A stretch of 64,000 nucleotides of DNA from NCBI RefSeq assembly GCF_003855255.1, contig NZ_CP034072.1, positions 1,054,001-1,118,000 on the forward strand, given 5' to 3'. The stretch comes from Mycolicibacterium nivoides. Lineage in GTDB: Bacteria > Actinomycetota > Actinomycetes > Mycobacteriales > Mycobacteriaceae. Positions 1 to 64,000 of this stretch are shown here, piece after piece. A model generated the notes under the pieces. The model saw only the letters and a program-made list of their open reading frames with translations, made no database searches and was not told the DNA's origin. How positions within the stretch are numbered: the first letter of the stretch is position 1; every line of letters begins with the position of its first letter. A program made the position numbers and the translations under genes.

Positions 1-297
1 GCGGTCGAAGGCCACCGCGATGGCCTGCCCGGTGAACGCCGTGGAGATCAGGGCCAACGCCATGATGGCCGGGGTGAAGGTCGCCGCCCGATTGTCACCG
101 AACGCGCCCAGCGGCAGCAGCGTCATCCCGACCAGCAGCGTGATCGGGATGAACATCGTAAGCAGCAGCTGTTCGCCGTTGCGCAGCAGCAACTTCAGTT
201 CCAGCCCGAACTGGGCGGCCAGCATGGCCGGCACCTTGGCCGGGCGGGGGTCCGGGGAGAAGGTGCCCGGGGCGAATCTGTTCGGAGCACTCGTCAT
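1..297 (-). CDS. ABC exporter membrane permease, N-terminal part (cut by window edge)
   Basis: The frame starts at an ATG (297) that overlaps the stop of the upstream ATPase gene as ATGA, and runs off the left edge after 99 codons. The visible part begins MTSAPNRFAPG, has a short cytoplasmic stretch with a charged FGLELKLLLRNGEQ segment, then a hydrophobic helix (LLLTMFIPITLLVG) and a second one with ALALISTAFTGQA. This is the usual start of an ABC-2 type permease. With the ATPase at 294-1226 it should form a two-gene exporter; it corresponds in position to Rv1457c. The substrate is unknown. Confidence 0.82.
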   Translation of the reverse strand, partial: MTSAPNRFAPGTFSPDPRPAKVPAMLAAQFGLELKLLLRNGEQLLLTMFIPITLLVGMTLLPLGAFGDNRAATFTPAIMALALISTAFTGQAIAVAFDR

Positions 298-1226
298 GAC
301 CGCAGCTCCCGTCCTGTCAGGTCGAGGAATACATCTTCGAGGCTGCGCTGCTCCACCCGCATATCCGTGGCGAGCACGTCGAGCCGGGCGCACCACGCCG
401 TCACGGTGGCCAGCACCTGCGGATCGATGTGCCCCTCGACCAGGTACTCGCCGGGAGCGGTCTCGGTGGCCTTGTAGTTCTCCGGCAGGGCGGCGGTCAG
501 CAGGGACAGGTCGAGCTTGCGCGGCGCGCTGAATCGCAGCTGGTTCTCGGCGCCGCTGCGGGTCAGCTCGGCGGGTGTGCCGGTGGCGACCGCAACGCCG
601 TGATCGATGATGACGATCCGGTCGGCGAGTTCTTCGGCCTCGGTGAGATGGTGGGTGGTCAGCACCACGGTGACACCGTCACGGCGCAGCGCATCGATCA
701 ACTCCCACACCACGATTCGGGCGTGGGCGTCCATCCCGGCGGTGGGCTCGTCGAGGAACACCAGCTCGGGGCGACCCACCACGGCGCAGGCCAGTGCCAG
801 GCGTTGTTGCTGGCCACCCGACAAGCGCCGGTAGGTGGTGCGGGCCGATTCGGTCAGACCGAGGGTGTCCATCAACCAGGCCGGGTCGAGGGGATCGGCC
901 GCGTAGGAGGCGACCAGATTGAGCATCTCGCCGGCCTTCGCCGCGGGGTACCCGCCGCCGCCCTGCAGCATCACACCGATCCGCTCACGCAACTGGGAGT
1001 TGTCGGCAACGGGATCCAGGCCGAGGATCTCGACACGGCCGCCGTCGGGGCGGATGAATCCCTCGCACATCTCGACGGTGGTGGTCTTGCCCGCGCCGTT
1101 GGGGCCGAGCAGGGCGAGCACCTCGGCGCGTTGCACGTCGAGGTCGAGGTTGGCGACCGCTGTTGTCGATCCGTAGCGCTTGCTGACGCCGCGGAGCAGC
1201 ACCGGATGTTCAGAACGCGAGGTCAC
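294..1226 (-). CDS. ABC transporter ATP-binding protein (drug/lipid export type)
   Basis: This 310-residue nucleotide-binding subunit would power export through the permease encoded next to it. Visible motifs are Walker A GPNGAGKTTT near residue 40, the signature LSGGQQQR near 137, Walker B LVFLDEP and the switch histidine in LTTHH. After the ATPase core there is a C-terminal extension of about 90 residues, ending in an EDVFLDLTG motif common in DrrA/CcmA-type exporters. The start ATG overlaps the mptB stop (ATGA) and its own stop overlaps the permease start, so mptB, ATPase and permease read as one translationally coupled operon. Position matches Rv1458c. Confidence 0.93.
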   Translation of the reverse strand: MTSRSEHPVLLRGVSKRYGSTTAVANLDLDVQRAEVLALLGPNGAGKTTTVEMCEGFIRPDGGRVEILGLDPVADNSQLRERIGVMLQGGGGYPAAKAGEMLNLVASYAADPLDPAWLMDTLGLTESARTTYRRLSGGQQQRLALACAVVGRPELVFLDEPTAGMDAHARIVVWELIDALRRDGVTVVLTTHHLTEAEELADRIVIIDHGVAVATGTPAELTRSGAENQLRFSAPRKLDLSLLTAALPENYKATETAPGEYLVEGHIDPQVLATVTAWCARLDVLATDMRVEQRSLEDVFLDLTGRELRS

Positions 1227-2899
1227 GGGGATTCAGCGTAGGCGTCGGGGGTCTGCGTGCGTGCCGGCGGTGGGCTTGTGTCCGTCTGACGTGACGCGCG
1301 CCACGGTAGCCGGCGCCACGTCAGCCCGATCAGGATCAGCACGATCAGCGCGCTGGCCAGCGTCGCCATCACGATCTGGAACAACGTGAACCGGTCGCCG
1401 TTGGCCGTCGGGCCGAAGATGCCGACGACCAAGGTGATGGCGATCGTGGATCCGCGGAACCCCGGCCGGGTTGCCCACGCCGCCAACGGGATCACCGCCC
1501 ACAGCAGATACCACGGTTGCACCACGGGGAACAGCAGAATCGTGCCGCCGAGGGCGACGCCCAGACCACCCACGGCATGCAGGCGGCCGCGCATCACCGC
1601 CAGCAGCAGCCAGCTGACCAGGATCGCGATCAAGAAGACGCCGATGGCGCGCGTCAGCGCGAGGACCGCGGTGGTGTGGTCACCGAGACCCAACAGGATG
1701 CCGACCTGGCCGGTGCCCAGGGCCAGCAACGTCGGCGGTGACATCCAGCTGCGCACGACGTTGGCCGTGCCCAGGGTGCCCAGCCAGCCGAAGCCCAGCC
1801 CGCTGGCCCAGCCGATCAGGGCCATCACCGCCAGGGACACCATGCCGAGCGGGACACTCGCCACGAAGAACGCCTTGATCGTGCCACCCAGACGCCAGGC
1901 CAGGGCCATTGCGACGAATCCGAGTGCCAGCAGCGACGGCAGCTTGACCTGGGAGGACAGGGTGATCAGCACAGTCCCGAGCAGCAGCATCGCCGCGGGA
2001 TACCAGTGCTCCCAGTCCTCGCGTGAATGTGGCCAGGTCAGCGGTCGCGGGACCAGGGGCGCGGCCGCGTCGATGCCGCGCAGCGCGAACTCCGTGCCGG
2101 CCAGCATCAGCCCGAGCATCAGCGCCTCGTTGTGGATCCCCGCCACCAGGTGCATGAACAGCAGGGGATTACAGGCGCCCAGCCACAGTGCGCTGACCTC
2201 GGCGACGCCGCAGCGTCGGGCCAGCCGCGGCGTCGCCCACACGATGAGCCCGACACCGAGCAGCACCACGACGCGGTGGCACAGCACGGCGGCGACGATG
2301 TTCTCGCCGGTCAGCGCCGAGATGCTTTCGCCGATCCACAGGAAGAGCGGCCCGTACGGGGCCGGGGTCTCGCGCCACAGACTGGGCACCGACAACGTGA
2401 ACACGTGATCGAGGCCGAGACCGGTCGCCGGGCCGACTTTGTAGGGGTTGAGACCGATGTACCCGATCTCGCTCTGCGCCAGGTACGAGTAGACGTCCTT
2501 GCTGTACATCGGCGGCGCGATCAGCAGGGGGATGGCCCACAGCAAGAGTGTGCGGTCGAGCTGGCTGCGCGACATCCGCCGGGGGCCGAGGGCGAAGCGT
2601 CCGAGCATGAGCCAGGCCAGCGCCATCATCACCGCACCGGTGGTGGTCATCGTCAGCGACACGGTCTGGATGCGGGAGGGCAGGTTGAGCAGCCGCACCC
2701 CGAAGGTCGGGTCCTGCACGACGGGGCGGGCTCCCGCACCGAGGGCGCCGATCGCCATCAGGACCGTTCCGGTGGCCCCGAACAGCCGGGTACGGCGCTG
2801 CGCGATGACCTCGGAGGCGTTGAGTGGAGACCCGACGGTCCGTTCGTCGCCGTGCCACCGGGCGATCGATGAGCTGAAGGTCGACAGGCGGCTTGCCAT
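1223..2899 (-). CDS. mptB: alpha-(1->6)-mannopyranosyltransferase MptB (GT-C family membrane enzyme)
   Basis: A 558-residue polytopic membrane protein with about a dozen hydrophobic helices and a long N-terminal leader. It matches the position and character of Rv1459c, known as MptB, which extends the alpha-(1->6) mannan core of lipomannan from polyprenyl-phosphomannose on the outer face of the membrane. The loop SPPMYSKDVYSY-like region near residue 130 has the acidic residue expected in GT-C enzymes. It is the first gene of a minus-strand operon with the ABC exporter and is divergent from sufR. The assignment rests on synteny plus the membrane GT-C character. Confidence 0.85.
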   Translation of the reverse strand: MASRLSTFSSSIARWHGDERTVGSPLNASEVIAQRRTRLFGATGTVLMAIGALGAGARPVVQDPTFGVRLLNLPSRIQTVSLTMTTTGAVMMALAWLMLGRFALGPRRMSRSQLDRTLLLWAIPLLIAPPMYSKDVYSYLAQSEIGYIGLNPYKVGPATGLGLDHVFTLSVPSLWRETPAPYGPLFLWIGESISALTGENIVAAVLCHRVVVLLGVGLIVWATPRLARRCGVAEVSALWLGACNPLLFMHLVAGIHNEALMLGLMLAGTEFALRGIDAAAPLVPRPLTWPHSREDWEHWYPAAMLLLGTVLITLSSQVKLPSLLALGFVAMALAWRLGGTIKAFFVASVPLGMVSLAVMALIGWASGLGFGWLGTLGTANVVRSWMSPPTLLALGTGQVGILLGLGDHTTAVLALTRAIGVFLIAILVSWLLLAVMRGRLHAVGGLGVALGGTILLFPVVQPWYLLWAVIPLAAWATRPGFRGSTIAITLVVGIFGPTANGDRFTLFQIVMATLASALIVLILIGLTWRRLPWRASRQTDTSPPPARTQTPDAYAESP

Positions 2900-2974
2900 C
2901 AGGGCAGCGTAACCGTCGACGGAGGCGGTCTTCGCCAGGCAACGGTGGCCCAGGTCACGTAAGGGTGCCCTTGC

Positions 2975-2980
2975 TAGAAC
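2975..2980 (+). promoter_or_regulatory. probable -10 element of the suf operon promoter
   Basis: TAGAAC, a TANNNT-like hexamer with one deviation, lies 30 bp before the sufR GTG and just upstream of the palindrome at 2997-3013. No good -35 is visible; a repressor bound at the palindrome would sit directly downstream of the inferred start site. Confidence 0.35.
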
Positions 2981-2996
2981 CCTGCGTGGAATTCCG

Positions 2997-3013
2997 TCAC
3001 AATGGTGTTGTGA
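2997..3013. promoter_or_regulatory. SufR operator-like palindrome overlapping the sufR start
   Basis: TCACAA-N5-TTGTGA is a perfect 6-bp inverted repeat with a 5-bp spacer. It covers the GTG at 3010 and ends 3 bp before the alternative ATG at 3016. Mycobacterial SufR is known to bind a TGTGA-type palindrome in its own promoter and repress the suf operon when it carries its iron-sulfur cluster, so autorepression here is a well-founded inference. Confidence 0.6.
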
Positions 3014-3840
3014 AAATGCGTCGTACGGCTGCGGGCTCTGCTTCGAGCCCAGCTTCGGTCAGTGTGCCGAAGCCGGTCAACGACGTGGTGCCGGCCTCCG
3101 ACGGGCATACCCGGCGGGCGATCATCCACCTGTTGCTCGAAGGCCCCATCACGGCCGGGCAGATCGGTGAGCGGCTCGGGATATCGGCTGCCGGCGTGCG
3201 TCGTCACCTCGATGCTCTGATCGAGGCCGGCGATGCGCAGGCCAGTGCCGCCGCCGCGTGGCAGCACAACGGCCGGGGTCGCCCGGCCAAACGCTACCGG
3301 CTGACCGCTGCGGGGCGCGCCAAACTCGGCCACACCTACGACGACCTCGCGGTCGCCGCGATTCGGCAACTGCGTGAGATCGGTGGCAAGGATGCCGTGC
3401 GGACTTTCGCGCGGCGCCGGGTCGACACCATCCTGGCCGGGGTCACCGAGGGGTCCGGCGGAGTCGCCGACACCGCCCAGCGCGTCGCTGACGCGCTCAC
3501 CCGGGCCGGGTACGCCACCACCACGACGCCGGTGGAGGGCCCGATTCACGGGGTGCAGATCTGTCAGCATCACTGTCCGGTATCGCATGTCGCCGAGGAA
3601 TTCCCGGAGTTGTGCGAGACGGAGAGCGAGGCGTTCGCCGAGATCCTGGGCACCCACGTGCAACGCCTGGCCACCATCGTCAACGGTGACTGCGCCTGCA
3701 CCACTCACGTTCCACTCGATGCGGACAACGTCGAGACCGAAGCAAGTACGGACAGTGCGACCAAGGTTCGGGGCACAGCCCGCGCCCGGACGACCGCAGT
3801 GACAAGCAAAACAGCGAGCAAACAAGGAGCGGCGACATGA
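3010..3840 (+). CDS. sufR: SufR, iron-sulfur-sensing ArsR/winged-helix repressor of the suf operon
   Basis: About 276 residues from GTG 3010, or 274 from ATG 3016; upstream in-frame codons would include the promoter, so the longer frame is rejected. An N-terminal winged helix ([20 protein letters not shown] then the recognition region [12 protein letters not shown]) precedes a ligand region with conserved cysteines: [16 protein letters not shown] and GDCACTTH. These cysteines fit a cluster-binding site. A basic, Thr/Ser-rich tail follows. It is the first gene of the suf operon, with its stop overlapping the sufB start (ATGA). It senses cluster status and represses the operon, Rv1460-like. The palindrome at its start supports autoregulation. 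Confidence 0.93.
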
Positions 3841-5267
3841 CCATCACGCCCGAAACGCCATTGACCCAGGAAGAGACCATCGCGTCACTGGGCACCTACG
3901 GCTACGGCTGGTCGGACTCGGACGTCGCGGGCGCCAGTGCGCAGCGCGGCCTGTCCGAAGCCGTCGTGCGTGACATCTCGGCCAAGAAGAGCGAGCCGGA
4001 GTGGATGCTGGAATCCCGGCTCAAGGCCCTGCGGACCTTCGACAAGAAGCCCATGCCGAACTGGGGTTCCAACCTCGAAGGCATCGACTTCGACAACATC
4101 AAGTACTTCGTTCGCTCCACCGAGAAGCAGGCGGCTTCCTGGGAGGAACTGCCCGAGGACATTCGCAATACCTATGACCGCCTTGGCATTCCGGAAGCCG
4201 AGAAGCAGCGCCTGGTGGCCGGCGTGGCAGCCCAGTACGAGTCTGAGGTGGTGTACCACCAGATCCGCGAGGACCTGGAGGCGCTCGGCGTCATCTTCCT
4301 CGACACCGACTCGGGCCTGCGCGAGCACCCGGAGCTCTTCAAGAAGTACTTCGGCACGGTCATCCCGGCCGGCGACAACAAGTTCTCGGCCCTGAACACC
4401 GCGGTGTGGTCGGGTGGCTCGTTCATCTACGTGCCGCCGGGTGTGCACGTCGACATCCCGCTGCAGGCGTACTTCCGGATCAACACCGAGAACATGGGCC
4501 AGTTCGAGCGGACGCTGATCATCGCCGACGAGGGCTCCTACGTGCACTACGTCGAGGGTTGTACCGCTCCGATCTACAAGTCCGATTCGCTGCACTCCGC
4601 GGTCGTCGAGATCGTCGTCAAGCCCGGTGCCCGGGTGCGTTACACCACGATCCAGAACTGGTCGAACAACGTCTACAACCTGGTCACCAAGCGGGCCCGG
4701 GCCGAGGCCGGCGCCACCATGGAGTGGATCGACGGCAACATCGGTTCCAAGGTCACGATGAAGTACCCGGCCGTGTGGATGACCGGCGAGCACGCCAAGG
4801 GCGAGGTGCTCTCGGTGGCGTTCGCCGGTGAGGGTCAGCACCAGGACACCGGTGCCAAGATGCTGCATCTGGCTCCTCACACGTCGTCCAACATCGTGTC
4901 CAAGTCGGTGGCCCGCGGCGGTGGCCGCGCGTCGTACCGTGGCCTGGTCCAGGTCAACAAGGGTGCGCACGGCAGCAAGTCGAGCGTGAAATGCGATGCG
5001 CTGCTGGTCGATACGATCAGCCGCTCGGACACTTACCCGTACGTGGACATCCGCGAGGACGACGTCACGATGGGTCACGAGGCCACGGTGTCCAAGGTCA
5101 GCGAGGATCAGCTGTTCTACCTGATGAGCCGCGGGTTGACCGAGGACGAGGCGATGGCGATGGTGGTGCGCGGCTTCGTCGAGCCCATCGCCAAGGAACT
5201 GCCCATGGAATACGCGCTCGAGCTCAACCGGCTGATCGAGCTGCAGATGGAAGGCGCGGTCGGTTAA
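3837..5267 (+). CDS. sufB: SufB, scaffold subunit of the SufBCD Fe-S assembly complex
   Basis: 476 residues, normal for a SufB without an intein; some mycobacteria carry an intein in this gene and none is seen here. Characteristic stretches include [14 protein letters not shown] near 65, [18 protein letters not shown] near 195, VEGCTAPIY with the conserved cysteine, and the C-terminal [20 protein letters not shown]. SufB receives persulfide sulfur and builds the nascent cluster together with SufD and the ATPase SufC in the cytoplasm. It overlaps sufR upstream and abuts sufD downstream with no gap, so the operon is translated as coupled units. Confidence 0.97.
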
Positions 5268-6457
5268 GTGACACAGAATCTCACCCAAGCGGTAGAGGGG
5301 GTCGTGACAAATAAGGGCGAGCTGTTCGCGTCCTTTGACGTCAACGCCTTCGAGGTGCCCGGCGGTCGCGACGAGCTGTGGCGGTTCACCCCGCTCAAGC
5401 GGCTGCGCGGCCTGCACGACGGCTCGGCCGTCGCGAACGGCATTGCCGGCATCACCGTGACCGAGCGGCCCGGCGTGACCGTGGAGACCGTCGGCCGCGA
5501 CGACAAGCGTCTCGGCGAGGGCGGTGTGCCCACCGATCGTGTTGCCGCCCAGGCATTCTCGTCGTTCGAGGCGGCGACCGTGGTGACGGTCGAGCGCGAC
5601 ACCGAGGTGGCCGAGCCCATCGAGATCGTCGTGAACGGACCCGGCGTGGACACCGTGGGTTACGGACATCTGCAGATCCGGGTGGAAGAGCTCTCGCGTG
5701 CCATTGTGGTTGTCGACCTGCGTGGCAGTGGAACCTACGCTGACAATGTCGAGATCATCGTCGGTGATTCGGCCGGTCTCGGATTGATCTGGATCGCCGA
5801 CTGGGCCGACGACATGGTGCATGTCAGCGCTCACCACGCCAAGCTCGGCAAGGACGCGGTGCTCGGACACGTCAACGTCACCCTCGGTGGCGAGGTGGTG
5901 CGTACCGCGGCCACCGTGCGGTTCACCGGCCCCGGCGGTGACGCCAAGATGCTCGGCACCTACTTCGCCGACGACGGTCAGTTCTTCGAGTCGCGGTTGC
6001 TGGTCGACCATTCCCAGCCGCACTGTAAGTCCGACGTCCTCTACAAGGGCGCCCTGCAAGGGGATCCGGACTCCAAAAAGCCCGATGCCCACACGGTGTG
6101 GATCGGCGACGTGTTGATCCGGGCCGAGGCCACCGGCACCGACACGTTCGAGGTGAACCGCAACCTGGTGCTCACCGACGGCGCCCGCGCCGATTCGGTG
6201 CCCAACCTCGAAATCGAGACCGGCGAAATCGTGGGCGCCGGGCATGCCAGTGCCACCGGGCGATTCGACGACGAGCAGTTGTTCTACCTGCGCGCCCGCG
6301 GCATCCCCGAGGATCAGGCCCGGCGCCTGGTCGTGCGCGGATTCTTCAACGAGATCATCGCCAAGATCGCTGTGCCCGAGGTGCGTGAGCGCCTGACCGC
6401 AGCCATTGAGCAAGAACTGCAAAAGACCGAACTTAACGAATCGAAAGCTACGCACTA

Positions 6458-6458
<1 letters not shown>
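5268..6458 (+). CDS. sufD: SufD, Fe-S assembly complex subunit
   Basis: 396 residues, starting at the GTG that directly follows the sufB stop; a second GTG at 5304 is possible but family members begin with the same VEG...[11 protein letters not shown] stretch, which favours the first. The protein has the SufBD beta-helix core, with the conserved [14 protein letters not shown] segment near 250 and the C-terminal [11 protein letters not shown] helix that mirrors the SufB end. SufD pairs with SufB in the SufBC2D complex and is needed for iron acquisition. Its stop overlaps the sufC ATG (TAATG). Confidence 0.96.
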
Positions 6459-8940
<2,482 letters not shown>

Positions 8941-8944
<4 letters not shown>

Positions 8945-9282
8945 GCGAGACCGCTTCTGACGAACTGCTGGCCGACGTCGAGGAGGCCATGCGCGACGTG
9001 GTGGATCCCGAGCTGGGCATCAACGTCGTCGACCTGGGCCTGGTGTACGGCCTCAATGTCGAGGAGGGTGATGCCGGCAAGGTCGCCCTTATCGACATGA
9101 CGCTGACCTCGGCGGCCTGTCCGTTGACCGACGTGATCGAAGACCAGTCGCGTACCGCGCTGGTGGGCGCGGGGCTGGTCAACGAGATCAAGATCAACTG
9201 GGTCTGGAACCCGCCGTGGGGCCCGGACAAGATCACCGACGACGGGCGCGAGCAGTTGCGCGCCCTCGGTTTCACGGTCTAG
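8941..9282 (+). CDS. sufT: SufT, MIP18/DUF59 Fe-S maturation factor
   Basis: 113 residues forming a single DUF59 (MIP18) domain: VEEAMRDVVDPELGINVVDL at 13-32, then LTSAACPLTDVIEDQ with the conserved cysteine, and a terminal GPDKITDDGREQLRALGF. SufT helps mature or maintain Fe-S proteins and is the last gene of the suf operon. The start ATG overlaps the sufU stop (ATGA). Homologue of Rv1466. Confidence 0.95.
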
Positions 9283-9310
9283 ATCGCGACGGACACCGCA
9301 CAATGACCGT

Positions 9311-9838
9311 GTGATCACGGTCCCGGCGTTCGTCTGGCGTAGCGGCTTCACGGGTCGGGCGCTGATCGTCGGCGCCGGTGTGGGCATGGTGCTGGGTGTG
9401 CTCTCTTGGCTGGACTCCGGGTTCTGGGTCTCCGGCGTGCTGGTCCTCGTGATCGTCGGCACGTTCTACGGCATCTGGATGGCGCGCCGGATGGCCCGGT
9501 ACTGGCCCATGTCGAAGCAGTTGACCGGCGCCGACCGCGTGGCCGTCGTGCGCGCTGCCCGGGCCGGTGAGCGCATCGAGGATCCGCGATTGGTTGACGC
9601 CGCCCGTGACTACGGCCGCGGAGTGCACGCGGCGGCGGAGACGGCTCGCCCGTTTCGCTGGCTGCTGCCGTTGGTGCTCGTCGTCGCCTTGGCAAGTGCG
9701 TTGTGGGACGCCGTATTCGGATCGGTCGGTAATGGCGTGGTGTCGGTCATCTACCTGGCGGCGCTGGCGGTCGAACTCTCCTGGTGGCCGAGGCGGCAGG
9801 CTCAACTGCTGGCCAACGTCGACCGAGCGTGCCGGTAG
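9311..9838 (+). CDS. small membrane protein of unknown function
   Basis: 175 residues from GTG 9311, 28 bp after sufT. Two hydrophobic segments near the N-terminus (ALIVGAGVGMVLGVLSWL and VSGVLVLVIVGTFYGIW) are followed by a soluble stretch of about 65 residues rich in Arg and Ala, then two more helices (LLPLVLVVALASALW and a final VVSVIYLAALAVELSWW). I do not recognise the family. Closeness to sufT allows co-transcription, but nothing links it to Fe-S assembly. M. tuberculosis has other genes at this place as far as I recall. Confidence 0.72.
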   Translation: MITVPAFVWRSGFTGRALIVGAGVGMVLGVLSWLDSGFWVSGVLVLVIVGTFYGIWMARRMARYWPMSKQLTGADRVAVVRAARAGERIEDPRLVDAARDYGRGVHAAAETARPFRWLLPLVLVVALASALWDAVFGSVGNGVVSVIYLAALAVELSWWPRRQAQLLANVDRACR

Positions 9839-9965
9839 AGCAAGGACCAGCCCTGTGGATAATTCCCGATTCTGAGCCGATTCCTGGGTGGGTTTGTCGG
9901 CCGGCGTCTTTAGCTTTCGGCGCATGGGGACGGATGGCGTTCCCACGTAACCGGGAGGCACCACG

Positions 9966-10652
9966 ATGAGCACCGAAGTTGAACGACTGCACGCGGCCTG
10001 CGAACGCGATCTCGGCGACCCGGCGGGCTGGCCGGATCCCACCGCTTATCCAAACGCGTTGGCGCTGTGCATCATTGATGCGATCTATGTCACGGGAGCA
10101 CGTCATCTGACCGTCGAGCGGATCGTTGAGCGGTATCGCGGTCACCGGGCCGGGCAAGGGGGCGACGCCGACTCCGACGGCGCCGGGGAATTGCTGGCGA
10201 GCATCCACGGCCTCGGCGGACCGCGGCAGTGGGCGTCGCAGATCGGCAACCGTCGCCCGACCTCCACCGCCAAGGGTGCGCCGTTGCGGTCGGCCGCACT
10301 CCTCGCGGCCGCCCACGCCCTCGTCGAACTGGGCATCCGGACGGCCGAGGACCTCCGTACGGCCGCCCAGGACGACGATCGCCGCGCCGCGGCCAAGGCC
10401 GCGTGGTGCGCGGTGCCGGGGCAGCAGTCAGGTTTCACGTGGGGCTATCTGGTGACGCTCGCGCAGGTCCCCGGCGTCACGGTGGACCGGGCGGTGGCGG
10501 GCTACGTCGCTCGCGAGGCGGGTACGGCCGCGCCCGCCGCCGCGTTGCTGCGCGCCGTGTCGGAATCCGCGGGCTGGGAGATCGCTGCCCTTCACCACGC
10601 GATCTGGCGATTCGAGTCGGGACGCCCGTACCAACGAGAAGTGCCGGCCTGA
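9966..10652 (+). CDS. conserved hypothetical protein, mostly helical
   Basis: 228 residues with a clear GGGAGG ribosome binding site before ATG 9966. The sequence is Ala-rich and predicted helical, with no signal peptide or membrane segment. Features are WPDPTAYPNALALCIIDAIY near 20, a WASQIGNRRPTS segment near 90, and WGYLVTLAQVPGVTVDRAVAGY near 160. The LAQVPGV turn resembles a helix-hairpin-helix, which hints at a DNA-glycosylase-like fold, but I cannot see catalytic residues and give this only as a possibility. Confidence 0.75.
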   Translation: MSTEVERLHAACERDLGDPAGWPDPTAYPNALALCIIDAIYVTGARHLTVERIVERYRGHRAGQGGDADSDGAGELLASIHGLGGPRQWASQIGNRRPTSTAKGAPLRSAALLAAAHALVELGIRTAEDLRTAAQDDDRRAAAKAAWCAVPGQQSGFTWGYLVTLAQVPGVTVDRAVAGYVAREAGTAAPAAALLRAVSESAGWEIAALHHAIWRFESGRPYQREVPA

Positions 10653-10774
10653 CGTCCTGACGGCAGGCGGACGCGGGGGTGGCTTCGGCGGCGCGCGCCC
10701 GCCGAAAGCCTGCTGCCAGTTCATGTTGCCCATATGGTGGGAACAGGCCGCTACGCCCCGACGTTAGGAAAAGT

Positions 10775-11149
10775 GTGAGTACGCAGGACATCACCGCAGA
10801 TCAGTTCAATGACATCGTCAACGGCAACGACATCGTGCTGGTGGACTTCTGGGCGTCGTGGTGCGGACCGTGTCGTGCCTTCGCGCCGACGTTCAAGGCC
10901 GCTTCGGAGCAGCACCCTGACGTCGTGTTCGCCAAGGTGGACACCGAGGCCGAGCAGGGGCTCGCCGCGGCTGCCGACATCCGGTCGATCCCGACCCTGA
11001 TGGCGTTCAAGAAGGGCAAGCTGGTCTTCAACCAGGCCGGAGCGCTGCCACCGGCGGCGCTGGAGGATCTGGTTCAGAAGATCAAGGAATTCGACATCGA
11101 CGCGGCCATGAAAGAGCAGGCTGCTGAGGGCGACGCCGAACAGGTGTGA
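10775..11149 (+). CDS. trxA: thioredoxin
   Basis: 124 residues from GTG 10775, preceded by an AGGAAAA-type ribosome binding site. The classic active site WCGPC has C30 and C33, preceded by VDFWASW and followed by the cis-proline loop SIPTLMAF. The last 18 or so residues (DAAMKEQAAEGDAEQV) are an acidic tail beyond the usual thioredoxin end. It reduces protein disulfides in the cytoplasm using a thioredoxin reductase that is not encoded nearby. Homologue of Rv1470; the trxB1 gene that I recall following it in M. tuberculosis is missing, and echA12 follows directly. Confidence 0.95.
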   Translation: MSTQDITADQFNDIVNGNDIVLVDFWASWCGPCRAFAPTFKAASEQHPDVVFAKVDTEAEQGLAAAADIRSIPTLMAFKKGKLVFNQAGALPPAALEDLVQKIKEFDIDAAMKEQAAEGDAEQV

Positions 11150-11167
11150 TGAGCGGCACGCGATAGC

Positions 11168-11998
11168 GTGCTGTCCGTGACTGCGCAGAACGAATTCGTA
11201 CTGGTTGACCGTCCGCGACCGGACGTGGCCCTGGTGACCCTCAACCGGCCTGAGCGGATGAACTCGATGGCGTTCGACGTCATGGTGCCGCTCAAGGACG
11301 TCCTCGAAGAGCTCCGCTACGACAACAGCGTGCGCGTAGTGGTGCTTACCGGGGCCGGCCGGGGCTTCTCGTCCGGGGCCGATCACAAGTCGGCCGGCTC
11401 CGTTCCGCACGTTGCCGGTCTGACCAGGCCGACGTACGCCCTGCGGTCGATGGAGATCCTCGACGATGTGATTCTCGCCCTACGCCGGCTGCACCAGCCG
11501 GTGATCGCCGCCGTCAACGGCGCGGCCATCGGGGGCGGCCTCTGCCTGGCGCTGGCGTGTGACGTCCGGGTCGCCGCCGAGGGCGCCTACTTCCGCGCCG
11601 CGGGGATCAACAACGGGCTTACCGCCAGTGAGCTGGGCTTGTCCTACCTGCTGCCGCGGGCGATCGGGTCGTCACGGGCGTTCGAGATCATGCTGACCGG
11701 CCGCGACGTCGACGCGCAGGAGGCGGAGCGCATCGGTCTGGTCTCCAGCGTGGTGGCCGAGGACGCGCTCCTGGACGCCTGCTACTCGATGGCGGACCGC
11801 ATGGCGGCGTTCTCCCGGCCGGGTATCGAGTTGACCAAGCGCACACTTTGGAGTGGACTGGACGCCGCTAGCCTGGAGGGGCACATGCAGGCCGAGGGCC
11901 TGGGACAACTTTTCGTGCGCCTGCTCACCGCAAACTTTGAGGAAGCGGTTGCCGCGCGCGCGGAGAAGCGCCCCGCCGTATTTACCGACGAGAAGTAA
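11168..11998 (+). CDS. echA12: enoyl-CoA hydratase/isomerase family protein EchA12
   Basis: About 276 residues from GTG 11168; GTG 11177 is an equally good start and neither has a strong ribosome binding site. Crotonase-fold motifs are ITLNRPERMNSM-like VTLNRPERMNS near 30, the first oxyanion-hole segment GRGFSSGADHKS near 65, and the second AAVNGAAIGGGLCLALACD near 115. The match to M. tuberculosis EchA12 is close along the whole length as I recall it. It likely acts on acyl-CoA in fatty-acid breakdown, but the precise substrate is unknown. Confidence 0.92.
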   Translation: MLSVTAQNEFVLVDRPRPDVALVTLNRPERMNSMAFDVMVPLKDVLEELRYDNSVRVVVLTGAGRGFSSGADHKSAGSVPHVAGLTRPTYALRSMEILDDVILALRRLHQPVIAAVNGAAIGGGLCLALACDVRVAAEGAYFRAAGINNGLTASELGLSYLLPRAIGSSRAFEIMLTGRDVDAQEAERIGLVSSVVAEDALLDACYSMADRMAAFSRPGIELTKRTLWSGLDAASLEGHMQAEGLGQLFVRLLTANFEEAVAARAEKRPAVFTDEK

Positions 11999-12022
11999 CA
12001 CAGACACCGAGGAGGACGCAGC

Positions 12023-13651
<1,629 letters not shown>

Positions 13652-13684
13652 CAGCGAATTCTCAAGAACCACCACATCTTCGAG

Positions 13685-13703
13685 AACGTCAATATAAGAC
13701 GTT
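13685..13703. promoter_or_regulatory. inverted repeat in front of the small HTH gene
   Basis: AACGTC-N7-GACGTT is a perfect 6-bp inverted repeat with an AT-only spacer (AATATAA apart from nothing else), 79 bp before ATG 13782 and 34 bp after the ABC-F stop. The TATAAG inside it could serve as a -10 element. It may be an operator for the HTH protein that follows or a weak terminator of the ABC-F gene; no T-run follows it, so an operator is more likely. Confidence 0.35.
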
Positions 13704-13781
13704 GGACAAATCGGCCCCTCGGTGTGTGGGTGGTTTCTACTGTGGGTATGCGGTCGGGACATCACAAGCGGGGAGATGTCG

Positions 13782-13979
13782 ATGAGGGATACGAACAAGA
13801 ATCGCGGCGAACTGCTGGAAGAGCTTCGCAAGGCATACGAAGGGGGTGCCAGTATCCGCACGCTCGTGGCCAATACGGGACGTTCCTACGGCTCGATTCA
13901 CAGCTTGCTGCGGGAGTCGGGAACGACGATGCGCAGCCGCGGCGGCCCCAATCACCGCACCCGGTCCAGGGCGTACTGA
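13782..13979 (+). CDS. small helix-turn-helix protein (Rv1473A-like)
   Basis: 65 residues from ATG 13782, which has a GGGGAG ribosome binding site 7 bp upstream; ATG 13776 is too close to that site. The centre reads LRKAYEGGASIRTLVANTG then RSYGSIHSLLRESG, a helix-turn-helix of the resolvase/MerR-like kind, and the C-terminal tail is basic (RSRGGPNHRTRSRAY). It is probably a DNA-binding regulator. It corresponds by position to Rv1473A and ends 27 bp from the converging tetR gene. Confidence 0.8.
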   Translation: MRDTNKNRGELLEELRKAYEGGASIRTLVANTGRSYGSIHSLLRESGTTMRSRGGPNHRTRSRAY

Positions 13980-14006
13980 GCAACCGCCTGTGCGGTAGCC
14001 CCGGAT

Positions 14007-14585
14007 TCAGTTGTCCGCAGGCGTCTGCTGCCGCACGCTGGCCTCGACCAGGTCCAGCACCGCGGTGAGGTTCTTCGGGTCCTCGCCGGAGGCGATTCGG
14101 GCTACCAGGCCGTCGAGAACCAGATCCAGATAGATGTGCAGGACCGCACTGGGCACGTCGTCACGCAGCCGCCCGGCCTGCTTCTGGCGGCGCAGGCGCG
14201 CGGTGATCGCGGCGTCCAGTTCGGCCGAGCGTTCCGCCCAACCTTGGTGAAACGCCGGATCGTTGCGCAACTTACGGGCGATTTCCAGCCGCGTGGCCAG
14301 CCAGTCGAACTGCTCGGGTGCGGCAAGCATGTTCCGCATCACCTGGATCAGGCCTTCGCGGGCGGCCACTTCGGCCATCCGCTCGGCGTCCTCCCGGGCC
14401 AGTTCGAAGAACAAGGTGTCCTTGTCCTTGAAGTGATGAAAGATTGCGCCGCGCGACAGCCCGATGGTTTCTTCGAGCCGTCGCACGGTCGCACTCTCAT
14501 ATCCGTACTGACCGAAGCAGCGCCGGGCGCCGTCGAGAATCTGACGACGCCGGGCGGCAAGATGATCGTCCGTCACCCTGGGCAC
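14007..14585 (-). CDS. TetR-family transcriptional regulator (aconitase-linked)
   Basis: 192 residues. The N-terminal TetR DNA-binding domain is clear: RRQILDGARRCFGQYGYE, then the helix-turn-helix ETIGLSRGAIFHHFKDKDTLF at about 40-60. The C-terminal ligand domain is helical and ends with DLVEASVRQQTPADN. It lies 67 bp downstream of acn on the same strand, so it is probably co-transcribed with aconitase, matching Rv1474c-Rv1475c. In Corynebacterium the adjacent TetR protein AcnR represses acn; the same role here is inferred from this pairing. Confidence 0.9.
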   Translation of the reverse strand: MPRVTDDHLAARRRQILDGARRCFGQYGYESATVRRLEETIGLSRGAIFHHFKDKDTLFFELAREDAERMAEVAAREGLIQVMRNMLAAPEQFDWLATRLEIARKLRNDPAFHQGWAERSAELDAAITARLRRQKQAGRLRDDVPSAVLHIYLDLVLDGLVARIASGEDPKNLTAVLDLVEASVRQQTPADN

Positions 14586-14652
14586 TGGAGAACTCCTCGC
14601 CCAAGCGCGGCTCGGCGCCGCGCCTGTGCTGCTTCGGTTGTCGGATTCAGGA

Positions 14653-17758
<3,106 letters not shown>

Positions 17759-18343
17759 GTGACCGGACCCCATGTCATCCCGTTCCTGCCGGCCTACATC
17801 CCGGTCGAGGTGTGTGACACAGTCGGGATGGATCCTGCGCAACCCGACGGGGTGGCCAAGTGCATGGCGGCCGTGCAGGCCGACGTTCGCGATGACGGGG
17901 TCAGCGCACCGGACGCCGATGTAGAGGCCCTGCGCCAGGTGGTCAGCGACGCGCGTCAGGGCGGGGTCGACCTCAAGATCGTGGTGCTGCCGCAGAACCC
18001 CGGCATCGATACGCCGCTGCGTGACATCGCCTCGGAGGTCGGGGAGGCCAATCCGGGTGCGACCGTGCTCGCACTGAGTCCGTCCTTCGCCGGTACGTAC
18101 AGCCCGACTGTCGACCGGGTGACTTTGGAAGCCGGACAGGATGTGGCCAAGACCGGTAATCCGGTGTTGTCGGCAAAGAATTTCGTCGGGGAGATTTCGA
18201 CCCCCGACTTTCCCTGGACCGCACTCACGATCGTGCTGACGCTCGGAGTTGCCGCGGCGGCCGCACTGACTCGTGCTCTGCAGGTGCGCAGCAAACGATT
18301 GGCCGGGTCAGAGGCCTCGAGCGCCCCTTCGACGGAGGCCTGA
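17759..18343 (+). CDS. Rv1476-like membrane protein
   Basis: 194 residues from GTG 17759; the in-frame ATG-less extension upstream reads through promoter DNA and is rejected. The N-terminal 150 residues form a soluble domain (FLPAYIPVEVCDTVGMDPAQ, then VDLKIVVLPQNPG and ATVLALSPSFAGTYSP) and one hydrophobic helix (LTIVLTLGVAAAAALTRAL) near residue 170 is followed by a short basic and Ser-rich tail. The layout suggests a single-pass protein. It sits directly before ripA as in M. tuberculosis (Rv1476 then Rv1477), but its function is unknown to me. Confidence 0.82.
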   Translation: MTGPHVIPFLPAYIPVEVCDTVGMDPAQPDGVAKCMAAVQADVRDDGVSAPDADVEALRQVVSDARQGGVDLKIVVLPQNPGIDTPLRDIASEVGEANPGATVLALSPSFAGTYSPTVDRVTLEAGQDVAKTGNPVLSAKNFVGEISTPDFPWTALTIVLTLGVAAAAALTRALQVRSKRLAGSEASSAPSTEA

Positions 18344-18566
18344 AAAACCCGTCGAACATTAGTTCGGAATATCTCCGAATATCACTAATAGGTCACACTA
18401 TTCGCAATTACATTCCTGTAATTCGTGACTAAAGTTTCTTTGGCTTCAGATGTGACGTACGGTGCAATCGGTACCCATTGTTGCAGTTGTGCTTCATGTG
18501 ACTTCTGTGCAAAGGCCCCGAGCAAACGCCGTACAACGGCGTTGAGCCATAGGAGACTTGAGTCGA
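18344..18566 (+). promoter_or_regulatory. ripA upstream regulatory region
   Basis: A 223-bp AT-richer leader with no gene. It contains the dyad TTCGGA-N5-TCCGAA (18363-18379), flanked by outer arms ATTAG (18358-18362) and CTAAT (18385-18389). A GTCACA hexamer lies at 18392-18397, with its inverse TGTGAC at 18451-18456. The response regulator MtrA is known to control ripA in mycobacteria and prefers GTCACA-like repeats, so these hexamers are candidate MtrA sites; the central dyad is unexplained. Confidence 0.4.
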
Positions 18567-20012
18567 ATGAGACGCACCGTCGGCGTCCCGCGCACGCGAG
18601 GAACAGTTGGGGCATCTGCACCCTGGCTGGTCGGCCGTTTCTGGGCTGTGCCGGTGACCGTCGCGATGCTGTTGGCCACGGCGATGTCGGGCGGTGTCCC
18701 GGCCGCGGCTGATCCCGGGGCGCCCGATCAGGTGGCAACGCTCGTCGCCGCGGTGGCCAACGCCGATCAGAAGCTGCAGGAGTTGGGCGCTGCCATCCAG
18801 ACCCAGCAGGAAGCCGTCAACAAGGCCATCGTCGACGTGCAGGACGCCCGCGACGCGGCAGCGACGGCACAGCAGGAGGTCGACGCCAGCCAGCAGGGGA
18901 TCGCCGACGCCAATGCCGCCATCGCCGCGGCGCAGAAGAGGTTCGACACCTTCGCCGCGGCCACCTACGTCAACGGCCCGTCGAGCTCGTATCTGACCGC
19001 GTCGGACCCCGCTGACATCGCGCGCACCGCGGCGACCGGTCAGACCCTTGCGGCCAGCACGGACAAGGTGATCGCCGATCTGCAGCGCGCCCGCACCGAG
19101 CAGGTGAACCGCGAGTCGGCCGCCCGGCTGGCCAAGCAGAACGCCGACCAGGCCACGGTCAATGCCCAGACCAGTCAGGACTCCGCGGTCGCAGCACTGC
19201 AGCAGGCGCAGCAGACGTTCAGTGCCCAGCAGGGTGAGTTACAGCGGTTGACCGCCGAACGGGCAACGGCGGCAGCCCAACTCGCTCAGGTGCACAAGGC
19301 GTCGGCGCCGATCGCCGCCGCGCCGGCGCAGGGAGCGGCACCGCAGGTCGCGGCGGGGGACTGGGATCGGGCTCCGGGTGCACCGGCTCAAGCGGGCCAG
19401 AAGTGGGACGGCGAGTGGGATCCCACGCTGCCGGCGATTCCCAGTGCGTTCGTCAGCGGTGACCCGATCGCGATCATCAACACCGTTCTGGGGATCTCGT
19501 CGACCTCGGCTCAGGTCACCCAGAACATGGGCCGCAGCTTCCTGCAGAAGCTGGGCATCCTGCCCACGCCGACGGGCTACACCAACGGGGCGATCCCGCG
19601 GGTGTACGGAAGGCAGGCGTCTGAATACGTCATCCAGCGGGCCGGCTCCCAGATGGGGGTTCCGTACTCCTGGGGCGGCGGCAACGCGGCCGGTGCCAGC
19701 CGAGGCATCGATTCGGGTGCCAACACGGTCGGGTTCGACTGTTCGGGTCTGATCCTCTACGCATTCGCCGGTGTCGGCATCAAGCTGCCGCACTACTCGG
19801 GCTCGCAGTACAACGCCGGTCGCAAGATCCCGTCCTCGCAGATGCGGCGCGGTGACGTGATCTTCTACGGCCCCGGCGGCAGCCAGCACGTGACGCTCTA
19901 CCTCGGTAACGGCCAGATGCTCGAAGCGCCCTACACGGGTTCGCACGTCAAGATCTCGCCGGTCCGGACCAGCGGGATGACCCCGTACGTCGTCCGCTAC
20001 ATCGAATACTGA
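18567..20012 (+). CDS. ripA: RipA, secreted NlpC/P60 peptidoglycan endopeptidase
   Basis: 481 residues from ATG 18567, with AGGAG 11 bp upstream; TTG 18558 is too close to that site. A signal peptide (hydrophobic VTVAMLLATAMSGG, cleavage near PAAADPG) is followed by a long coiled coil of about 220 residues rich in Ala and Gln, a Pro/Ala linker, and the NlpC/P60 domain. Catalytic residues are C392 (GFDCSGL), H441 (SQHVTLYLG) and E453. The enzyme cuts the D-Glu to mDAP bond in septal peptidoglycan and is needed for daughter-cell separation; the coiled coil holds the zymogen inactive. ripB follows 10 bp downstream. Confidence 0.97.
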   Translation: MRRTVGVPRTRGTVGASAPWLVGRFWAVPVTVAMLLATAMSGGVPAAADPGAPDQVATLVAAVANADQKLQELGAAIQTQQEAVNKAIVDVQDARDAAATAQQEVDASQQGIADANAAIAAAQKRFDTFAAATYVNGPSSSYLTASDPADIARTAATGQTLAASTDKVIADLQRARTEQVNRESAARLAKQNADQATVNAQTSQDSAVAALQQAQQTFSAQQGELQRLTAERATAAAQLAQVHKASAPIAAAPAQGAAPQVAAGDWDRAPGAPAQAGQKWDGEWDPTLPAIPSAFVSGDPIAIINTVLGISSTSAQVTQNMGRSFLQKLGILPTPTGYTNGAIPRVYGRQASEYVIQRAGSQMGVPYSWGGGNAAGASRGIDSGANTVGFDCSGLILYAFAGVGIKLPHYSGSQYNAGRKIPSSQMRRGDVIFYGPGGSQHVTLYLGNGQMLEAPYTGSHVKISPVRTSGMTPYVVRYIEY

Positions 20013-20022
20013 TGGGAATACC

Positions 20023-20718
20023 TTGCGCTCCTTCGTCTTACGTTGCCTGATACTGATCGCCGCAACTGCGTTCGCGGCGATCAGTATGGTGGCGCCGGCC
20101 GGTGCCGCGCCTGACGACGGACAGTGGGATCCCACTCTTCCGAAGCTCGTCAGTTCCGGGGCGCCCGGCGACCCGGTCGCCATCGCCAATGCGTCGTTCC
20201 AGGTCAGTCAACTCGCGCTGCAGACCACGCAGAACCTCGGCCAGCAGTTCCTGCAGACCATCGGACTGGCCCCGAAGCAGGCGGCCTCGACATTCCCCGG
20301 CGGCCGGGTCCGCGGCCCGCAGGCCATCGAGTACGCGATCCGGCGCGGAGGTACCCAGATGGGCGTGCCCTACTCGTGGGGCGGTGGCACGCTGACCGGT
20401 CCCGGCCCCGGTGTGGACTACGACGCCGGAAAGATGGGCTTCGACTGTTCCGGCCTGACTCGTTACGCCTTCGCCGGTGTGGGTGTGCAGATTCCGAAGT
20501 ACTCGGGTGACCAGTACAACACCGGCCGCAAGGTGCCGGTGGCCCAGGCAAAGCGCGGTGATCTCCTGTTCTGGGGCCCCGGCGGTAGCCAGCACGTGGC
20601 GATGTACCTCGGCGGCGGGAAGATGCTGGAGGCGTCGGGCAGCGCGGAAAAAGTCACCGTGAGCCCGGTCCGCACCGCGGGCATCCAGCCCTATGCGGCC
20701 CGCATCATCGAATCCTGA
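20023..20718 (+). CDS. ripB: RipB, secreted NlpC/P60 peptidoglycan endopeptidase
   Basis: 231 residues from TTG 20023, 10 bp after ripA. A signal peptide (LRCLILIAATAFAAISMV, cleavage near AGAAPDD) is followed almost directly by the catalytic domain, with C142 in GFDCSGLTRYAF and H191 in SQHVAMYLGGG. It lacks the coiled coil of RipA, so it is not expected to be auto-inhibited in the same way. The catalytic domains of RipA and RipB are very similar, including the WDPTLP stretch before them, so they arose by duplication. Confidence 0.95.
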   Translation: MRSFVLRCLILIAATAFAAISMVAPAGAAPDDGQWDPTLPKLVSSGAPGDPVAIANASFQVSQLALQTTQNLGQQFLQTIGLAPKQAASTFPGGRVRGPQAIEYAIRRGGTQMGVPYSWGGGTLTGPGPGVDYDAGKMGFDCSGLTRYAFAGVGVQIPKYSGDQYNTGRKVPVAQAKRGDLLFWGPGGSQHVAMYLGGGKMLEASGSAEKVTVSPVRTAGIQPYAARIIES

Positions 20719-20773
20719 GGGGAACCTGAAGTCTTCCGGGCAGCGTCGACGGATCTGGAAGTGCCTGGAATAG

Positions 20774-20803
20774 TTGACGACGGGCACCCGATTGCCCGAT
20801 AGA
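20774..20803 (+). promoter_or_regulatory. probable promoter of the moxR1 operon
   Basis: TTGACG at 20774-20779 and GATAGA at 20798-20803 are separated by 18 bp, 51 bp before the moxR1 ATG. The -35 is close to consensus and the -10 moderate. It lies in the 136-bp gap after ripB. Confidence 0.45.
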
Positions 20804-20854
20804 ACAAGTTTGCAAGACGAGCGTTTTGTAGTCGAACACCGTGGGAGGAAGTTG

Positions 20855-22018
20855 ATGACGTCACCGAGTGGACCGCCGCAGGGCGCCGGAGGTTATCCCG
20901 GTTCGAGCCCGGCGCCGGGCTTTCCGCCCGGGTCGACCGGCTCCCAGCCCGGGCCGGCTGCCCCGCAGGCCCCGACCAACGGCAGCCTGCAGGCCGAGGT
21001 GCACACCCTGGAACGTGCCATCTTCGAGGTCAAGCGGATCATCGTCGGCCAGGACCAGCTCGTCGAGCGGATGCTCGTGGGGTTGCTCGCCAAGGGTCAC
21101 GTCCTGCTCGAAGGTGTGCCCGGTGTGGCCAAGACCCTCGCGGTCGAGACGTTTGCCAAGGTCGTCGGCGGCACCTTCGCGCGCATCCAGTTCACCCCTG
21201 ACCTGGTGCCCACCGACATCATCGGTACCCGCATCTACCGGCAGGGCAAAGAAGACTTCGACATCGAGCTCGGCCCGGTGGTGGTCAACTTCCTGCTCGC
21301 CGACGAGATCAACCGTGCGCCGGCCAAGGTGCAGTCCGCGCTCCTCGAGGTGATGGCCGAGCGCAAGATCTCCATCGGCGGCAAGACCTTCCCGCTGCCC
21401 AGCCCGTTCCTGGTGATGGCGACTCAGAACCCGATCGAGCAGGAAGGCGTCTACGCGCTGCCGGAAGCCCAGCGTGACCGCTTCCTTTTCAAGCTCAACG
21501 TCGACTACCCGACGCCGGAGGAGGAGCGCGAGATCATCTACCGGATGGGCGTCAAGCCCCCGGAGCCCAAGCAGATCCTGAACACCGGCGACCTGCTGCG
21601 GCTGCAGGAACTCGCGGCCAACACCTTCGTGCACCACGCGCTGGTGGACTACGTGGTGCGGATCGTCACCGCGACGCGGGAGCCCGAGAAGTTCGGCATG
21701 CCCGATGCGAAGGCGTGGATCGCCTACGGTGCCTCCCCGCGTGCCTCGCTCGGCATCATCTCGGCGGCCCGTGCGCTGGCTTTGGTACGCGGCCGTGACT
21801 ACGTCATCCCCCAGGATGTCGTCGAGGTGATCCCCGATGTGCTGCGCCACCGCCTCGTGCTGACCTACGACGCGCTGGCCGACGAGGTCTCGGCTGAGAC
21901 CGTGGTCAACCGAATCCTGCAGACGGTTGCCCTGCCGCAGGTGAATGCGCTTCCGCAGCAAGGGCATTCGGTTCCGCCAGCCGTACCTGCCGCGGCCGGC
22001 GCGGCGGGTGGTCGGTGA
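20855..22018 (+). CDS. moxR1: MoxR family AAA+ ATPase MoxR1
   Basis: 387 residues from ATG 20855 with GGGAGGAAG ahead. A Pro/Gly-rich N-terminal tail of about 45 residues precedes the ATPase core. Walker A is GVPGVAKTLAVE near 90, Walker B LLADEINRAP near 150, sensor region ATQNPIEQEGVYALPEAQRD. MoxR ATPases act as chaperones that load metal ions or remodel partner proteins with VWA domains. The operon moxR1-DUF58-VWA is the standard arrangement, and its place behind ripAB suggests envelope work. The stop overlaps the next start (GTGA). Confidence 0.95.
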   Translation: MTSPSGPPQGAGGYPGSSPAPGFPPGSTGSQPGPAAPQAPTNGSLQAEVHTLERAIFEVKRIIVGQDQLVERMLVGLLAKGHVLLEGVPGVAKTLAVETFAKVVGGTFARIQFTPDLVPTDIIGTRIYRQGKEDFDIELGPVVVNFLLADEINRAPAKVQSALLEVMAERKISIGGKTFPLPSPFLVMATQNPIEQEGVYALPEAQRDRFLFKLNVDYPTPEEEREIIYRMGVKPPEPKQILNTGDLLRLQELAANTFVHHALVDYVVRIVTATREPEKFGMPDAKAWIAYGASPRASLGIISAARALALVRGRDYVIPQDVVEVIPDVLRHRLVLTYDALADEVSAETVVNRILQTVALPQVNALPQQGHSVPPAVPAAAGAAGGR

Positions 22019-22959
22019 CCAGTTCCCGACGCACCGTCGACCTGCCGTCTCTGAAGCGCGGGGAGATTCGGGACCCCGCATTGACGGCGGCGTTGCGCAA
22101 GCTTGAGCTGACGGTGCGGCGCAAGCTCGACGGAGTTCTGCACGGCGACCACCTCGGTCTGATCCCGGGTCCGGGATCAGAGCCGGGGGACTCGCGGATC
22201 TACCAGCCCGGCGACGACGTGCGCCGGATGGACTGGTCGGTGACGGCGCGGACGCAGACGCCCCACGTGCGACAGATGATCGCCGACCGCGAACTGGAGA
22301 CCTGGCTGGTCGTCGACATGTCGGCCAGCCTGGACTTCGGTACCGCCGGTTGCGAGAAGCGTGATCTGGCTGTGGCGGCCGCGGCTGCGATCGCGTTCCT
22401 CAACAGCGGTGGCGGCAACCGGATCGGCGCGATCATCGCCAACGGGGACACCGTGCGCCGGGTCCCGGCATTGAGCGGGCGGCTGCACGAGCAGGAGTTG
22501 CTGCGGGCGATCGCGACCACCCCGAAGGCTCCGACCGGGGTGCGGGGCGACCTGGCCGGCGCCATCGACGCGCTCCGTCGTCCCGAGCGCCGCCGCGGCA
22601 TGGCGGTGATCATCAGTGACTTCCTCGGTCCGATCAACTGGATGCGCCCGCTGCGCGCCATCGCCGGGCGCCACGAGGTGCTGGGGATCGAGATCCTCGA
22701 CCCGCGCGATGTCGAGTTGCCTGCTGTCGGCGATGTGGTGCTGCAGGACACCGAGACCGGTGTCACCCGCGAGTTCACCATCGACGAGCAGTTGCGCAGC
22801 GATTTCGAGCGGGCCGCCGCGGCCCATCGCGAGGAAGTGGCCCGCACATTGCGGCGTTGTGATGCACCGCTGCTGAGCCTGCGCACCGACCGGGACTGGA
22901 TCGCCGATGTGGTCCGGTTCGTGGCGAACCGGCGGCGCGGCGCCCTGGCCGGCCGATGA
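22015..22959 (+). CDS. DUF58 protein of the MoxR operon
   Basis: 314 residues, homologue of Rv1480. The DUF58 hallmark GDDVRRMDWSVTARTQTPHV lies near 65-85, and a degenerate VWA-like fold follows (WLVVDMSASLDFG, then AVIISDFLGPINW). There is no signal peptide or membrane helix, so it is cytoplasmic or peripheral. Function is inferred only from its partners: it links the MoxR ATPase to the membrane-bound VWA protein. Its TGA overlaps the ATG of the first 11-codon repeat ORF downstream. Confidence 0.92.
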   Translation: MTSSRRTVDLPSLKRGEIRDPALTAALRKLELTVRRKLDGVLHGDHLGLIPGPGSEPGDSRIYQPGDDVRRMDWSVTARTQTPHVRQMIADRELETWLVVDMSASLDFGTAGCEKRDLAVAAAAAIAFLNSGGGNRIGAIIANGDTVRRVPALSGRLHEQELLRAIATTPKAPTGVRGDLAGAIDALRRPERRRGMAVIISDFLGPINWMRPLRAIAGRHEVLGIEILDPRDVELPAVGDVVLQDTETGVTREFTIDEQLRSDFERAAAAHREEVARTLRRCDAPLLSLRTDRDWIADVVRFVANRRRGALAGR

Positions 22960-23086
22960 GCGCTTGCGCGAAGAGGAGACAGCAGCGATGAGCGCTTGCG
23001 CGAAGAGGAGACAGCAGCGATGAGCGCTTGCGCGAAGAGGAGACAGCAGCGATGAGCGCTTGCGCGAAGAGGAAACGGCACAGATG
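22955..23086 (+). repeat. 32-bp tandem repeat (MIRU-like), three exact copies and one degenerate
   Basis: Copies begin at 22955, 22987, 23019 and 23051. The first three 32-bp units are identical by eye; the fourth keeps the first 22 bp (GATGAGCGCTTGCGCGAAGA then GG) and then diverges. There are no spacers, so it is not CRISPR. Each unit contains an AGGAG-type sequence about 9 bp before the ATG of the next unit. It sits inside an operon between DUF58 and VWA genes, as the known mycobacterial MIRU elements do. Confidence 0.9.
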
Positions 23087-23133
23087 ACTGAAAGCTTGAT
23101 CAGCAATCAACCGAAATGACTTCTAGCACATGA
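22956..23133 (+). other. chain of six overlapping mini-ORFs linking DUF58 to VWA gene
   Basis: Reading from the DUF58 stop, ORFs start at 22956, 22988, 23020, 23052, 23084 and 23116. The first three encode MSACAKRRQQR, the fourth MSACAKRKRHR, the fifth MTESLISNQPK and the sixth MTSST. Every stop overlaps the following ATG as ATGA, and the last overlaps the VWA gene ATG at 23130. This unbroken series suggests re-initiating ribosomes carried from one gene to the next. The Arg/Lys-rich peptides may have no role themselves. Confidence 0.75.
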
Positions 23134-24137
23134 CTTTACCGATTCTCGGTCCGATGAGCCTGACAGGCTTCGCGCACCCGTGGTGGTTCCTGTTCCTCTT
23201 CGTGGTACTGGGCCTGTTGGCGTACTACGTCATCGTGCAGCGCGCGCGGAAGCAGCGGATTCTGCGGTTCGCCAACATGGAGCTGCTCGAAAGTGTGGCG
23301 CCCAAGCAGCCGACCCGGTGGCGGCATCTGCCTGCCGCGCTGTTGGCGGTCTCGCTCGTGCTGCTGACTGTGGCGATGGCCGGCCCCACCCATGATGTGC
23401 GGATTCCGCGAAACCGTGCTGTGGTGATGCTGGTGATCGACGTGTCGCAGTCGATGCGTGCCACCGACGTCGCGCCCAGCCGGTTGGCCGCCGCCCAGGA
23501 AGCCGCCAAGCAGTTCGCCGATCAGCTCACCCCGGGGATCAACCTGGGCCTGATCGCCTACGCAGGCACGGCCACGGTGCTGGTACAGCCGACCACCAAC
23601 CGCGAGGCCACCAAGAACGGCCTGGACAAGCTGCAGTTGGCCGACCGGACCGCAACCGGTGAAGGCATCTTCACGGCGCTGCAGGCGATCGCCACCGTGG
23701 GTGCGGTGATCGGCGGCGGTGACGAGAAGCCGCCCGCGCGCATCGTGCTGATGTCCGACGGCAAGGAGACCGTGCCGTCCAACCCGGACAACCCCAAGGG
23801 TGCCTACACCGCGGCGCGCACCGCCAAGGACCAGGGCGTGCCGATCTCCACGGTGTCCTTCGGTACGCCCTACGGCTACGTCGAGATCAACGATCAGCGC
23901 CAGCCGGTGCCGGTCGACGACGAGATGCTCGGCAAGATCGCCAAGCTGTCCGGCGGAGACGCCTTCACCGCGTCCAGCCTGGAGCAGCTGAAGCAGGTGT
24001 TCACCTCGCTGCAGCAGCAGATCGGCTACGAGACGATCAAGGGCGACGCCAGCCTTGGTTGGCTGCGGCTGGGGGCATTGGTGCTGGCGCTGGCCGGTGT
24101 GGCGGCCCTGTTGATCAACCGCAGACTGCCCGGCTAG
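23130..24137 (+). CDS. membrane-anchored VWA-domain protein of the MoxR operon
   Basis: 335 residues, homologue of Rv1481. Two N-terminal membrane helices ([19 protein letters not shown] and [19 protein letters not shown]) precede a von Willebrand factor A domain with an intact metal site ([11 protein letters not shown] near 100) and later VLMSDGKE. One C-terminal helix ([16 protein letters not shown]) closes the protein. It is probably the membrane-bound client or effector of MoxR1. The ATG at 23130 is supported by an ATGA overlap with the preceding mini-ORF and by similarity of the MTLP..GPM start to homologues. Confidence 0.93.
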
Positions 24138-24203
24138 GACGCGATCCGGCCCGCGCGGTCGCCGGTCGTCACGGGTGATGCGATTTTCAGACCGTGCTGG
24201 TGA

Positions 24204-24998
<795 letters not shown>

Positions 24999-25060
24999 CC
25001 CAAAAGCGCTGGACAACACGAACTTTCGCATAACTCTTCACCGAAGTAGGAGTCAGGACA

Positions 25061-25870
25061 ATGGCAGGTTTGCTCGAAGGCAAGCGCATCCTCGTCACGG
25101 GGATCATCACGGACTCGTCGATCGCGTTCCACATCGCCAAGGTGGCCCAGGAGGCCGGCGCTGAGCTGGTGCTCACCGGATTCGACCGGATGAAGCTGAT
25201 CCAGCGCATCGCCGACCGGTTGCCCAAGCCGGCACCGCTGCTCGAGCTCGACGTGCAGAACGAGGAGCACCTGGCAAGCCTGGCCGGACGTATCGGTGAG
25301 GTCATCGGTGAGGGCAACAAGCTCGACGGTGTGGTGCACTCGATCGGCTTCATGCCGCAGACCGGCATGGGCGTCAACCCCTTCTTCGACGCCCCCTACG
25401 AGGACGTCGCCAAGGGCATCCACATCTCTGCGTACTCCTACGCCTCGCTGGCCAAGGCCACGCTGCCGATCATGAACGAAGGCGGCAGCATCGTCGGCAT
25501 GGACTTCGACCCGACCCGCGCGATGCCGGCCTACAACTGGATGACGGTGGCCAAGAGCGCACTCGAGTCGGTCAACCGGTTCGTCGCCCGTGAGGCCGGC
25601 CCGTTCGGTGTCCGCTCCAACCTTGTTGCGGCGGGACCGATCCGGACCCTGGCGATGAGCGCCATCGTCGGCGGCGCACTGGGTGCCGAAGCCGGGGATC
25701 AGATGCGGCTGCTCGAGGAGGGCTGGGATCAGCGTGCGCCGGTCGGCTGGAACATGAAGGACCCGGAGCCGGTGGCCAAGACCGTGTGTGCGTTGCTGTC
25801 GGACTGGCTGCCCGCCACCACCGGCACCATCGTCTACGCCGACGGCGGCGCCAGCACCCAGCTGCTGTGA
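25061..25870 (+). CDS. inhA: InhA, NADH-dependent enoyl-ACP reductase of FAS-II
   Basis: 269 residues, same length and register as M. tuberculosis InhA. The NADH site starts at [15 protein letters not shown]94 in [10 protein letters not shown] is the wild-type serine, and the catalytic pair Y158 and K165 is visible in [12 protein letters not shown]. It performs the last step of each FAS-II cycle and is the target of isoniazid and ethionamide. Ribosome binding site GTAGGAG lies ahead. It follows fabG1 by 62 bp as part of the same operon, and its stop overlaps a short MIRU-like ORF. Confidence 0.97.
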
Positions 25871-25902
25871 TGAGCGCCTGCGCGCGGAGCCGACGGCTCT
25901 GA
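25870..25902 (+). other. solo 10-codon ORF resembling the 32-bp repeat unit
   Basis: ATG 25870 overlaps the inhA stop as TGATG and encodes [10 protein letters not shown]. The first 16 bp, GATGAGCGCCTGCGCG, differ from the tandem repeat at 22955 by one base. It therefore looks like a single copy of the same element; no overlapping downstream start follows, as hemH begins 93 bp later. Confidence 0.45.
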
Positions 25903-25995
25903 CTTGTTTTTCGCCGACACCGCGTTCCGGCAGGTGTGCCACTCGCACAAATCCTGTCGGAGTGCGGTTTCGCGGTTGAAAGGAGAGGCACCCAG

Positions 25996-27048
25996 ATGAA
26001 GATTGATGAGCCGCTTGCGCGACGATCATCAAGCTTTGACGCCGTTCTGCTGCTGTCCTTCGGGGGACCGGAGGCGCCGGATCAGGTGATGCCGTTCCTG
26101 GAGAACGTGACCCGGGGGCGCGGCATCCCCGCCGAGCGCCTGGCCGACGTCGCCGAGCACTACCTGCATTTCGGTGGGGTGTCGCCGATCAACGGGATCA
26201 ACCGGGCACTGATCGAGCAGCTGCGGGCCGAATTGCCCGGGATGCCGGTCTATTTCGGTAACCGGAACTGGGATCCCTATGTCGAGGACACCGTTACGGC
26301 GATGCGTGACGACGGAGTTCGGCGGGCGGCAGTGTTCACCACGTCGGCCTGGGGTGGATATTCCAGCTGCACCCAGTACGTCGAGGACATCGCCCGGGCC
26401 CGGGCTGCGGTGGGCGACCAAGCCCCCGAGCTCGTCAAACTCCGCCAGTACTTCGACCATCCACTGCTGGTGGAGATGTTCGCCGACGCGATCGCGGCAG
26501 CGGCAGCCACATTGCCGCCCGAGCTGCGCGGCGAGGCCCGGTTGGTATTCACCGCGCACTCGGTGCCCATCGCCGCCGATGAGCGGCACGGCCCGCGGCT
26601 CTACAGTCGTCAGGTCGGCTACGCGACGCGGCTGGTGGCCGCGGCCGCGGGCTACCAGGACTTCGACCAGGTGTGGCAGTCGCGGTCGGGTCCGCCCCGG
26701 ATCCCGTGGCTCGAACCCGACGTCGCCGATCACCTGACCGCATTGGGCCAGAAGGGAACCCGGGCGGTCATCGTGTGCCCGATCGGGTTCGTCGCCGACC
26801 ACATCGAGGTGGTGTGGGATCTGGACTACGAGCTGCGACTGCAGGCCGAACAAGCAGGTATCGCCTTCGCGCGGGCCAGCACCCCGAACGCCGACAGGCG
26901 TTTCGCTCGGTTGGCCGCCGGGTTGATCGATGAGCTCCGCACCGGTGCGGAGCCGCTGCGGGTTGCCGGTCCTGATCCGGTGCCCGGCTACGGATTCAGC
27001 GTCAACGGTGCGCTGTGCTCACCGCGCTGCTGTGGCACGCCGTCCTAG
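25996..27048 (+). CDS. hemH: ferrochelatase (coproporphyrin ferrochelatase, CpfC/HemH)
   Basis: 350 residues from ATG 25996 with AAAGGAGAGG upstream. It inserts iron into the porphyrin in heme synthesis; actinobacterial enzymes use coproporphyrin III. Motifs are [21 protein letters not shown] at the N-terminus (shown in part), [11 protein letters not shown] with the catalytic histidine near 190, and [14 protein letters not shown] [18 protein letters not shown] near 260 with the conserved acidic residues. The C-terminal [11 protein letters not shown], together with an upstream cysteine, supplies ligands for the [2Fe-2S] cluster known in mycobacterial ferrochelatase. It follows inhA as in M. 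tuberculosis. Confidence 0.95.
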
Positions 27049-27076
27049 TACGCGAACCACCTGAGGCCCGGAAAAG

Positions 27077-27934
27077 TCAGTCCCGCCAAGCGGATTGCAG
27101 GATCGCCTCGAGTGCGGCCAGTCGTGCCGAGCGGACCACCCGGTCCAACGGCCTCATGGCATCGCCGGCGATCTGGACCTCCGAGGAACTCTGCAGGCCG
27201 ATCGGCATCAGCCCCGAGCTCACCGTGATGATCGCTTCCACGTGGGCGGCGTTCTCCAGCACCCGCACGGCCCGGGTCGGGGCATGGTCCGGGATCGGGT
27301 GCATCCGGCCGGCCTCGAGGATGTCCTCCACCATGCCGCGCGGGTCGTCGATGTCGATACCGACACCGGCCCGCAGCGCGACCAGGGTGTCGGCGGCCGA
27401 GCGCACCGCCGCCTTCAACTCGTACTCGGCCTCGCCGAGGTCGTAGTGCTGCGGCGGTGGCAGAACCGGCAGTGAGTACACCGTCCACGACAGTGCCCGC
27501 GGTTCGGGCGCCAACGTGGATTCGGTTTCCACGTCATCGAATTCGAAATACTCGAACTCCGGCACCAACCCGACGCCGTCCAGCTCGTCATGGGTCACCA
27601 GCACCGCTTCGCCGACCGCCAGCGCATCCCGCTGGAACTGCGAACCCGCAGGCAGACCGCGGACGTCGCCGGGAACCGGCAGGGCCACCCTGATCGAGGG
27701 CCTGGTGCCGGATCTGCCGACGGCGGTGCGGAGGGTCTGCAGCAACGACACCGAACCGGAGTCCTCCAACTCCGGCCAGGGCAGGCTGGTTCGGACCGCC
27801 GCCTGCGAGTCATAGGCGGTCACAGAATGCATTGGTGCCCACTGGGATAACGCGTCGAGGACGTCGTCGGGCGCGGCCGCGCCGGCAAGCCAGGCGTTGG
27901 CCCACATCGAGAGAGTTGCACTTGGACACCACAT
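27077..27934 (-). CDS. conserved hypothetical protein (Rv1486c-like)
   Basis: 285 residues on the minus strand, convergent with hemH and divergent from the NfeD gene. No signal peptide or membrane helix is seen. The middle is acidic ([15 protein letters not shown] near 125), and the C-terminal half has a regular helical pattern ([20 protein letters not shown], then [18 protein letters not shown]). I do not recognise a domain. The ATG at 27934 is the first in frame; ATG 27904 inside [11 protein letters not shown] is another option. It matches the position of Rv1486c. Confidence 0.8.
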
Positions 27935-27991
27935 GATCCTGGCAGTGTAATTGTCGGTCGCCGATCAGGCCTGATTCGCTAGGGTGGGCGC

Positions 27992-28426
27992 ATGCCCCTA
28001 CCGCTGATCTGGCTCATCCTGGCGCTGGGACTCGCCGGGGCAGAAGCGCTGACCGGCGACATGTTCCTGCTCATGCTGGCCGGCGGGGCACTGGCCGCGA
28101 GCGGATCGAGTTGGCTGTTCGACCTGCCTCTCTGGGCTGACGGTGCGGTGTTTCTCGTGGTGTCGGTGCTGTTGCTGGTCTTGGTCCGGCCCGCGTTGCG
28201 GCGCCGTTTCGAGGCCGGACGAGGACTTCCCGAGCCCGTCAAGGCGCTCGAAGGCAAGACCGCACTGGTGTTGGATCGGGTGGCCCAGCACGAAGGGCAG
28301 GTCAAGCTGGATGGAGAAGTCTGGACGGCGCGGCCCCTCAACGACCACGATGTGTATGAACCCGGTGAGCATGTGACCGTGGTCAGGATCGACGGCGCCA
28401 CCGCGGTGGTCTTCAAGGCGATGTAG
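27992..28426 (+). CDS. NfeD-family membrane protein
   Basis: 144 residues. Two or three hydrophobic helices (LPLIWLILALGLAGAEALTG, MLAGGALAASGSSWL and AVFLVVSVLLLVLVRPAL) are followed by a beta-rich OB-fold domain of about 65 residues (GKTALVLDRVAQHEGQVKLDGEVWTARPL, shown here in part). Short NfeD proteins pair with SPFH-domain proteins in membrane microdomains, and the SPFH gene lies 51 bp downstream. Position matches Rv1487. Confidence 0.9.
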   Translation: MPLPLIWLILALGLAGAEALTGDMFLLMLAGGALAASGSSWLFDLPLWADGAVFLVVSVLLLVLVRPALRRRFEAGRGLPEPVKALEGKTALVLDRVAQHEGQVKLDGEVWTARPLNDHDVYEPGEHVTVVRIDGATAVVFKAM

Positions 28427-28477
28427 TGCCTCTTCAATACGATTTCGAAACGACGTAGCCCCAGGGAGGGATTCACC

Positions 28478-29677
28478 ATGGAAGGTGCCGTAGCCGGGCT
28501 GGTCTTGTTGCTTGTGCTGGTGGTGTTCGCGATCATCGTCGTGGCCAAATCGGTCGCGCTCATTCCCCAGGCGGAGGCCGCGGTGATCGAGCGCCTCGGC
28601 CGCTACAGCCGCACCGTCAGCGGGCAGCTGACGTTGTTGGTGCCGTTCATCGATCGGATCCGGGCGCGCGTGGACCTTCGCGAACGGGTGGTGTCGTTCC
28701 CGCCCCAACCGGTGATCACCGAGGACAACCTGACCCTCAACATCGACACCGTGGTCTATTTCCAGGTCACAAATCCGCAGGCAGCGGTGTACCAGATCAG
28801 CAACTACATCGTCGGTGTGGAACAGCTGACCACGACCACGCTTCGCAACGTCGTCGGCGGCATGACCCTGGAGCAGACGCTGACCTCGCGCGACTCGATC
28901 AACGCTCAGCTGCGCGGTGTGCTCGACGAGGCGACCGGCAGGTGGGGGCTTCGCGTCGCCCGGGTGGAGCTGCGCAGCATCGACCCGCCGCCGTCCATCC
29001 AGGAGTCGATGGAAAAGCAGATGAAGGCCGATCGTGACAAGCGGGCCATGATCCTCACCGCCGAGGGTGTGCGGGAATCCTCGATCAAGCAGGCCGAGGG
29101 CCAGAAGCAGTCGCAGATCCTGGCGGCCGAGGGCGCCAAGCAGGCCGCGATCCTGGCCGCCGAGGCCGACCGGCAGTCCCGGATGCTGCGGGCCCAGGGC
29201 GAGCGGGCCGCTCAGTACCTGCAGGCCCAGGGGCAGGCCAAGGCCATCGAGAAGACCTTCGCCGCGATCAAGGCGGGCCGGCCCACCCCGGAAATGCTGG
29301 CATATCAGTACCTGCAGACGCTGCCGCAGATGGCCAAGGGGGAGGCGAACAAGGTCTGGCTGGTCCCGAGCGACTTCGGTGCGGCGTTACAGGGTTTCAC
29401 CAAGATGCTGGGGGCGCCCGGCGAGGACGGCGTCTTCCGGTACACACCGTCACCCGTGGACGAGGATCTGCCGAAGCCCGAGGACGACAGCGACGAGGTC
29501 GCCGAATGGTTCAACACGGAGACCGATCCGGAGATCGCCCGGGCCGTCGCCAAGGCCGAGGCCGAAGCTCGGGCCACCACTCCGCCGCTGAGTGCCAGGC
29601 CGCCGCAGTCGTCGTTGGAGACCCCGCCGGCGACCCTGCCCAACGAACTGGAGGGTGGCGTGCACCGCGCGCAGTAG
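28478..29677 (+). CDS. SPFH/Band 7 (stomatin-like) membrane protein
   Basis: 399 residues. One N-terminal membrane helix (GLVLLLVLVVFAIIVVAKSV) is followed by the SPFH domain (QAEAAVIERLGRYSRTVSG near 30, then LNIDTVVYFQVTNPQAAVYQ). A long Ala/Gln/Glu/Arg-rich coiled coil runs through residues 180-270 (SIKQAEGQKQSQILAAEGAK). The tail of about 100 residues is acidic and Pro-rich. It forms oligomers at the inner membrane with the NfeD partner upstream; suggested roles are membrane organisation and protease control. Homologue of Rv1488. Ribosome binding site AGGGAGG before the ATG. Confidence 0.93.
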   Translation: MEGAVAGLVLLLVLVVFAIIVVAKSVALIPQAEAAVIERLGRYSRTVSGQLTLLVPFIDRIRARVDLRERVVSFPPQPVITEDNLTLNIDTVVYFQVTNPQAAVYQISNYIVGVEQLTTTTLRNVVGGMTLEQTLTSRDSINAQLRGVLDEATGRWGLRVARVELRSIDPPPSIQESMEKQMKADRDKRAMILTAEGVRESSIKQAEGQKQSQILAAEGAKQAAILAAEADRQSRMLRAQGERAAQYLQAQGQAKAIEKTFAAIKAGRPTPEMLAYQYLQTLPQMAKGEANKVWLVPSDFGAALQGFTKMLGAPGEDGVFRYTPSPVDEDLPKPEDDSDEVAEWFNTETDPEIARAVAKAEAEARATTPPLSARPPQSSLETPPATLPNELEGGVHRAQ

Positions 29678-29855
29678 CACCGGTGCGTCAGCGATTCGGC
29701 CGTAGCCGGATCTCGACCATCGGCAGCGGTGTGTCTGTCTCGACGATCGGTCAGGACCTGGTCGGCGCGGCGCTGGTCGAGGACATGGGCGTTGCCGGAC
29801 ACCGGCCGGTGACTGCCGAGCCGGTGCGCTCATGGGTCGTCTCCGCTCGCCCCGT

Positions 29856-30620
29856 TCACGGCTCCGTGAAGGTGCGTGGAATGTCGACTGGTTGCGCTGT
29901 GTCGGGCTGCAGGTGCGCACGCTCGCGGTGATGGAGGCGCATCTCGTAGACCAGTCCGGTCACACCGAGCGCGGCGGTGCTCAGCGACACCATGATCAGC
30001 GCCGGGCTGATGTTCCCGGTCAACGCATCGCCCAGAATGACGACCGCTGCCGTGCCGGGGAACAGCCCCACCAGTGTCGCCAAGGTGTAGGGCACGACCC
30101 GCACGGCGGACGCGCCGGCCGCATAGTTCAGCACCGAGAACGGCACCGCCGGAATCAGCCGCATGGACAGCACCACCGGCCAGCCACGCCGCCGCAGCCG
30201 GGTATCCAGTGAGTCGATCCGGGGATGGGGCAGCAGCCGGTTGAGCTGCCAGCCGGCCGCGCGGATCAGGAACAGGGCCAGCACCGCACTCACCGCACTG
30301 GCTGCCACCGCGATCGCCACGCCCAGTACGGGGCCGAACAGCAGGCCTGCGGCCAGGGTGAAGGCGGTGCGGGGGAACGGGAAGACCGTCACCACGATGT
30401 GGGCGCCGAGGAAGGCCAGCGGGAACCAGGGCCCGACCGAGGTGGCCCAGTCCCGCATCTGCATCGCTGTCGGCAACGGAATCAGCACGGCAACTGCGAC
30501 GAGAATCACAATGCCGGCCAGTAGGCCCACGATCCGCCGAGGTGGCAGCTGGGAAGCCGTCGCGATCACCGCGGCGCGCACCACGCGCAGGGTTCTGACG
30601 ACGGGTTTCACGTCATACAA
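29856..30620 (-). CDS. TVP38/TMEM64 (DedA-superfamily) membrane protein
   Basis: 254 residues with about six hydrophobic helices. The family centre is visible: FPRTAFTLAAGLLFGPVLG near 95, then SMRLIPAVPFSVLNYAAGAS near 165 with the conserved R...P...NY pattern, and VGLFPGTAAVVILGDAL. DedA-superfamily proteins move lipids or lipid carriers across the inner membrane; which substrate is unknown here. It is divergent from mutA across 135 bp. Matches the position of Rv1491c. Confidence 0.9.
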   Translation of the reverse strand: MYDVKPVVRTLRVVRAAVIATASQLPPRRIVGLLAGIVILVAVAVLIPLPTAMQMRDWATSVGPWFPLAFLGAHIVVTVFPFPRTAFTLAAGLLFGPVLGVAIAVAASAVSAVLALFLIRAAGWQLNRLLPHPRIDSLDTRLRRRGWPVVLSMRLIPAVPFSVLNYAAGASAVRVVPYTLATLVGLFPGTAAVVILGDALTGNISPALIMVSLSTAALGVTGLVYEMRLHHRERAHLQPDTAQPVDIPRTFTEP

Positions 30621-30755
30621 CAGTACGGGCCGCCGGCACGGAACACCGGTGGGCGCCGCCGTGAGTCGACCGACCAGCGGTCAGCGCCGTGATGGCGATC
30701 ATTTAGCCTGAGGGGCGAGTGGGTAGGTCACACGCTGCGATAACAGGAGATGCGG

Positions 30756-32648
30756 GTGTCGTTACAGGGGACTAGTGCGGTCGAGTCGGACCGTCAGCAG
30801 TGGCGGACGGCCGTCGCCGGCGTGCTGGCCAAGAGCAGTCGGCGGGACGTCGCCGATCTGCCTGCCGAGCCGGAGCGCCTACTGGATTCGCAGACCTATG
30901 AGGGTTTCGCCATCCGGCCGCTCTACACCAGCCTGGACGCGCTTCCGGAGACCACCCTGCCGGGGCAGTGGCCGTTCGTGCGCGGCGGCGACGCCCTTCG
31001 GGACGTGAAGTCCGGCTGGAAGGTCGTCGAGAGCTTCCCCGCTGTCGCGGGTAGCGCCGTGGGCACGGTCAACGGTGCGGTGCTGGTGGCGCTGACCGAG
31101 GGTGCCAGCGCGCTGGCCGTGCGGGTCGGCGGCGAGGACGGTGTCGCTCTGGTTGAGCTGGAGCGTCTGCTGGACGGCGTGTTCCTGGATCTGGTTCCGG
31201 TGATCTTTGAAGGCGTTGCGAACACCGCAGCGGATCTGGCCGCCGTCGCCGACGCGGTGCTGCCTCTTCTCGAAGACCTTGACGACGACCAGCGCTCGCG
31301 GTTGTCGATCGACCTGGGTGTCGACCCGCTGACCGCGCCGCTCTCGGGGCAGTCCGCCGTCGGCGGAGCCGAAAATTCAGCCACGACCGATGACTCGGAC
31401 TTACTCGCCACCGTCGCCAAGCTCACCGGCCACGGCGGTGGAGTGCGGGCGATCACGGTCGACGGCCCGGCGTTCCACAACCTGGGCGCCAGTGCGGCGT
31501 GGGAGCTCGCCGGCTCGATTGCCGCGGCGGTCGCCTACCTGCGGATCCTCAACGATGGCGGAGTAGCGGCACCGGATGCGTTGCGGCAGATCAGTTTCCG
31601 GTACGCCGCCGATGACGATCAGTTCATGACGATCGCCAAGTTGCGTGTCGCGCGGCAGCTCTGGGCCCGGGTCGCCGAGGTGGTCGGTGCCGCGGATGCC
31701 GGCGCCGCCCGGATCCATGCCGTGACCTCGCTGCCGATGATGACCCAGCGGGATCCCTGGGTGAACATGCTGCGCACCACGCTGGCCGCCTTCGCGGCGG
31801 GCGTCGGGGGAGCCGACACCGTGCAGGTGCACCCGTTCGACGCGGTGATTCCCGACGGCCTGGACGGGACGTCGGCGAGTTTCGCCCGCCGCATCGCCCG
31901 CAACACCCAGCTGCTGCTGCTCGAGGAATCGCACATCGGTCAGGTGCTCGACCCGGCCGGTGGCTCGTGGTTTGTCGAAGACCTGACCGCGCAGCTCGCC
32001 GAACAGGCCTGGGCGCATTTCCAGGACATCGAGGCGCGCGGCGGATTCGTCGCGGCCCGCGACTACGTCGCCGCCCAGATCGCCGAGGTCGCAGCTCGGC
32101 GCAGTGCCGACATCGCGCACCGCCGCACTTCGATCACCGGTGTCAACGAATTCCCCAACCTCGACGAAAAGCCGCTCCCGCAAAGTGGTTCGGTGTCCTC
32201 GATCGCTCGGTACGCGGCCGGATTCGAGGCGCTGCGCGACCGCTCGGACGCGTTCCTGGCAGCGACCGGTGCCCGTCCCAAGGTTCTGCTGCTGCCGCTG
32301 GGACCGCTGTCCGAGCACAACATCCGCACCACGTTCGCGTCGAACCTGTTGGCGTCCGGCGGAATCGAGACGGTCAACCCGGGAGTCCTGGACGCAGCCG
32401 CGGTTGCCGGGGCGGTGGCAGAAGCCGGGGCCCCGACGGTGGCGGTGCTGTGTGGAACCGATGCCCGTTACGGCGCTGAGGCGTCCGGCGTGGTGGCGGC
32501 CGCACGTGCTGCCGGTGTCCGTCAGGTGTTGCTCGCCGGCCCGGAAAAGGCTGTCGCCGAAGCCGACTCGAAGCCCGACGGATATCTGACCGCGAAGATC
32601 GATGCGGTCGAAGCCTTGTCGAACCTCCTCACCGGACTGGGGGCCTGA
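30756..32648 (+). CDS. mutA: methylmalonyl-CoA mutase small (beta) subunit
   Basis: 630 residues from GTG 30756, which has AGGAG 6 bp upstream; ATG 30750 touches that site and is rejected. The TIM-barrel part includes [16 protein letters not shown] near 70 and [20 protein letters not shown] near 385; the C-terminal B12-like domain ([20 protein letters not shown]) lacks the DxHxxG cobalamin ligand, as expected for the non-catalytic subunit. With MutB it interconverts succinyl-CoA and methylmalonyl-CoA. Only 1 bp separates it from mutB. The polyketide synthase 6 kb downstream is predicted to use the product methylmalonyl-CoA. Confidence 0.96.
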
Positions 32649-32649
32649 G

Positions 32650-34908
<2,259 letters not shown>

Positions 34909-34949
34909 TGGTTTCCGTTCGGAGGGCAGGAGCGGAGCGACCCGGGGAT

Positions 34950-35921
34950 ATGAACTCAGTTCACGAACTGGCGGCCGCCATCCGTAGTGGCGACCGCGCC
35001 GCGCTGGCGCGGGCCATCACGATGGTCGAGTCCACCCGGGCCGATCATCGTGACCAGGCCCAGCAGTTGCTGCTGGAACTCATGCCGGACGCGGGCAAAG
35101 CCCAACATGTCGGTATCACCGGCGTTCCGGGGGTCGGCAAGTCGACGACGATCGAAGCTCTCGGCATGTACCTGATCGAGGCAGGTCACCGGGTCGCGGT
35201 CCTTGCCGTCGACCCGTCGTCGACCCGGACCGGCGGCTCGATCCTGGGCGACAAGACCCGGATGGCCCGCCTGGCGGTCCATCCGGACGCCTACATCAGG
35301 CCGTCACCGACATCTGGGACGCTCGGCGGGGTGGCAAAGGCCACCCGGGAGACCATCGTCCTGCTGGAGGCGGCGGGCTACGACGTCATCCTGGTCGAGA
35401 CCGTCGGGGTGGGGCAGTCCGAGGTCACGGTGTCGAACATGGTCGACACGTTCGTCTTTCTCACCCTGGCCCGCACCGGCGACCAACTGCAGGGCATCAA
35501 GAAGGGTGTCCTCGAGCTGGCCGACGTCATCGTCGTCAACAAGGCAGACGGCGAGCACGCGATCGAGGCCAAGGCCGCCGCCCGCGAACTGACCGGAGCC
35601 ATCCGTCTGATCTACCCCCGCGAAACACTATGGCGGCCACCGGTTCTCACGATGAGCGCGATCGAAGGTCACGGGCTTGCCGAGCTGTGGGAGACAGTGC
35701 TCAAGCACCGTGAGGTGCTCACCGAGGCAGGCGAGTTCGAAGCCAGGCGCCGGGCGCAGCAGGTGGATTGGACCTGGTCGATGGTGCGCGACACCGTGCT
35801 GGATCGAGTGATGTCGCATCCTGGGGTGCGCGAGATCCGCGACGAGGTGGAACGCCGGGTGCGCGAGGGCGAACTGACCCCGGCGCTGGCGGCCCAGGAG
35901 ATTCTCGACGCTGCCGACTGA
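34950..35921 (+). CDS. meaB: MeaB, GTPase chaperone of methylmalonyl-CoA mutase
   Basis: 323 residues from ATG 34950; GTG 34908 overlaps the mutB stop but translates an Arg-rich stretch with no family match. P-loop GVPGVGKSTTIEAL near 55, followed by AVLAVDPSSTRTGGSILGDK, the switch region ILVETVGVGQSE and the base motif VVNKADG. The G-protein gates cofactor loading and protects the mutase from inactivation. Direct adjacency to mutAB fits this role; older annotations call it ArgK. Homologue of Rv1496; the toxin-antitoxin pair that I recall between these genes in M. tuberculosis is absent. Confidence 0.95.
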   Translation: MNSVHELAAAIRSGDRAALARAITMVESTRADHRDQAQQLLLELMPDAGKAQHVGITGVPGVGKSTTIEALGMYLIEAGHRVAVLAVDPSSTRTGGSILGDKTRMARLAVHPDAYIRPSPTSGTLGGVAKATRETIVLLEAAGYDVILVETVGVGQSEVTVSNMVDTFVFLTLARTGDQLQGIKKGVLELADVIVVNKADGEHAIEAKAAARELTGAIRLIYPRETLWRPPVLTMSAIEGHGLAELWETVLKHREVLTEAGEFEARRRAQQVDWTWSMVRDTVLDRVMSHPGVREIRDEVERRVREGELTPALAAQEILDAAD

Positions 35922-35987
35922 CAGGACGTCTGCCGCACTTACGCTGTTGCAAGCGACACGGAAGCGAAAGGCTGGGCTGAGCCGGAG

Positions 35988-36329
35988 ATGAGGGACGTGA
36001 AGGCGAAACTGCGTGTGCTCGTGGGCGCTGCGATGGTCGGCGGTGTGGTGTTGACCGGGTGTGGCGGCGGCGGGTCGACCGATGCGCAACCCACCGTGGC
36101 CAAGACCAAGCTCCAGGCTCTGGCGAAGGAGAAGCTGGAAGCCGCGGCCAAACGCAAGGCCAAGTCTGTGACCTGCGAAGACGGCATCGTCGGCAAAGTG
36201 GGGGCGACCCAGCGTTGTGTGCTGACAGCCAAGGACGGCACCAAGTACGGCGTTACGGCTACGGTCAAGACCGTCGAGTCCGACAACGTCAACATCGACT
36301 TCAAGGTGGACGACAAGCCGAGCCAGTGA
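35988..36329 (+). CDS. DUF4333-type lipoprotein
   Basis: 113 residues. A lipoprotein signal with lipobox VVLTGC (C25) is followed by a Gly-rich linker, a Lys-rich helix (KLQALAKEKLEAAAKRKAK) and a small domain containing two cysteines (SVTCEDG and TQRCVLTAKDG) that could form a disulfide. This cysteine pattern fits the DUF4333 family, common in mycobacteria and without a defined role. It should sit on the outer face of the cytoplasmic membrane. It lies between meaB and lipL and could be transcribed alone. Confidence 0.85.
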   Translation: MRDVKAKLRVLVGAAMVGGVVLTGCGGGGSTDAQPTVAKTKLQALAKEKLEAAAKRKAKSVTCEDGIVGKVGATQRCVLTAKDGTKYGVTATVKTVESDNVNIDFKVDDKPSQ

Positions 36330-36368
36330 TCTGGGGGCCGAGCTCCGGCTAACAGGTAGATAACGCTT

Positions 36369-37670
36369 GTGGAATTTGCCGGGGGTCCAGGTAAATTCGA
36401 GTGTGTGACCGATCACAACGGGGTGCGCGACGAGGCGCTCCCACACGGCGTCCAAGGCGCGGCGGACAGGAACTTCTCCTGTACGGTCCGCGGGTTCTCG
36501 AAATTGTTCCCAGGCCGGAAGTACGGCGGCGGGGCGCTGGTGATTCTGCAGGACGGAGCGCCGGTCGTCGACGTCTGGACCGGCTATTCGGATCGTGACG
36601 GTACACAACATTGGACGGCCGACACCGGCGCGATGGTGTTCTCCGCGACAAAGGGAATGGCCTCGACAGTCATCCATCGGCTCGTCGACCGCGGTCTGAT
36701 CGAATACGACAGCCCGGTGAGCGCGTACTGGCCTGAATTCGCGGCCAGCGGCAAATCCGCGATCACGGTGCGGCAGGTGATGGCGCACGAGGCCGGGCTG
36801 TCTCAGCTCAATGGCGTCAGCAAAGCCGATCTGCTGGATCACCTGGTGATGGAGGGTCGGGTTGCCGCCGCGCCGGTCAACTCGATTCTGTTCGGTAAGC
36901 CGGCTTACCACGCCCTGACCTACGGCTGGTTGTTGTCAGGTCTGGCCCGTGCCGTGACCGGGCAGAGCATGCGTGAGCTGTTCCGTGTCGAGTTGGCGGA
37001 ACCGCTGGGGACAGACGGTCTTCACCTGGGACGCCCACCGGTGGGGTCTCCCACCCGGGCCGCGCAAATCCTTCTGCCACAACGTCATTGGCCCAACCAT
37101 ATCTTCGACTTTCTTGCGCCGAGGGTCGCTGCGCTGAACTTCTCCCGGGCCTTCGGCTCGATGTACTTCCCCGGCGTGATGTCGCTGGTTCAGGGCGACA
37201 CTCCGTTCCTGGACTCCGAGGCGCCTGCGGTCAACGGTGTGGCAACTGCCCGTGGCCTGGCCAGGATGTACGGCGCGATCGCCAACCGGGGCCGCTTCAA
37301 CGGCGCGGAATACCTGTCCGAGCGCACCGTGGCCGGGCTGACCGGTCCGCCCGGATTACGTCCGGACCGCAATCTGGGGGTGCCACTCGGCTTCCACCTC
37401 GGATATCACTCGGTCCCGTTCGGGGTGATGCCCGGATTCGGGCACGTGGGGCTCGGTGGGTCGGTCGGCTGGGCGGACCCGGCCAGCAGGCTGGCGATCG
37501 GCTTCGTGCACAACCGGCTGTTGACGCCGATGGTGCTCGACATGGCTGCTTTCGTCGGTCTGAACGCTCTGATCCGAAAGGACGTCGCCCGCGCCCGCGG
37601 GCGGGGATACGCGGCCGTACCGGATCTCGGTGCGTCGCCGCACCGGGTACCCCGGCCCGCGGCGGGCTAG
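36369..37670 (+). CDS. lipL: LipL-like serine esterase/beta-lactamase fold protein
   Basis: About 433 residues from GTG 36369, or 421 from GTG 36405; the ribosome binding sites do not decide. The catalytic SxxK tetrad lies in MVFSATKGMAS near 95, followed by a Tyr motif (TYGWLLSGLARA near 190) and a late GHVGLGGSVGWADP segment typical of class C beta-lactamase-like esterases. No signal peptide is seen. It probably hydrolyses ester lipids. Homologue of Rv1497, the last gene of the syntenic block before the accessory lipid locus. A strong terminator follows 18 bp downstream. Confidence 0.9.
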   Translation: MEFAGGPGKFECVTDHNGVRDEALPHGVQGAADRNFSCTVRGFSKLFPGRKYGGGALVILQDGAPVVDVWTGYSDRDGTQHWTADTGAMVFSATKGMASTVIHRLVDRGLIEYDSPVSAYWPEFAASGKSAITVRQVMAHEAGLSQLNGVSKADLLDHLVMEGRVAAAPVNSILFGKPAYHALTYGWLLSGLARAVTGQSMRELFRVELAEPLGTDGLHLGRPPVGSPTRAAQILLPQRHWPNHIFDFLAPRVAALNFSRAFGSMYFPGVMSLVQGDTPFLDSEAPAVNGVATARGLARMYGAIANRGRFNGAEYLSERTVAGLTGPPGLRPDRNLGVPLGFHLGYHSVPFGVMPGFGHVGLGGSVGWADPASRLAIGFVHNRLLTPMVLDMAAFVGLNALIRKDVARARGRGYAAVPDLGASPHRVPRPAAG

Positions 37671-37687
37671 TGCGCCGACCCCGATAC

Positions 37688-37726
37688 AAGCCGACCTGAC
37701 GGATGCCGTCAGGTCGGCTTTGTTCG
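37688..37726 (+). terminator. intrinsic terminator after lipL
   Basis: A 15-bp perfect stem (AAGCCGACCTGACGG at 37688-37702 pairing with 37706-37720) with a 3-nt ATG loop, followed by TGTTCG. The stem is GC-rich and very stable; the T-run is short, as usual in mycobacteria. It marks the end of the syntenic block. Confidence 0.75.
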
Positions 37727-37778
37727 TAGCGGTGGGTCTCAGTGGGCTGCCGGAGGCGGCCGCCGCGTTTCCAGCTGC

Positions 37779-37794
37779 AGTGATATGTATCACA
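37779..37794. promoter_or_regulatory. CRP-like palindrome
   Basis: AGTGATATGTATCACA fits TGTGA-N6-TCACA with one mismatch at the first base. This is the consensus bound by mycobacterial CRP (Rv3676) and corynebacterial GlxR. It is about 860 bp before the polyketide synthase and about 100 bp after lipL, so the controlled promoter is uncertain. Confidence 0.4.
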
Positions 37795-38056
37795 CAGTGT
37801 CCCAGATATGGGAGACCATTCCTGGTTACGCAGCGCTTCTCCGCCGTTAACCCAGGTCGGTTTGCTTTTCGATGCATGCAGTGGGCTCCCTCACGCGTTC
37901 GGGTGTGGCGTGCGCTGAGTCTCAGCGCGTTCGGCCTCGCTGCCTGATGGGCCCATCGCGGCCGTTGGGGGTTGCGAGCGTTTTGCGGATATTCATGATC
38001 GGCGCTGGTCGTTACGTTGCGGTGTCAACCAACGCCATTAGCCAATGCGGTTAATA

Positions 38057-38072
38057 GGTACACATTCGTACC
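38057..38072. promoter_or_regulatory. inverted repeat GGTAC-N6-GTACC
   Basis: A perfect 5-bp inverted repeat with a 6-bp AT-rich spacer, located in TTAATAGGTAC...GTACCATTATCT. TTAATA and TATCTG nearby could be promoter elements. Candidate operator for the lipid locus; no known family consensus is recognised. Confidence 0.3.
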
Positions 38073-38155
38073 ATTATCTGGACGCGCGTAAGCGGAACAT
38101 GAATGAGGTTCAGCTACGGTTTCGGGAGTTTGCGTGCCAGTGGCCAGCTAATTAA

Positions 38156-38632
38156 TTGAAGGTATCCTATGAATTAACTGGGAGCCGCGAATTGAACGCC
38201 GACTTCAAGGGATGGACAACCCATGAAAAGGTGTTTGATTGCCCGAAAATGGCGTGGCACTAGTTAGCGGGATAATTTCTGCCGCGGAGCGATGACTTCG
38301 AAGAAGCGACCCAATTAGCTTGGGCTGCACGAGCATTCATCGAATTTCTGGACAAGTCGCCGGACCTGCTGGGGTCTCGCTGGGGAAAGCGACTGCCGCT
38401 GTCAGTTTTCGACAATGGGTTCGTCCAGCGAACATGTGATCATTTTTGCGATCAGATGTTTCCAACATCTAGGTTGGGCCACGCGCTACGCTACGGACCC
38501 GCGTTGGCAACGACTCGAACCGGATACGGGGATTCGGTACCGTGCGTCGATGGCGACGTAGCGCACGTTCTTTTCCACGTCCTAAGTACGTTGATCGAAG
38601 CTTTGCTCATCGATCGCACCGAGAGAGGTTGA
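38156..38632 (+). pseudogene. decayed or frameshifted gene directly before the polyketide synthase
   Basis: Three coding-looking segments follow each other in different frames. From TTG 38156 the frame reads KVSYELTGSRELNADFK... to about 38240; the next frame reads PENGVALVSGIISAAER (38242-38292); then the first frame resumes with DDFEEATQLAWAARAFIEFL and stays open to TGA 38630-38632. In the first frame two stops (38261 and 38273) break the reading. The last segment ends 6 bp before the TTG of the synthase, with the synthase ribosome binding site inside it. Codon use is clearly less GC-rich at third positions than in neighbours. I do not recognise the family. It may be a pseudogene with two compensating indels, or a sequencing error in a live gene. 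Confidence 0.45.
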
Positions 38633-38638
38633 GCCGAC

Positions 38639-41600
38639 TTGGTCGAGACTCCAGTGACCCCGATTGCCGTACTCGGCATGGCATGCCGGCTACCCAACGG
38701 GATCGACTCGCCTGCCAAGTTGTGGGATGCATTGTTACGGGGCGACGACCTGGTCACCGAGGTTCCGCTCGACCGATGGGACGCCGAAGAGTTCTACGAC
38801 CCTGAAGCCGGGGTTGCCGGCCGGTCGGTGTCGAAGTGGGGTGGATTTCTCGACGACATCGGTGGTTTTGACGCCGACTTCTTCGGGATCGGCGAGCGTG
38901 AGGCGATTGCGCTCGATCCCCAACAGCGTCTGTTGCTCGAGACCTCTTGGGAGGCCATTGAGCACGGCGGTATCGACCCGGCCACTCTCGCAGGATCGTT
39001 GACCGGCGTCTTCGTCGGCATGACGGGCGCCGACTACCAATTGGTGGCCGCGGACGCCCAGGCTCTGGACGGGCCGTACGGCTTCACCGGAAGCAATTTC
39101 AGCATGGCGTCCGGCCGCATCGCATACGCGCTCGGCGCGACCGGGCCGGCCTACACCGTGGATTCCGCCTGCTCGTCAGGACTGCTCGCCGTGCACAACG
39201 CCTGCCGCAGCCTCCACGACGGCGAGAGTGACCTCGCGCTGGCCGGTGGAGTCAACGTCGTTCTGGAGCCACGCAAGATGGCATCGGGTTCCGCGCAGGG
39301 GATGCTGTCCCCGACAGGTCGTTGCCACGCATTCGATGTGGACGCGGACGGCTTCGTTTCGGGCGAAGCCGTCGGCATGGTGCTGCTGAAGCGACTTCCC
39401 GATGCGCTGCGGGACGGTGACCGGGTTCTCGCGGTGATCCGTGGTACGGCAGCCAACCAGGACGGGCGCACCGTCAACATCGCCACGCCGTCCCGTGATG
39501 CGCAGGTGGCCGTGTACCAGGCGGCGCTGGCCGCAGGGGCCACTGATCCCGCCACGATCGGGATGGTCGAAGCACACGGGACCGGTACTCCGGTCGGTGA
39601 TCCGATCGAGTACGCCGGACTGGCCCACGTCTACGGCACCGACGGCCCGTGCGCGCTCGGCTCGGCGAAGACCAACTTCGGCCACACTCAGTCGGCATCG
39701 GGCACCGTCAGCCTGATCAAGGCCGTGCTGGCCCTGCAGGAGGCGGTCGTTCCGCAGAGCCTGCATTTCAATCGGCTGCCCGACCAGATGGCCGAGATCG
39801 ACACAAACCTGTTCGTGCCACAGGCGAATGTGCCGTGGCCGGCGCCTGCCGGGCATCCGCGACGAGCGGCTGTGTCGTCCTACGGCCTTTCCGGAACCAA
39901 CGTCCACGCGATCGTCGAACAGGCACCGGAGTACCCGCCCGCCGTCACCGTCGAAGGCGGGGACGCGACACTTGCCCCGGCGGACGGCCCCAAGCTGTTC
40001 ACCATCTCCGCGAGCTCGGCCGAGGCGCTCAGGCAGACCGCGGGTCGCCTGGCCGACTGGGTCGCCGCTCAGGCGGACTCCGGCGAACTCACCGATCTCG
40101 GCTATACGCTCGCGCGTCGCCGCGGACACCGCGACGTCCGGACCTCTGTGCTGGCCGGCAGCCCGGAAGAACTCATCAAGGCCTTTCGCGAGGTGGCCGA
40201 CGGCGACGCCCCGTACCAGCCCGCGGTTGCTGCCGGTGGCCGTGGACCGGTCTGGGTGTTCTCCGGGCATGGATCGCAATGGGCCGGGATGGGCGCCTCC
40301 CTGCTGGCCGCCGAACCCGTCTTCGCGGCGACCGTGGCCGAACTCGAGCCGCTCATCGCCCGCGAGTCCGGGTTCTCGGTGACCGAGGCGATGTCGGCTT
40401 CCGAGGTCGTGACCGGGATGGACCGGGTCCAGCCGACGGTCTTCGCGATGCAGGTCGCGCTGGCTGCCACGATGAAGGCGTACGGGGTCAGCCCGGGCGC
40501 GGTGATCGGCCATTCGATGGGGGAGGCCGCCGCAGCCGTCGTCGCGGGTGCGCTGTCGGTCGAGGACGGCGTGAAGCTGATCTGCCGCCGGTCGCGTTTG
40601 ATGGCGCGCATTGCCGGATCCGGTGCGATGGCTTCGGTGGAACTGCCTGCGGCGCAGGTGCTTTCCGAACTCGCGGCTCAGGGTGTCGGCGACGTCGTGC
40701 TGTCGGTGGTGGCCTCGCCGCAGTCGACGGTGGTCGGCGGCGCAACCGAGTCGATCCGAAACCTGGTGGCAGGCTGGGAGAAGCGCGGCCTGTTGGCCCG
40801 CGAGGTGGCGGTCGAGGTGGCCTCGCATTCACCCCAGGTCGACCCCATCCTCGATGAACTGGCCGACGAGTTGGCGGATCTGTCCCCGATGGCGCCGACG
40901 GTTCCGTACTACTCGTCCACCCTGTATGACCCGCGCGAAGAACCCATGTGGGACGCGGACTACTGGGCCGACAACCTGCGATACACCGTGCGGTTCGCCG
41001 CGGCGGTGCAGGCCGCCCTCGAAGACGGCTACCGGGTGTTCGGTGAACTGTCGCCGCATCCGCTGCTGACCCTTGCCGTCGAGCAGACGGCCCGCAGCCT
41101 GGACATGTCGACCGCGGTCCTGGCCAGCATGCGGCGCGAGCAGGGGATGCCTTCGGGCCTGCGCGGTCTCGTCGGCGACCTTCACGATTCGGGTGCGGTC
41201 GTGGACTTCTCGGCGCTGTATCCCGACGGCCGCCTGGTCGAGGCACCGCTGCCGGCGTGGACCCACCGCACCCTGATGCTCGCCCGGGAAGGGCAGGACC
41301 AGCTGGGCCACGGTGGCCACAGCGTCGCGGTGCATCCGCTGCTCGGCGCACACGTCCTGCTGCCCGAGGACCAGGAACGCCACGTCTGGCAGGCGGACAT
41401 CGGCACCGCGGGGCAGCCATGGCTCGACGACCACCGGGTGCACGACGTGGCAGCCCTGCCCGGCGCGGCCTACTGCGAGATGGCGTTGACCGCCGCCGCA
41501 GGCGTTCTCGGTGACGGCGCGGAGGTGACCGACCTCGCGTTCCATGACCTGCTCCTGCTCGACGACCAGACGGTGGTGTCGACCACCGCGGCCGTCCTCA

Positions 41601-44600
41601 CCGATGGCGTTGCCGAATTCGGGATCGAAACCACCCGTGACGGCGAACGGGTCCGCCGCGCGTCTGCGCGACTGCAGACCGGCGAGGGGCCGGTGCCGCA
41701 GAGTCGCGACATCACTGTGCTGCTGGCTACCCACGCCGACCGCACGGACGGTGCGCAACTGCGGGAATCGTTTGCCGCGCACGGTATCCAGTACGGTCCG
41801 GCATTCGCCGGCCTGGTCTCGGCGGGAACCGGGGCCGGAGGGTCTGTGCTCGCCGAAGTCGCACTGCCGCCGGCACTTCGCTCGCAGCAGTCCGCCTATT
41901 CCGTCCACCCGGCGCTCCTCGATGCGTGCTTCCAGGCGGTTGCCGTGCATCCCGCGATCAGTGACGACTCGAACGGGGCATTGCTGCTGCCGCTGGGAGT
42001 ACGCAGGATTCGCGTGCACGCCTCCACCCGCCAGGCGCATTACTGCCTTGCGCAGGTCATGAAGGTCGGCGAGGCGTTGGTGGAAGCGGATCTGGAGATC
42101 CTCGACGAGCACGGAGCCGTTCTCGTCACGATCGACGGTCTGCGCCTCGGATCGCGCGCCGGAGCCTCCCGCCGCGATCACACGCTCAACAACCGCCTGC
42201 TGACCGTGGACTGGATCCAGCCGAGCCCGCCGAAGGCCGGTGACTTCGGCAACCGGTCGGTGTTGGTGGTGGATACGACCGAAGCGGGCAACCCGGTGTC
42301 GGGCGGCCTGGTGGCGGCACTGACATCGCAGGGTGTCACCGCCAGTCAGATGGCCTGGCCCACCGGCGCCGGCGATGCCGCTGCCCAAGCCGCGCTGGAA
42401 GCGCACCTCGAGAACGAGAACATCGGGGCCGTAGTGGTATTCGCTGGAGGGGAGCCGACCGTCGAGTCTGGCTCGGCCGCGGTGTCGCAAGGCGCCGACG
42501 AGGTTCGTCGGCTGGTGCGCATCGCCCGCCTGCTGCCCGAAGCCTCTGGTGCGCCCCGGCTCTATCTGCTGACTCGGAACGCGCAGTCCGTGCTCGAGGG
42601 TGACGTGGCCAACCTCGCCCAGGCTGGTCTGCGCGGCCTGATCCGGGTGATCGGGGTCGAGCACCCGCATCTGCATCCCACGATGGTCGATCTCGACGGC
42701 CACGCGGATGCCGGGCAGTTGGCCGCCCAGGTGCTGGCGGGATCCGAAGAGGACGAGACGGCTTGGCGGGACGGGGCTTTCTACGCGGCCCGCCTGAATC
42801 TCAGCCCGTTGGGCTCGGACGACTTCCGGTCCACCGTGGTGGACCACCAGCGCGACGGGGTCCGGCTACAGATCCGTACCCCCGGAGACCTGCAGTCGCT
42901 GGAACTGGCCGCCGTCGATCGAGTGGAGCCCGGACCCGGGCAGATCGAGGTCGCGGTACGCGCATCGAACCTCAACTTCGCCGATGTCCTTGTGGCACTG
43001 GGCCGGTACCCGAGTTTCGAGGGACGCATGCCGCAGCTCGGTGCCGACTACGCCGGCGAGGTCGTGGCGGTCGGACCTGGTGTGACCGAGCATGAGGTAG
43101 GCGACCTCGTGGCCGGTATCTCCACCAATGGCGCGTGGGCCACCTACATCACCTGCGACGCGAACCTCGCGGTCGCCCTGCCGCCGTCCTTGACCGCCGG
43201 ACAGGCGGCCGCGGTGCCCAGTGCGCACGCCACCGCGTGGTACAGCCTGCACAACCTGGCCAGAATCTCGTCGCGTGACAAGGTGCTGATTCACTCCGCC
43301 ACCGGTGGAGTCGGGCAGGCCGCCATTGCGATAGCCCGTGCGGCAGGCGCCGAGATCTTCGCCACCGCCGGAAGCCAACATCGGCGAGAGTTGCTGCGCG
43401 GCATGGGTATCACTCATGTGTATGACTCCCGCAGCATCGATTTCGCGGACCAGATCCGCCGCGACACCGATGGCTATGGCGTCGACATCGTGCTCAACTC
43501 ACTGCCGGGCGCCGCGCAACGGGCCGGCTTGGAACTGCTGTCATTCGGCGGGCGCTTCGTCGAGATCGGCAAGCGCGACATCTACGGAGACACCCGGCTC
43601 GGCTTGTTCCCGTTCCGGCGCAATCTGGCCTTCTACGCGGTGGATCTGGCGTTGTTGACGCTCACCGATCCCAACACCGTGCGTGACCTGTTGACGACGA
43701 TCTACCAGAACATCGCCGACGGTGTCCTGCCTGCGCCCGAAACCACGCACTACCCGCTGACCGACGGCGCCACGGCCATCCGCGTGATGGGGGCCGCCGA
43801 GCACACCGGAAAGCTGGTACTGGACGTGCCGCGCAGCGGTCAGGACCCCGCGGTGGTTCCCCCGTCGGAAGTCAAGACCTTCCGTGCCGACGGTTCGTAC
43901 GTCGTCACCGGCGGTCTGAGCGGCCTCGGGCTGTTCCTGGCCGAGAAGATGGCCGAAGCAGGTTGCGGCCGCATCGTTCTCAACGGGCGATCGGCACCCG
44001 GGCCCGCCGCGCAGTCGGTGCTCCGGCGGATTCGGTCGCACGGTGTCGAGGTCGAGGTGGAGCGCGGCGATATCGCGGACCCGGCCACTGCCCGGCGGCT
44101 GGTGGCGGCGGCGACGGCAACCGGCCTGCCCCTGCGGGGCGTTCTGCACGCGGCCGCCGTGGTCGAGGACGCGACACTGAACTCGATCACCGATGAACTG
44201 ATCGAGCGTGACTGGGCGCCGAAGGTCCGGGGTGCCTGGAATCTTCACGAATCGACGACGGATCAACCGCTGGACTGGTTCTGCTCGTTCTCCTCGGCGG
44301 CAGCCTTGGTCGGCTCGCCCGGCCAGGGGGCGTACGCGTCGGCCAACAGCTGGCTGGATGCCTTCGCCCACTGGCGCAAGGCCCAGGGGCTGCCTGCGAC
44401 GGCGATCGCATGGGGAGCCTGGTCCGAGATCGGGCAGGGGCAGAACCTGGCGCAGGACGAGGCCATGGCGATCCAGCCTGACGACGGTGCCTACGCGTTC
44501 GACTCGCTGCTCCGCCACGATCGGACTCACACCGGCTATGCGCCGGTGGCGGGTGCGCCATGGTTGGCGTCGTTCGCGCAGACCCGGCCGTTCGCCGAAG

Positions 44601-44923
44601 CGTTCCGGAACCTCGACAAGGGGCGCGCGGGTGGCAGCCAGTTCCTCGCCGAATTGCGGTCGATGCCGACCGAAGAATGGGCTGCCCGGCTGCGCCGGCT
44701 CATCTCGGATTCGATCAGCCTGATTCTGCGGCGATCGGTCGATCCCGACCGCCCGTTGTCGGAGTACGGGCTGGATTCCCTCGGCAACCTCGAGCTGCGT
44801 ACCCGGATCGAAACCGAGACCGGTATTCGGATCAGCCCGATGGGCATCACCACCATTCGGGCCCTTGCCGAGAGCTTGAGCGAAACGTTGGCCGCCGAAG
44901 CAACTGCTTCGACACCGTCATGA
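38639..44923 (+). CDS. Mas/Pks5-type iterative type I polyketide synthase (KS-AT-DH-ER-KR-ACP)
   Basis: 2094 residues from TTG 38639 with GAGAGAGG upstream. Domain order: KS 5-430 with C178 in [11 protein letters not shown] about 530-830 with S626 in GHSMGEA; DH from about 900 with H932; ER about 1430-1740 with HSATGGVGQ near 1552; KR about 1740-1920 with Y1899; ACP at 2010-2090 with S2047 in GLDSLGN. The AT specificity motif is VASH (727-730), as in methylmalonyl-specific domains, not HAFH. This is the layout of mycocerosic acid synthase, which elongates an acyl-AMP-loaded starter with methylmalonyl units to fully reduced methyl-branched acids. The AT has GHGSQW where GQGSQW is usual. There is no thioesterase, so a PapA protein should offload the product. 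Confidence 0.95.
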
Positions 44924-44950
44924 TGATCCGGAAGTAGAGCTAGGAGACAC

Positions 44951-46402
44951 ATGGTCGCCTTCGAAGCAATCCACGACTGGGTCGATGCGCCGGGCACGGT
45001 TGTCTCGTGGGAGCCCTCGGCTGCGACGCTCGCCAAAGTCGCCGAGGCCCCGATCAGCACGGTGCCGGTCAGCTATCAGCAGGCGCAGCATCTGCACGCA
45101 TACCGCGATCACGCCGCGAATGGGCGCAACATGGCGCGGTTGAACATCCCGTCGTGGAACATTGCGGGGCAGTGCGACATCCGCGCGATGACCCACGTCA
45201 TCAACGCCTACCTGCGGCGGCACGACACGTTCCACAGCCGGTTCGAGGATGACGGCGCGGGCGGGTTCGTCCGCCGCACGTTGGCCAACGCCCGCGATAT
45301 CAGGTTCACCCCGAAGAACCTCGCCGAGATGGCCGCGGAGGATTGGCGCTCGCATCTGCTCGCAACGCCGGATCCGCTGCAGTGGGACTGCTTTCGTTTC
45401 GGGATCATCCAGCGATCGGACCACTTCACGTTCTACCTGAGCGTCGACCACGTCCACGCGGACGCGATGTTCATGGGGGCCCTGTTCGTCGAGATCCACA
45501 TGATGTACGCGGCTCTGGTCGGCGGTGGCGCGCCGTTGCAGCTACCGGAAGCGGGCAGCTATCACGACTACTGCATCCGTCAGCGGGAGTACACCACCGG
45601 ACTCACGGTGGATTCGCCCGAGGTGCGGACGTGGATCGAGTTCGCCGAGCACAATTCCGGTAGCCTGCCGACGTTCCCGTTGCCACTCGGCGACAACGCG
45701 GAGGCCTGTGGCGGAGCGCTGCTGACGGTGCAATTGCTCGACGACGATCAGACCGAGCGATTCGAAGCCGTATGCGCCGCGGAGGGCACCCGGTTCAGCG
45801 GTGGCGTTTTCGCCTGCGCGGCAATGGCCGATCACAAGATCACCGGTGCGGGGATGTACCACGTGATCACACCCACGACCACCCGCAGAACGCCGGCCGA
45901 GTACATGACCACCGGATGGTTCACCGGACTGGTCCCGATCAGTGTGCCGGTGGCGGGATCGTCGTTCGGCGCGATCGCCCGGGCGGCGCAGGAATCATTC
46001 GACTCCCGTATCGATCTGGCGAATGTGCCGTTCGACCTCGTTTTGGAACTCGGTGCCGCGGCCGGTGTGCGAAAGCCGTCCTCCGGTGTTCCCATGCTGT
46101 CGTACCTTGATGCGGGGCTCCCGCCGCTGTCGCCCGCGATCATCGCGGAGTGGAATCAGCTCAACGGTCGCGTCTTCGCCGATGCCGGTGATGCGCACCA
46201 GGTCGGAATGTGGGTGAACCGGCTGGGCAGGGGAACCACCGTGACGGTCGCCTACCCCAACAACGCCGTCGCCCGGGAATCGGCGCTGCGGTACGTCGAG
46301 GCGATGAAGGCCGAGTACCTGGAAGTCGTGGCCGGACGTGTGGGCACCGTCTCGAGCAGCTCGCTGCCTGCGCTGGCAGCGCTGAGCTCGACGGTGAGTT
46401 GA
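44951..46402 (+). CDS. PapA-family polyketide-associated acyltransferase
   Basis: 483 residues with AGGAG before ATG 44951. It has the PapA start (an ITDW-like IHDWVDAPG, then VVSWEPS and PVSYQQAQHLHAYR) and RRHDTFHSRFEDD near 95. The catalytic motif reads HVHADA (H167, D171), with Ala where HxxxDG has Gly. The second half contains FTGLVPISVPV and DLANVPFDLVLELGAA. PapA proteins take the acyl chain from the synthase ACP or a CoA and esterify it to trehalose or another acceptor. Its place 27 bp after the synthase mirrors pks5-papA4, pks2-papA1 and pks3-papA3 pairs. Confidence 0.88.
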   Translation: MVAFEAIHDWVDAPGTVVSWEPSAATLAKVAEAPISTVPVSYQQAQHLHAYRDHAANGRNMARLNIPSWNIAGQCDIRAMTHVINAYLRRHDTFHSRFEDDGAGGFVRRTLANARDIRFTPKNLAEMAAEDWRSHLLATPDPLQWDCFRFGIIQRSDHFTFYLSVDHVHADAMFMGALFVEIHMMYAALVGGGAPLQLPEAGSYHDYCIRQREYTTGLTVDSPEVRTWIEFAEHNSGSLPTFPLPLGDNAEACGGALLTVQLLDDDQTERFEAVCAAEGTRFSGGVFACAAMADHKITGAGMYHVITPTTTRRTPAEYMTTGWFTGLVPISVPVAGSSFGAIARAAQESFDSRIDLANVPFDLVLELGAAAGVRKPSSGVPMLSYLDAGLPPLSPAIIAEWNQLNGRVFADAGDAHQVGMWVNRLGRGTTVTVAYPNNAVARESALRYVEAMKAEYLEVVAGRVGTVSSSSLPALAALSSTVS

Positions 46403-46426
46403 TCGGTGGGGCAGGAGGTTCGACCA

Positions 46427-47839
46427 GTGGCAGTGCTGCACGGTGCACCGGACGCGAACGTTGGCTCCGCATCGCCTGATCCAGCGGTGCACCCGGACAA
46501 CCGACTCGACTACACCGACCAGGCCATGTTCTTGGCGCTGCGCGCCACGGGCGAAGAATCGATGGCGCAGATGGTGTGGGTGTACGAGCGCCCCGTAGAC
46601 CTCGATGCGGTGCGAAAGCTGCACGAGAACCTCGGGTTCGGGCTGTTCGGCCGGCGAATCGAAACCTCGCCGCTACCGTTCGGCCGGCATCGTTGGGTCG
46701 CCGCCACGGGCCCCGCGGCACCGTTGGACATTGAACAGTCCGCCCGTCCGCGAACGGAACTCACGGACTGGGCGGACGAGCGTGCAGGTCTGCCGATCGA
46801 CCCGGAGACCGGCCCCGGCTGGCGCCTCGGGGTGCTGCCGATGACCGACGGGTCCACCGCGATCAGTCTCGAGATCTCCCACTGCCTCACCGACGGCATG
46901 GGTGCCGTGCTCACGATCATCGATGCCATCAAGGGCATCAGGCGAGAGCTCGGCTATCCGATGCCGCAATCCCGCACCAGGTCGCGTGCGCTGAAATCGG
47001 ATGCCCGCGACACGCTTCGGAGCCTGCCCGAGGTCGCGCGAACGGTGGCGAAGACGATTCGGCTGGCGTACCGCCGCCGCAACGACATCAGCCGCTCGGC
47101 TCCGCCGCCACAGTTGGCCTACGCCGGTGACCCCGACGCCGAAGTGCAGGTGCCGGCCATATCGGTATTCATCGATCTCGACGAATGGGATCGCCGCGCG
47201 GAGGAATTGCAGGGGAATTCGCATTCACTGCTGGCCGGGTTCGCGGCGAGGCTCGGCGCGCGTCTGGGCCGACAGCGAGTCGACGACGGTGCGGTCAGCC
47301 TGCTGATTCCCATCGCCGACCGGGCAGAGGGCGACACGCGGGCCAACGCGGTATCCCTGGACAGCATCGCGGTGAATCCGGCGCCCGTGACGACGAATCT
47401 GTCCGATGCGCGGGCAGCGATCCGGGCGGGCTTCAAGAAACGCCGGGACGAACCCGACGAGTCGCTGGAACTGCTCCCGCTGATCCCGTTCGTGCCCAAG
47501 GTCGCCGTGAAACGAGGCGCCGACGTGTTGTTCGGCTTCGCCGACCTACCGGTGTCCTGCACGAATCTCGGCGATCTGGACCCGACTCTGGGCCGTGCTG
47601 ACGGCAGCGACTGCGCGTACGTGTTGCTTCGGGGCATCAACGGACGGATCCCACGAAAATTGCTGGAACAGCGGCGTGGGCTGCTGACAGTTGCGTCGGG
47701 CCGCATCGGTGGCCAGATCTCGATCACGGTGGTGGGTTACGAGCCCGGTGCGGTGAACACCAAACAGAGCCTGCGTGAGCATGTCCTGCACGTATTGGGT
47801 GAGTTCGGCTTGACCGGCATTCGGCAGGTCGAAGGCTGA
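46427..47839 (+). CDS. acyltransferase-like protein (condensation/WS-DGAT superfamily), paralogue 1
   Basis: 470 residues from GTG 46427, chosen because a perfect AGGAGG lies 8 bp upstream; GTG 46406 has none. After an N-terminal tail it reads NRLDYTDQAMFLALRATG, then [10 protein letters not shown] near 85 and [16 protein letters not shown]. The acyltransferase motif is intact as HCLTDG (H152, D156, G157). A later stretch SVFIDLDEWDRRAEELQGNS begins the second lobe. Two close paralogues lie at 47843 and 53630. The fold is that of CoA-dependent acyltransferases; the substrate is not known. It is third in the synthase operon. Confidence 0.8.
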   Translation: MAVLHGAPDANVGSASPDPAVHPDNRLDYTDQAMFLALRATGEESMAQMVWVYERPVDLDAVRKLHENLGFGLFGRRIETSPLPFGRHRWVAATGPAAPLDIEQSARPRTELTDWADERAGLPIDPETGPGWRLGVLPMTDGSTAISLEISHCLTDGMGAVLTIIDAIKGIRRELGYPMPQSRTRSRALKSDARDTLRSLPEVARTVAKTIRLAYRRRNDISRSAPPPQLAYAGDPDAEVQVPAISVFIDLDEWDRRAEELQGNSHSLLAGFAARLGARLGRQRVDDGAVSLLIPIADRAEGDTRANAVSLDSIAVNPAPVTTNLSDARAAIRAGFKKRRDEPDESLELLPLIPFVPKVAVKRGADVLFGFADLPVSCTNLGDLDPTLGRADGSDCAYVLLRGINGRIPRKLLEQRRGLLTVASGRIGGQISITVVGYEPGAVNTKQSLREHVLHVLGEFGLTGIRQVEG

Positions 47840-47842
47840 CCG

Positions 47843-49216
47843 ATGCACAACGCGAACACCGTTACGGGAAAAGACAATCGGCTGGCCTATCTGGACCAGG
47901 CGATGTTCGACGCGATGCGGGCGGGCAACCGTGCGCAACTCATGCAGTGTCTGTGGATCTACGAACACCCGGTGGATCTCGATGCCCTGCGGCGCTTCCA
48001 CCACCATCTGGGCGGGACCTTCGCCGGTCGTCTGGTCGAGCGGTCACCGCTGCCCTTCGGCCGCCATCGGTGGATCTCGGCACCCGGTACCGAGCTCGCC
48101 ATGGATATCGAGTCCGAGCCGAGACCCCGTGCTGGCCTCAGCGATTGGACCGATGAGCAGGCCGCACGACCGATCGACCCCGAGCGAGGGCCGGGCTGGC
48201 GGCTCGCTGTACTGCCGATGACGGACGGTTCGACGGCGGTCAGCCTGGTGGCGTCGCACTGCATGGCAGACGGTGTCGCGGGCATCGTCTCGGTCATATT
48301 TGCGGCCAAGGGGGAATCCCTGAACTTCGGCTATCCGCCGGCCCGTTCGAAGACGGCTCGAGCCTGGCTGCGCGCCGCACGCATGGATGCCGCGGCGACC
48401 GTGCGCGACCTGCCAGAAGTGTTCCGCACCGTCGGGGCCGCTGCGAGGTTGATCATCCGGCGCCGGGATGAGCTGGCGCCGCCGGCTTCTACCGCCGAGA
48501 GCATCGGTGACGCCGGAAGCGAACGGGTGGTGACCGTACCGGCGATATCGCTGTTCATCGATGTCGAGCGGTGGGACGCACGCGCGAAATCACTTGGCGG
48601 AAACTCGTACTCGATGCTGGCCGGTTTCGCCGCACGACTCGGTGCGCACATGGAGCGGCGGGGCGGTGAGGACGGCGCGGTCAATCTGCTGCTCGCGCTG
48701 AGCGACCGTGGCCTCGACGACACCCGTGCCAACGCGATGACGATAGGCAACGTCGGTGTGGATCCCACGGTGGTGACCTCCGATCTGTCATCAGCGCGGA
48801 CATCGATCAGGGCCGCGATCGCCGAGCGGCGCGATACGCCGGACGAGACCGCGATGTTCCTGCCGTTGATTCCGTTCGTCCCGAAACGGGCGATGACCCG
48901 GTTGTCGGACGCCTTCGTCGGCGCGGCCGGCCTGCCGGTGTCCTGCTCGAACATGGGGGAGTTGGACCCGGCCTTCAGCAGGGTCGACGGCACCGACGCG
49001 GAGTACGTGGTGATGCGCGGGGTCGACCAGAATGTCATCGAACGCGACATCATCCGCGCCGGAGGGCATCTGGTCCTGGTGTCCGGCCGGCTCGGTGCGA
49101 AGATCTCGATCTCGATAGTCGGCTACCAGCCCGGTGCCGAGAATACGAAGGCCTGGCTGCGCGACGTTGCCACTCAGGTTCTGGGGGAATTCGACCTCAC
49201 CGGGACGGTCGTGTGA
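47843..49216 (+). CDS. acyltransferase-like protein (condensation/WS-DGAT superfamily), paralogue 2
   Basis: 457 residues, starting 3 bp after paralogue 1. It shares the [14 protein letters not shown] start, the [10 protein letters not shown] motif and [16 protein letters not shown] with its neighbour. The catalytic motif is HCMADG (H139, D143, G144), intact. Second-lobe marks are [20 protein letters not shown] and [15 protein letters not shown], the latter shared with the other paralogues. Tandem duplication is clear. It could add a second acyl group to the same acceptor or serve a different one. No membrane helix or signal is seen. Confidence 0.8.
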
Positions 49217-49316
49217 TGGCCGCCGGACCAATGCCCGCGACGTGCCGTCGCGGTCTGGATATCACCACATCGACAGGTCTGCGAATGCAGTCCGTCGAGC
49301 ACGAAAGGTATTTCAC

Positions 49317-51065
49317 GTGATCGCATCTTCTCTGACTGCCGTGCTGCGGGAGCGCGCAAGTGTGCAGCCGAACGAACCTGCGTTTACCTACGTCGACTAC
49401 GACCACAGCTGGGACGGCGTCGAGGAGACGCTGACCTGGGCGCAGATGTATCGCCGGGTGAAGAACCTCGCCGTGGTGCTGCGCGAGCATGCGTCGGTGG
49501 GGGACCGCGCCTTGATCCTGGCTCCGCAGAGCCTGGAGTACATCGTCGCGTTCCTGGGGGCGATGGAGGCGGGTCTGATCGCGGTCCCGCTGTCGACGCC
49601 GATGGCCGGGGCGCACGACGAGCGGGTGGGCGCGGTGCTGCGGGATGCGGCGCCGACCGTGCTTCTCACCACATCCGCGGTGGCCGGCGATGTCGCACCG
49701 TACGCGCAGGCCGACGCAGGCGGCGTCGCTCCCGTCGTGATCGAGGTGGACGCCCTCGACCTGGATGCGCGCAGCGGCGGACGCCTCAAGCGGGAGACCC
49801 TGCCCGAAACCGCCTATCTCCAGTACACGTCGGGTTCCACCCGCACCCCTGCCGGCGTCATGGTGTCGAACCGCAATCTGACGGCCAATTTCGAACAGAT
49901 GATGGGCGGCTTCTACTCGGACTACGACCGCGTACCGCCCGCCGACAGCACCGTGGTGTCGTGGTTGCCCTTCTATCACGACATGGGGTTGCTGCTGGGG
50001 GTGTGCGCACCGATCCTCGGTGGCTGGCGGACCGTCGTGATGAGCCCGCTGTCGTTCCTGGCGCGGCCCGCACGGTGGCTGCAGCAGGTGGGTACCCACC
50101 CGCACGCGCTGACCGCGGCCCCCAATTTCGCCTTCGACCTGGCAGCCGCCCGCACCAGCGACGAGGACCTGGCCGGGTGCGATTTCGGCAACGTCCTGAG
50201 CATCATGAGCGGCGCCGAGCGGGTGCACGAGGTGACGGTGCGCCGTTTTGCGGATCGTTTCGCGCGCTTCAACCTTCGCCCGGCGGTGATCCGCCCCTCC
50301 TACGGTCTCGCCGAGGCGACGCTGTACGTGGCGACCAGATCGCCGGGGCAGCCTCCGCTGGTCGCGCAGTTCGAGCCGGAGAAACTGTCAGCCGGCCACG
50401 CCGAACGGTGCGGCAACGGAACGGCTTTGATCAGTTACGGCACACCGGATTCACCGTTGGTGCGCATCGTCGAACCCGAGCTTCGGACCGAGTGCCAGGC
50501 GGGCACGATCGGCGAGATCTGGGTGCACGGCGAGAACGTCTCCGCCGGATACTGGAACAAGCCCAACGAGACCGAGCAGACCTTCGGCGGCAGCATCGTC
50601 GACGCACCGGCCGATGTACCGACCGACAAGTGGTTGCGCACAGGGGATCTGGGCTTCGTGTCCGACGGTGAGCTGTTCATCATCGGCCGCATGAAGGATC
50701 TGCTGATCATCCGCGGACGCAACCTCTACCCCGACGACATCGAGGCTTCGGTGCAGGTGATCACTCGTGGTCGGGTGGCCGCGGTCGCCGTCCCGGACGA
50801 TGCGACGGAAACGTTGGTGGTGGTCGCAGAGGTCAAGAACAAGGGCGACGATGCCGATGCCGTCGCCGAGCATCATCGGACCGTGAAAGGCGAAGTCGCC
50901 TCGGTGGTGTCAACGGCGCACGGGGTGGCAGTCGCCGATGTGGTGCTGGTTTCCCCGGGCTCGATTCCCATCACCACGAGCGGCAAGACCAGGCGTTCGG
51001 CATGTGTGCAGAAGTACCGCGAGGGCAGCTTCAGCCGCGTCGATGCGAAGGTTCCCGTCAGCTAG
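49317..51065 (+). CDS. fatty acyl-AMP ligase (FAAL), FadD23/FadD25-like
   Basis: 582 residues from GTG 49317 with GAAAGG upstream; longer in-frame starts run back into the acyltransferase gene. Adenylation motifs: [16 protein letters not shown] near 165, [18 protein letters not shown] near 215, [15 protein letters not shown] near 320, and LRTGDLGF near 440. The match to M. tuberculosis FadD23 is strong throughout, and the FHDMGL-like motif and FAAL-specific region place it with AMP ligases, not CoA ligases. It should activate a fatty acid as acyl-AMP and load it on the synthase as starter. It belongs to the operon. Confidence 0.93.
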
Positions 51066-52339
51066 TGGTCGGGTCGGTATCTGAGCGACGGGCCCGACTA
51101 CTCTCGTCGTCGGGCCCGGGCGGTGGCCGGGTGGCCGTCTACGCAGGCGTCGCGCTGCTGATCACTGCCTGGACGCTGGCCATCGTCTACATCGCGGCGT
51201 CGGTCGTTCCCATCGACCACTACCTGATCTCGTACTACGTGGTCGACTACCGCTTCGGCTTCACCCGGCGCGGTCTCGCCGGGGAGATCGTCGGAAATGT
51301 TTCTGACGCAGGGTTTTTCACCAACGCCTACCTCATGCGGTGGATCTCGACGGCGGTGTACGTGCTCGGCCTCGCCGCCCTGGCGTACAAGCTGCTCAGG
51401 AAGCGTCGGTCTGAACGCCGCATCATGGTGGCGCTGCTACTCGCCGTGCTGCCGTTCGGAATCCCGTACGCCGTGTACTCGGCCCGCCCCGATCTCTTCG
51501 GGGCGGTCGCCCTCATCGTCCTGTGCCTGGCGCTCACGACGGTCTCCAGGGCACGGTCAATGGTGTTGCGCTGTGGGCTGTTCGGGGCGGTCATCGCCGT
51601 GCTCGCCCTGATGCACGAGGGCATGGCGCTGGAGTTCGGGTTGGGCGCGATCCTGGCGATCCTGGTCCTCGGCCGCGGGCTGGCCGCGTCAGCGCAACGC
51701 CTCAGCGCCGCCCTGGCCATCGGACCAGGTCTGATCGTCGCGCTGATCGTGGCGGCGTTCGCCAATCACGATGTCAGCGGCAAGGTGTGCGGCACGGTCC
51801 CGCACCGCATGATCGAGACGCCGTTCGCGTCGATCAAGTCCTTCCCTGACCTGATCGCCTACTTCACCGGTGCCGTGCACAGCGACGCGGATTACCACGA
51901 CTGGGTTTGCGGCTGGTATCTGTCCACCTTCGATCACACCGTCACCGACGGGATGAGAGAGGTGGCCGCGGTCGGACTGCCCGCGCTGGTCGGATCGTTC
52001 GTGTTGGGTGCCGTGGGGGTTGCCCTGACGCTCCGCGCGGTGAGTTACTTCTCCGGGGTATCCCTGCGCAGCTTCGTCGGCGAGCTGAACGGTCGGTACG
52101 CCCTGCCTGCCGCGGGTGCGTTGCTGATGGTGCCGCTGTTCATCACCGGTGTCGACTGGACCCGCTGGCTTCTCGTCGTCGCGTTCGACGTGGTGGTGGT
52201 CTACGTCCTGTACGCGAACGGGCGACCCGAGATCGACGAGACGCCGCCGAAACGCGCAGTGCGTCTGTTTCCCCTCGTGGCACTCGGATTCATGCTGATC
52301 CCGCTGGGCCTGGCTCCCGGTGGTGGCTCCACGAGGTAG
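51065..52339 (+). CDS. polytopic membrane protein of the lipid locus
   Basis: 424 residues from GTG 51065, which overlaps the FAAL stop by one base (TAGTG); the longer frame runs inside fadD and is rejected. About nine to ten hydrophobic helices are seen, starting with VAVYAGVALLITAWTLAIVY. Between the first two is DYRFGFTRRGLAGEIVG with clustered Arg residues, and a non-membrane loop of about 60 residues (CGTVPHRMIETPFASIKSF...) has paired cysteines C-G-T and VCGWY. I do not recognise the family. It is last in the synthase operon and may take part in export or modification of the lipid. Confidence 0.75.
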   Translation: MVGSVSERRARLLSSSGPGGGRVAVYAGVALLITAWTLAIVYIAASVVPIDHYLISYYVVDYRFGFTRRGLAGEIVGNVSDAGFFTNAYLMRWISTAVYVLGLAALAYKLLRKRRSERRIMVALLLAVLPFGIPYAVYSARPDLFGAVALIVLCLALTTVSRARSMVLRCGLFGAVIAVLALMHEGMALEFGLGAILAILVLGRGLAASAQRLSAALAIGPGLIVALIVAAFANHDVSGKVCGTVPHRMIETPFASIKSFPDLIAYFTGAVHSDADYHDWVCGWYLSTFDHTVTDGMREVAAVGLPALVGSFVLGAVGVALTLRAVSYFSGVSLRSFVGELNGRYALPAAGALLMVPLFITGVDWTRWLLVVAFDVVVVYVLYANGRPEIDETPPKRAVRLFPLVALGFMLIPLGLAPGGGSTR

Positions 52340-52366
52340 CCGTTACGAGGTAGTCGTTCGTGCCGG

Positions 52367-52807
52367 CTACCCGAACGGCCATGGCGGGGGTGGCAATCCC
52401 GGCGGCGGCGGGGGTGGCGGCAATCCCGGCGGCGGCGGAGGTGGCGGCAGGTCCTGCGGAGACGGCAGTTGAGGCCCCGGCAGGCCCAACCCGGGCAGCG
52501 CAGGCAGGGGAAGCCCCGGCGGACCGACCGACACCGGCACGCTCACCTGGACCGGAGCCGGCAGGTCGGACGGCCACGGTCCCGGTTCCGGAATCGGGCC
52601 GACCTGTGCCAGTACCTGTTGCACTTCCGGTGTACACGTCGGGCACTGCAGCATCGGTGCGTCGTTCTGGGCGTCGCGGTTCGCGGCGTTCTCGATCGCC
52701 TGCGGATCGACGGGATCCGCGTGTGCGACGCCGCACGCGAGTGCGTACATGGCAGCGCCGACCGTGGCGACCCCGGCCGCTCTCAGCAGCCTGTGCGGGA
52801 AATTCAC
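52367..52807 (-). CDS. small proline-rich secreted protein
   Basis: 146 residues from GTG 52807 with GAGGGAG upstream. A signal peptide (NFPHRLLRAAGVATVGAAMY then ALACGVAHADP) is followed by a short domain with two cysteines (LQCPTCTPEVQQVLAQVGP). The rest is a proline-rich tail with runs of six to eight Pro broken by Gly-Leu, ending in PPPPWPFG. It could be an extracytoplasmic partner of the lipid exporter, but this rests only on location. It converges with the membrane gene at 51065 and is followed upstream by the Gap-like gene on the same strand. Confidence 0.75.
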   Translation of the reverse strand: MNFPHRLLRAAGVATVGAAMYALACGVAHADPVDPQAIENAANRDAQNDAPMLQCPTCTPEVQQVLAQVGPIPEPGPWPSDLPAPVQVSVPVSVGPPGLPLPALPGLGLPGPQLPSPQDLPPPPPPPGLPPPPPPPGLPPPPWPFG

Positions 52808-52857
52808 CGAGTGCTCCCTCGATTGGAATGTCTTTCGATCATAGTGGTTTCGAATGT

Positions 52858-53556
52858 TCACAGCCCCGCCGCACCAAGTGCGACAAGCGCCGTTCCGGCC
52901 AGCGTCAGGATCAACGCGACGTCCCGCCGGGTGCGGGTGTGGACCCAGGCTCGCATGGCCTCCAACCGGGCACGGGTCGCGGCGGGCGCCACCAGGAAAC
53001 TGGCGATGGGAATGGCCACGACAGTATTGGCGACCGCGACGAAGGTGATGAGCAGGCCCAGCTGGAGCGACGGTGTGGCTCCGGACGTGGCGATCAGGAC
53101 CAGCAGGGCCAGATAGTCGATGGAGGGCAGGGCGATTGCCAAACCCATCGCTCCCGAGAACCAGGGTGAGCTGCCACCTACCAGGTTCTTGACCTTGGAG
53201 GTCACAAACGCGACAGTCCGAGTCTGGCCCGGAAGTCGAGGCTCGCCCGCGGCATCGGGAGTGCGGGAGAACTGGCCGAGCGGCACCTTGCTCGCCAACA
53301 CGGCCGCCGCGAGCACCGCGACCACACCGAACGCGATCTGAACCTTCGCGGTGCTGAACTGCGGAGCCCCCAGCATCGCGGGACGCACCACGAACAACAC
53401 GATCAGCCCCGCCGTGACGCTCATGAGAAAGCTGCCGGACAGGAATGCCATCAGCTGCAGCGCAGGCCTCGGCCTGCCGAGCGCCAGAGTGATCAGACCG
53501 AGCCGGATCGGCTCGAAGTTCACCGCGATGGCAAGGCCAAGGACGGTGATCCACAC
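52858..53556 (-). CDS. Gap/Sap-family lipid-addressing membrane protein
   Basis: 232 residues from GTG 53556; the longer frame starts in the divergent gene region. About six hydrophobic helices are seen. The start VWITVLGLAIAVNFEPIRLG (up to residue 20) and RPRPALQLMAFLSGSF are typical of the GPL-addressing (Gap) and sulfolipid-addressing (Sap) proteins, which are required for surface display of glycopeptidolipids and sulfolipids. A soluble loop near 90-125 contains KVKNLVGGSSPWFSG. In known loci the gene sits beside mmpL and pks, as it does here. It probably works with MmpL at 54967. Confidence 0.85.
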   Translation of the reverse strand: MWITVLGLAIAVNFEPIRLGLITLALGRPRPALQLMAFLSGSFLMSVTAGLIVLFVVRPAMLGAPQFSTAKVQIAFGVVAVLAAAVLASKVPLGQFSRTPDAAGEPRLPGQTRTVAFVTSKVKNLVGGSSPWFSGAMGLAIALPSIDYLALLVLIATSGATPSLQLGLLITFVAVANTVVAIPIASFLVAPAATRARLEAMRAWVHTRTRRDVALILTLAGTALVALGAAGL

Positions 53557-53629
53557 ATCAACGGACCTTACTCGAATCGATGGCACGGTGGCCCGGCCCC
53601 GAAGGCCGGCCACGATCTACCATGCCGAC

Positions 53630-54958
53630 GTGGACAACACCCTCACGTACATGGATCAGGGGTCATTCCTGGGACTGCGGGCACTGGGGCGCGCGCCGAT
53701 CATGCAGTTCACCTGGATCTATCGCGACGGTGTCGACATCGCCGGCTTGCGGCGATTCCACGTCAACCTCGGGCACGGGCTACTGGGGCGCCGCATCGAG
53801 CGGTCGCCGCTGCCGTTCGGCAGGCATCGCTGGGTCCGGTCGGCAGGTCCCGCCGATATCGCCGTCGCCGCGGCGGAGCGCCCTCGGGCCGAGATCACCG
53901 CGTGGGCCGACGAACGCATTGTTGTTCCCATCGATCCCGAACGTGGACCAGCATGGCACCTGGGGGTCCTGCCGCTGGCCGATGGCGGCGACGCTGTCAC
54001 CCTGGTGGTGTCGCACTCAGTCGCCGACGCGTTGGGTCTGACACTCGCGATCGCCGACGCTTCCGAGGGAATCCGGCGTGAATTGGGTTATCCGGTGCCG
54101 GGATCGGCCTCCCGCAGGCAGGCTCTGTTGCGGGACGTCCGGCGTGCGGCCCGGGATCTGCCCGAGGTGGGACGAGCGCTTCTCGCCACGGCCCGGGTCG
54201 CCCGGGAGCAGAGTGAGGATCTGGCGGCGTCGGCCAAGTCTGCTGCGCCGGTGAGCGGGCCGGGGTCCTCCGACCCGGTCATTGCGCCGACGGTCACGGC
54301 CTACGTCGATTTGGGAGCCTGGGATGAACGAGCTGAAAGCCTTGGTGGAACAAGCAATTCACTCTTCGCCGGCTTCGCGGCCCGGCTCGGGCAACTGCTC
54401 GGCCGGGTCGATGCCGAAGGGCAGGCCATGCTGTCATACCCGGTCAGTGATCGCACCGAGGGCGATACCCGTGCCAATGCCCTCAACACCGTCACCGCGA
54501 TCGTGGACCCGGCCAAGGCCAGTATCGACCTGACTGAGATCCGCGGCGAACTCAAGAGGGTGCTCACCGAGTTGGGTACCTCGCCCGACGCCAACCTGGC
54601 GCCGCTGCCGCTGACCCCCTACGTGCCGAAGGTCGTGGTGCGCAGGCTGGAACGCATGGTGCTGAAGGTGGGCAGTCCGATCGGCTGCTCAAACCTGGGC
54701 GAATTGCCCGCGGCGGCGAACCGCCCGGATGGCACCGATGCCGACTACGTGTCGTTCCGCCTGGTCGAGCCCGGGATCACGCCCGGGGTGCTGGAAAGTC
54801 TCGGAGGACTGCTCTACCTTGCGTCGGGCCGCGCCCACGGACGGGTATTCCTCACTGTGTCCGCCTGGACAATCGGCGGGATCAACACGCGCGCAGAGCT
54901 TTCCGAGGCGGTGCGGCGCACGCTTGCCGAATTTGAACTGCCCGCCACCATGGACTGA
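53630..54958 (+). CDS. acyltransferase-like protein (condensation/WS-DGAT superfamily), paralogue 3
   Basis: 442 residues from GTG 53630; GTG 53588 would add 14 residues and cannot be excluded. It begins VDNTLTYMDQGSFLGLRALG and carries [10 protein letters not shown] and PAWHLGVLPLADGGDA like paralogues 1 and 2. The catalytic motif reads HSVADA (H129, D133), with Gly replaced by Ala. The second lobe contains VTAYVDLGAWDERAESLGGT and VGSPIGCSNLGELP. It lies apart from the other two, divergent from the Gap-like gene and convergent with mmpL. Reduced or altered activity is possible given the motif change. Confidence 0.78.
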   Translation: MDNTLTYMDQGSFLGLRALGRAPIMQFTWIYRDGVDIAGLRRFHVNLGHGLLGRRIERSPLPFGRHRWVRSAGPADIAVAAAERPRAEITAWADERIVVPIDPERGPAWHLGVLPLADGGDAVTLVVSHSVADALGLTLAIADASEGIRRELGYPVPGSASRRQALLRDVRRAARDLPEVGRALLATARVAREQSEDLAASAKSAAPVSGPGSSDPVIAPTVTAYVDLGAWDERAESLGGTSNSLFAGFAARLGQLLGRVDAEGQAMLSYPVSDRTEGDTRANALNTVTAIVDPAKASIDLTEIRGELKRVLTELGTSPDANLAPLPLTPYVPKVVVRRLERMVLKVGSPIGCSNLGELPAAANRPDGTDADYVSFRLVEPGITPGVLESLGGLLYLASGRAHGRVFLTVSAWTIGGINTRAELSEAVRRTLAEFELPATMD

Positions 54959-54966
54959 GATCCGGG

Positions 54967-57900
54967 TCAGTCCGCGACGGCCGCCAGTTCCTGCTCGGGC
55001 TCGGTGTTCTCGGATTTCTTCGGGGGCGCCTTCACTTCCGGCCGCCAGCGCGACGGCCACCAATTGAATCGACCCACCAGAACGGCGATTGCCGGCACGG
55101 TCGTGGTACGCACCAGGAACGTATCGAGCAGGATTCCCACACCGATGATGAAACCGGCCTGCACCAGTGTGCTGATGCTGGCGAACAGCATTCCGAACAT
55201 GGACGCGGTGAAGATCAGGCCCGCCGCGGTGATCACACCTCCGGTTGCGCCCACCGTTCGGATCACCGCGGTTCGCAAGCCGTGTGGCGATTCTTCCCGG
55301 ATCCGAGAGATCAGCAGCAGGTTGTAGTCGGCACCGACCGCGACCAGGATGATGAATGTCAGTCCGGGCACGCTCCAGTGCAATTCCTGACCCAGCAGCT
55401 CTTGGAACAGCAGTACCCCGATGCCGAGCGCCGATAGGTATGAAATCACCACGGAGGCAATCAGATAGAGCGGCGCCACCAGGGCGCGCAGCAGGACCAC
55501 CAGGATGAGGAACACCACGGCGACCGTCACCAGGATGATGAATCGGATGTCCTCGTTGTAGTACTCACGCGTATCGCGGAGCGACACCGAGTATCCGGTC
55601 ATCGACACCTTGGCGTCGGCGAGCGTCGTGTTCGGTTGAGCATCGCGAGCGACGTCGAGAATCGCGTTGATCTGATCCATGGCATCGGTGCTGAACGGGT
55701 TGAGCTTGGTCTGGATCATGTACCGCACGGTGTGACCGTCGGGGGAGAAGAACAGCGCCGCAGCCTTTTTGAAGTCATCGGTGGCCAGGAACTGTGGCGG
55801 CACGTAGAACCCTGACATGGACGGTGTCCTGGCCTCGTTCTTCATCGCGAGCAGGAATGCCGACGCGTCGCCGAGTCCGCCGCCCATCTTCTTGGTCTCG
55901 TTGACCAGCAGGCCGACACCGTCGGCCACCTGCCGGCTGGCCTCGGCGAGCGTGTCCGCGTGCTGCTGCAGCGTGGCCATCTGCTGCCGCATGCTCGACG
56001 GATTGTCCAGGCCGGCCGAATTCAGTGCTTTGGTGGCGGTGTCGAACGCACCCCGGAGATTGTCGGTCGTCGCACCGAGGGTCTGGTTGCCCTCGGTCGC
56101 CTTCAACTGCCTGGCCAACTGGGCGATGCCGGCCAGGGTGCCGTTGTCGCCGGCGTCGACCATGCGTTGCAGCTGCCCACGGGAGTTGCGGCAGGACGGA
56201 TCCACATCGCAGATCGGGCTGGCGTTCAGCGCGGTCAGGACCGGCCGGGCCTGCTGGACGGAGTCGGCGGCATCGTCGAGGGTCACGCCGATGGAGTCGC
56301 CGAGCGATCGCATCGCGAGGACCAGCTTGGCCGCACTGTCGAACTGGTTGAGCGCCTTGTCGCCACCGAACTGTTTCTGCATGGAGCTCAACGCGTCGAT
56401 CAGACCGCTGACTGTGACCGCTGCCTGGCCCAGCTGCCCCTTCACCCCGCCGAGTACATCGGCGATCTGGCTGGCGCCGCTGGCCAGCTTGTCCATGTCG
56501 CCGCCCCGCTCGGAGACCACCGAGGAGGCGTCGTTGAGTTTGGAACCGACCTCGCCGGCCTGGAACGACAGCCTGGCCTGCTCCAACGACTCTCCCGTGG
56601 GGCGGGTGATCCCGCGAACCGCTTCGATGTTGGGCAGCTGACTGATGCGGTGGGCCATCTGTTCGAGGTCGGCGAGCTCCTTGGGGCCGCGCAGATCGTG
56701 TGGTGATTCGATCAGGAGATACTGGGGCAGGCTGGAATTCACCGGGAAGTGTGCGGCGATCGCGTCATATCCCTGGAGGCTCTCGACGGTGCCGGGGAGC
56801 GCCTTGCGGTCGTCGTAGTTGTACCTCGCCAGGCCCGCGCAACTGGCGAGCACCACCAACAGCATCAGGCTGGCGATCAGGTTGCGCCGCGGATTTCGCA
56901 CGATCCGCACACCCGACCGTCGCCACAGCGTGTTCGTGAGGCTCTTACGCGGCGAGACCCAACCGCGGCGGCCCGCCAGGGTGAGCACCGCCGGCAGGAA
57001 GGTCATGGCGGCCAGGCAGCCGATGGCGATGGCGACGGCGAGCGCCACTCCGACCGATGAGAAGATCGTCAGTTTGGTGAAGATCATCCCGATGAAGGTG
57101 ACGGCCACAGTGGCTGCCGACGCGACGATCACCGGGCCGATCGAGTGCAAGGCGCTCTTGACGGCCTTGTCGGAATCCTCACCGAGCCGTAGAAAGTCGT
57201 GGTACCGGCTGATCAGGAAGACCGCGTAATCGGTTCCGGTGCCGGCCAGCATCGCGGTGAGAAAGACGATGGTCTGGCCGGAGATGGCAAGGCCGAGACT
57301 GCCCAATGCGGCCACGACGCCCTGCGCGGTCGCCAGCGATACCCCGATGGTCAGCAGCGGCAGGATCATCGTCAGCGGATTGCGGTAGATGATGATCAAG
57401 ATCGCCAGGAGCATGCCCACCGTGGCGATTTCGATGTGCACACGGTCGCGTTCGCCCACCTCGGCGAGGTCGGCAAGCGTGGCCGCCGGGCCCGTCACAT
57501 GCGCGGTGATTCCGGATCCGCCGCCGCCCACGGTGTCTTTGACGATCCGGACGACGTTCGACGTCGCGGTGTAGGACTGCGGTGAGCCCAGTTCGCCGGT
57601 CAGGCTGACCGGCAGTAGCCACGCCTTGCCGTCCTGACTGCTCATCACCTGGCGCAGCGGCGGTGTGGTGATGAAATCCTGCATTGTCACGACGCTCGCG
57701 GTGTCGGCGCGCAATTTGTCGACGAGGCTGCGGTAGACGGTCTCGTCGGCGCCGTCCAGGCCGTTCTCGTCACTCAAAACGACCAGCAGGATGTTGTCCG
57801 ACCCGGACTCGTGAAATGCCTGCGACATCTGTTGGGCGGCAACGGACCCAGGTGCGTCGGCCGGAAGCATGGCCGGAGGGGTCTTCTGGGAGAGTTCGGT

Positions 57901-58047
57901 CAGCGAGGGGAACATCGGGGGGAGCGCGGCGGCGAGCACCACCCAGAACGCGATCACCAGCCAGGGCCACCGAACGACGACACCGCCCAGCAAGTGGAAC
58001 GTGCCGCTCTCGGGGTTGTCCGCGCTGCCGCGCAGGCGTCGCAACAA
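54967..58047 (-). CDS. MmpL-family (RND superfamily) lipid transporter
   Basis: 1026 residues from TTG 58047 with AGGG 8 bp upstream and a TAG stop shortly before. It shows the MmpL layout: one N-terminal helix, a periplasmic domain, a helix bundle with the proton-relay motif GTDYAVFLISRYHDF, a large second loop of about 340 residues (430-770) and a second bundle with GADYNLLLISRIREE. The C-terminus is short and Glu/Ala-rich. It is closest in character to MmpL8, MmpL10 and MmpL12, which export sulfolipid, acyltrehaloses and LOS-type lipids. Together with the Gap-like protein it should move the product of the locus across the membrane. Confidence 0.95.
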   Translation of the reverse strand: MLRRLRGSADNPESGTFHLLGGVVVRWPWLVIAFWVVLAAALPPMFPSLTELSQKTPPAMLPADAPGSVAAQQMSQAFHESGSDNILLVVLSDENGLDGADETVYRSLVDKLRADTASVVTMQDFITTPPLRQVMSSQDGKAWLLPVSLTGELGSPQSYTATSNVVRIVKDTVGGGGSGITAHVTGPAATLADLAEVGERDRVHIEIATVGMLLAILIIIYRNPLTMILPLLTIGVSLATAQGVVAALGSLGLAISGQTIVFLTAMLAGTGTDYAVFLISRYHDFLRLGEDSDKAVKSALHSIGPVIVASAATVAVTFIGMIFTKLTIFSSVGVALAVAIAIGCLAAMTFLPAVLTLAGRRGWVSPRKSLTNTLWRRSGVRIVRNPRRNLIASLMLLVVLASCAGLARYNYDDRKALPGTVESLQGYDAIAAHFPVNSSLPQYLLIESPHDLRGPKELADLEQMAHRISQLPNIEAVRGITRPTGESLEQARLSFQAGEVGSKLNDASSVVSERGGDMDKLASGASQIADVLGGVKGQLGQAAVTVSGLIDALSSMQKQFGGDKALNQFDSAAKLVLAMRSLGDSIGVTLDDAADSVQQARPVLTALNASPICDVDPSCRNSRGQLQRMVDAGDNGTLAGIAQLARQLKATEGNQTLGATTDNLRGAFDTATKALNSAGLDNPSSMRQQMATLQQHADTLAEASRQVADGVGLLVNETKKMGGGLGDASAFLLAMKNEARTPSMSGFYVPPQFLATDDFKKAAALFFSPDGHTVRYMIQTKLNPFSTDAMDQINAILDVARDAQPNTTLADAKVSMTGYSVSLRDTREYYNEDIRFIILVTVAVVFLILVVLLRALVAPLYLIASVVISYLSALGIGVLLFQELLGQELHWSVPGLTFIILVAVGADYNLLLISRIREESPHGLRTAVIRTVGATGGVITAAGLIFTASMFGMLFASISTLVQAGFIIGVGILLDTFLVRTTTVPAIAVLVGRFNWWPSRWRPEVKAPPKKSENTEPEQELAAVAD

Positions 58048-58213
58048 CTGTGCTGCCCTACTGATCCTGCATGTCCTTACCTACTTCGCCATCGAGCGCG
58101 TCAGACGGGTCGTCCCGGCGCTCGATGTGACGGGCGACGCTTTCAGTGCGCCCAGTGTATGTGGTGTCCCGGACCGGCCGGGTGGGCTCGCTCTGCCTGT
58201 GTGCCCGCTGTGG

Positions 58214-58948
58214 TCACCGATTGCTCGGCGCCAGCCACCGGGTCTTGATTCGCCAGGAGTGTGCCGAAGCGAGCGCGAAGATGGCGCCGCAGGCACACGC
58301 GAAAACCCACACCAGGCGACCGTTCTCGATGGGCTGCAACGCCGGTACCAGAGACGTGACGATCCGGGTCGTGCAGGCGAGCATCCCGCTCACCGACGCG
58401 AACAGGTAGATGTTGGCGATCCGGCGGGACTTCGGATCGCGGCGGAGCACCAGCATGGCGCGGGCCCCGTAGCCCAGCAGGTAGAGCAGGGTGCCGCAGA
58501 GCAAGATCCAGTAGGCGCTGAGCCAGAAGTCCGTCGGGACCTGGAAGAAGTCGGGCCGGTACACCGCGGCACCGTTGCCCATCGAGAAGGTGGCCAGCAA
58601 GACGGGGATGCAGATGGTGGCCGGGCGCTCCACGTACTGCTTGAAGGAGCGCTGCATGGCGTTGTCGTCCTGGAGGCGGCCCAGGGAGTTGTAGACGATT
58701 GCCGACGCCGCCACGATGTAACAGTCGTGTCCGATGTAGTCCTCGACGTTCCACTTGCCGGTCAGCGTGTAGAGAACCTGGCCGATGGTTTCCGAGGCCC
58801 ACGGTGACATCAGCAGCACCGCCACGCCCTGCAGGGCGATGTTCAGAGTGGCGGCCACTTCCCACCGGCAGGACCAGGTGACTCTCCTGATCCACAGGCT
58901 CCACATGATGCAACTCAGTGTGATGGCGATGAGTGTGGCGATGGACAT
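58214..58948 (-). CDS. polytopic membrane protein of unknown function
   Basis: 244 residues with seven or so hydrophobic helices, starting SIATLIAITLSCIMWSLW. Between helices are EDYIGHDCYIVAASAIVYNS and a charged GRLQDDNAMQRSFKQYVERP stretch. The C-terminal end is basic. I do not recognise the family. It lies 45 bp downstream of a small regulator gene on the same strand, so the two are likely co-transcribed. Helix-turn-helix plus membrane protein pairs of this kind occur in actinobacteria, but no function is assigned. Confidence 0.75.
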   Translation of the reverse strand: MSIATLIAITLSCIMWSLWIRRVTWSCRWEVAATLNIALQGVAVLLMSPWASETIGQVLYTLTGKWNVEDYIGHDCYIVAASAIVYNSLGRLQDDNAMQRSFKQYVERPATICIPVLLATFSMGNGAAVYRPDFFQVPTDFWLSAYWILLCGTLLYLLGYGARAMLVLRRDPKSRRIANIYLFASVSGMLACTTRIVTSLVPALQPIENGRLVWVFACACGAIFALASAHSWRIKTRWLAPSNR

Positions 58949-58993
58949 GACAATTTGCCTCGGACGGTGGTGCGGATGGAGCCGGAGCGCCGG

Positions 58994-59362
58994 TTACAGC
59001 GGGGGCGCGTCGTGTCGTGGGGTCAGTTGGGACAGTTTCTTGGGCCGGTGCACGGCAGGCCGGACTCGGGTGGCGGTGTCCACGGGAGCCACCGTCACCG
59101 GCGACGATTCCATGTAGTGCCAGACTTCCTGGCGACTCATCAGGCCGAACCGGATCTGCAGATCCGGATAGCTGAGGTGGAAGCGGTCGGCGACCTGCCG
59201 CAATTCCTCGGCGTTGGGATAGTCGGCTTCTTTGACGCGCCGGTAGTACGTGCTGCTGGATACTCCCAGTGCGCTGTACACGGCCTTGGCGTCGACCTCG
59301 CCGTCCAGCAGATAGTCCAGCAGGGCCTTGAGCTGCCTGCCGTTCTCGTCGGTTCGCGGCAT
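58994..59362 (-). CDS. small helix-turn-helix regulator
   Basis: 122 residues from ATG 59362. The frame extends further upstream, but that part covers the promoter and is rejected. The N-terminal MPRTDENGRQLKALLDYLLD leads to a helix-turn-helix AKAVYSALGVSSSTYYRRVK at about 25-45, then NAEELRQVADRFHLSYPDLQ, an arrangement like XRE/Cro-type repressors. The C-terminus is basic and Pro/Thr-rich. A TATTGT -10-like hexamer ends 6 bp before the ATG, so the mRNA may be leaderless. It probably controls itself and the divergent gene through the palindromes between them. Confidence 0.82.
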   Translation of the reverse strand: MPRTDENGRQLKALLDYLLDGEVDAKAVYSALGVSSSTYYRRVKEADYPNAEELRQVADRFHLSYPDLQIRFGLMSRQEVWHYMESSPVTVAPVDTATRVRPAVHRPKKLSQLTPRHDAPPL

Positions 59363-59431
59363 CAGAACACAATAGACCCCGAGCCCGGAGTTGGTCGCAG
59401 CGAACCGCAGCAAAGCCAGCAGTGGCGTTAT

Positions 59432-59498
59432 TGACAACGCTGTCAGACTTTTGGCACAGCTCTCCCATTTTTGGGAAACTCTGTCTAACGTGACATAT
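59432..59498. promoter_or_regulatory. divergent promoter with three inverted repeats
   Basis: Site 1 is TGACA-N4-TGTCA at 59432-59445. Site 2 is TCCCA-TTTT-TGGGA at 59463-59476. Site 3 is TGTC-N6-GACA at 59482-59495. Sites 1 and 3 share the TGTCA half-site. TAACGT (59486-59491) is a good -10 ending 7 bp before the ATG at 59499, so that gene would be leaderless and site 3 lies over its -10. These are likely operators of the small regulator at 58994. Confidence 0.55.
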
Positions 59499-60065
59499 AT
59501 GTCTGTTTCCGTCCTGCCCGACGCATATGGCACCGGTTCGTGGATCGCCGACTACGCCACCGTCGGACCGCCGGCCGTCTCGGATATGGCAACTGTGTCC
59601 GGTGCACTGGACGACGTGTTGTCAGCGGAGCTGGACGGAGCCCAGACCGCGATGGGCTGCACGGCCGAGGATCTGCTGCTGGCCGCCCTCGGCCGGGCAG
59701 TCGCCCGCGCGATCGGTGACGGTGTTTTGACCGTCGATGTCGTGAGCGGTCCCGAGAGGGCCGGATATCGCCGCGTCGGAGTGCCCTGTGTGTCACATCG
59801 TGGCCTGTCGGGGCCCGAATTGCTGGCCGTGGCACGGCCGGGGGTCGGCACCGGTGACCACCCGTCGGCGGACATGAGCTTCGCGTACGGAGAGGGGCCG
59901 CGGGCAGGGCAGTCCGACCATCCGCTGGCGCTGCACATCCATCGCGATACCGAGACCACCATGCACCTGCACTGGCGGTTCGACAGCCGCAGATTCGACC
60001 ATTGCACGGTCGACGAGCTGGCCGAGCAGTTTCCGCTGGCCCTGATCGAGGTCACCTCCGGTTAG
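59499..60065 (+). CDS. stand-alone half condensation-domain-like protein
   Basis: 188 residues from ATG 59499; the longer frame covers the promoter. The part TAEDLLLAALGRAVARAIG near 50 and the end LHWRFDSRRFDHCTVDELAE resemble the C-terminal lobe of non-ribosomal peptide synthetase condensation domains. No HHxxxDG motif is present, so it lacks the catalytic half and is not expected to be an active acyltransferase alone. It could bind or regulate a partner such as the acyltransferase paralogues. It is divergent from the small regulator and probably under its control. Confidence 0.7.
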   Translation: MSVSVLPDAYGTGSWIADYATVGPPAVSDMATVSGALDDVLSAELDGAQTAMGCTAEDLLLAALGRAVARAIGDGVLTVDVVSGPERAGYRRVGVPCVSHRGLSGPELLAVARPGVGTGDHPSADMSFAYGEGPRAGQSDHPLALHIHRDTETTMHLHWRFDSRRFDHCTVDELAEQFPLALIEVTSG

Positions 60066-60096
60066 GTCTGATTTCCGGATGATTTGCGGCGCTCAT

Positions 60097-60102
60097 TAGA
60101 CT
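60097..60102 (+). promoter_or_regulatory. probable -10 element of ileS
   Basis: TAGACT fits TANNNT and lies just before the T-box leader, placing the start site near 60109. No clear -35 is seen. Confidence 0.4.
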
Positions 60103-60378
60103 GGGTCCATCGGCGCTGATCCGGCCATCACCGGGGAGCCTTCGGAAGAACAGCCGCGGGATTCGAGTATTCGGATTCGGCGTCGCTCAGTAGAACCGGA
60201 CGGGTGGGCCCGTGATCGCCCGAAGTTGAGCGGCGCGCTGCCTGCAGCGCGCAAGCGGGGTGGTACCGCGGCGCTTGCGCACCCGTGCGACGTCGTCCCC
60301 GTGCCTGGACACACAGGCTCCCCGGGTGGGGAGCCCCCGACGCGGCCCGGCCGCGTCATAGGCACAGGAGACGCGTCA
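60103..60378 (+). ncRNA. T-box riboswitch leader of ileS
   Basis: The T-box bulge TGGTACCGCG is exact at 60261-60270. Upstream are an ATC (isoleucine) specifier at 60127-60129 within a short Stem I, and the actinobacterial linker marks GGGAGCCTTCGGAAGAAC and CAGTAGAACCGGACGGG. Uncharged tRNA-Ile should bind and allow expression. No T-run terminator follows; two strong hairpins (60316-60335 and 60339-60357) precede the AGGAG at 60366-60370, so control is most likely translational, as known for actinobacterial ileS T-boxes. Confidence 0.9.
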
Positions 60379-63300
60379 GTGACTGCCCAATCGGAGTCTT
60401 CAACGTCGACCGGCTACCCCAAGCCGGCCGCACCCAACTTCCCGGAGCGGGAACTTGAGGTGCTCGACTACTGGGCTGCCGACGACACCTTCCGGGCCAG
60501 CATCGCGCGCCGTGCCGATGCCGAGGAATACGTCTTCTACGACGGGCCGCCGTTCGCCAACGGTCTGCCGCACTACGGTCACCTGCTGACCGGGTATGTC
60601 AAGGACATCGTGCCGCGCTACCGCACCATGCGCGGTTACAAGGTGGAGCGCCGGTTCGGCTGGGACACCCACGGGCTGCCCGCCGAACTTGAGGTGCAGC
60701 GCCAGCTCGGCATCGCCGACAAGGCCCAGATCGAAGAGATGGGCATCGCGAAGTTCAACGAGGCATGCCGCGCCTCGGTGCTGAAGTACACCGACGAGTG
60801 GCGTGCCTACGTGACCCGCCAGGCCCGGTGGGTGGACTTCGACAACGACTACAAGACCCTGGACCCGACCTTCATGGAGTCGGTGATCTGGGCGTTCAAA
60901 CAGCTGTGGGACAAAGGCCTGGCCTACGAGGGCAACCGGGTGCTCCCGTACTGCTGGAACGACGAGACCCCGCTGTCCAACCACGAGCTGCGGATGGACG
61001 ACGACGTCTACCAGAGCCGCCAGGATCCAGCGGTCACAGTGGGCTTCACCGTGACCGACGGCCCTCTCAAGGGTGCGCACCTGTTGATCTGGACGACGAC
61101 CCCGTGGACGTTGCCGTCCAATCAGGCCGTCGCCGTCAATCCCGACATCGACTACGTGCTGGTGCAGGGTTCCGACGGGCGGCGCTACGTCCTGGCCCAG
61201 GCTCGGCTTGCCGCGTACGCCCGCGAGCTCGGGGAGGAACCCGAGGTTCTCGGCAGCTACACCGGGCGGGATCTGCTCGGCACGCGGTACCTGCCGCCGT
61301 TCACCTACTTCATGGACGCGCCCAACTCGTTCCAGGTGCTGGCCGCTGATTTCGTCAGCACGGAGGACGGCACCGGCATCGTGCACATGGCCCCCGCCTA
61401 CGGCGAGGACGACAAGGCCACCGCGGACACCGCCGACATCGTCGCGGTCACCCCGGTGGACTCGAAGGGCCGATTCGACGCGTCGGTACCCGATTACGCG
61501 GGCCAGCACGTTTTCGACGCCAATTCGCAGATCATCCGCGACCTCAAGAACGGCGACGGGCCTGCGGCGGCCAACGGCGCGGTGCTGTTGCGCCACGAGA
61601 CCTATGAGCACTCCTACCCGCACTGCTGGCGGTGCCGGAATCCGCTGATCTACCGCGCCGTGTCGTCGTGGTTCATCAAGGTCACCGACTTCCGGGACCG
61701 GATGGTGGAGCTCAACCAGCAGATCACCTGGTATCCCGAGCACGTCAAGGACGGACAGTTCGGTAAGTGGCTATCCAATGCGCGCGACTGGTCGGTGTCG
61801 CGAAATCGGTACTGGGGCAGCCCGATTCCGGTATGGAAGTCCGATGACCCGGCATACCCGCGGATCGACGTCTACGGCAGCCTCGACGAGCTCGAGCGCG
61901 ATTTCGGTGTGCGCCCGACGGATCTGCACCGGCCGTTCATCGACGAGCTGACGCGGCCGAACCCGGACGACCCGACCGGCAAGTCCACGATGCGCCGTAT
62001 CGAGGACGTGTTCGACGTGTGGTTCGACTCCGGGTCGATGCCGTACGCGCAGGTGCATTACCCGTTCGAGAACCAGGAGTGGTTCGACGGAATCGACGCC
62101 GGCAATCAGGCCGACGGCACCGACGCGCATTTCCCCGGCGACTTCATCGTCGAGTACATCGGCCAGACCCGCGGCTGGTTCTACACCATGCACGTGCTGG
62201 CCACCGCACTGTTCGACAAGCCCGCCTTCAAAACCTGTGTGGCGCACGGGATCGTGCTGGGCAACGACGGCCAGAAGATGAGCAAGTCGTTGCGCAACTA
62301 CCCGGATGTCAGCGAGGTGTTCGACCGTGACGGGTCCGACGCCATGCGCTGGTTCCTGATGGCCTCGCCGATCCTGCGTGGTGGCAACCTGATCGTCACC
62401 GAGCAGGGTATCCGCGAAGGCGTCCGGCAGGTGCTGCTGCCGTTCTGGAACGCCTACAGCTTCCTGGCGTTGTACGCGCCGAAGAAGGGCACTTGGCGGA
62501 CCGACTCGGACAACGTGCTGGACCGCTACATCCTGGCCAAGTTGGCTCAGCTGCGTGACGATCTGACCATCTCGCTGGATACGTGCGACATCTCCGGGGC
62601 ATGCGACGAACTGCGGCAGTTCACCGAGGCGTTGACGAACTGGTATGTGCGCCGGTCACGTTCGCGCTTCTGGGAGGAGGATGCCGACGCCATCGACACC
62701 CTGCACACCGTCCTCGAGGTGGCGTGCAGGCTGGCCGCACCCCTGTTGCCGCTGGCGACCGAGGTGATGTGGCGGGGCCTGACCGGTGAGCGCTCGGTGC
62801 ACCTGACCGACTGGCCCGAAGCCGATGTGCTGCCCAAGGACCCCGATCTGGTTGCCGCGATGGACCAGGTGCGCGAGGTGTGTTCGGTGGGTTCCTCGCT
62901 GCGCAAGGCCAAGAAGCTGCGGGTGCGCCTGCCGTTGCCGAAACTGACTGTGGCATTGGACAACACGGTGAATCCGTCCTCGATCACCCCGTTCGCGGAC
63001 CTGATCGCCGACGAACTCAATGTCAAGGATGTCGAGTTGACCGACGACATCGACGCCTATGGCAAGTTCGACCTCGCGGTCAACGCCCGCGTCGCCGGTC
63101 CCCGGATCGGCAAGGACGTTCAGGCCGCGATCAAGGCCGTCAAGGCGGGGGAGGGTGTGGTCAATCCCGACGGCACGCTGACCGCCGGGCCGGTGGTGCT
63201 GCAACCGGAGGAGTACACCGCCAAACTGGTTGCCGCCGATCCGGAGTGGACCGCGGCCCTGCCCGACGGCGGGGGCCTCGTGGTGCTCGACGGCACGGTC

Positions 63301-63564
63301 ACCGAGGAATTGGAAGCCGAGGGCTGGGCCAAGGACCGCATCCGTGAACTGCAGGAACTGCGCAAGTCGACCGGCCTTGAGGTGTCCGACCGGATCGCGG
63401 TGCAGATCTCGGTTCCGGCTCAGTACGAGCCGTGGGCACGTACCCATCGAGATCTCATCGCCGGTGAAATCCTGGCCACCGGTTTCGAGTTCGTCGACGG
63501 GGCCGCGCTGCCGGAGGGCACGGTGATCGGGGACGGGGTGCGGGTCGCGATCGCCAAAGCGTGA
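60379..63564 (+). CDS. ileS: isoleucyl-tRNA synthetase
   Basis: 1061 residues from GTG 60379 with AGGAG 8 bp ahead; the longer frame runs into the T-box RNA. Class I motifs: [16 protein letters not shown] (HIGH) near 60 and [12 protein letters not shown] (KMSKS) near 635, with the editing domain between them ([18 protein letters not shown] near 245). The zinc-site cysteines of bacterial short-type enzymes are absent at the end and the length is over 1000, so it belongs to the longer, eukaryote-like class often less sensitive to mupirocin. Homologue of Rv1536. Regulated by the T-box. Confidence 0.97.
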
Positions 63565-63574
63565 GGCGGCCCGA

Positions 63575-63793
63575 TCAGGCGCCGGTCACCCGGGCCGTGC
63601 GGTCCCCGAGCGAAACGGTGTCGCCTGGGCGTAGCTGCCGGCCGCGCCGGAGTTCGACCTCGCCGTTGACGCTGACCAGGCCGTCGGCGATGACGGACTT
63701 GGCGTCGGCGCCGCTGTCGATGAGGGATGCCAGCTTGAGGAACTGCCCGAGGCGAATCGACTCGTCCCTGATTGGTACGTCATCCGGCGTCAT
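63575..63793 (-). CDS. small S4-domain RNA-binding protein
   Basis: 72 residues that make up one S4 domain: LGQFLKLASLIDSGADAKSV, then GLVSVNGEVELRRGRQLRPG with the usual VNG turn, and a final GDTVSLG. This is the YbcJ/YaaA-like group that binds structured RNA. It converges with ileS and is divergent from the DNA polymerase gene by 32 bp. Confidence 0.88.
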   Translation of the reverse strand: MTPDDVPIRDESIRLGQFLKLASLIDSGADAKSVIADGLVSVNGEVELRRGRQLRPGDTVSLGDRTARVTGA

Positions 63794-63825
63794 GCAGGTC
63801 AGGCTAGCGCCATAGCATCACAACC

Positions 63826-64000
63826 ATGAACGGCGCCGAGGCCACGGGCGCGGGCGGACGCTGGGTCCTGCACCTCGACATGGATGCGTTCTTCGCCTCC
63901 GTCGAACAGCTGACCCGTCCCACCTTGCGCGGCAGGCCCGTGCTCGTCGGCGGTCTGGGCGGTCGCGGTGTGGTGGCCGGGGCCAGCTACGAGGCGCGCC
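63826..64000 (+). CDS. dinB: Y-family DNA polymerase IV, N-terminal part (cut by window edge)
   Basis: The ATG at 63826 opens a frame that runs off the right edge after 58 codons. [20 protein letters not shown] holds the first catalytic aspartate ([11 protein letters not shown] is the family signature), followed by [10 protein letters not shown] and [11 protein letters not shown]. This is the palm/finger start of translesion polymerases of the DinB type, DinX (Rv1537) by synteny with ileS. Confidence 0.92.

What the first reader, a model, noticed from the sequence alone, without database searches (positions are those of the whole stretch)
37723..60065. A Mas-like PKS/FAAL/PapA/Gap/MmpL lipid locus of unknown product between lipL and ileS
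The sequence shows one operon with a methylmalonyl-type iterative PKS, a PapA, two tandem acyltransferase paralogues, a FAAL and a membrane protein. Next to it lie a proline-rich secreted protein, a Gap/Sap-like protein, a third acyltransferase paralogue and an MmpL. Known families say this makes and exports a methyl-branched acyl ester lipid. In M. tuberculosis the same interval between lipL and ileS carries the pks5-papA4-mmpL12 (LOS) remnant. The locus here has no glycosyltransferase, no methyltransferase and three extra acyltransferase-like genes, so it may make a different poly-acylated lipid on a premade acceptor such as trehalose. That product is inference.
Basis: partly seen in the sequence, partly recalled or inferred. 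Interest (0 to 1): 0.75.

Follow-up and report, generated by a model that had tools for sequence, protein, structure and literature searches.

The report
Variant mycobacterial surface glycolipid (LOS-type) locus
This is a mycobacterial gene cluster that most likely makes and exports a heavily acylated, trehalose-based surface glycolipid; its core is that of known lipooligosaccharide clusters, but the usual soluble sugar-adding enzymes are missing and a predicted membrane-embedded one sits in the operon.

Summary
The window lies in a Mycobacterium genome whose PKS is nearest to that of M. setense. The core pks-papA-AT-AT-FAAL, with a Sap-like gene and an MmpL, is also that of the LOS cluster of two close relatives of M. 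smegmatis, found through the PKS. So the tandem acyltransferases are LOS-type core genes, not oddities. A natural hybrid genome (G020) joins a core 89-91% identical to that of M. senegalense to the window-type tail.

Best reading: a LOS-type locus whose lipid is acylated by PapA and AT1-3, exported by MmpL/Sap, and probably glycosylated outside the membrane by this GT-C. Fold is predicted; activity, sugar, acceptor and product are untested. New variant of a known kind.

The parts
37671..38638 (.). AT-rich intergenic region upstream of the PKS; candidate Lsr2-type silencing target
   Evidence: GC 0.563; holds the lowest 500-base GC of the 64-kb window (0.522; mean 0.666, sd 0.029); in the 9 relatives I chose the lowest 500-base GC of the first 4 kb is 0.498-0.554, at 1450-1650 in 8 of 9. 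Lsr2 binding upstream of MSMEG_4727 is from passages of PMC8125055; for the window it is inference
38639..44923 (+). iterative Mas/Pks5-type polyketide synthase (KS-AT-DH-ER-KR-ACP)
   Evidence: Pfam; NCBIfam NF041183 (Pks2-type name) 3464 bits, cut-off 2400; KS-AT 69.6% identical to the M. smegmatis MAS-like PKS and 67.7% to M. tuberculosis MAS
44951..46402 (+). PapA acyltransferase
   Evidence: PF00668; PapA2 structure 6aef 538 bits
46406..47839 (+). acyltransferase AT1 (condensation/PapA/WS-DGAT fold, HxxxD motif)
47843..49216 (+). acyltransferase AT2, tandem paralogue of AT1 (53%)
49242..51065 (+). fatty acyl-AMP ligase (FAAL, FadD23/28-like); start approximate
51065..52339 (+). polytopic membrane protein (PF27463), predicted GT-C glycosyltransferase; start from the 424-residue database entry P0001
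   Evidence: precomputed PF27463, and UniRef names with 'Glycosyltransferase RgtA/B/C/D-like' on four listed relatives; model pLDDT 91.6; VIA matches
52367..52807 (-). small secreted proline-rich protein; start approximate
   Evidence: signal-like N terminus and Pro-rich tail; kept in window-type loci
52858..53613 (-). Sap/Gap-like integral membrane protein
   Evidence: PF11139 138 bits
53597..54958 (+). acyltransferase AT3, third paralogue (45% to AT1); start approximate
54967..58047 (-). MmpL RND-type lipid exporter
   Evidence: PF03176 608 bits; TIGR00833 971 bits

Best explanation
A LOS-type acyl-trehalose glycolipid locus at a conserved mycobacterial chromosomal site (lipL to ileS). FAAL activates a fatty acid as acyl-AMP and loads the iterative PKS, which extends it with methylmalonyl units. 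PapA puts a branched chain on a sugar acceptor, most likely trehalose. AT1, AT2 and AT3 add further acyl chains, perhaps one each. MmpL, with the Sap-like protein, moves the lipid across the inner membrane. The membrane protein, a GT-C-type enzyme, then adds a sugar from a polyprenyl-phosphate donor on the outer face, in place of the soluble GT28/GT2 enzymes of other LOS-type loci. Shown here: gene content, shared core, modular exchange with a LOS-type core, predicted folds. Inferred from families: FAAL, PKS, PapA and MmpL roles. Inferred only: trehalose as acceptor, which chain each AT adds, the GT-C reaction, its side and its sugar.
For: The order pks-papA-AT-AT-FAAL plus sap and mmpL recurs in G344 and G077, whose PKS is 96% identical to a 309-residue fragment of the M. 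smegmatis MAS-like PKS; deleting MSMEG_4727 in an lsr2 mutant removes a glycolipid spot read as LOS (PMC8125055 passages). pks, papA and two or more AT genes lie together in 64 of 78 fetched loci, 47 of these with a lipL homologue in the stretch (loci were chosen by AT similarity). Hybrid G020: core 89-91% identical to M. senegalense and 80-91% to M. houstonense, tail of window type (70-90%, 75-87%; tree). M. houstonense is named as a LOS producer (PMC7261415 passage). GT-C. No GT28 above 33% identity genome-wide in G327, G124, G020, G166, four of the nine memb-carrying genomes among the 11 searched. PF27463 relatives lie in the same 20-kb stretch as a papA in 20 of 40 neighbourhoods I chose. 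M. marinum work infers that LOS is finished outside after MmpL12 export (PMC12507525 abstract and passages).
Against: No product, acceptor or activity is known to me for any window-type strain. Foldseek gives no match at E 0.001 or better for the GT-C model and ranks a GPCR first; the top VIA Z, 10.2, is in the range where the tool warns of chance for helical bundles; the GT-C fold also occurs in PIG-U, which is not a glycosyltransferase. The acidic residue is N or S in 4 of 44 rows. In the KS-AT tree the window PKS is not in the M. smegmatis clade, and NCBIfam names it after the sulfolipid PKS Pks2. Eight of 28 right-closed core loci show no homologue of GT28, GT2 or memb (other GT families were not sought), so an unglycosylated acyl-trehalose is possible. 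The mmpL is inverted and 48-56% identical to the plus-strand mmpL of other core loci. Six GT28 genes elsewhere in the window's genome could act in trans. In M. smegmatis the lipids reported to change with the island were acylated PIMs (PMC11139207 passages).
Confidence: 0.6

Rival explanations
1. The locus makes an unglycosylated poly-acyl trehalose (DAT/PAT/TPP-like). The membrane protein is not a sugar transferase, or acts on something else.
For: No soluble GT among the window proteins scanned. Eight of 28 right-closed core loci show no GT28, GT2 or memb homologue. Up to four acyltransferases are present. Pks2-type NCBIfam hit above its cut-off. Foldseek alone does not recognise the membrane protein.
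Against: The membrane protein aligns best with GT-C enzymes and follows FAAL directly in the window, L009-L011, L059, L128, G020 and G124; in L012/G166 a lipL-like gene lies between. The hybrid G020 pairs the tail with a core of M. senegalense/M. houstonense type.
Confidence: 0.25
2. An ordinary LOS whose sugars are added by soluble glycosyltransferases encoded elsewhere in the genome; the membrane protein has a side role.
For: The genome carries six GT28 genes at 52-56% identity in two distant clusters that look like GPL clusters.
Against: Four of nine memb-carrying genomes searched (G327, G124, G020, G166) have no GT28 above 33% identity. One of the two clusters in the window's genome also holds two mmpL-like genes, an AT homologue and a 5576-residue NRPS-like frame, so its GT28 genes probably serve another lipid.
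Confidence: 0.15
3. The acceptor is not trehalose (for example a PIM or a peptide), so the locus is a new lipid class built with LOS parts.
For: In M. smegmatis the derepressed island raises acylated PIM levels (PMC11139207 passages). A related papA-ABC2-AT-GT-C arrangement lacks a Mas-like PKS in the stretch.
Against: Close kin clusters are reported to make LOS, and the core is interchangeable with one of M. senegalense/M. houstonense type.
Confidence: 0.1

Closest known systems
M. smegmatis LOS cluster MSMEG_4727-4741 (seen here through relatives G344 and G077)
   Same: pks-papA-AT-AT-FAAL order, a Sap-like gene, a large MmpL; the window's AT-rich upstream region recalls the Lsr2-bound region of M. 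smegmatis (PMC8125055 passages)
   Different: The G344 cluster carries GT2, PE-PPE, pyruvyltransferase, two methyltransferases and GT28. Neither genome has the GT-C protein, no third AT was labelled in the fetched stretches, and no lipL or ileS was found within the 36-38 kb fetched
M. senegalense / M. houstonense type locus (L048, L076)
   Same: lipL on the left, same core, FAAL, AT3, Sap-like gene, MmpL
   Different: Has a soluble GT28, no GT-C and no proline-rich gene detected; mmpL on the other strand and 56% identical; core genes 51-78% identical to the window's
M. marinum / M. kansasii LOS loci
   Same: Pks5-type PKS, FAAL and MmpL; PapA in M. marinum; final glycosylation of M. marinum LOS inferred to be outside the membrane (passages of PMC12507525, PMC4403928, PMC13354803)
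   Different: Several GT-A-type glycosyltransferases and sugar-modifying genes are listed there; not compared gene by gene here
GT-C glycosyltransferases PimE, AftB, ArnT, ALG12
   Same: Predicted fold over model residues 16-422; two short helices between the first two long helices with an acidic residue after the first
   Different: 8-13% identity in these rows; substrate and donor unknown
DAT/PAT and TPP loci
   Same: PKS, PapA, FAAL, MmpL on a trehalose acceptor (recalled)
   Different: Carry no AT1/AT2-type tandem and no GT-C (recalled, not tested here)

Membership tests
mycobacterial LOS biosynthesis locus | Mas/Pks5-type iterative PKS | tested here: met
mycobacterial LOS biosynthesis locus | PapA acyltransferase and FAAL beside the PKS | tested here: met
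mycobacterial LOS biosynthesis locus | MmpL exporter in the locus | tested here: met
   orthology to MmpL12 not established
mycobacterial LOS biosynthesis locus | Gene order shared with a characterised LOS cluster | tested here: met
   core only, and through close relatives of M. smegmatis, not M. smegmatis itself
mycobacterial LOS biosynthesis locus | Glycosyltransferase(s) that extend the trehalose | tested here: inconclusive
   no soluble GT found; a predicted GT-C protein is present
mycobacterial LOS biosynthesis locus | Product is a glycosylated acyl-trehalose | not testable with these tools
   needs lipid chemistry
GT-C glycosyltransferase | GT-C fold | tested here: met
GT-C glycosyltransferase | Catalytic Asp/Glu in the first outer loop | tested here: inconclusive
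   D61 in 40 of 44, N in 3, S in 1; the position fits PimE D58 as described in PMC12041525 passages; residues were not superposed
GT-C glycosyltransferase | Sugar transfer from a polyprenyl-phosphate donor | not testable with these tools
   needs an enzyme assay
PapA/WS-DGAT-like acyltransferases (AT1-AT3) | Condensation-type fold and HxxxD motif | tested here: met
   fold tested for AT1 only; H and D in 29 of 29 rows including AT2 and AT3; the residue before the His is Ser (28) or Ala (1), not His
GPL Atf acetyltransferases (AT1-AT3) | Ten-TM membrane protein | tested here: not met
   AT1 models as a condensation-type fold; Atf is described with ten putative TM domains (PMC10400925 passage)
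DAT/PAT locus | pks3/4-papA3-mmpL10-fadD21 set with Chp2 (recalled) | not tested
   no named M. tuberculosis loci were fetched
TPP locus | PE gene beside pks, papA3, mmpL10, fadD23 | not tested
   gene list seen in a table passage of PMC1885439, where it is given as part of the GPL locus

The most novel reading that the evidence does not exclude
PF27463 proteins are a family of outer-face, polyprenyl-phosphate-sugar-dependent GT-C glycosyltransferases that finish exported acylated glycolipids in mycobacteria: the class of enzyme that the M. marinum mmpL12 work inferred but, in the passages I read, did not name. In the window-type locus one such enzyme, with AT3, Sap and its own MmpL, forms an exchangeable decoration-and-export cassette that plugs into different LOS-type cores.
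Probability: 0.35. Interest if true: 0.65.

Novelty: new variant of a known kind. Interest (0 to 1): 0.5.

Why it matters
Surface glycolipids of this kind affect colony form, host contact and phage adsorption: in M. smegmatis the derepressed LOS island reduces phage adsorption, and five of its genes, deleted one at a time, were each needed for resistance (PMC11139207 passages). If the reading holds, the locus shows that LOS-type clusters are modular (core, decoration, export). It gives a named candidate family for the extracellular glycosylation step and makes that step testable with one enzyme. It also links to LOS-type lipid assembly an acyltransferase family that has matches at E 0.001 or better in 343 of 396 sampled mycobacterial genomes (30 of the 343 are weak, worse than 1e-20, by my count of the rows). 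No held paper names MSMEG_4729 or MSMEG_4730, the likely M. smegmatis counterparts by position.

Tried and rejected
AT1-3 as GPL Atf acetyltransferases: an AT homologue (genome 1222416-1223810) lies in a GPL-like cluster, so I first took the family for Atf. PMC10400925 describes Atf as a protein with ten putative TM domains (passage), so I dropped this. What the homologue does there is not explained.

Gene predictions in relatives come from a simple ORF/GC3 script and miss or mis-start some genes (for example AT1 in G344, and Sap and the proline-rich gene in G020); gene presence was therefore counted from tblastn. The 78 loci were found by AT similarity (best 80 of 353 relatives), so the count of core loci with an AT pair cannot show how many LOS loci lack it; many are cut by contig ends, and none reaches more than 10 kb past the match. 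GT counts are for the 28 right-closed core loci and for homologues of the G344 GT28 and GT2 and of memb only. The 40 neighbourhoods were chosen by me from the list (113 of 396 genomes with a match), mostly high-scoring or single-contig ones, not at random; window-clade copies were left out. The GPL-like reading of the clusters at 1.21-1.25 and 5.86-5.88 Mb rests on gene order and script labels, without Pfam scans.
Full report
WHAT IS THERE. The window is part of a 6.9-Mb single-contig Mycobacterium genome. The nearest named relative of the PKS is M. setense (95% over KS-AT). Between lipL (36369-37670) and ileS (60226-63564) lie, in order: an AT-rich gap; pks, papA, at1, at2, faal and a membrane protein, all on +; a small proline-rich secreted protein and a Sap-like protein on -; at3 on +; mmpL on -. 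Two long ORFs in the plain ORF list (52360-53169 +, 58143-59468 -) are shadow frames with the wrong codon-position GC. Genes 58214-58948 (-), 58994-59533 (-) and about 59490-60065 (+) precede ileS also in loci that lack the window's tail genes, so I treat them as neighbours.

THE CORE IS A LOS-TYPE CORE. A scan of named genomes with the acyltransferase (AT) alignment gave 78 loci (501 pattern matches, 353 relatives, best 80 kept). By tblastn, 64 of the 78 hold pks, papA and at least two AT genes; 47 of these 64 have a lipL homologue in the stretch, in L012 inside the cluster rather than beside it; 17 of 64 have three AT copies. The other 14 loci are AT copies in other settings or are cut by contig ends. 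Because the loci were found by their AT genes, this count is biased. A check from the PKS side: a 309-residue KS fragment of the M. smegmatis MAS-like PKS (PDB 5bp1; passages of PMC12370991; its identity with MSMEG_4727 is recalled) was searched in 396 genus genomes. Each of the 12 best matches has an AT match about 7-9 kb downstream; among the next rows, one of two G335 copies and G262 have none listed. The two best, G344 and G077 (96%), carry pks-papA-AT-AT-FAAL, then GT2, sap, PE-PPE, pyruvyltransferase, two methyltransferases, GT28 and mmpL (Pfam names from G344, and G077 has a similar gene layout). Deleting MSMEG_4727 in an lsr2 mutant removes a glycolipid spot read as LOS (PMC8125055 passages). 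So the tandem AT pair between PapA and FAAL belongs to LOS-type cores.

WHAT DIFFERS. The window lacks the GT2, pyruvyltransferase, methyltransferases and GT28 of those clusters. The full window set occurs in M. setense (L009), Mycolicibacterium sp. CBMA 247 (L010), M. fortunisiensis (L059) and G327 (L128) and, as far as its contig goes, in M. porcinum (L011). ACS4331 (L012, G166) has a related set with no AT3 or proline-rich gene detected and with a lipL-like gene between faal and the membrane protein.

NO SOLUBLE GT IN TRANS IN SOME CARRIERS. Among 11 genomes searched, nine carry the membrane gene. The GT28 of G344 finds homologues of 52-57% in five of these nine (G000, G119, G299, G049, G141); in G000 they lie in two distant clusters that look GPL-like. 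In G327 and G020 the best is 31-33%; in G124 and G166 there is none.

MODULARITY. G020 has a core (pks fused with papA, AT, AT, FAAL) 89-91% identical to M. senegalense L048 and 80-91% to M. houstonense L076, but 52-66% to the window; the fused frame matched L048 over 2058 of 2595 residues, so papA was not measured alone. Its membrane protein, AT3 and MmpL are 75-87% identical to the window's, whereas in L048 and L076 the first is absent and the others are 54-59%. By tblastn with window proteins its tail is 70-90% identical, with the proline-rich and Sap genes at 74% and 76%. The breakpoint lies between faal and the membrane protein. The quick PKS tree puts G020 beside M. senegalense. A near relative, G124, keeps the tail but has lost pks, papA and both AT genes except a 5' PKS remnant joined to faal. 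M. houstonense is the fortuitum-complex member named as a LOS producer (PMC7261415 passage), and some M. senegalense strains have acyl-trehalose LOS (PMC4021744 passage). I read this as the window tail working with a LOS-type core.

WIDER FAMILY. PF27463-like genes occur in 113 of 396 genus genomes at E 1e-30. Of 40 neighbourhoods I chose from these, 20 hold a papA (43-64% to the window's) within the 20-kb stretch and 26 hold a papA, AT or mmpL homologue (counted from its printed rows). In 17 of 40 an AT lies between papA and the PF27463 gene without a Mas-like PKS in the stretch (L233 has only distant PKS frames). In this arrangement an ABC2-type exporter often lies between papA and AT: single linkage groups 13 loci, two of them LOS-type, and one member was scanned. 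The other 14 neighbourhoods show no papA, AT or mmpL homologue; four of these hold ileS and a pyruvyltransferase homologue.

REGULATION AND ROLE. The 968 bases before the PKS hold the lowest GC of the window (0.522 per 500 bases against mean 0.666, sd 0.029), and the nine relatives checked have a similar dip, in eight at the same place. In M. smegmatis, Lsr2 binds upstream of MSMEG_4727, and derepression of the island reduces phage adsorption; five genes deleted singly were each needed for resistance (PMC8125055 and PMC11139207 passages). The lipids reported to change in the second paper are acylated PIMs. A like regulation and role here is inference.

MECHANISM. Cytosolic assembly (FAAL, PKS, PapA, AT1-3), export (MmpL, Sap), then sugar addition outside by the GT-C protein. 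Outside completion of LOS was inferred for M. marinum from an mmpL12 mutant, with polyprenyl-linked donors proposed (PMC12507525 abstract and passages). My search for papers joining LOS and GT-C terms returned four; I saw passages of three of them (PMC12041525, PMC7261415, PMC4403928), and none of those passages names a GT-C enzyme for LOS. MKAN27435, a LOS gene of M. kansasii, is a GT-2 family protein that may make a polyprenyl-linked sugar (PMC4403928 passages).

VERDICT. A new variant of the LOS-type locus. The interesting point is the candidate GT-C enzyme.

Noticed in passing
L196/L197 (G124), joined reversed coordinates 16184-18100: Natural loss of pks, papA and both AT genes: a 638-residue open frame joins a 5' PKS remnant to FAAL while the tail genes remain.
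   Followed up: partly
L194/L195 (G020), joined reversed coordinates 4730-12517: The PKS and PapA appear as one 2595-residue open frame.
   Followed up: no
e.g. L243:5408-11072: A recurrent arrangement papA - ABC2 exporter - AT3-like - PF27463 GT-C, without a Mas-like PKS in the stretch; product unknown.
   Followed up: partly
G115:C1:2070127-2071119 and G075:C1:989272-989826: Two 3.3-Mb genomes hold degraded copies of the PF27463 gene with seven and two stops.
   Followed up: no
L124/L166 (genome 1213-1252 kb): GPL-like cluster (two mmpL-like genes, AT homologue, three GT28, a 5576-residue NRPS-like frame) in the same genome; the role of the AT homologue there is unknown to me.
   Followed up: partly
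L122/L123 (genome 3850-3886 kb): A second Mas-like PKS (65% identical) with FAAL and an mmpL-like gene upstream, and a sap-like gene and long frames downstream.
   Followed up: no
window 58214-60065: A trio before ileS shared with many other loci: 244-aa protein, 179-aa protein with weak HTH hits, and a short protein weakly like the end of a condensation domain.
   Followed up: no
L076:1-8000: The M. houstonense PKS is predicted in three pieces in this draft; sequencing error or real break was not examined.
   Followed up: no
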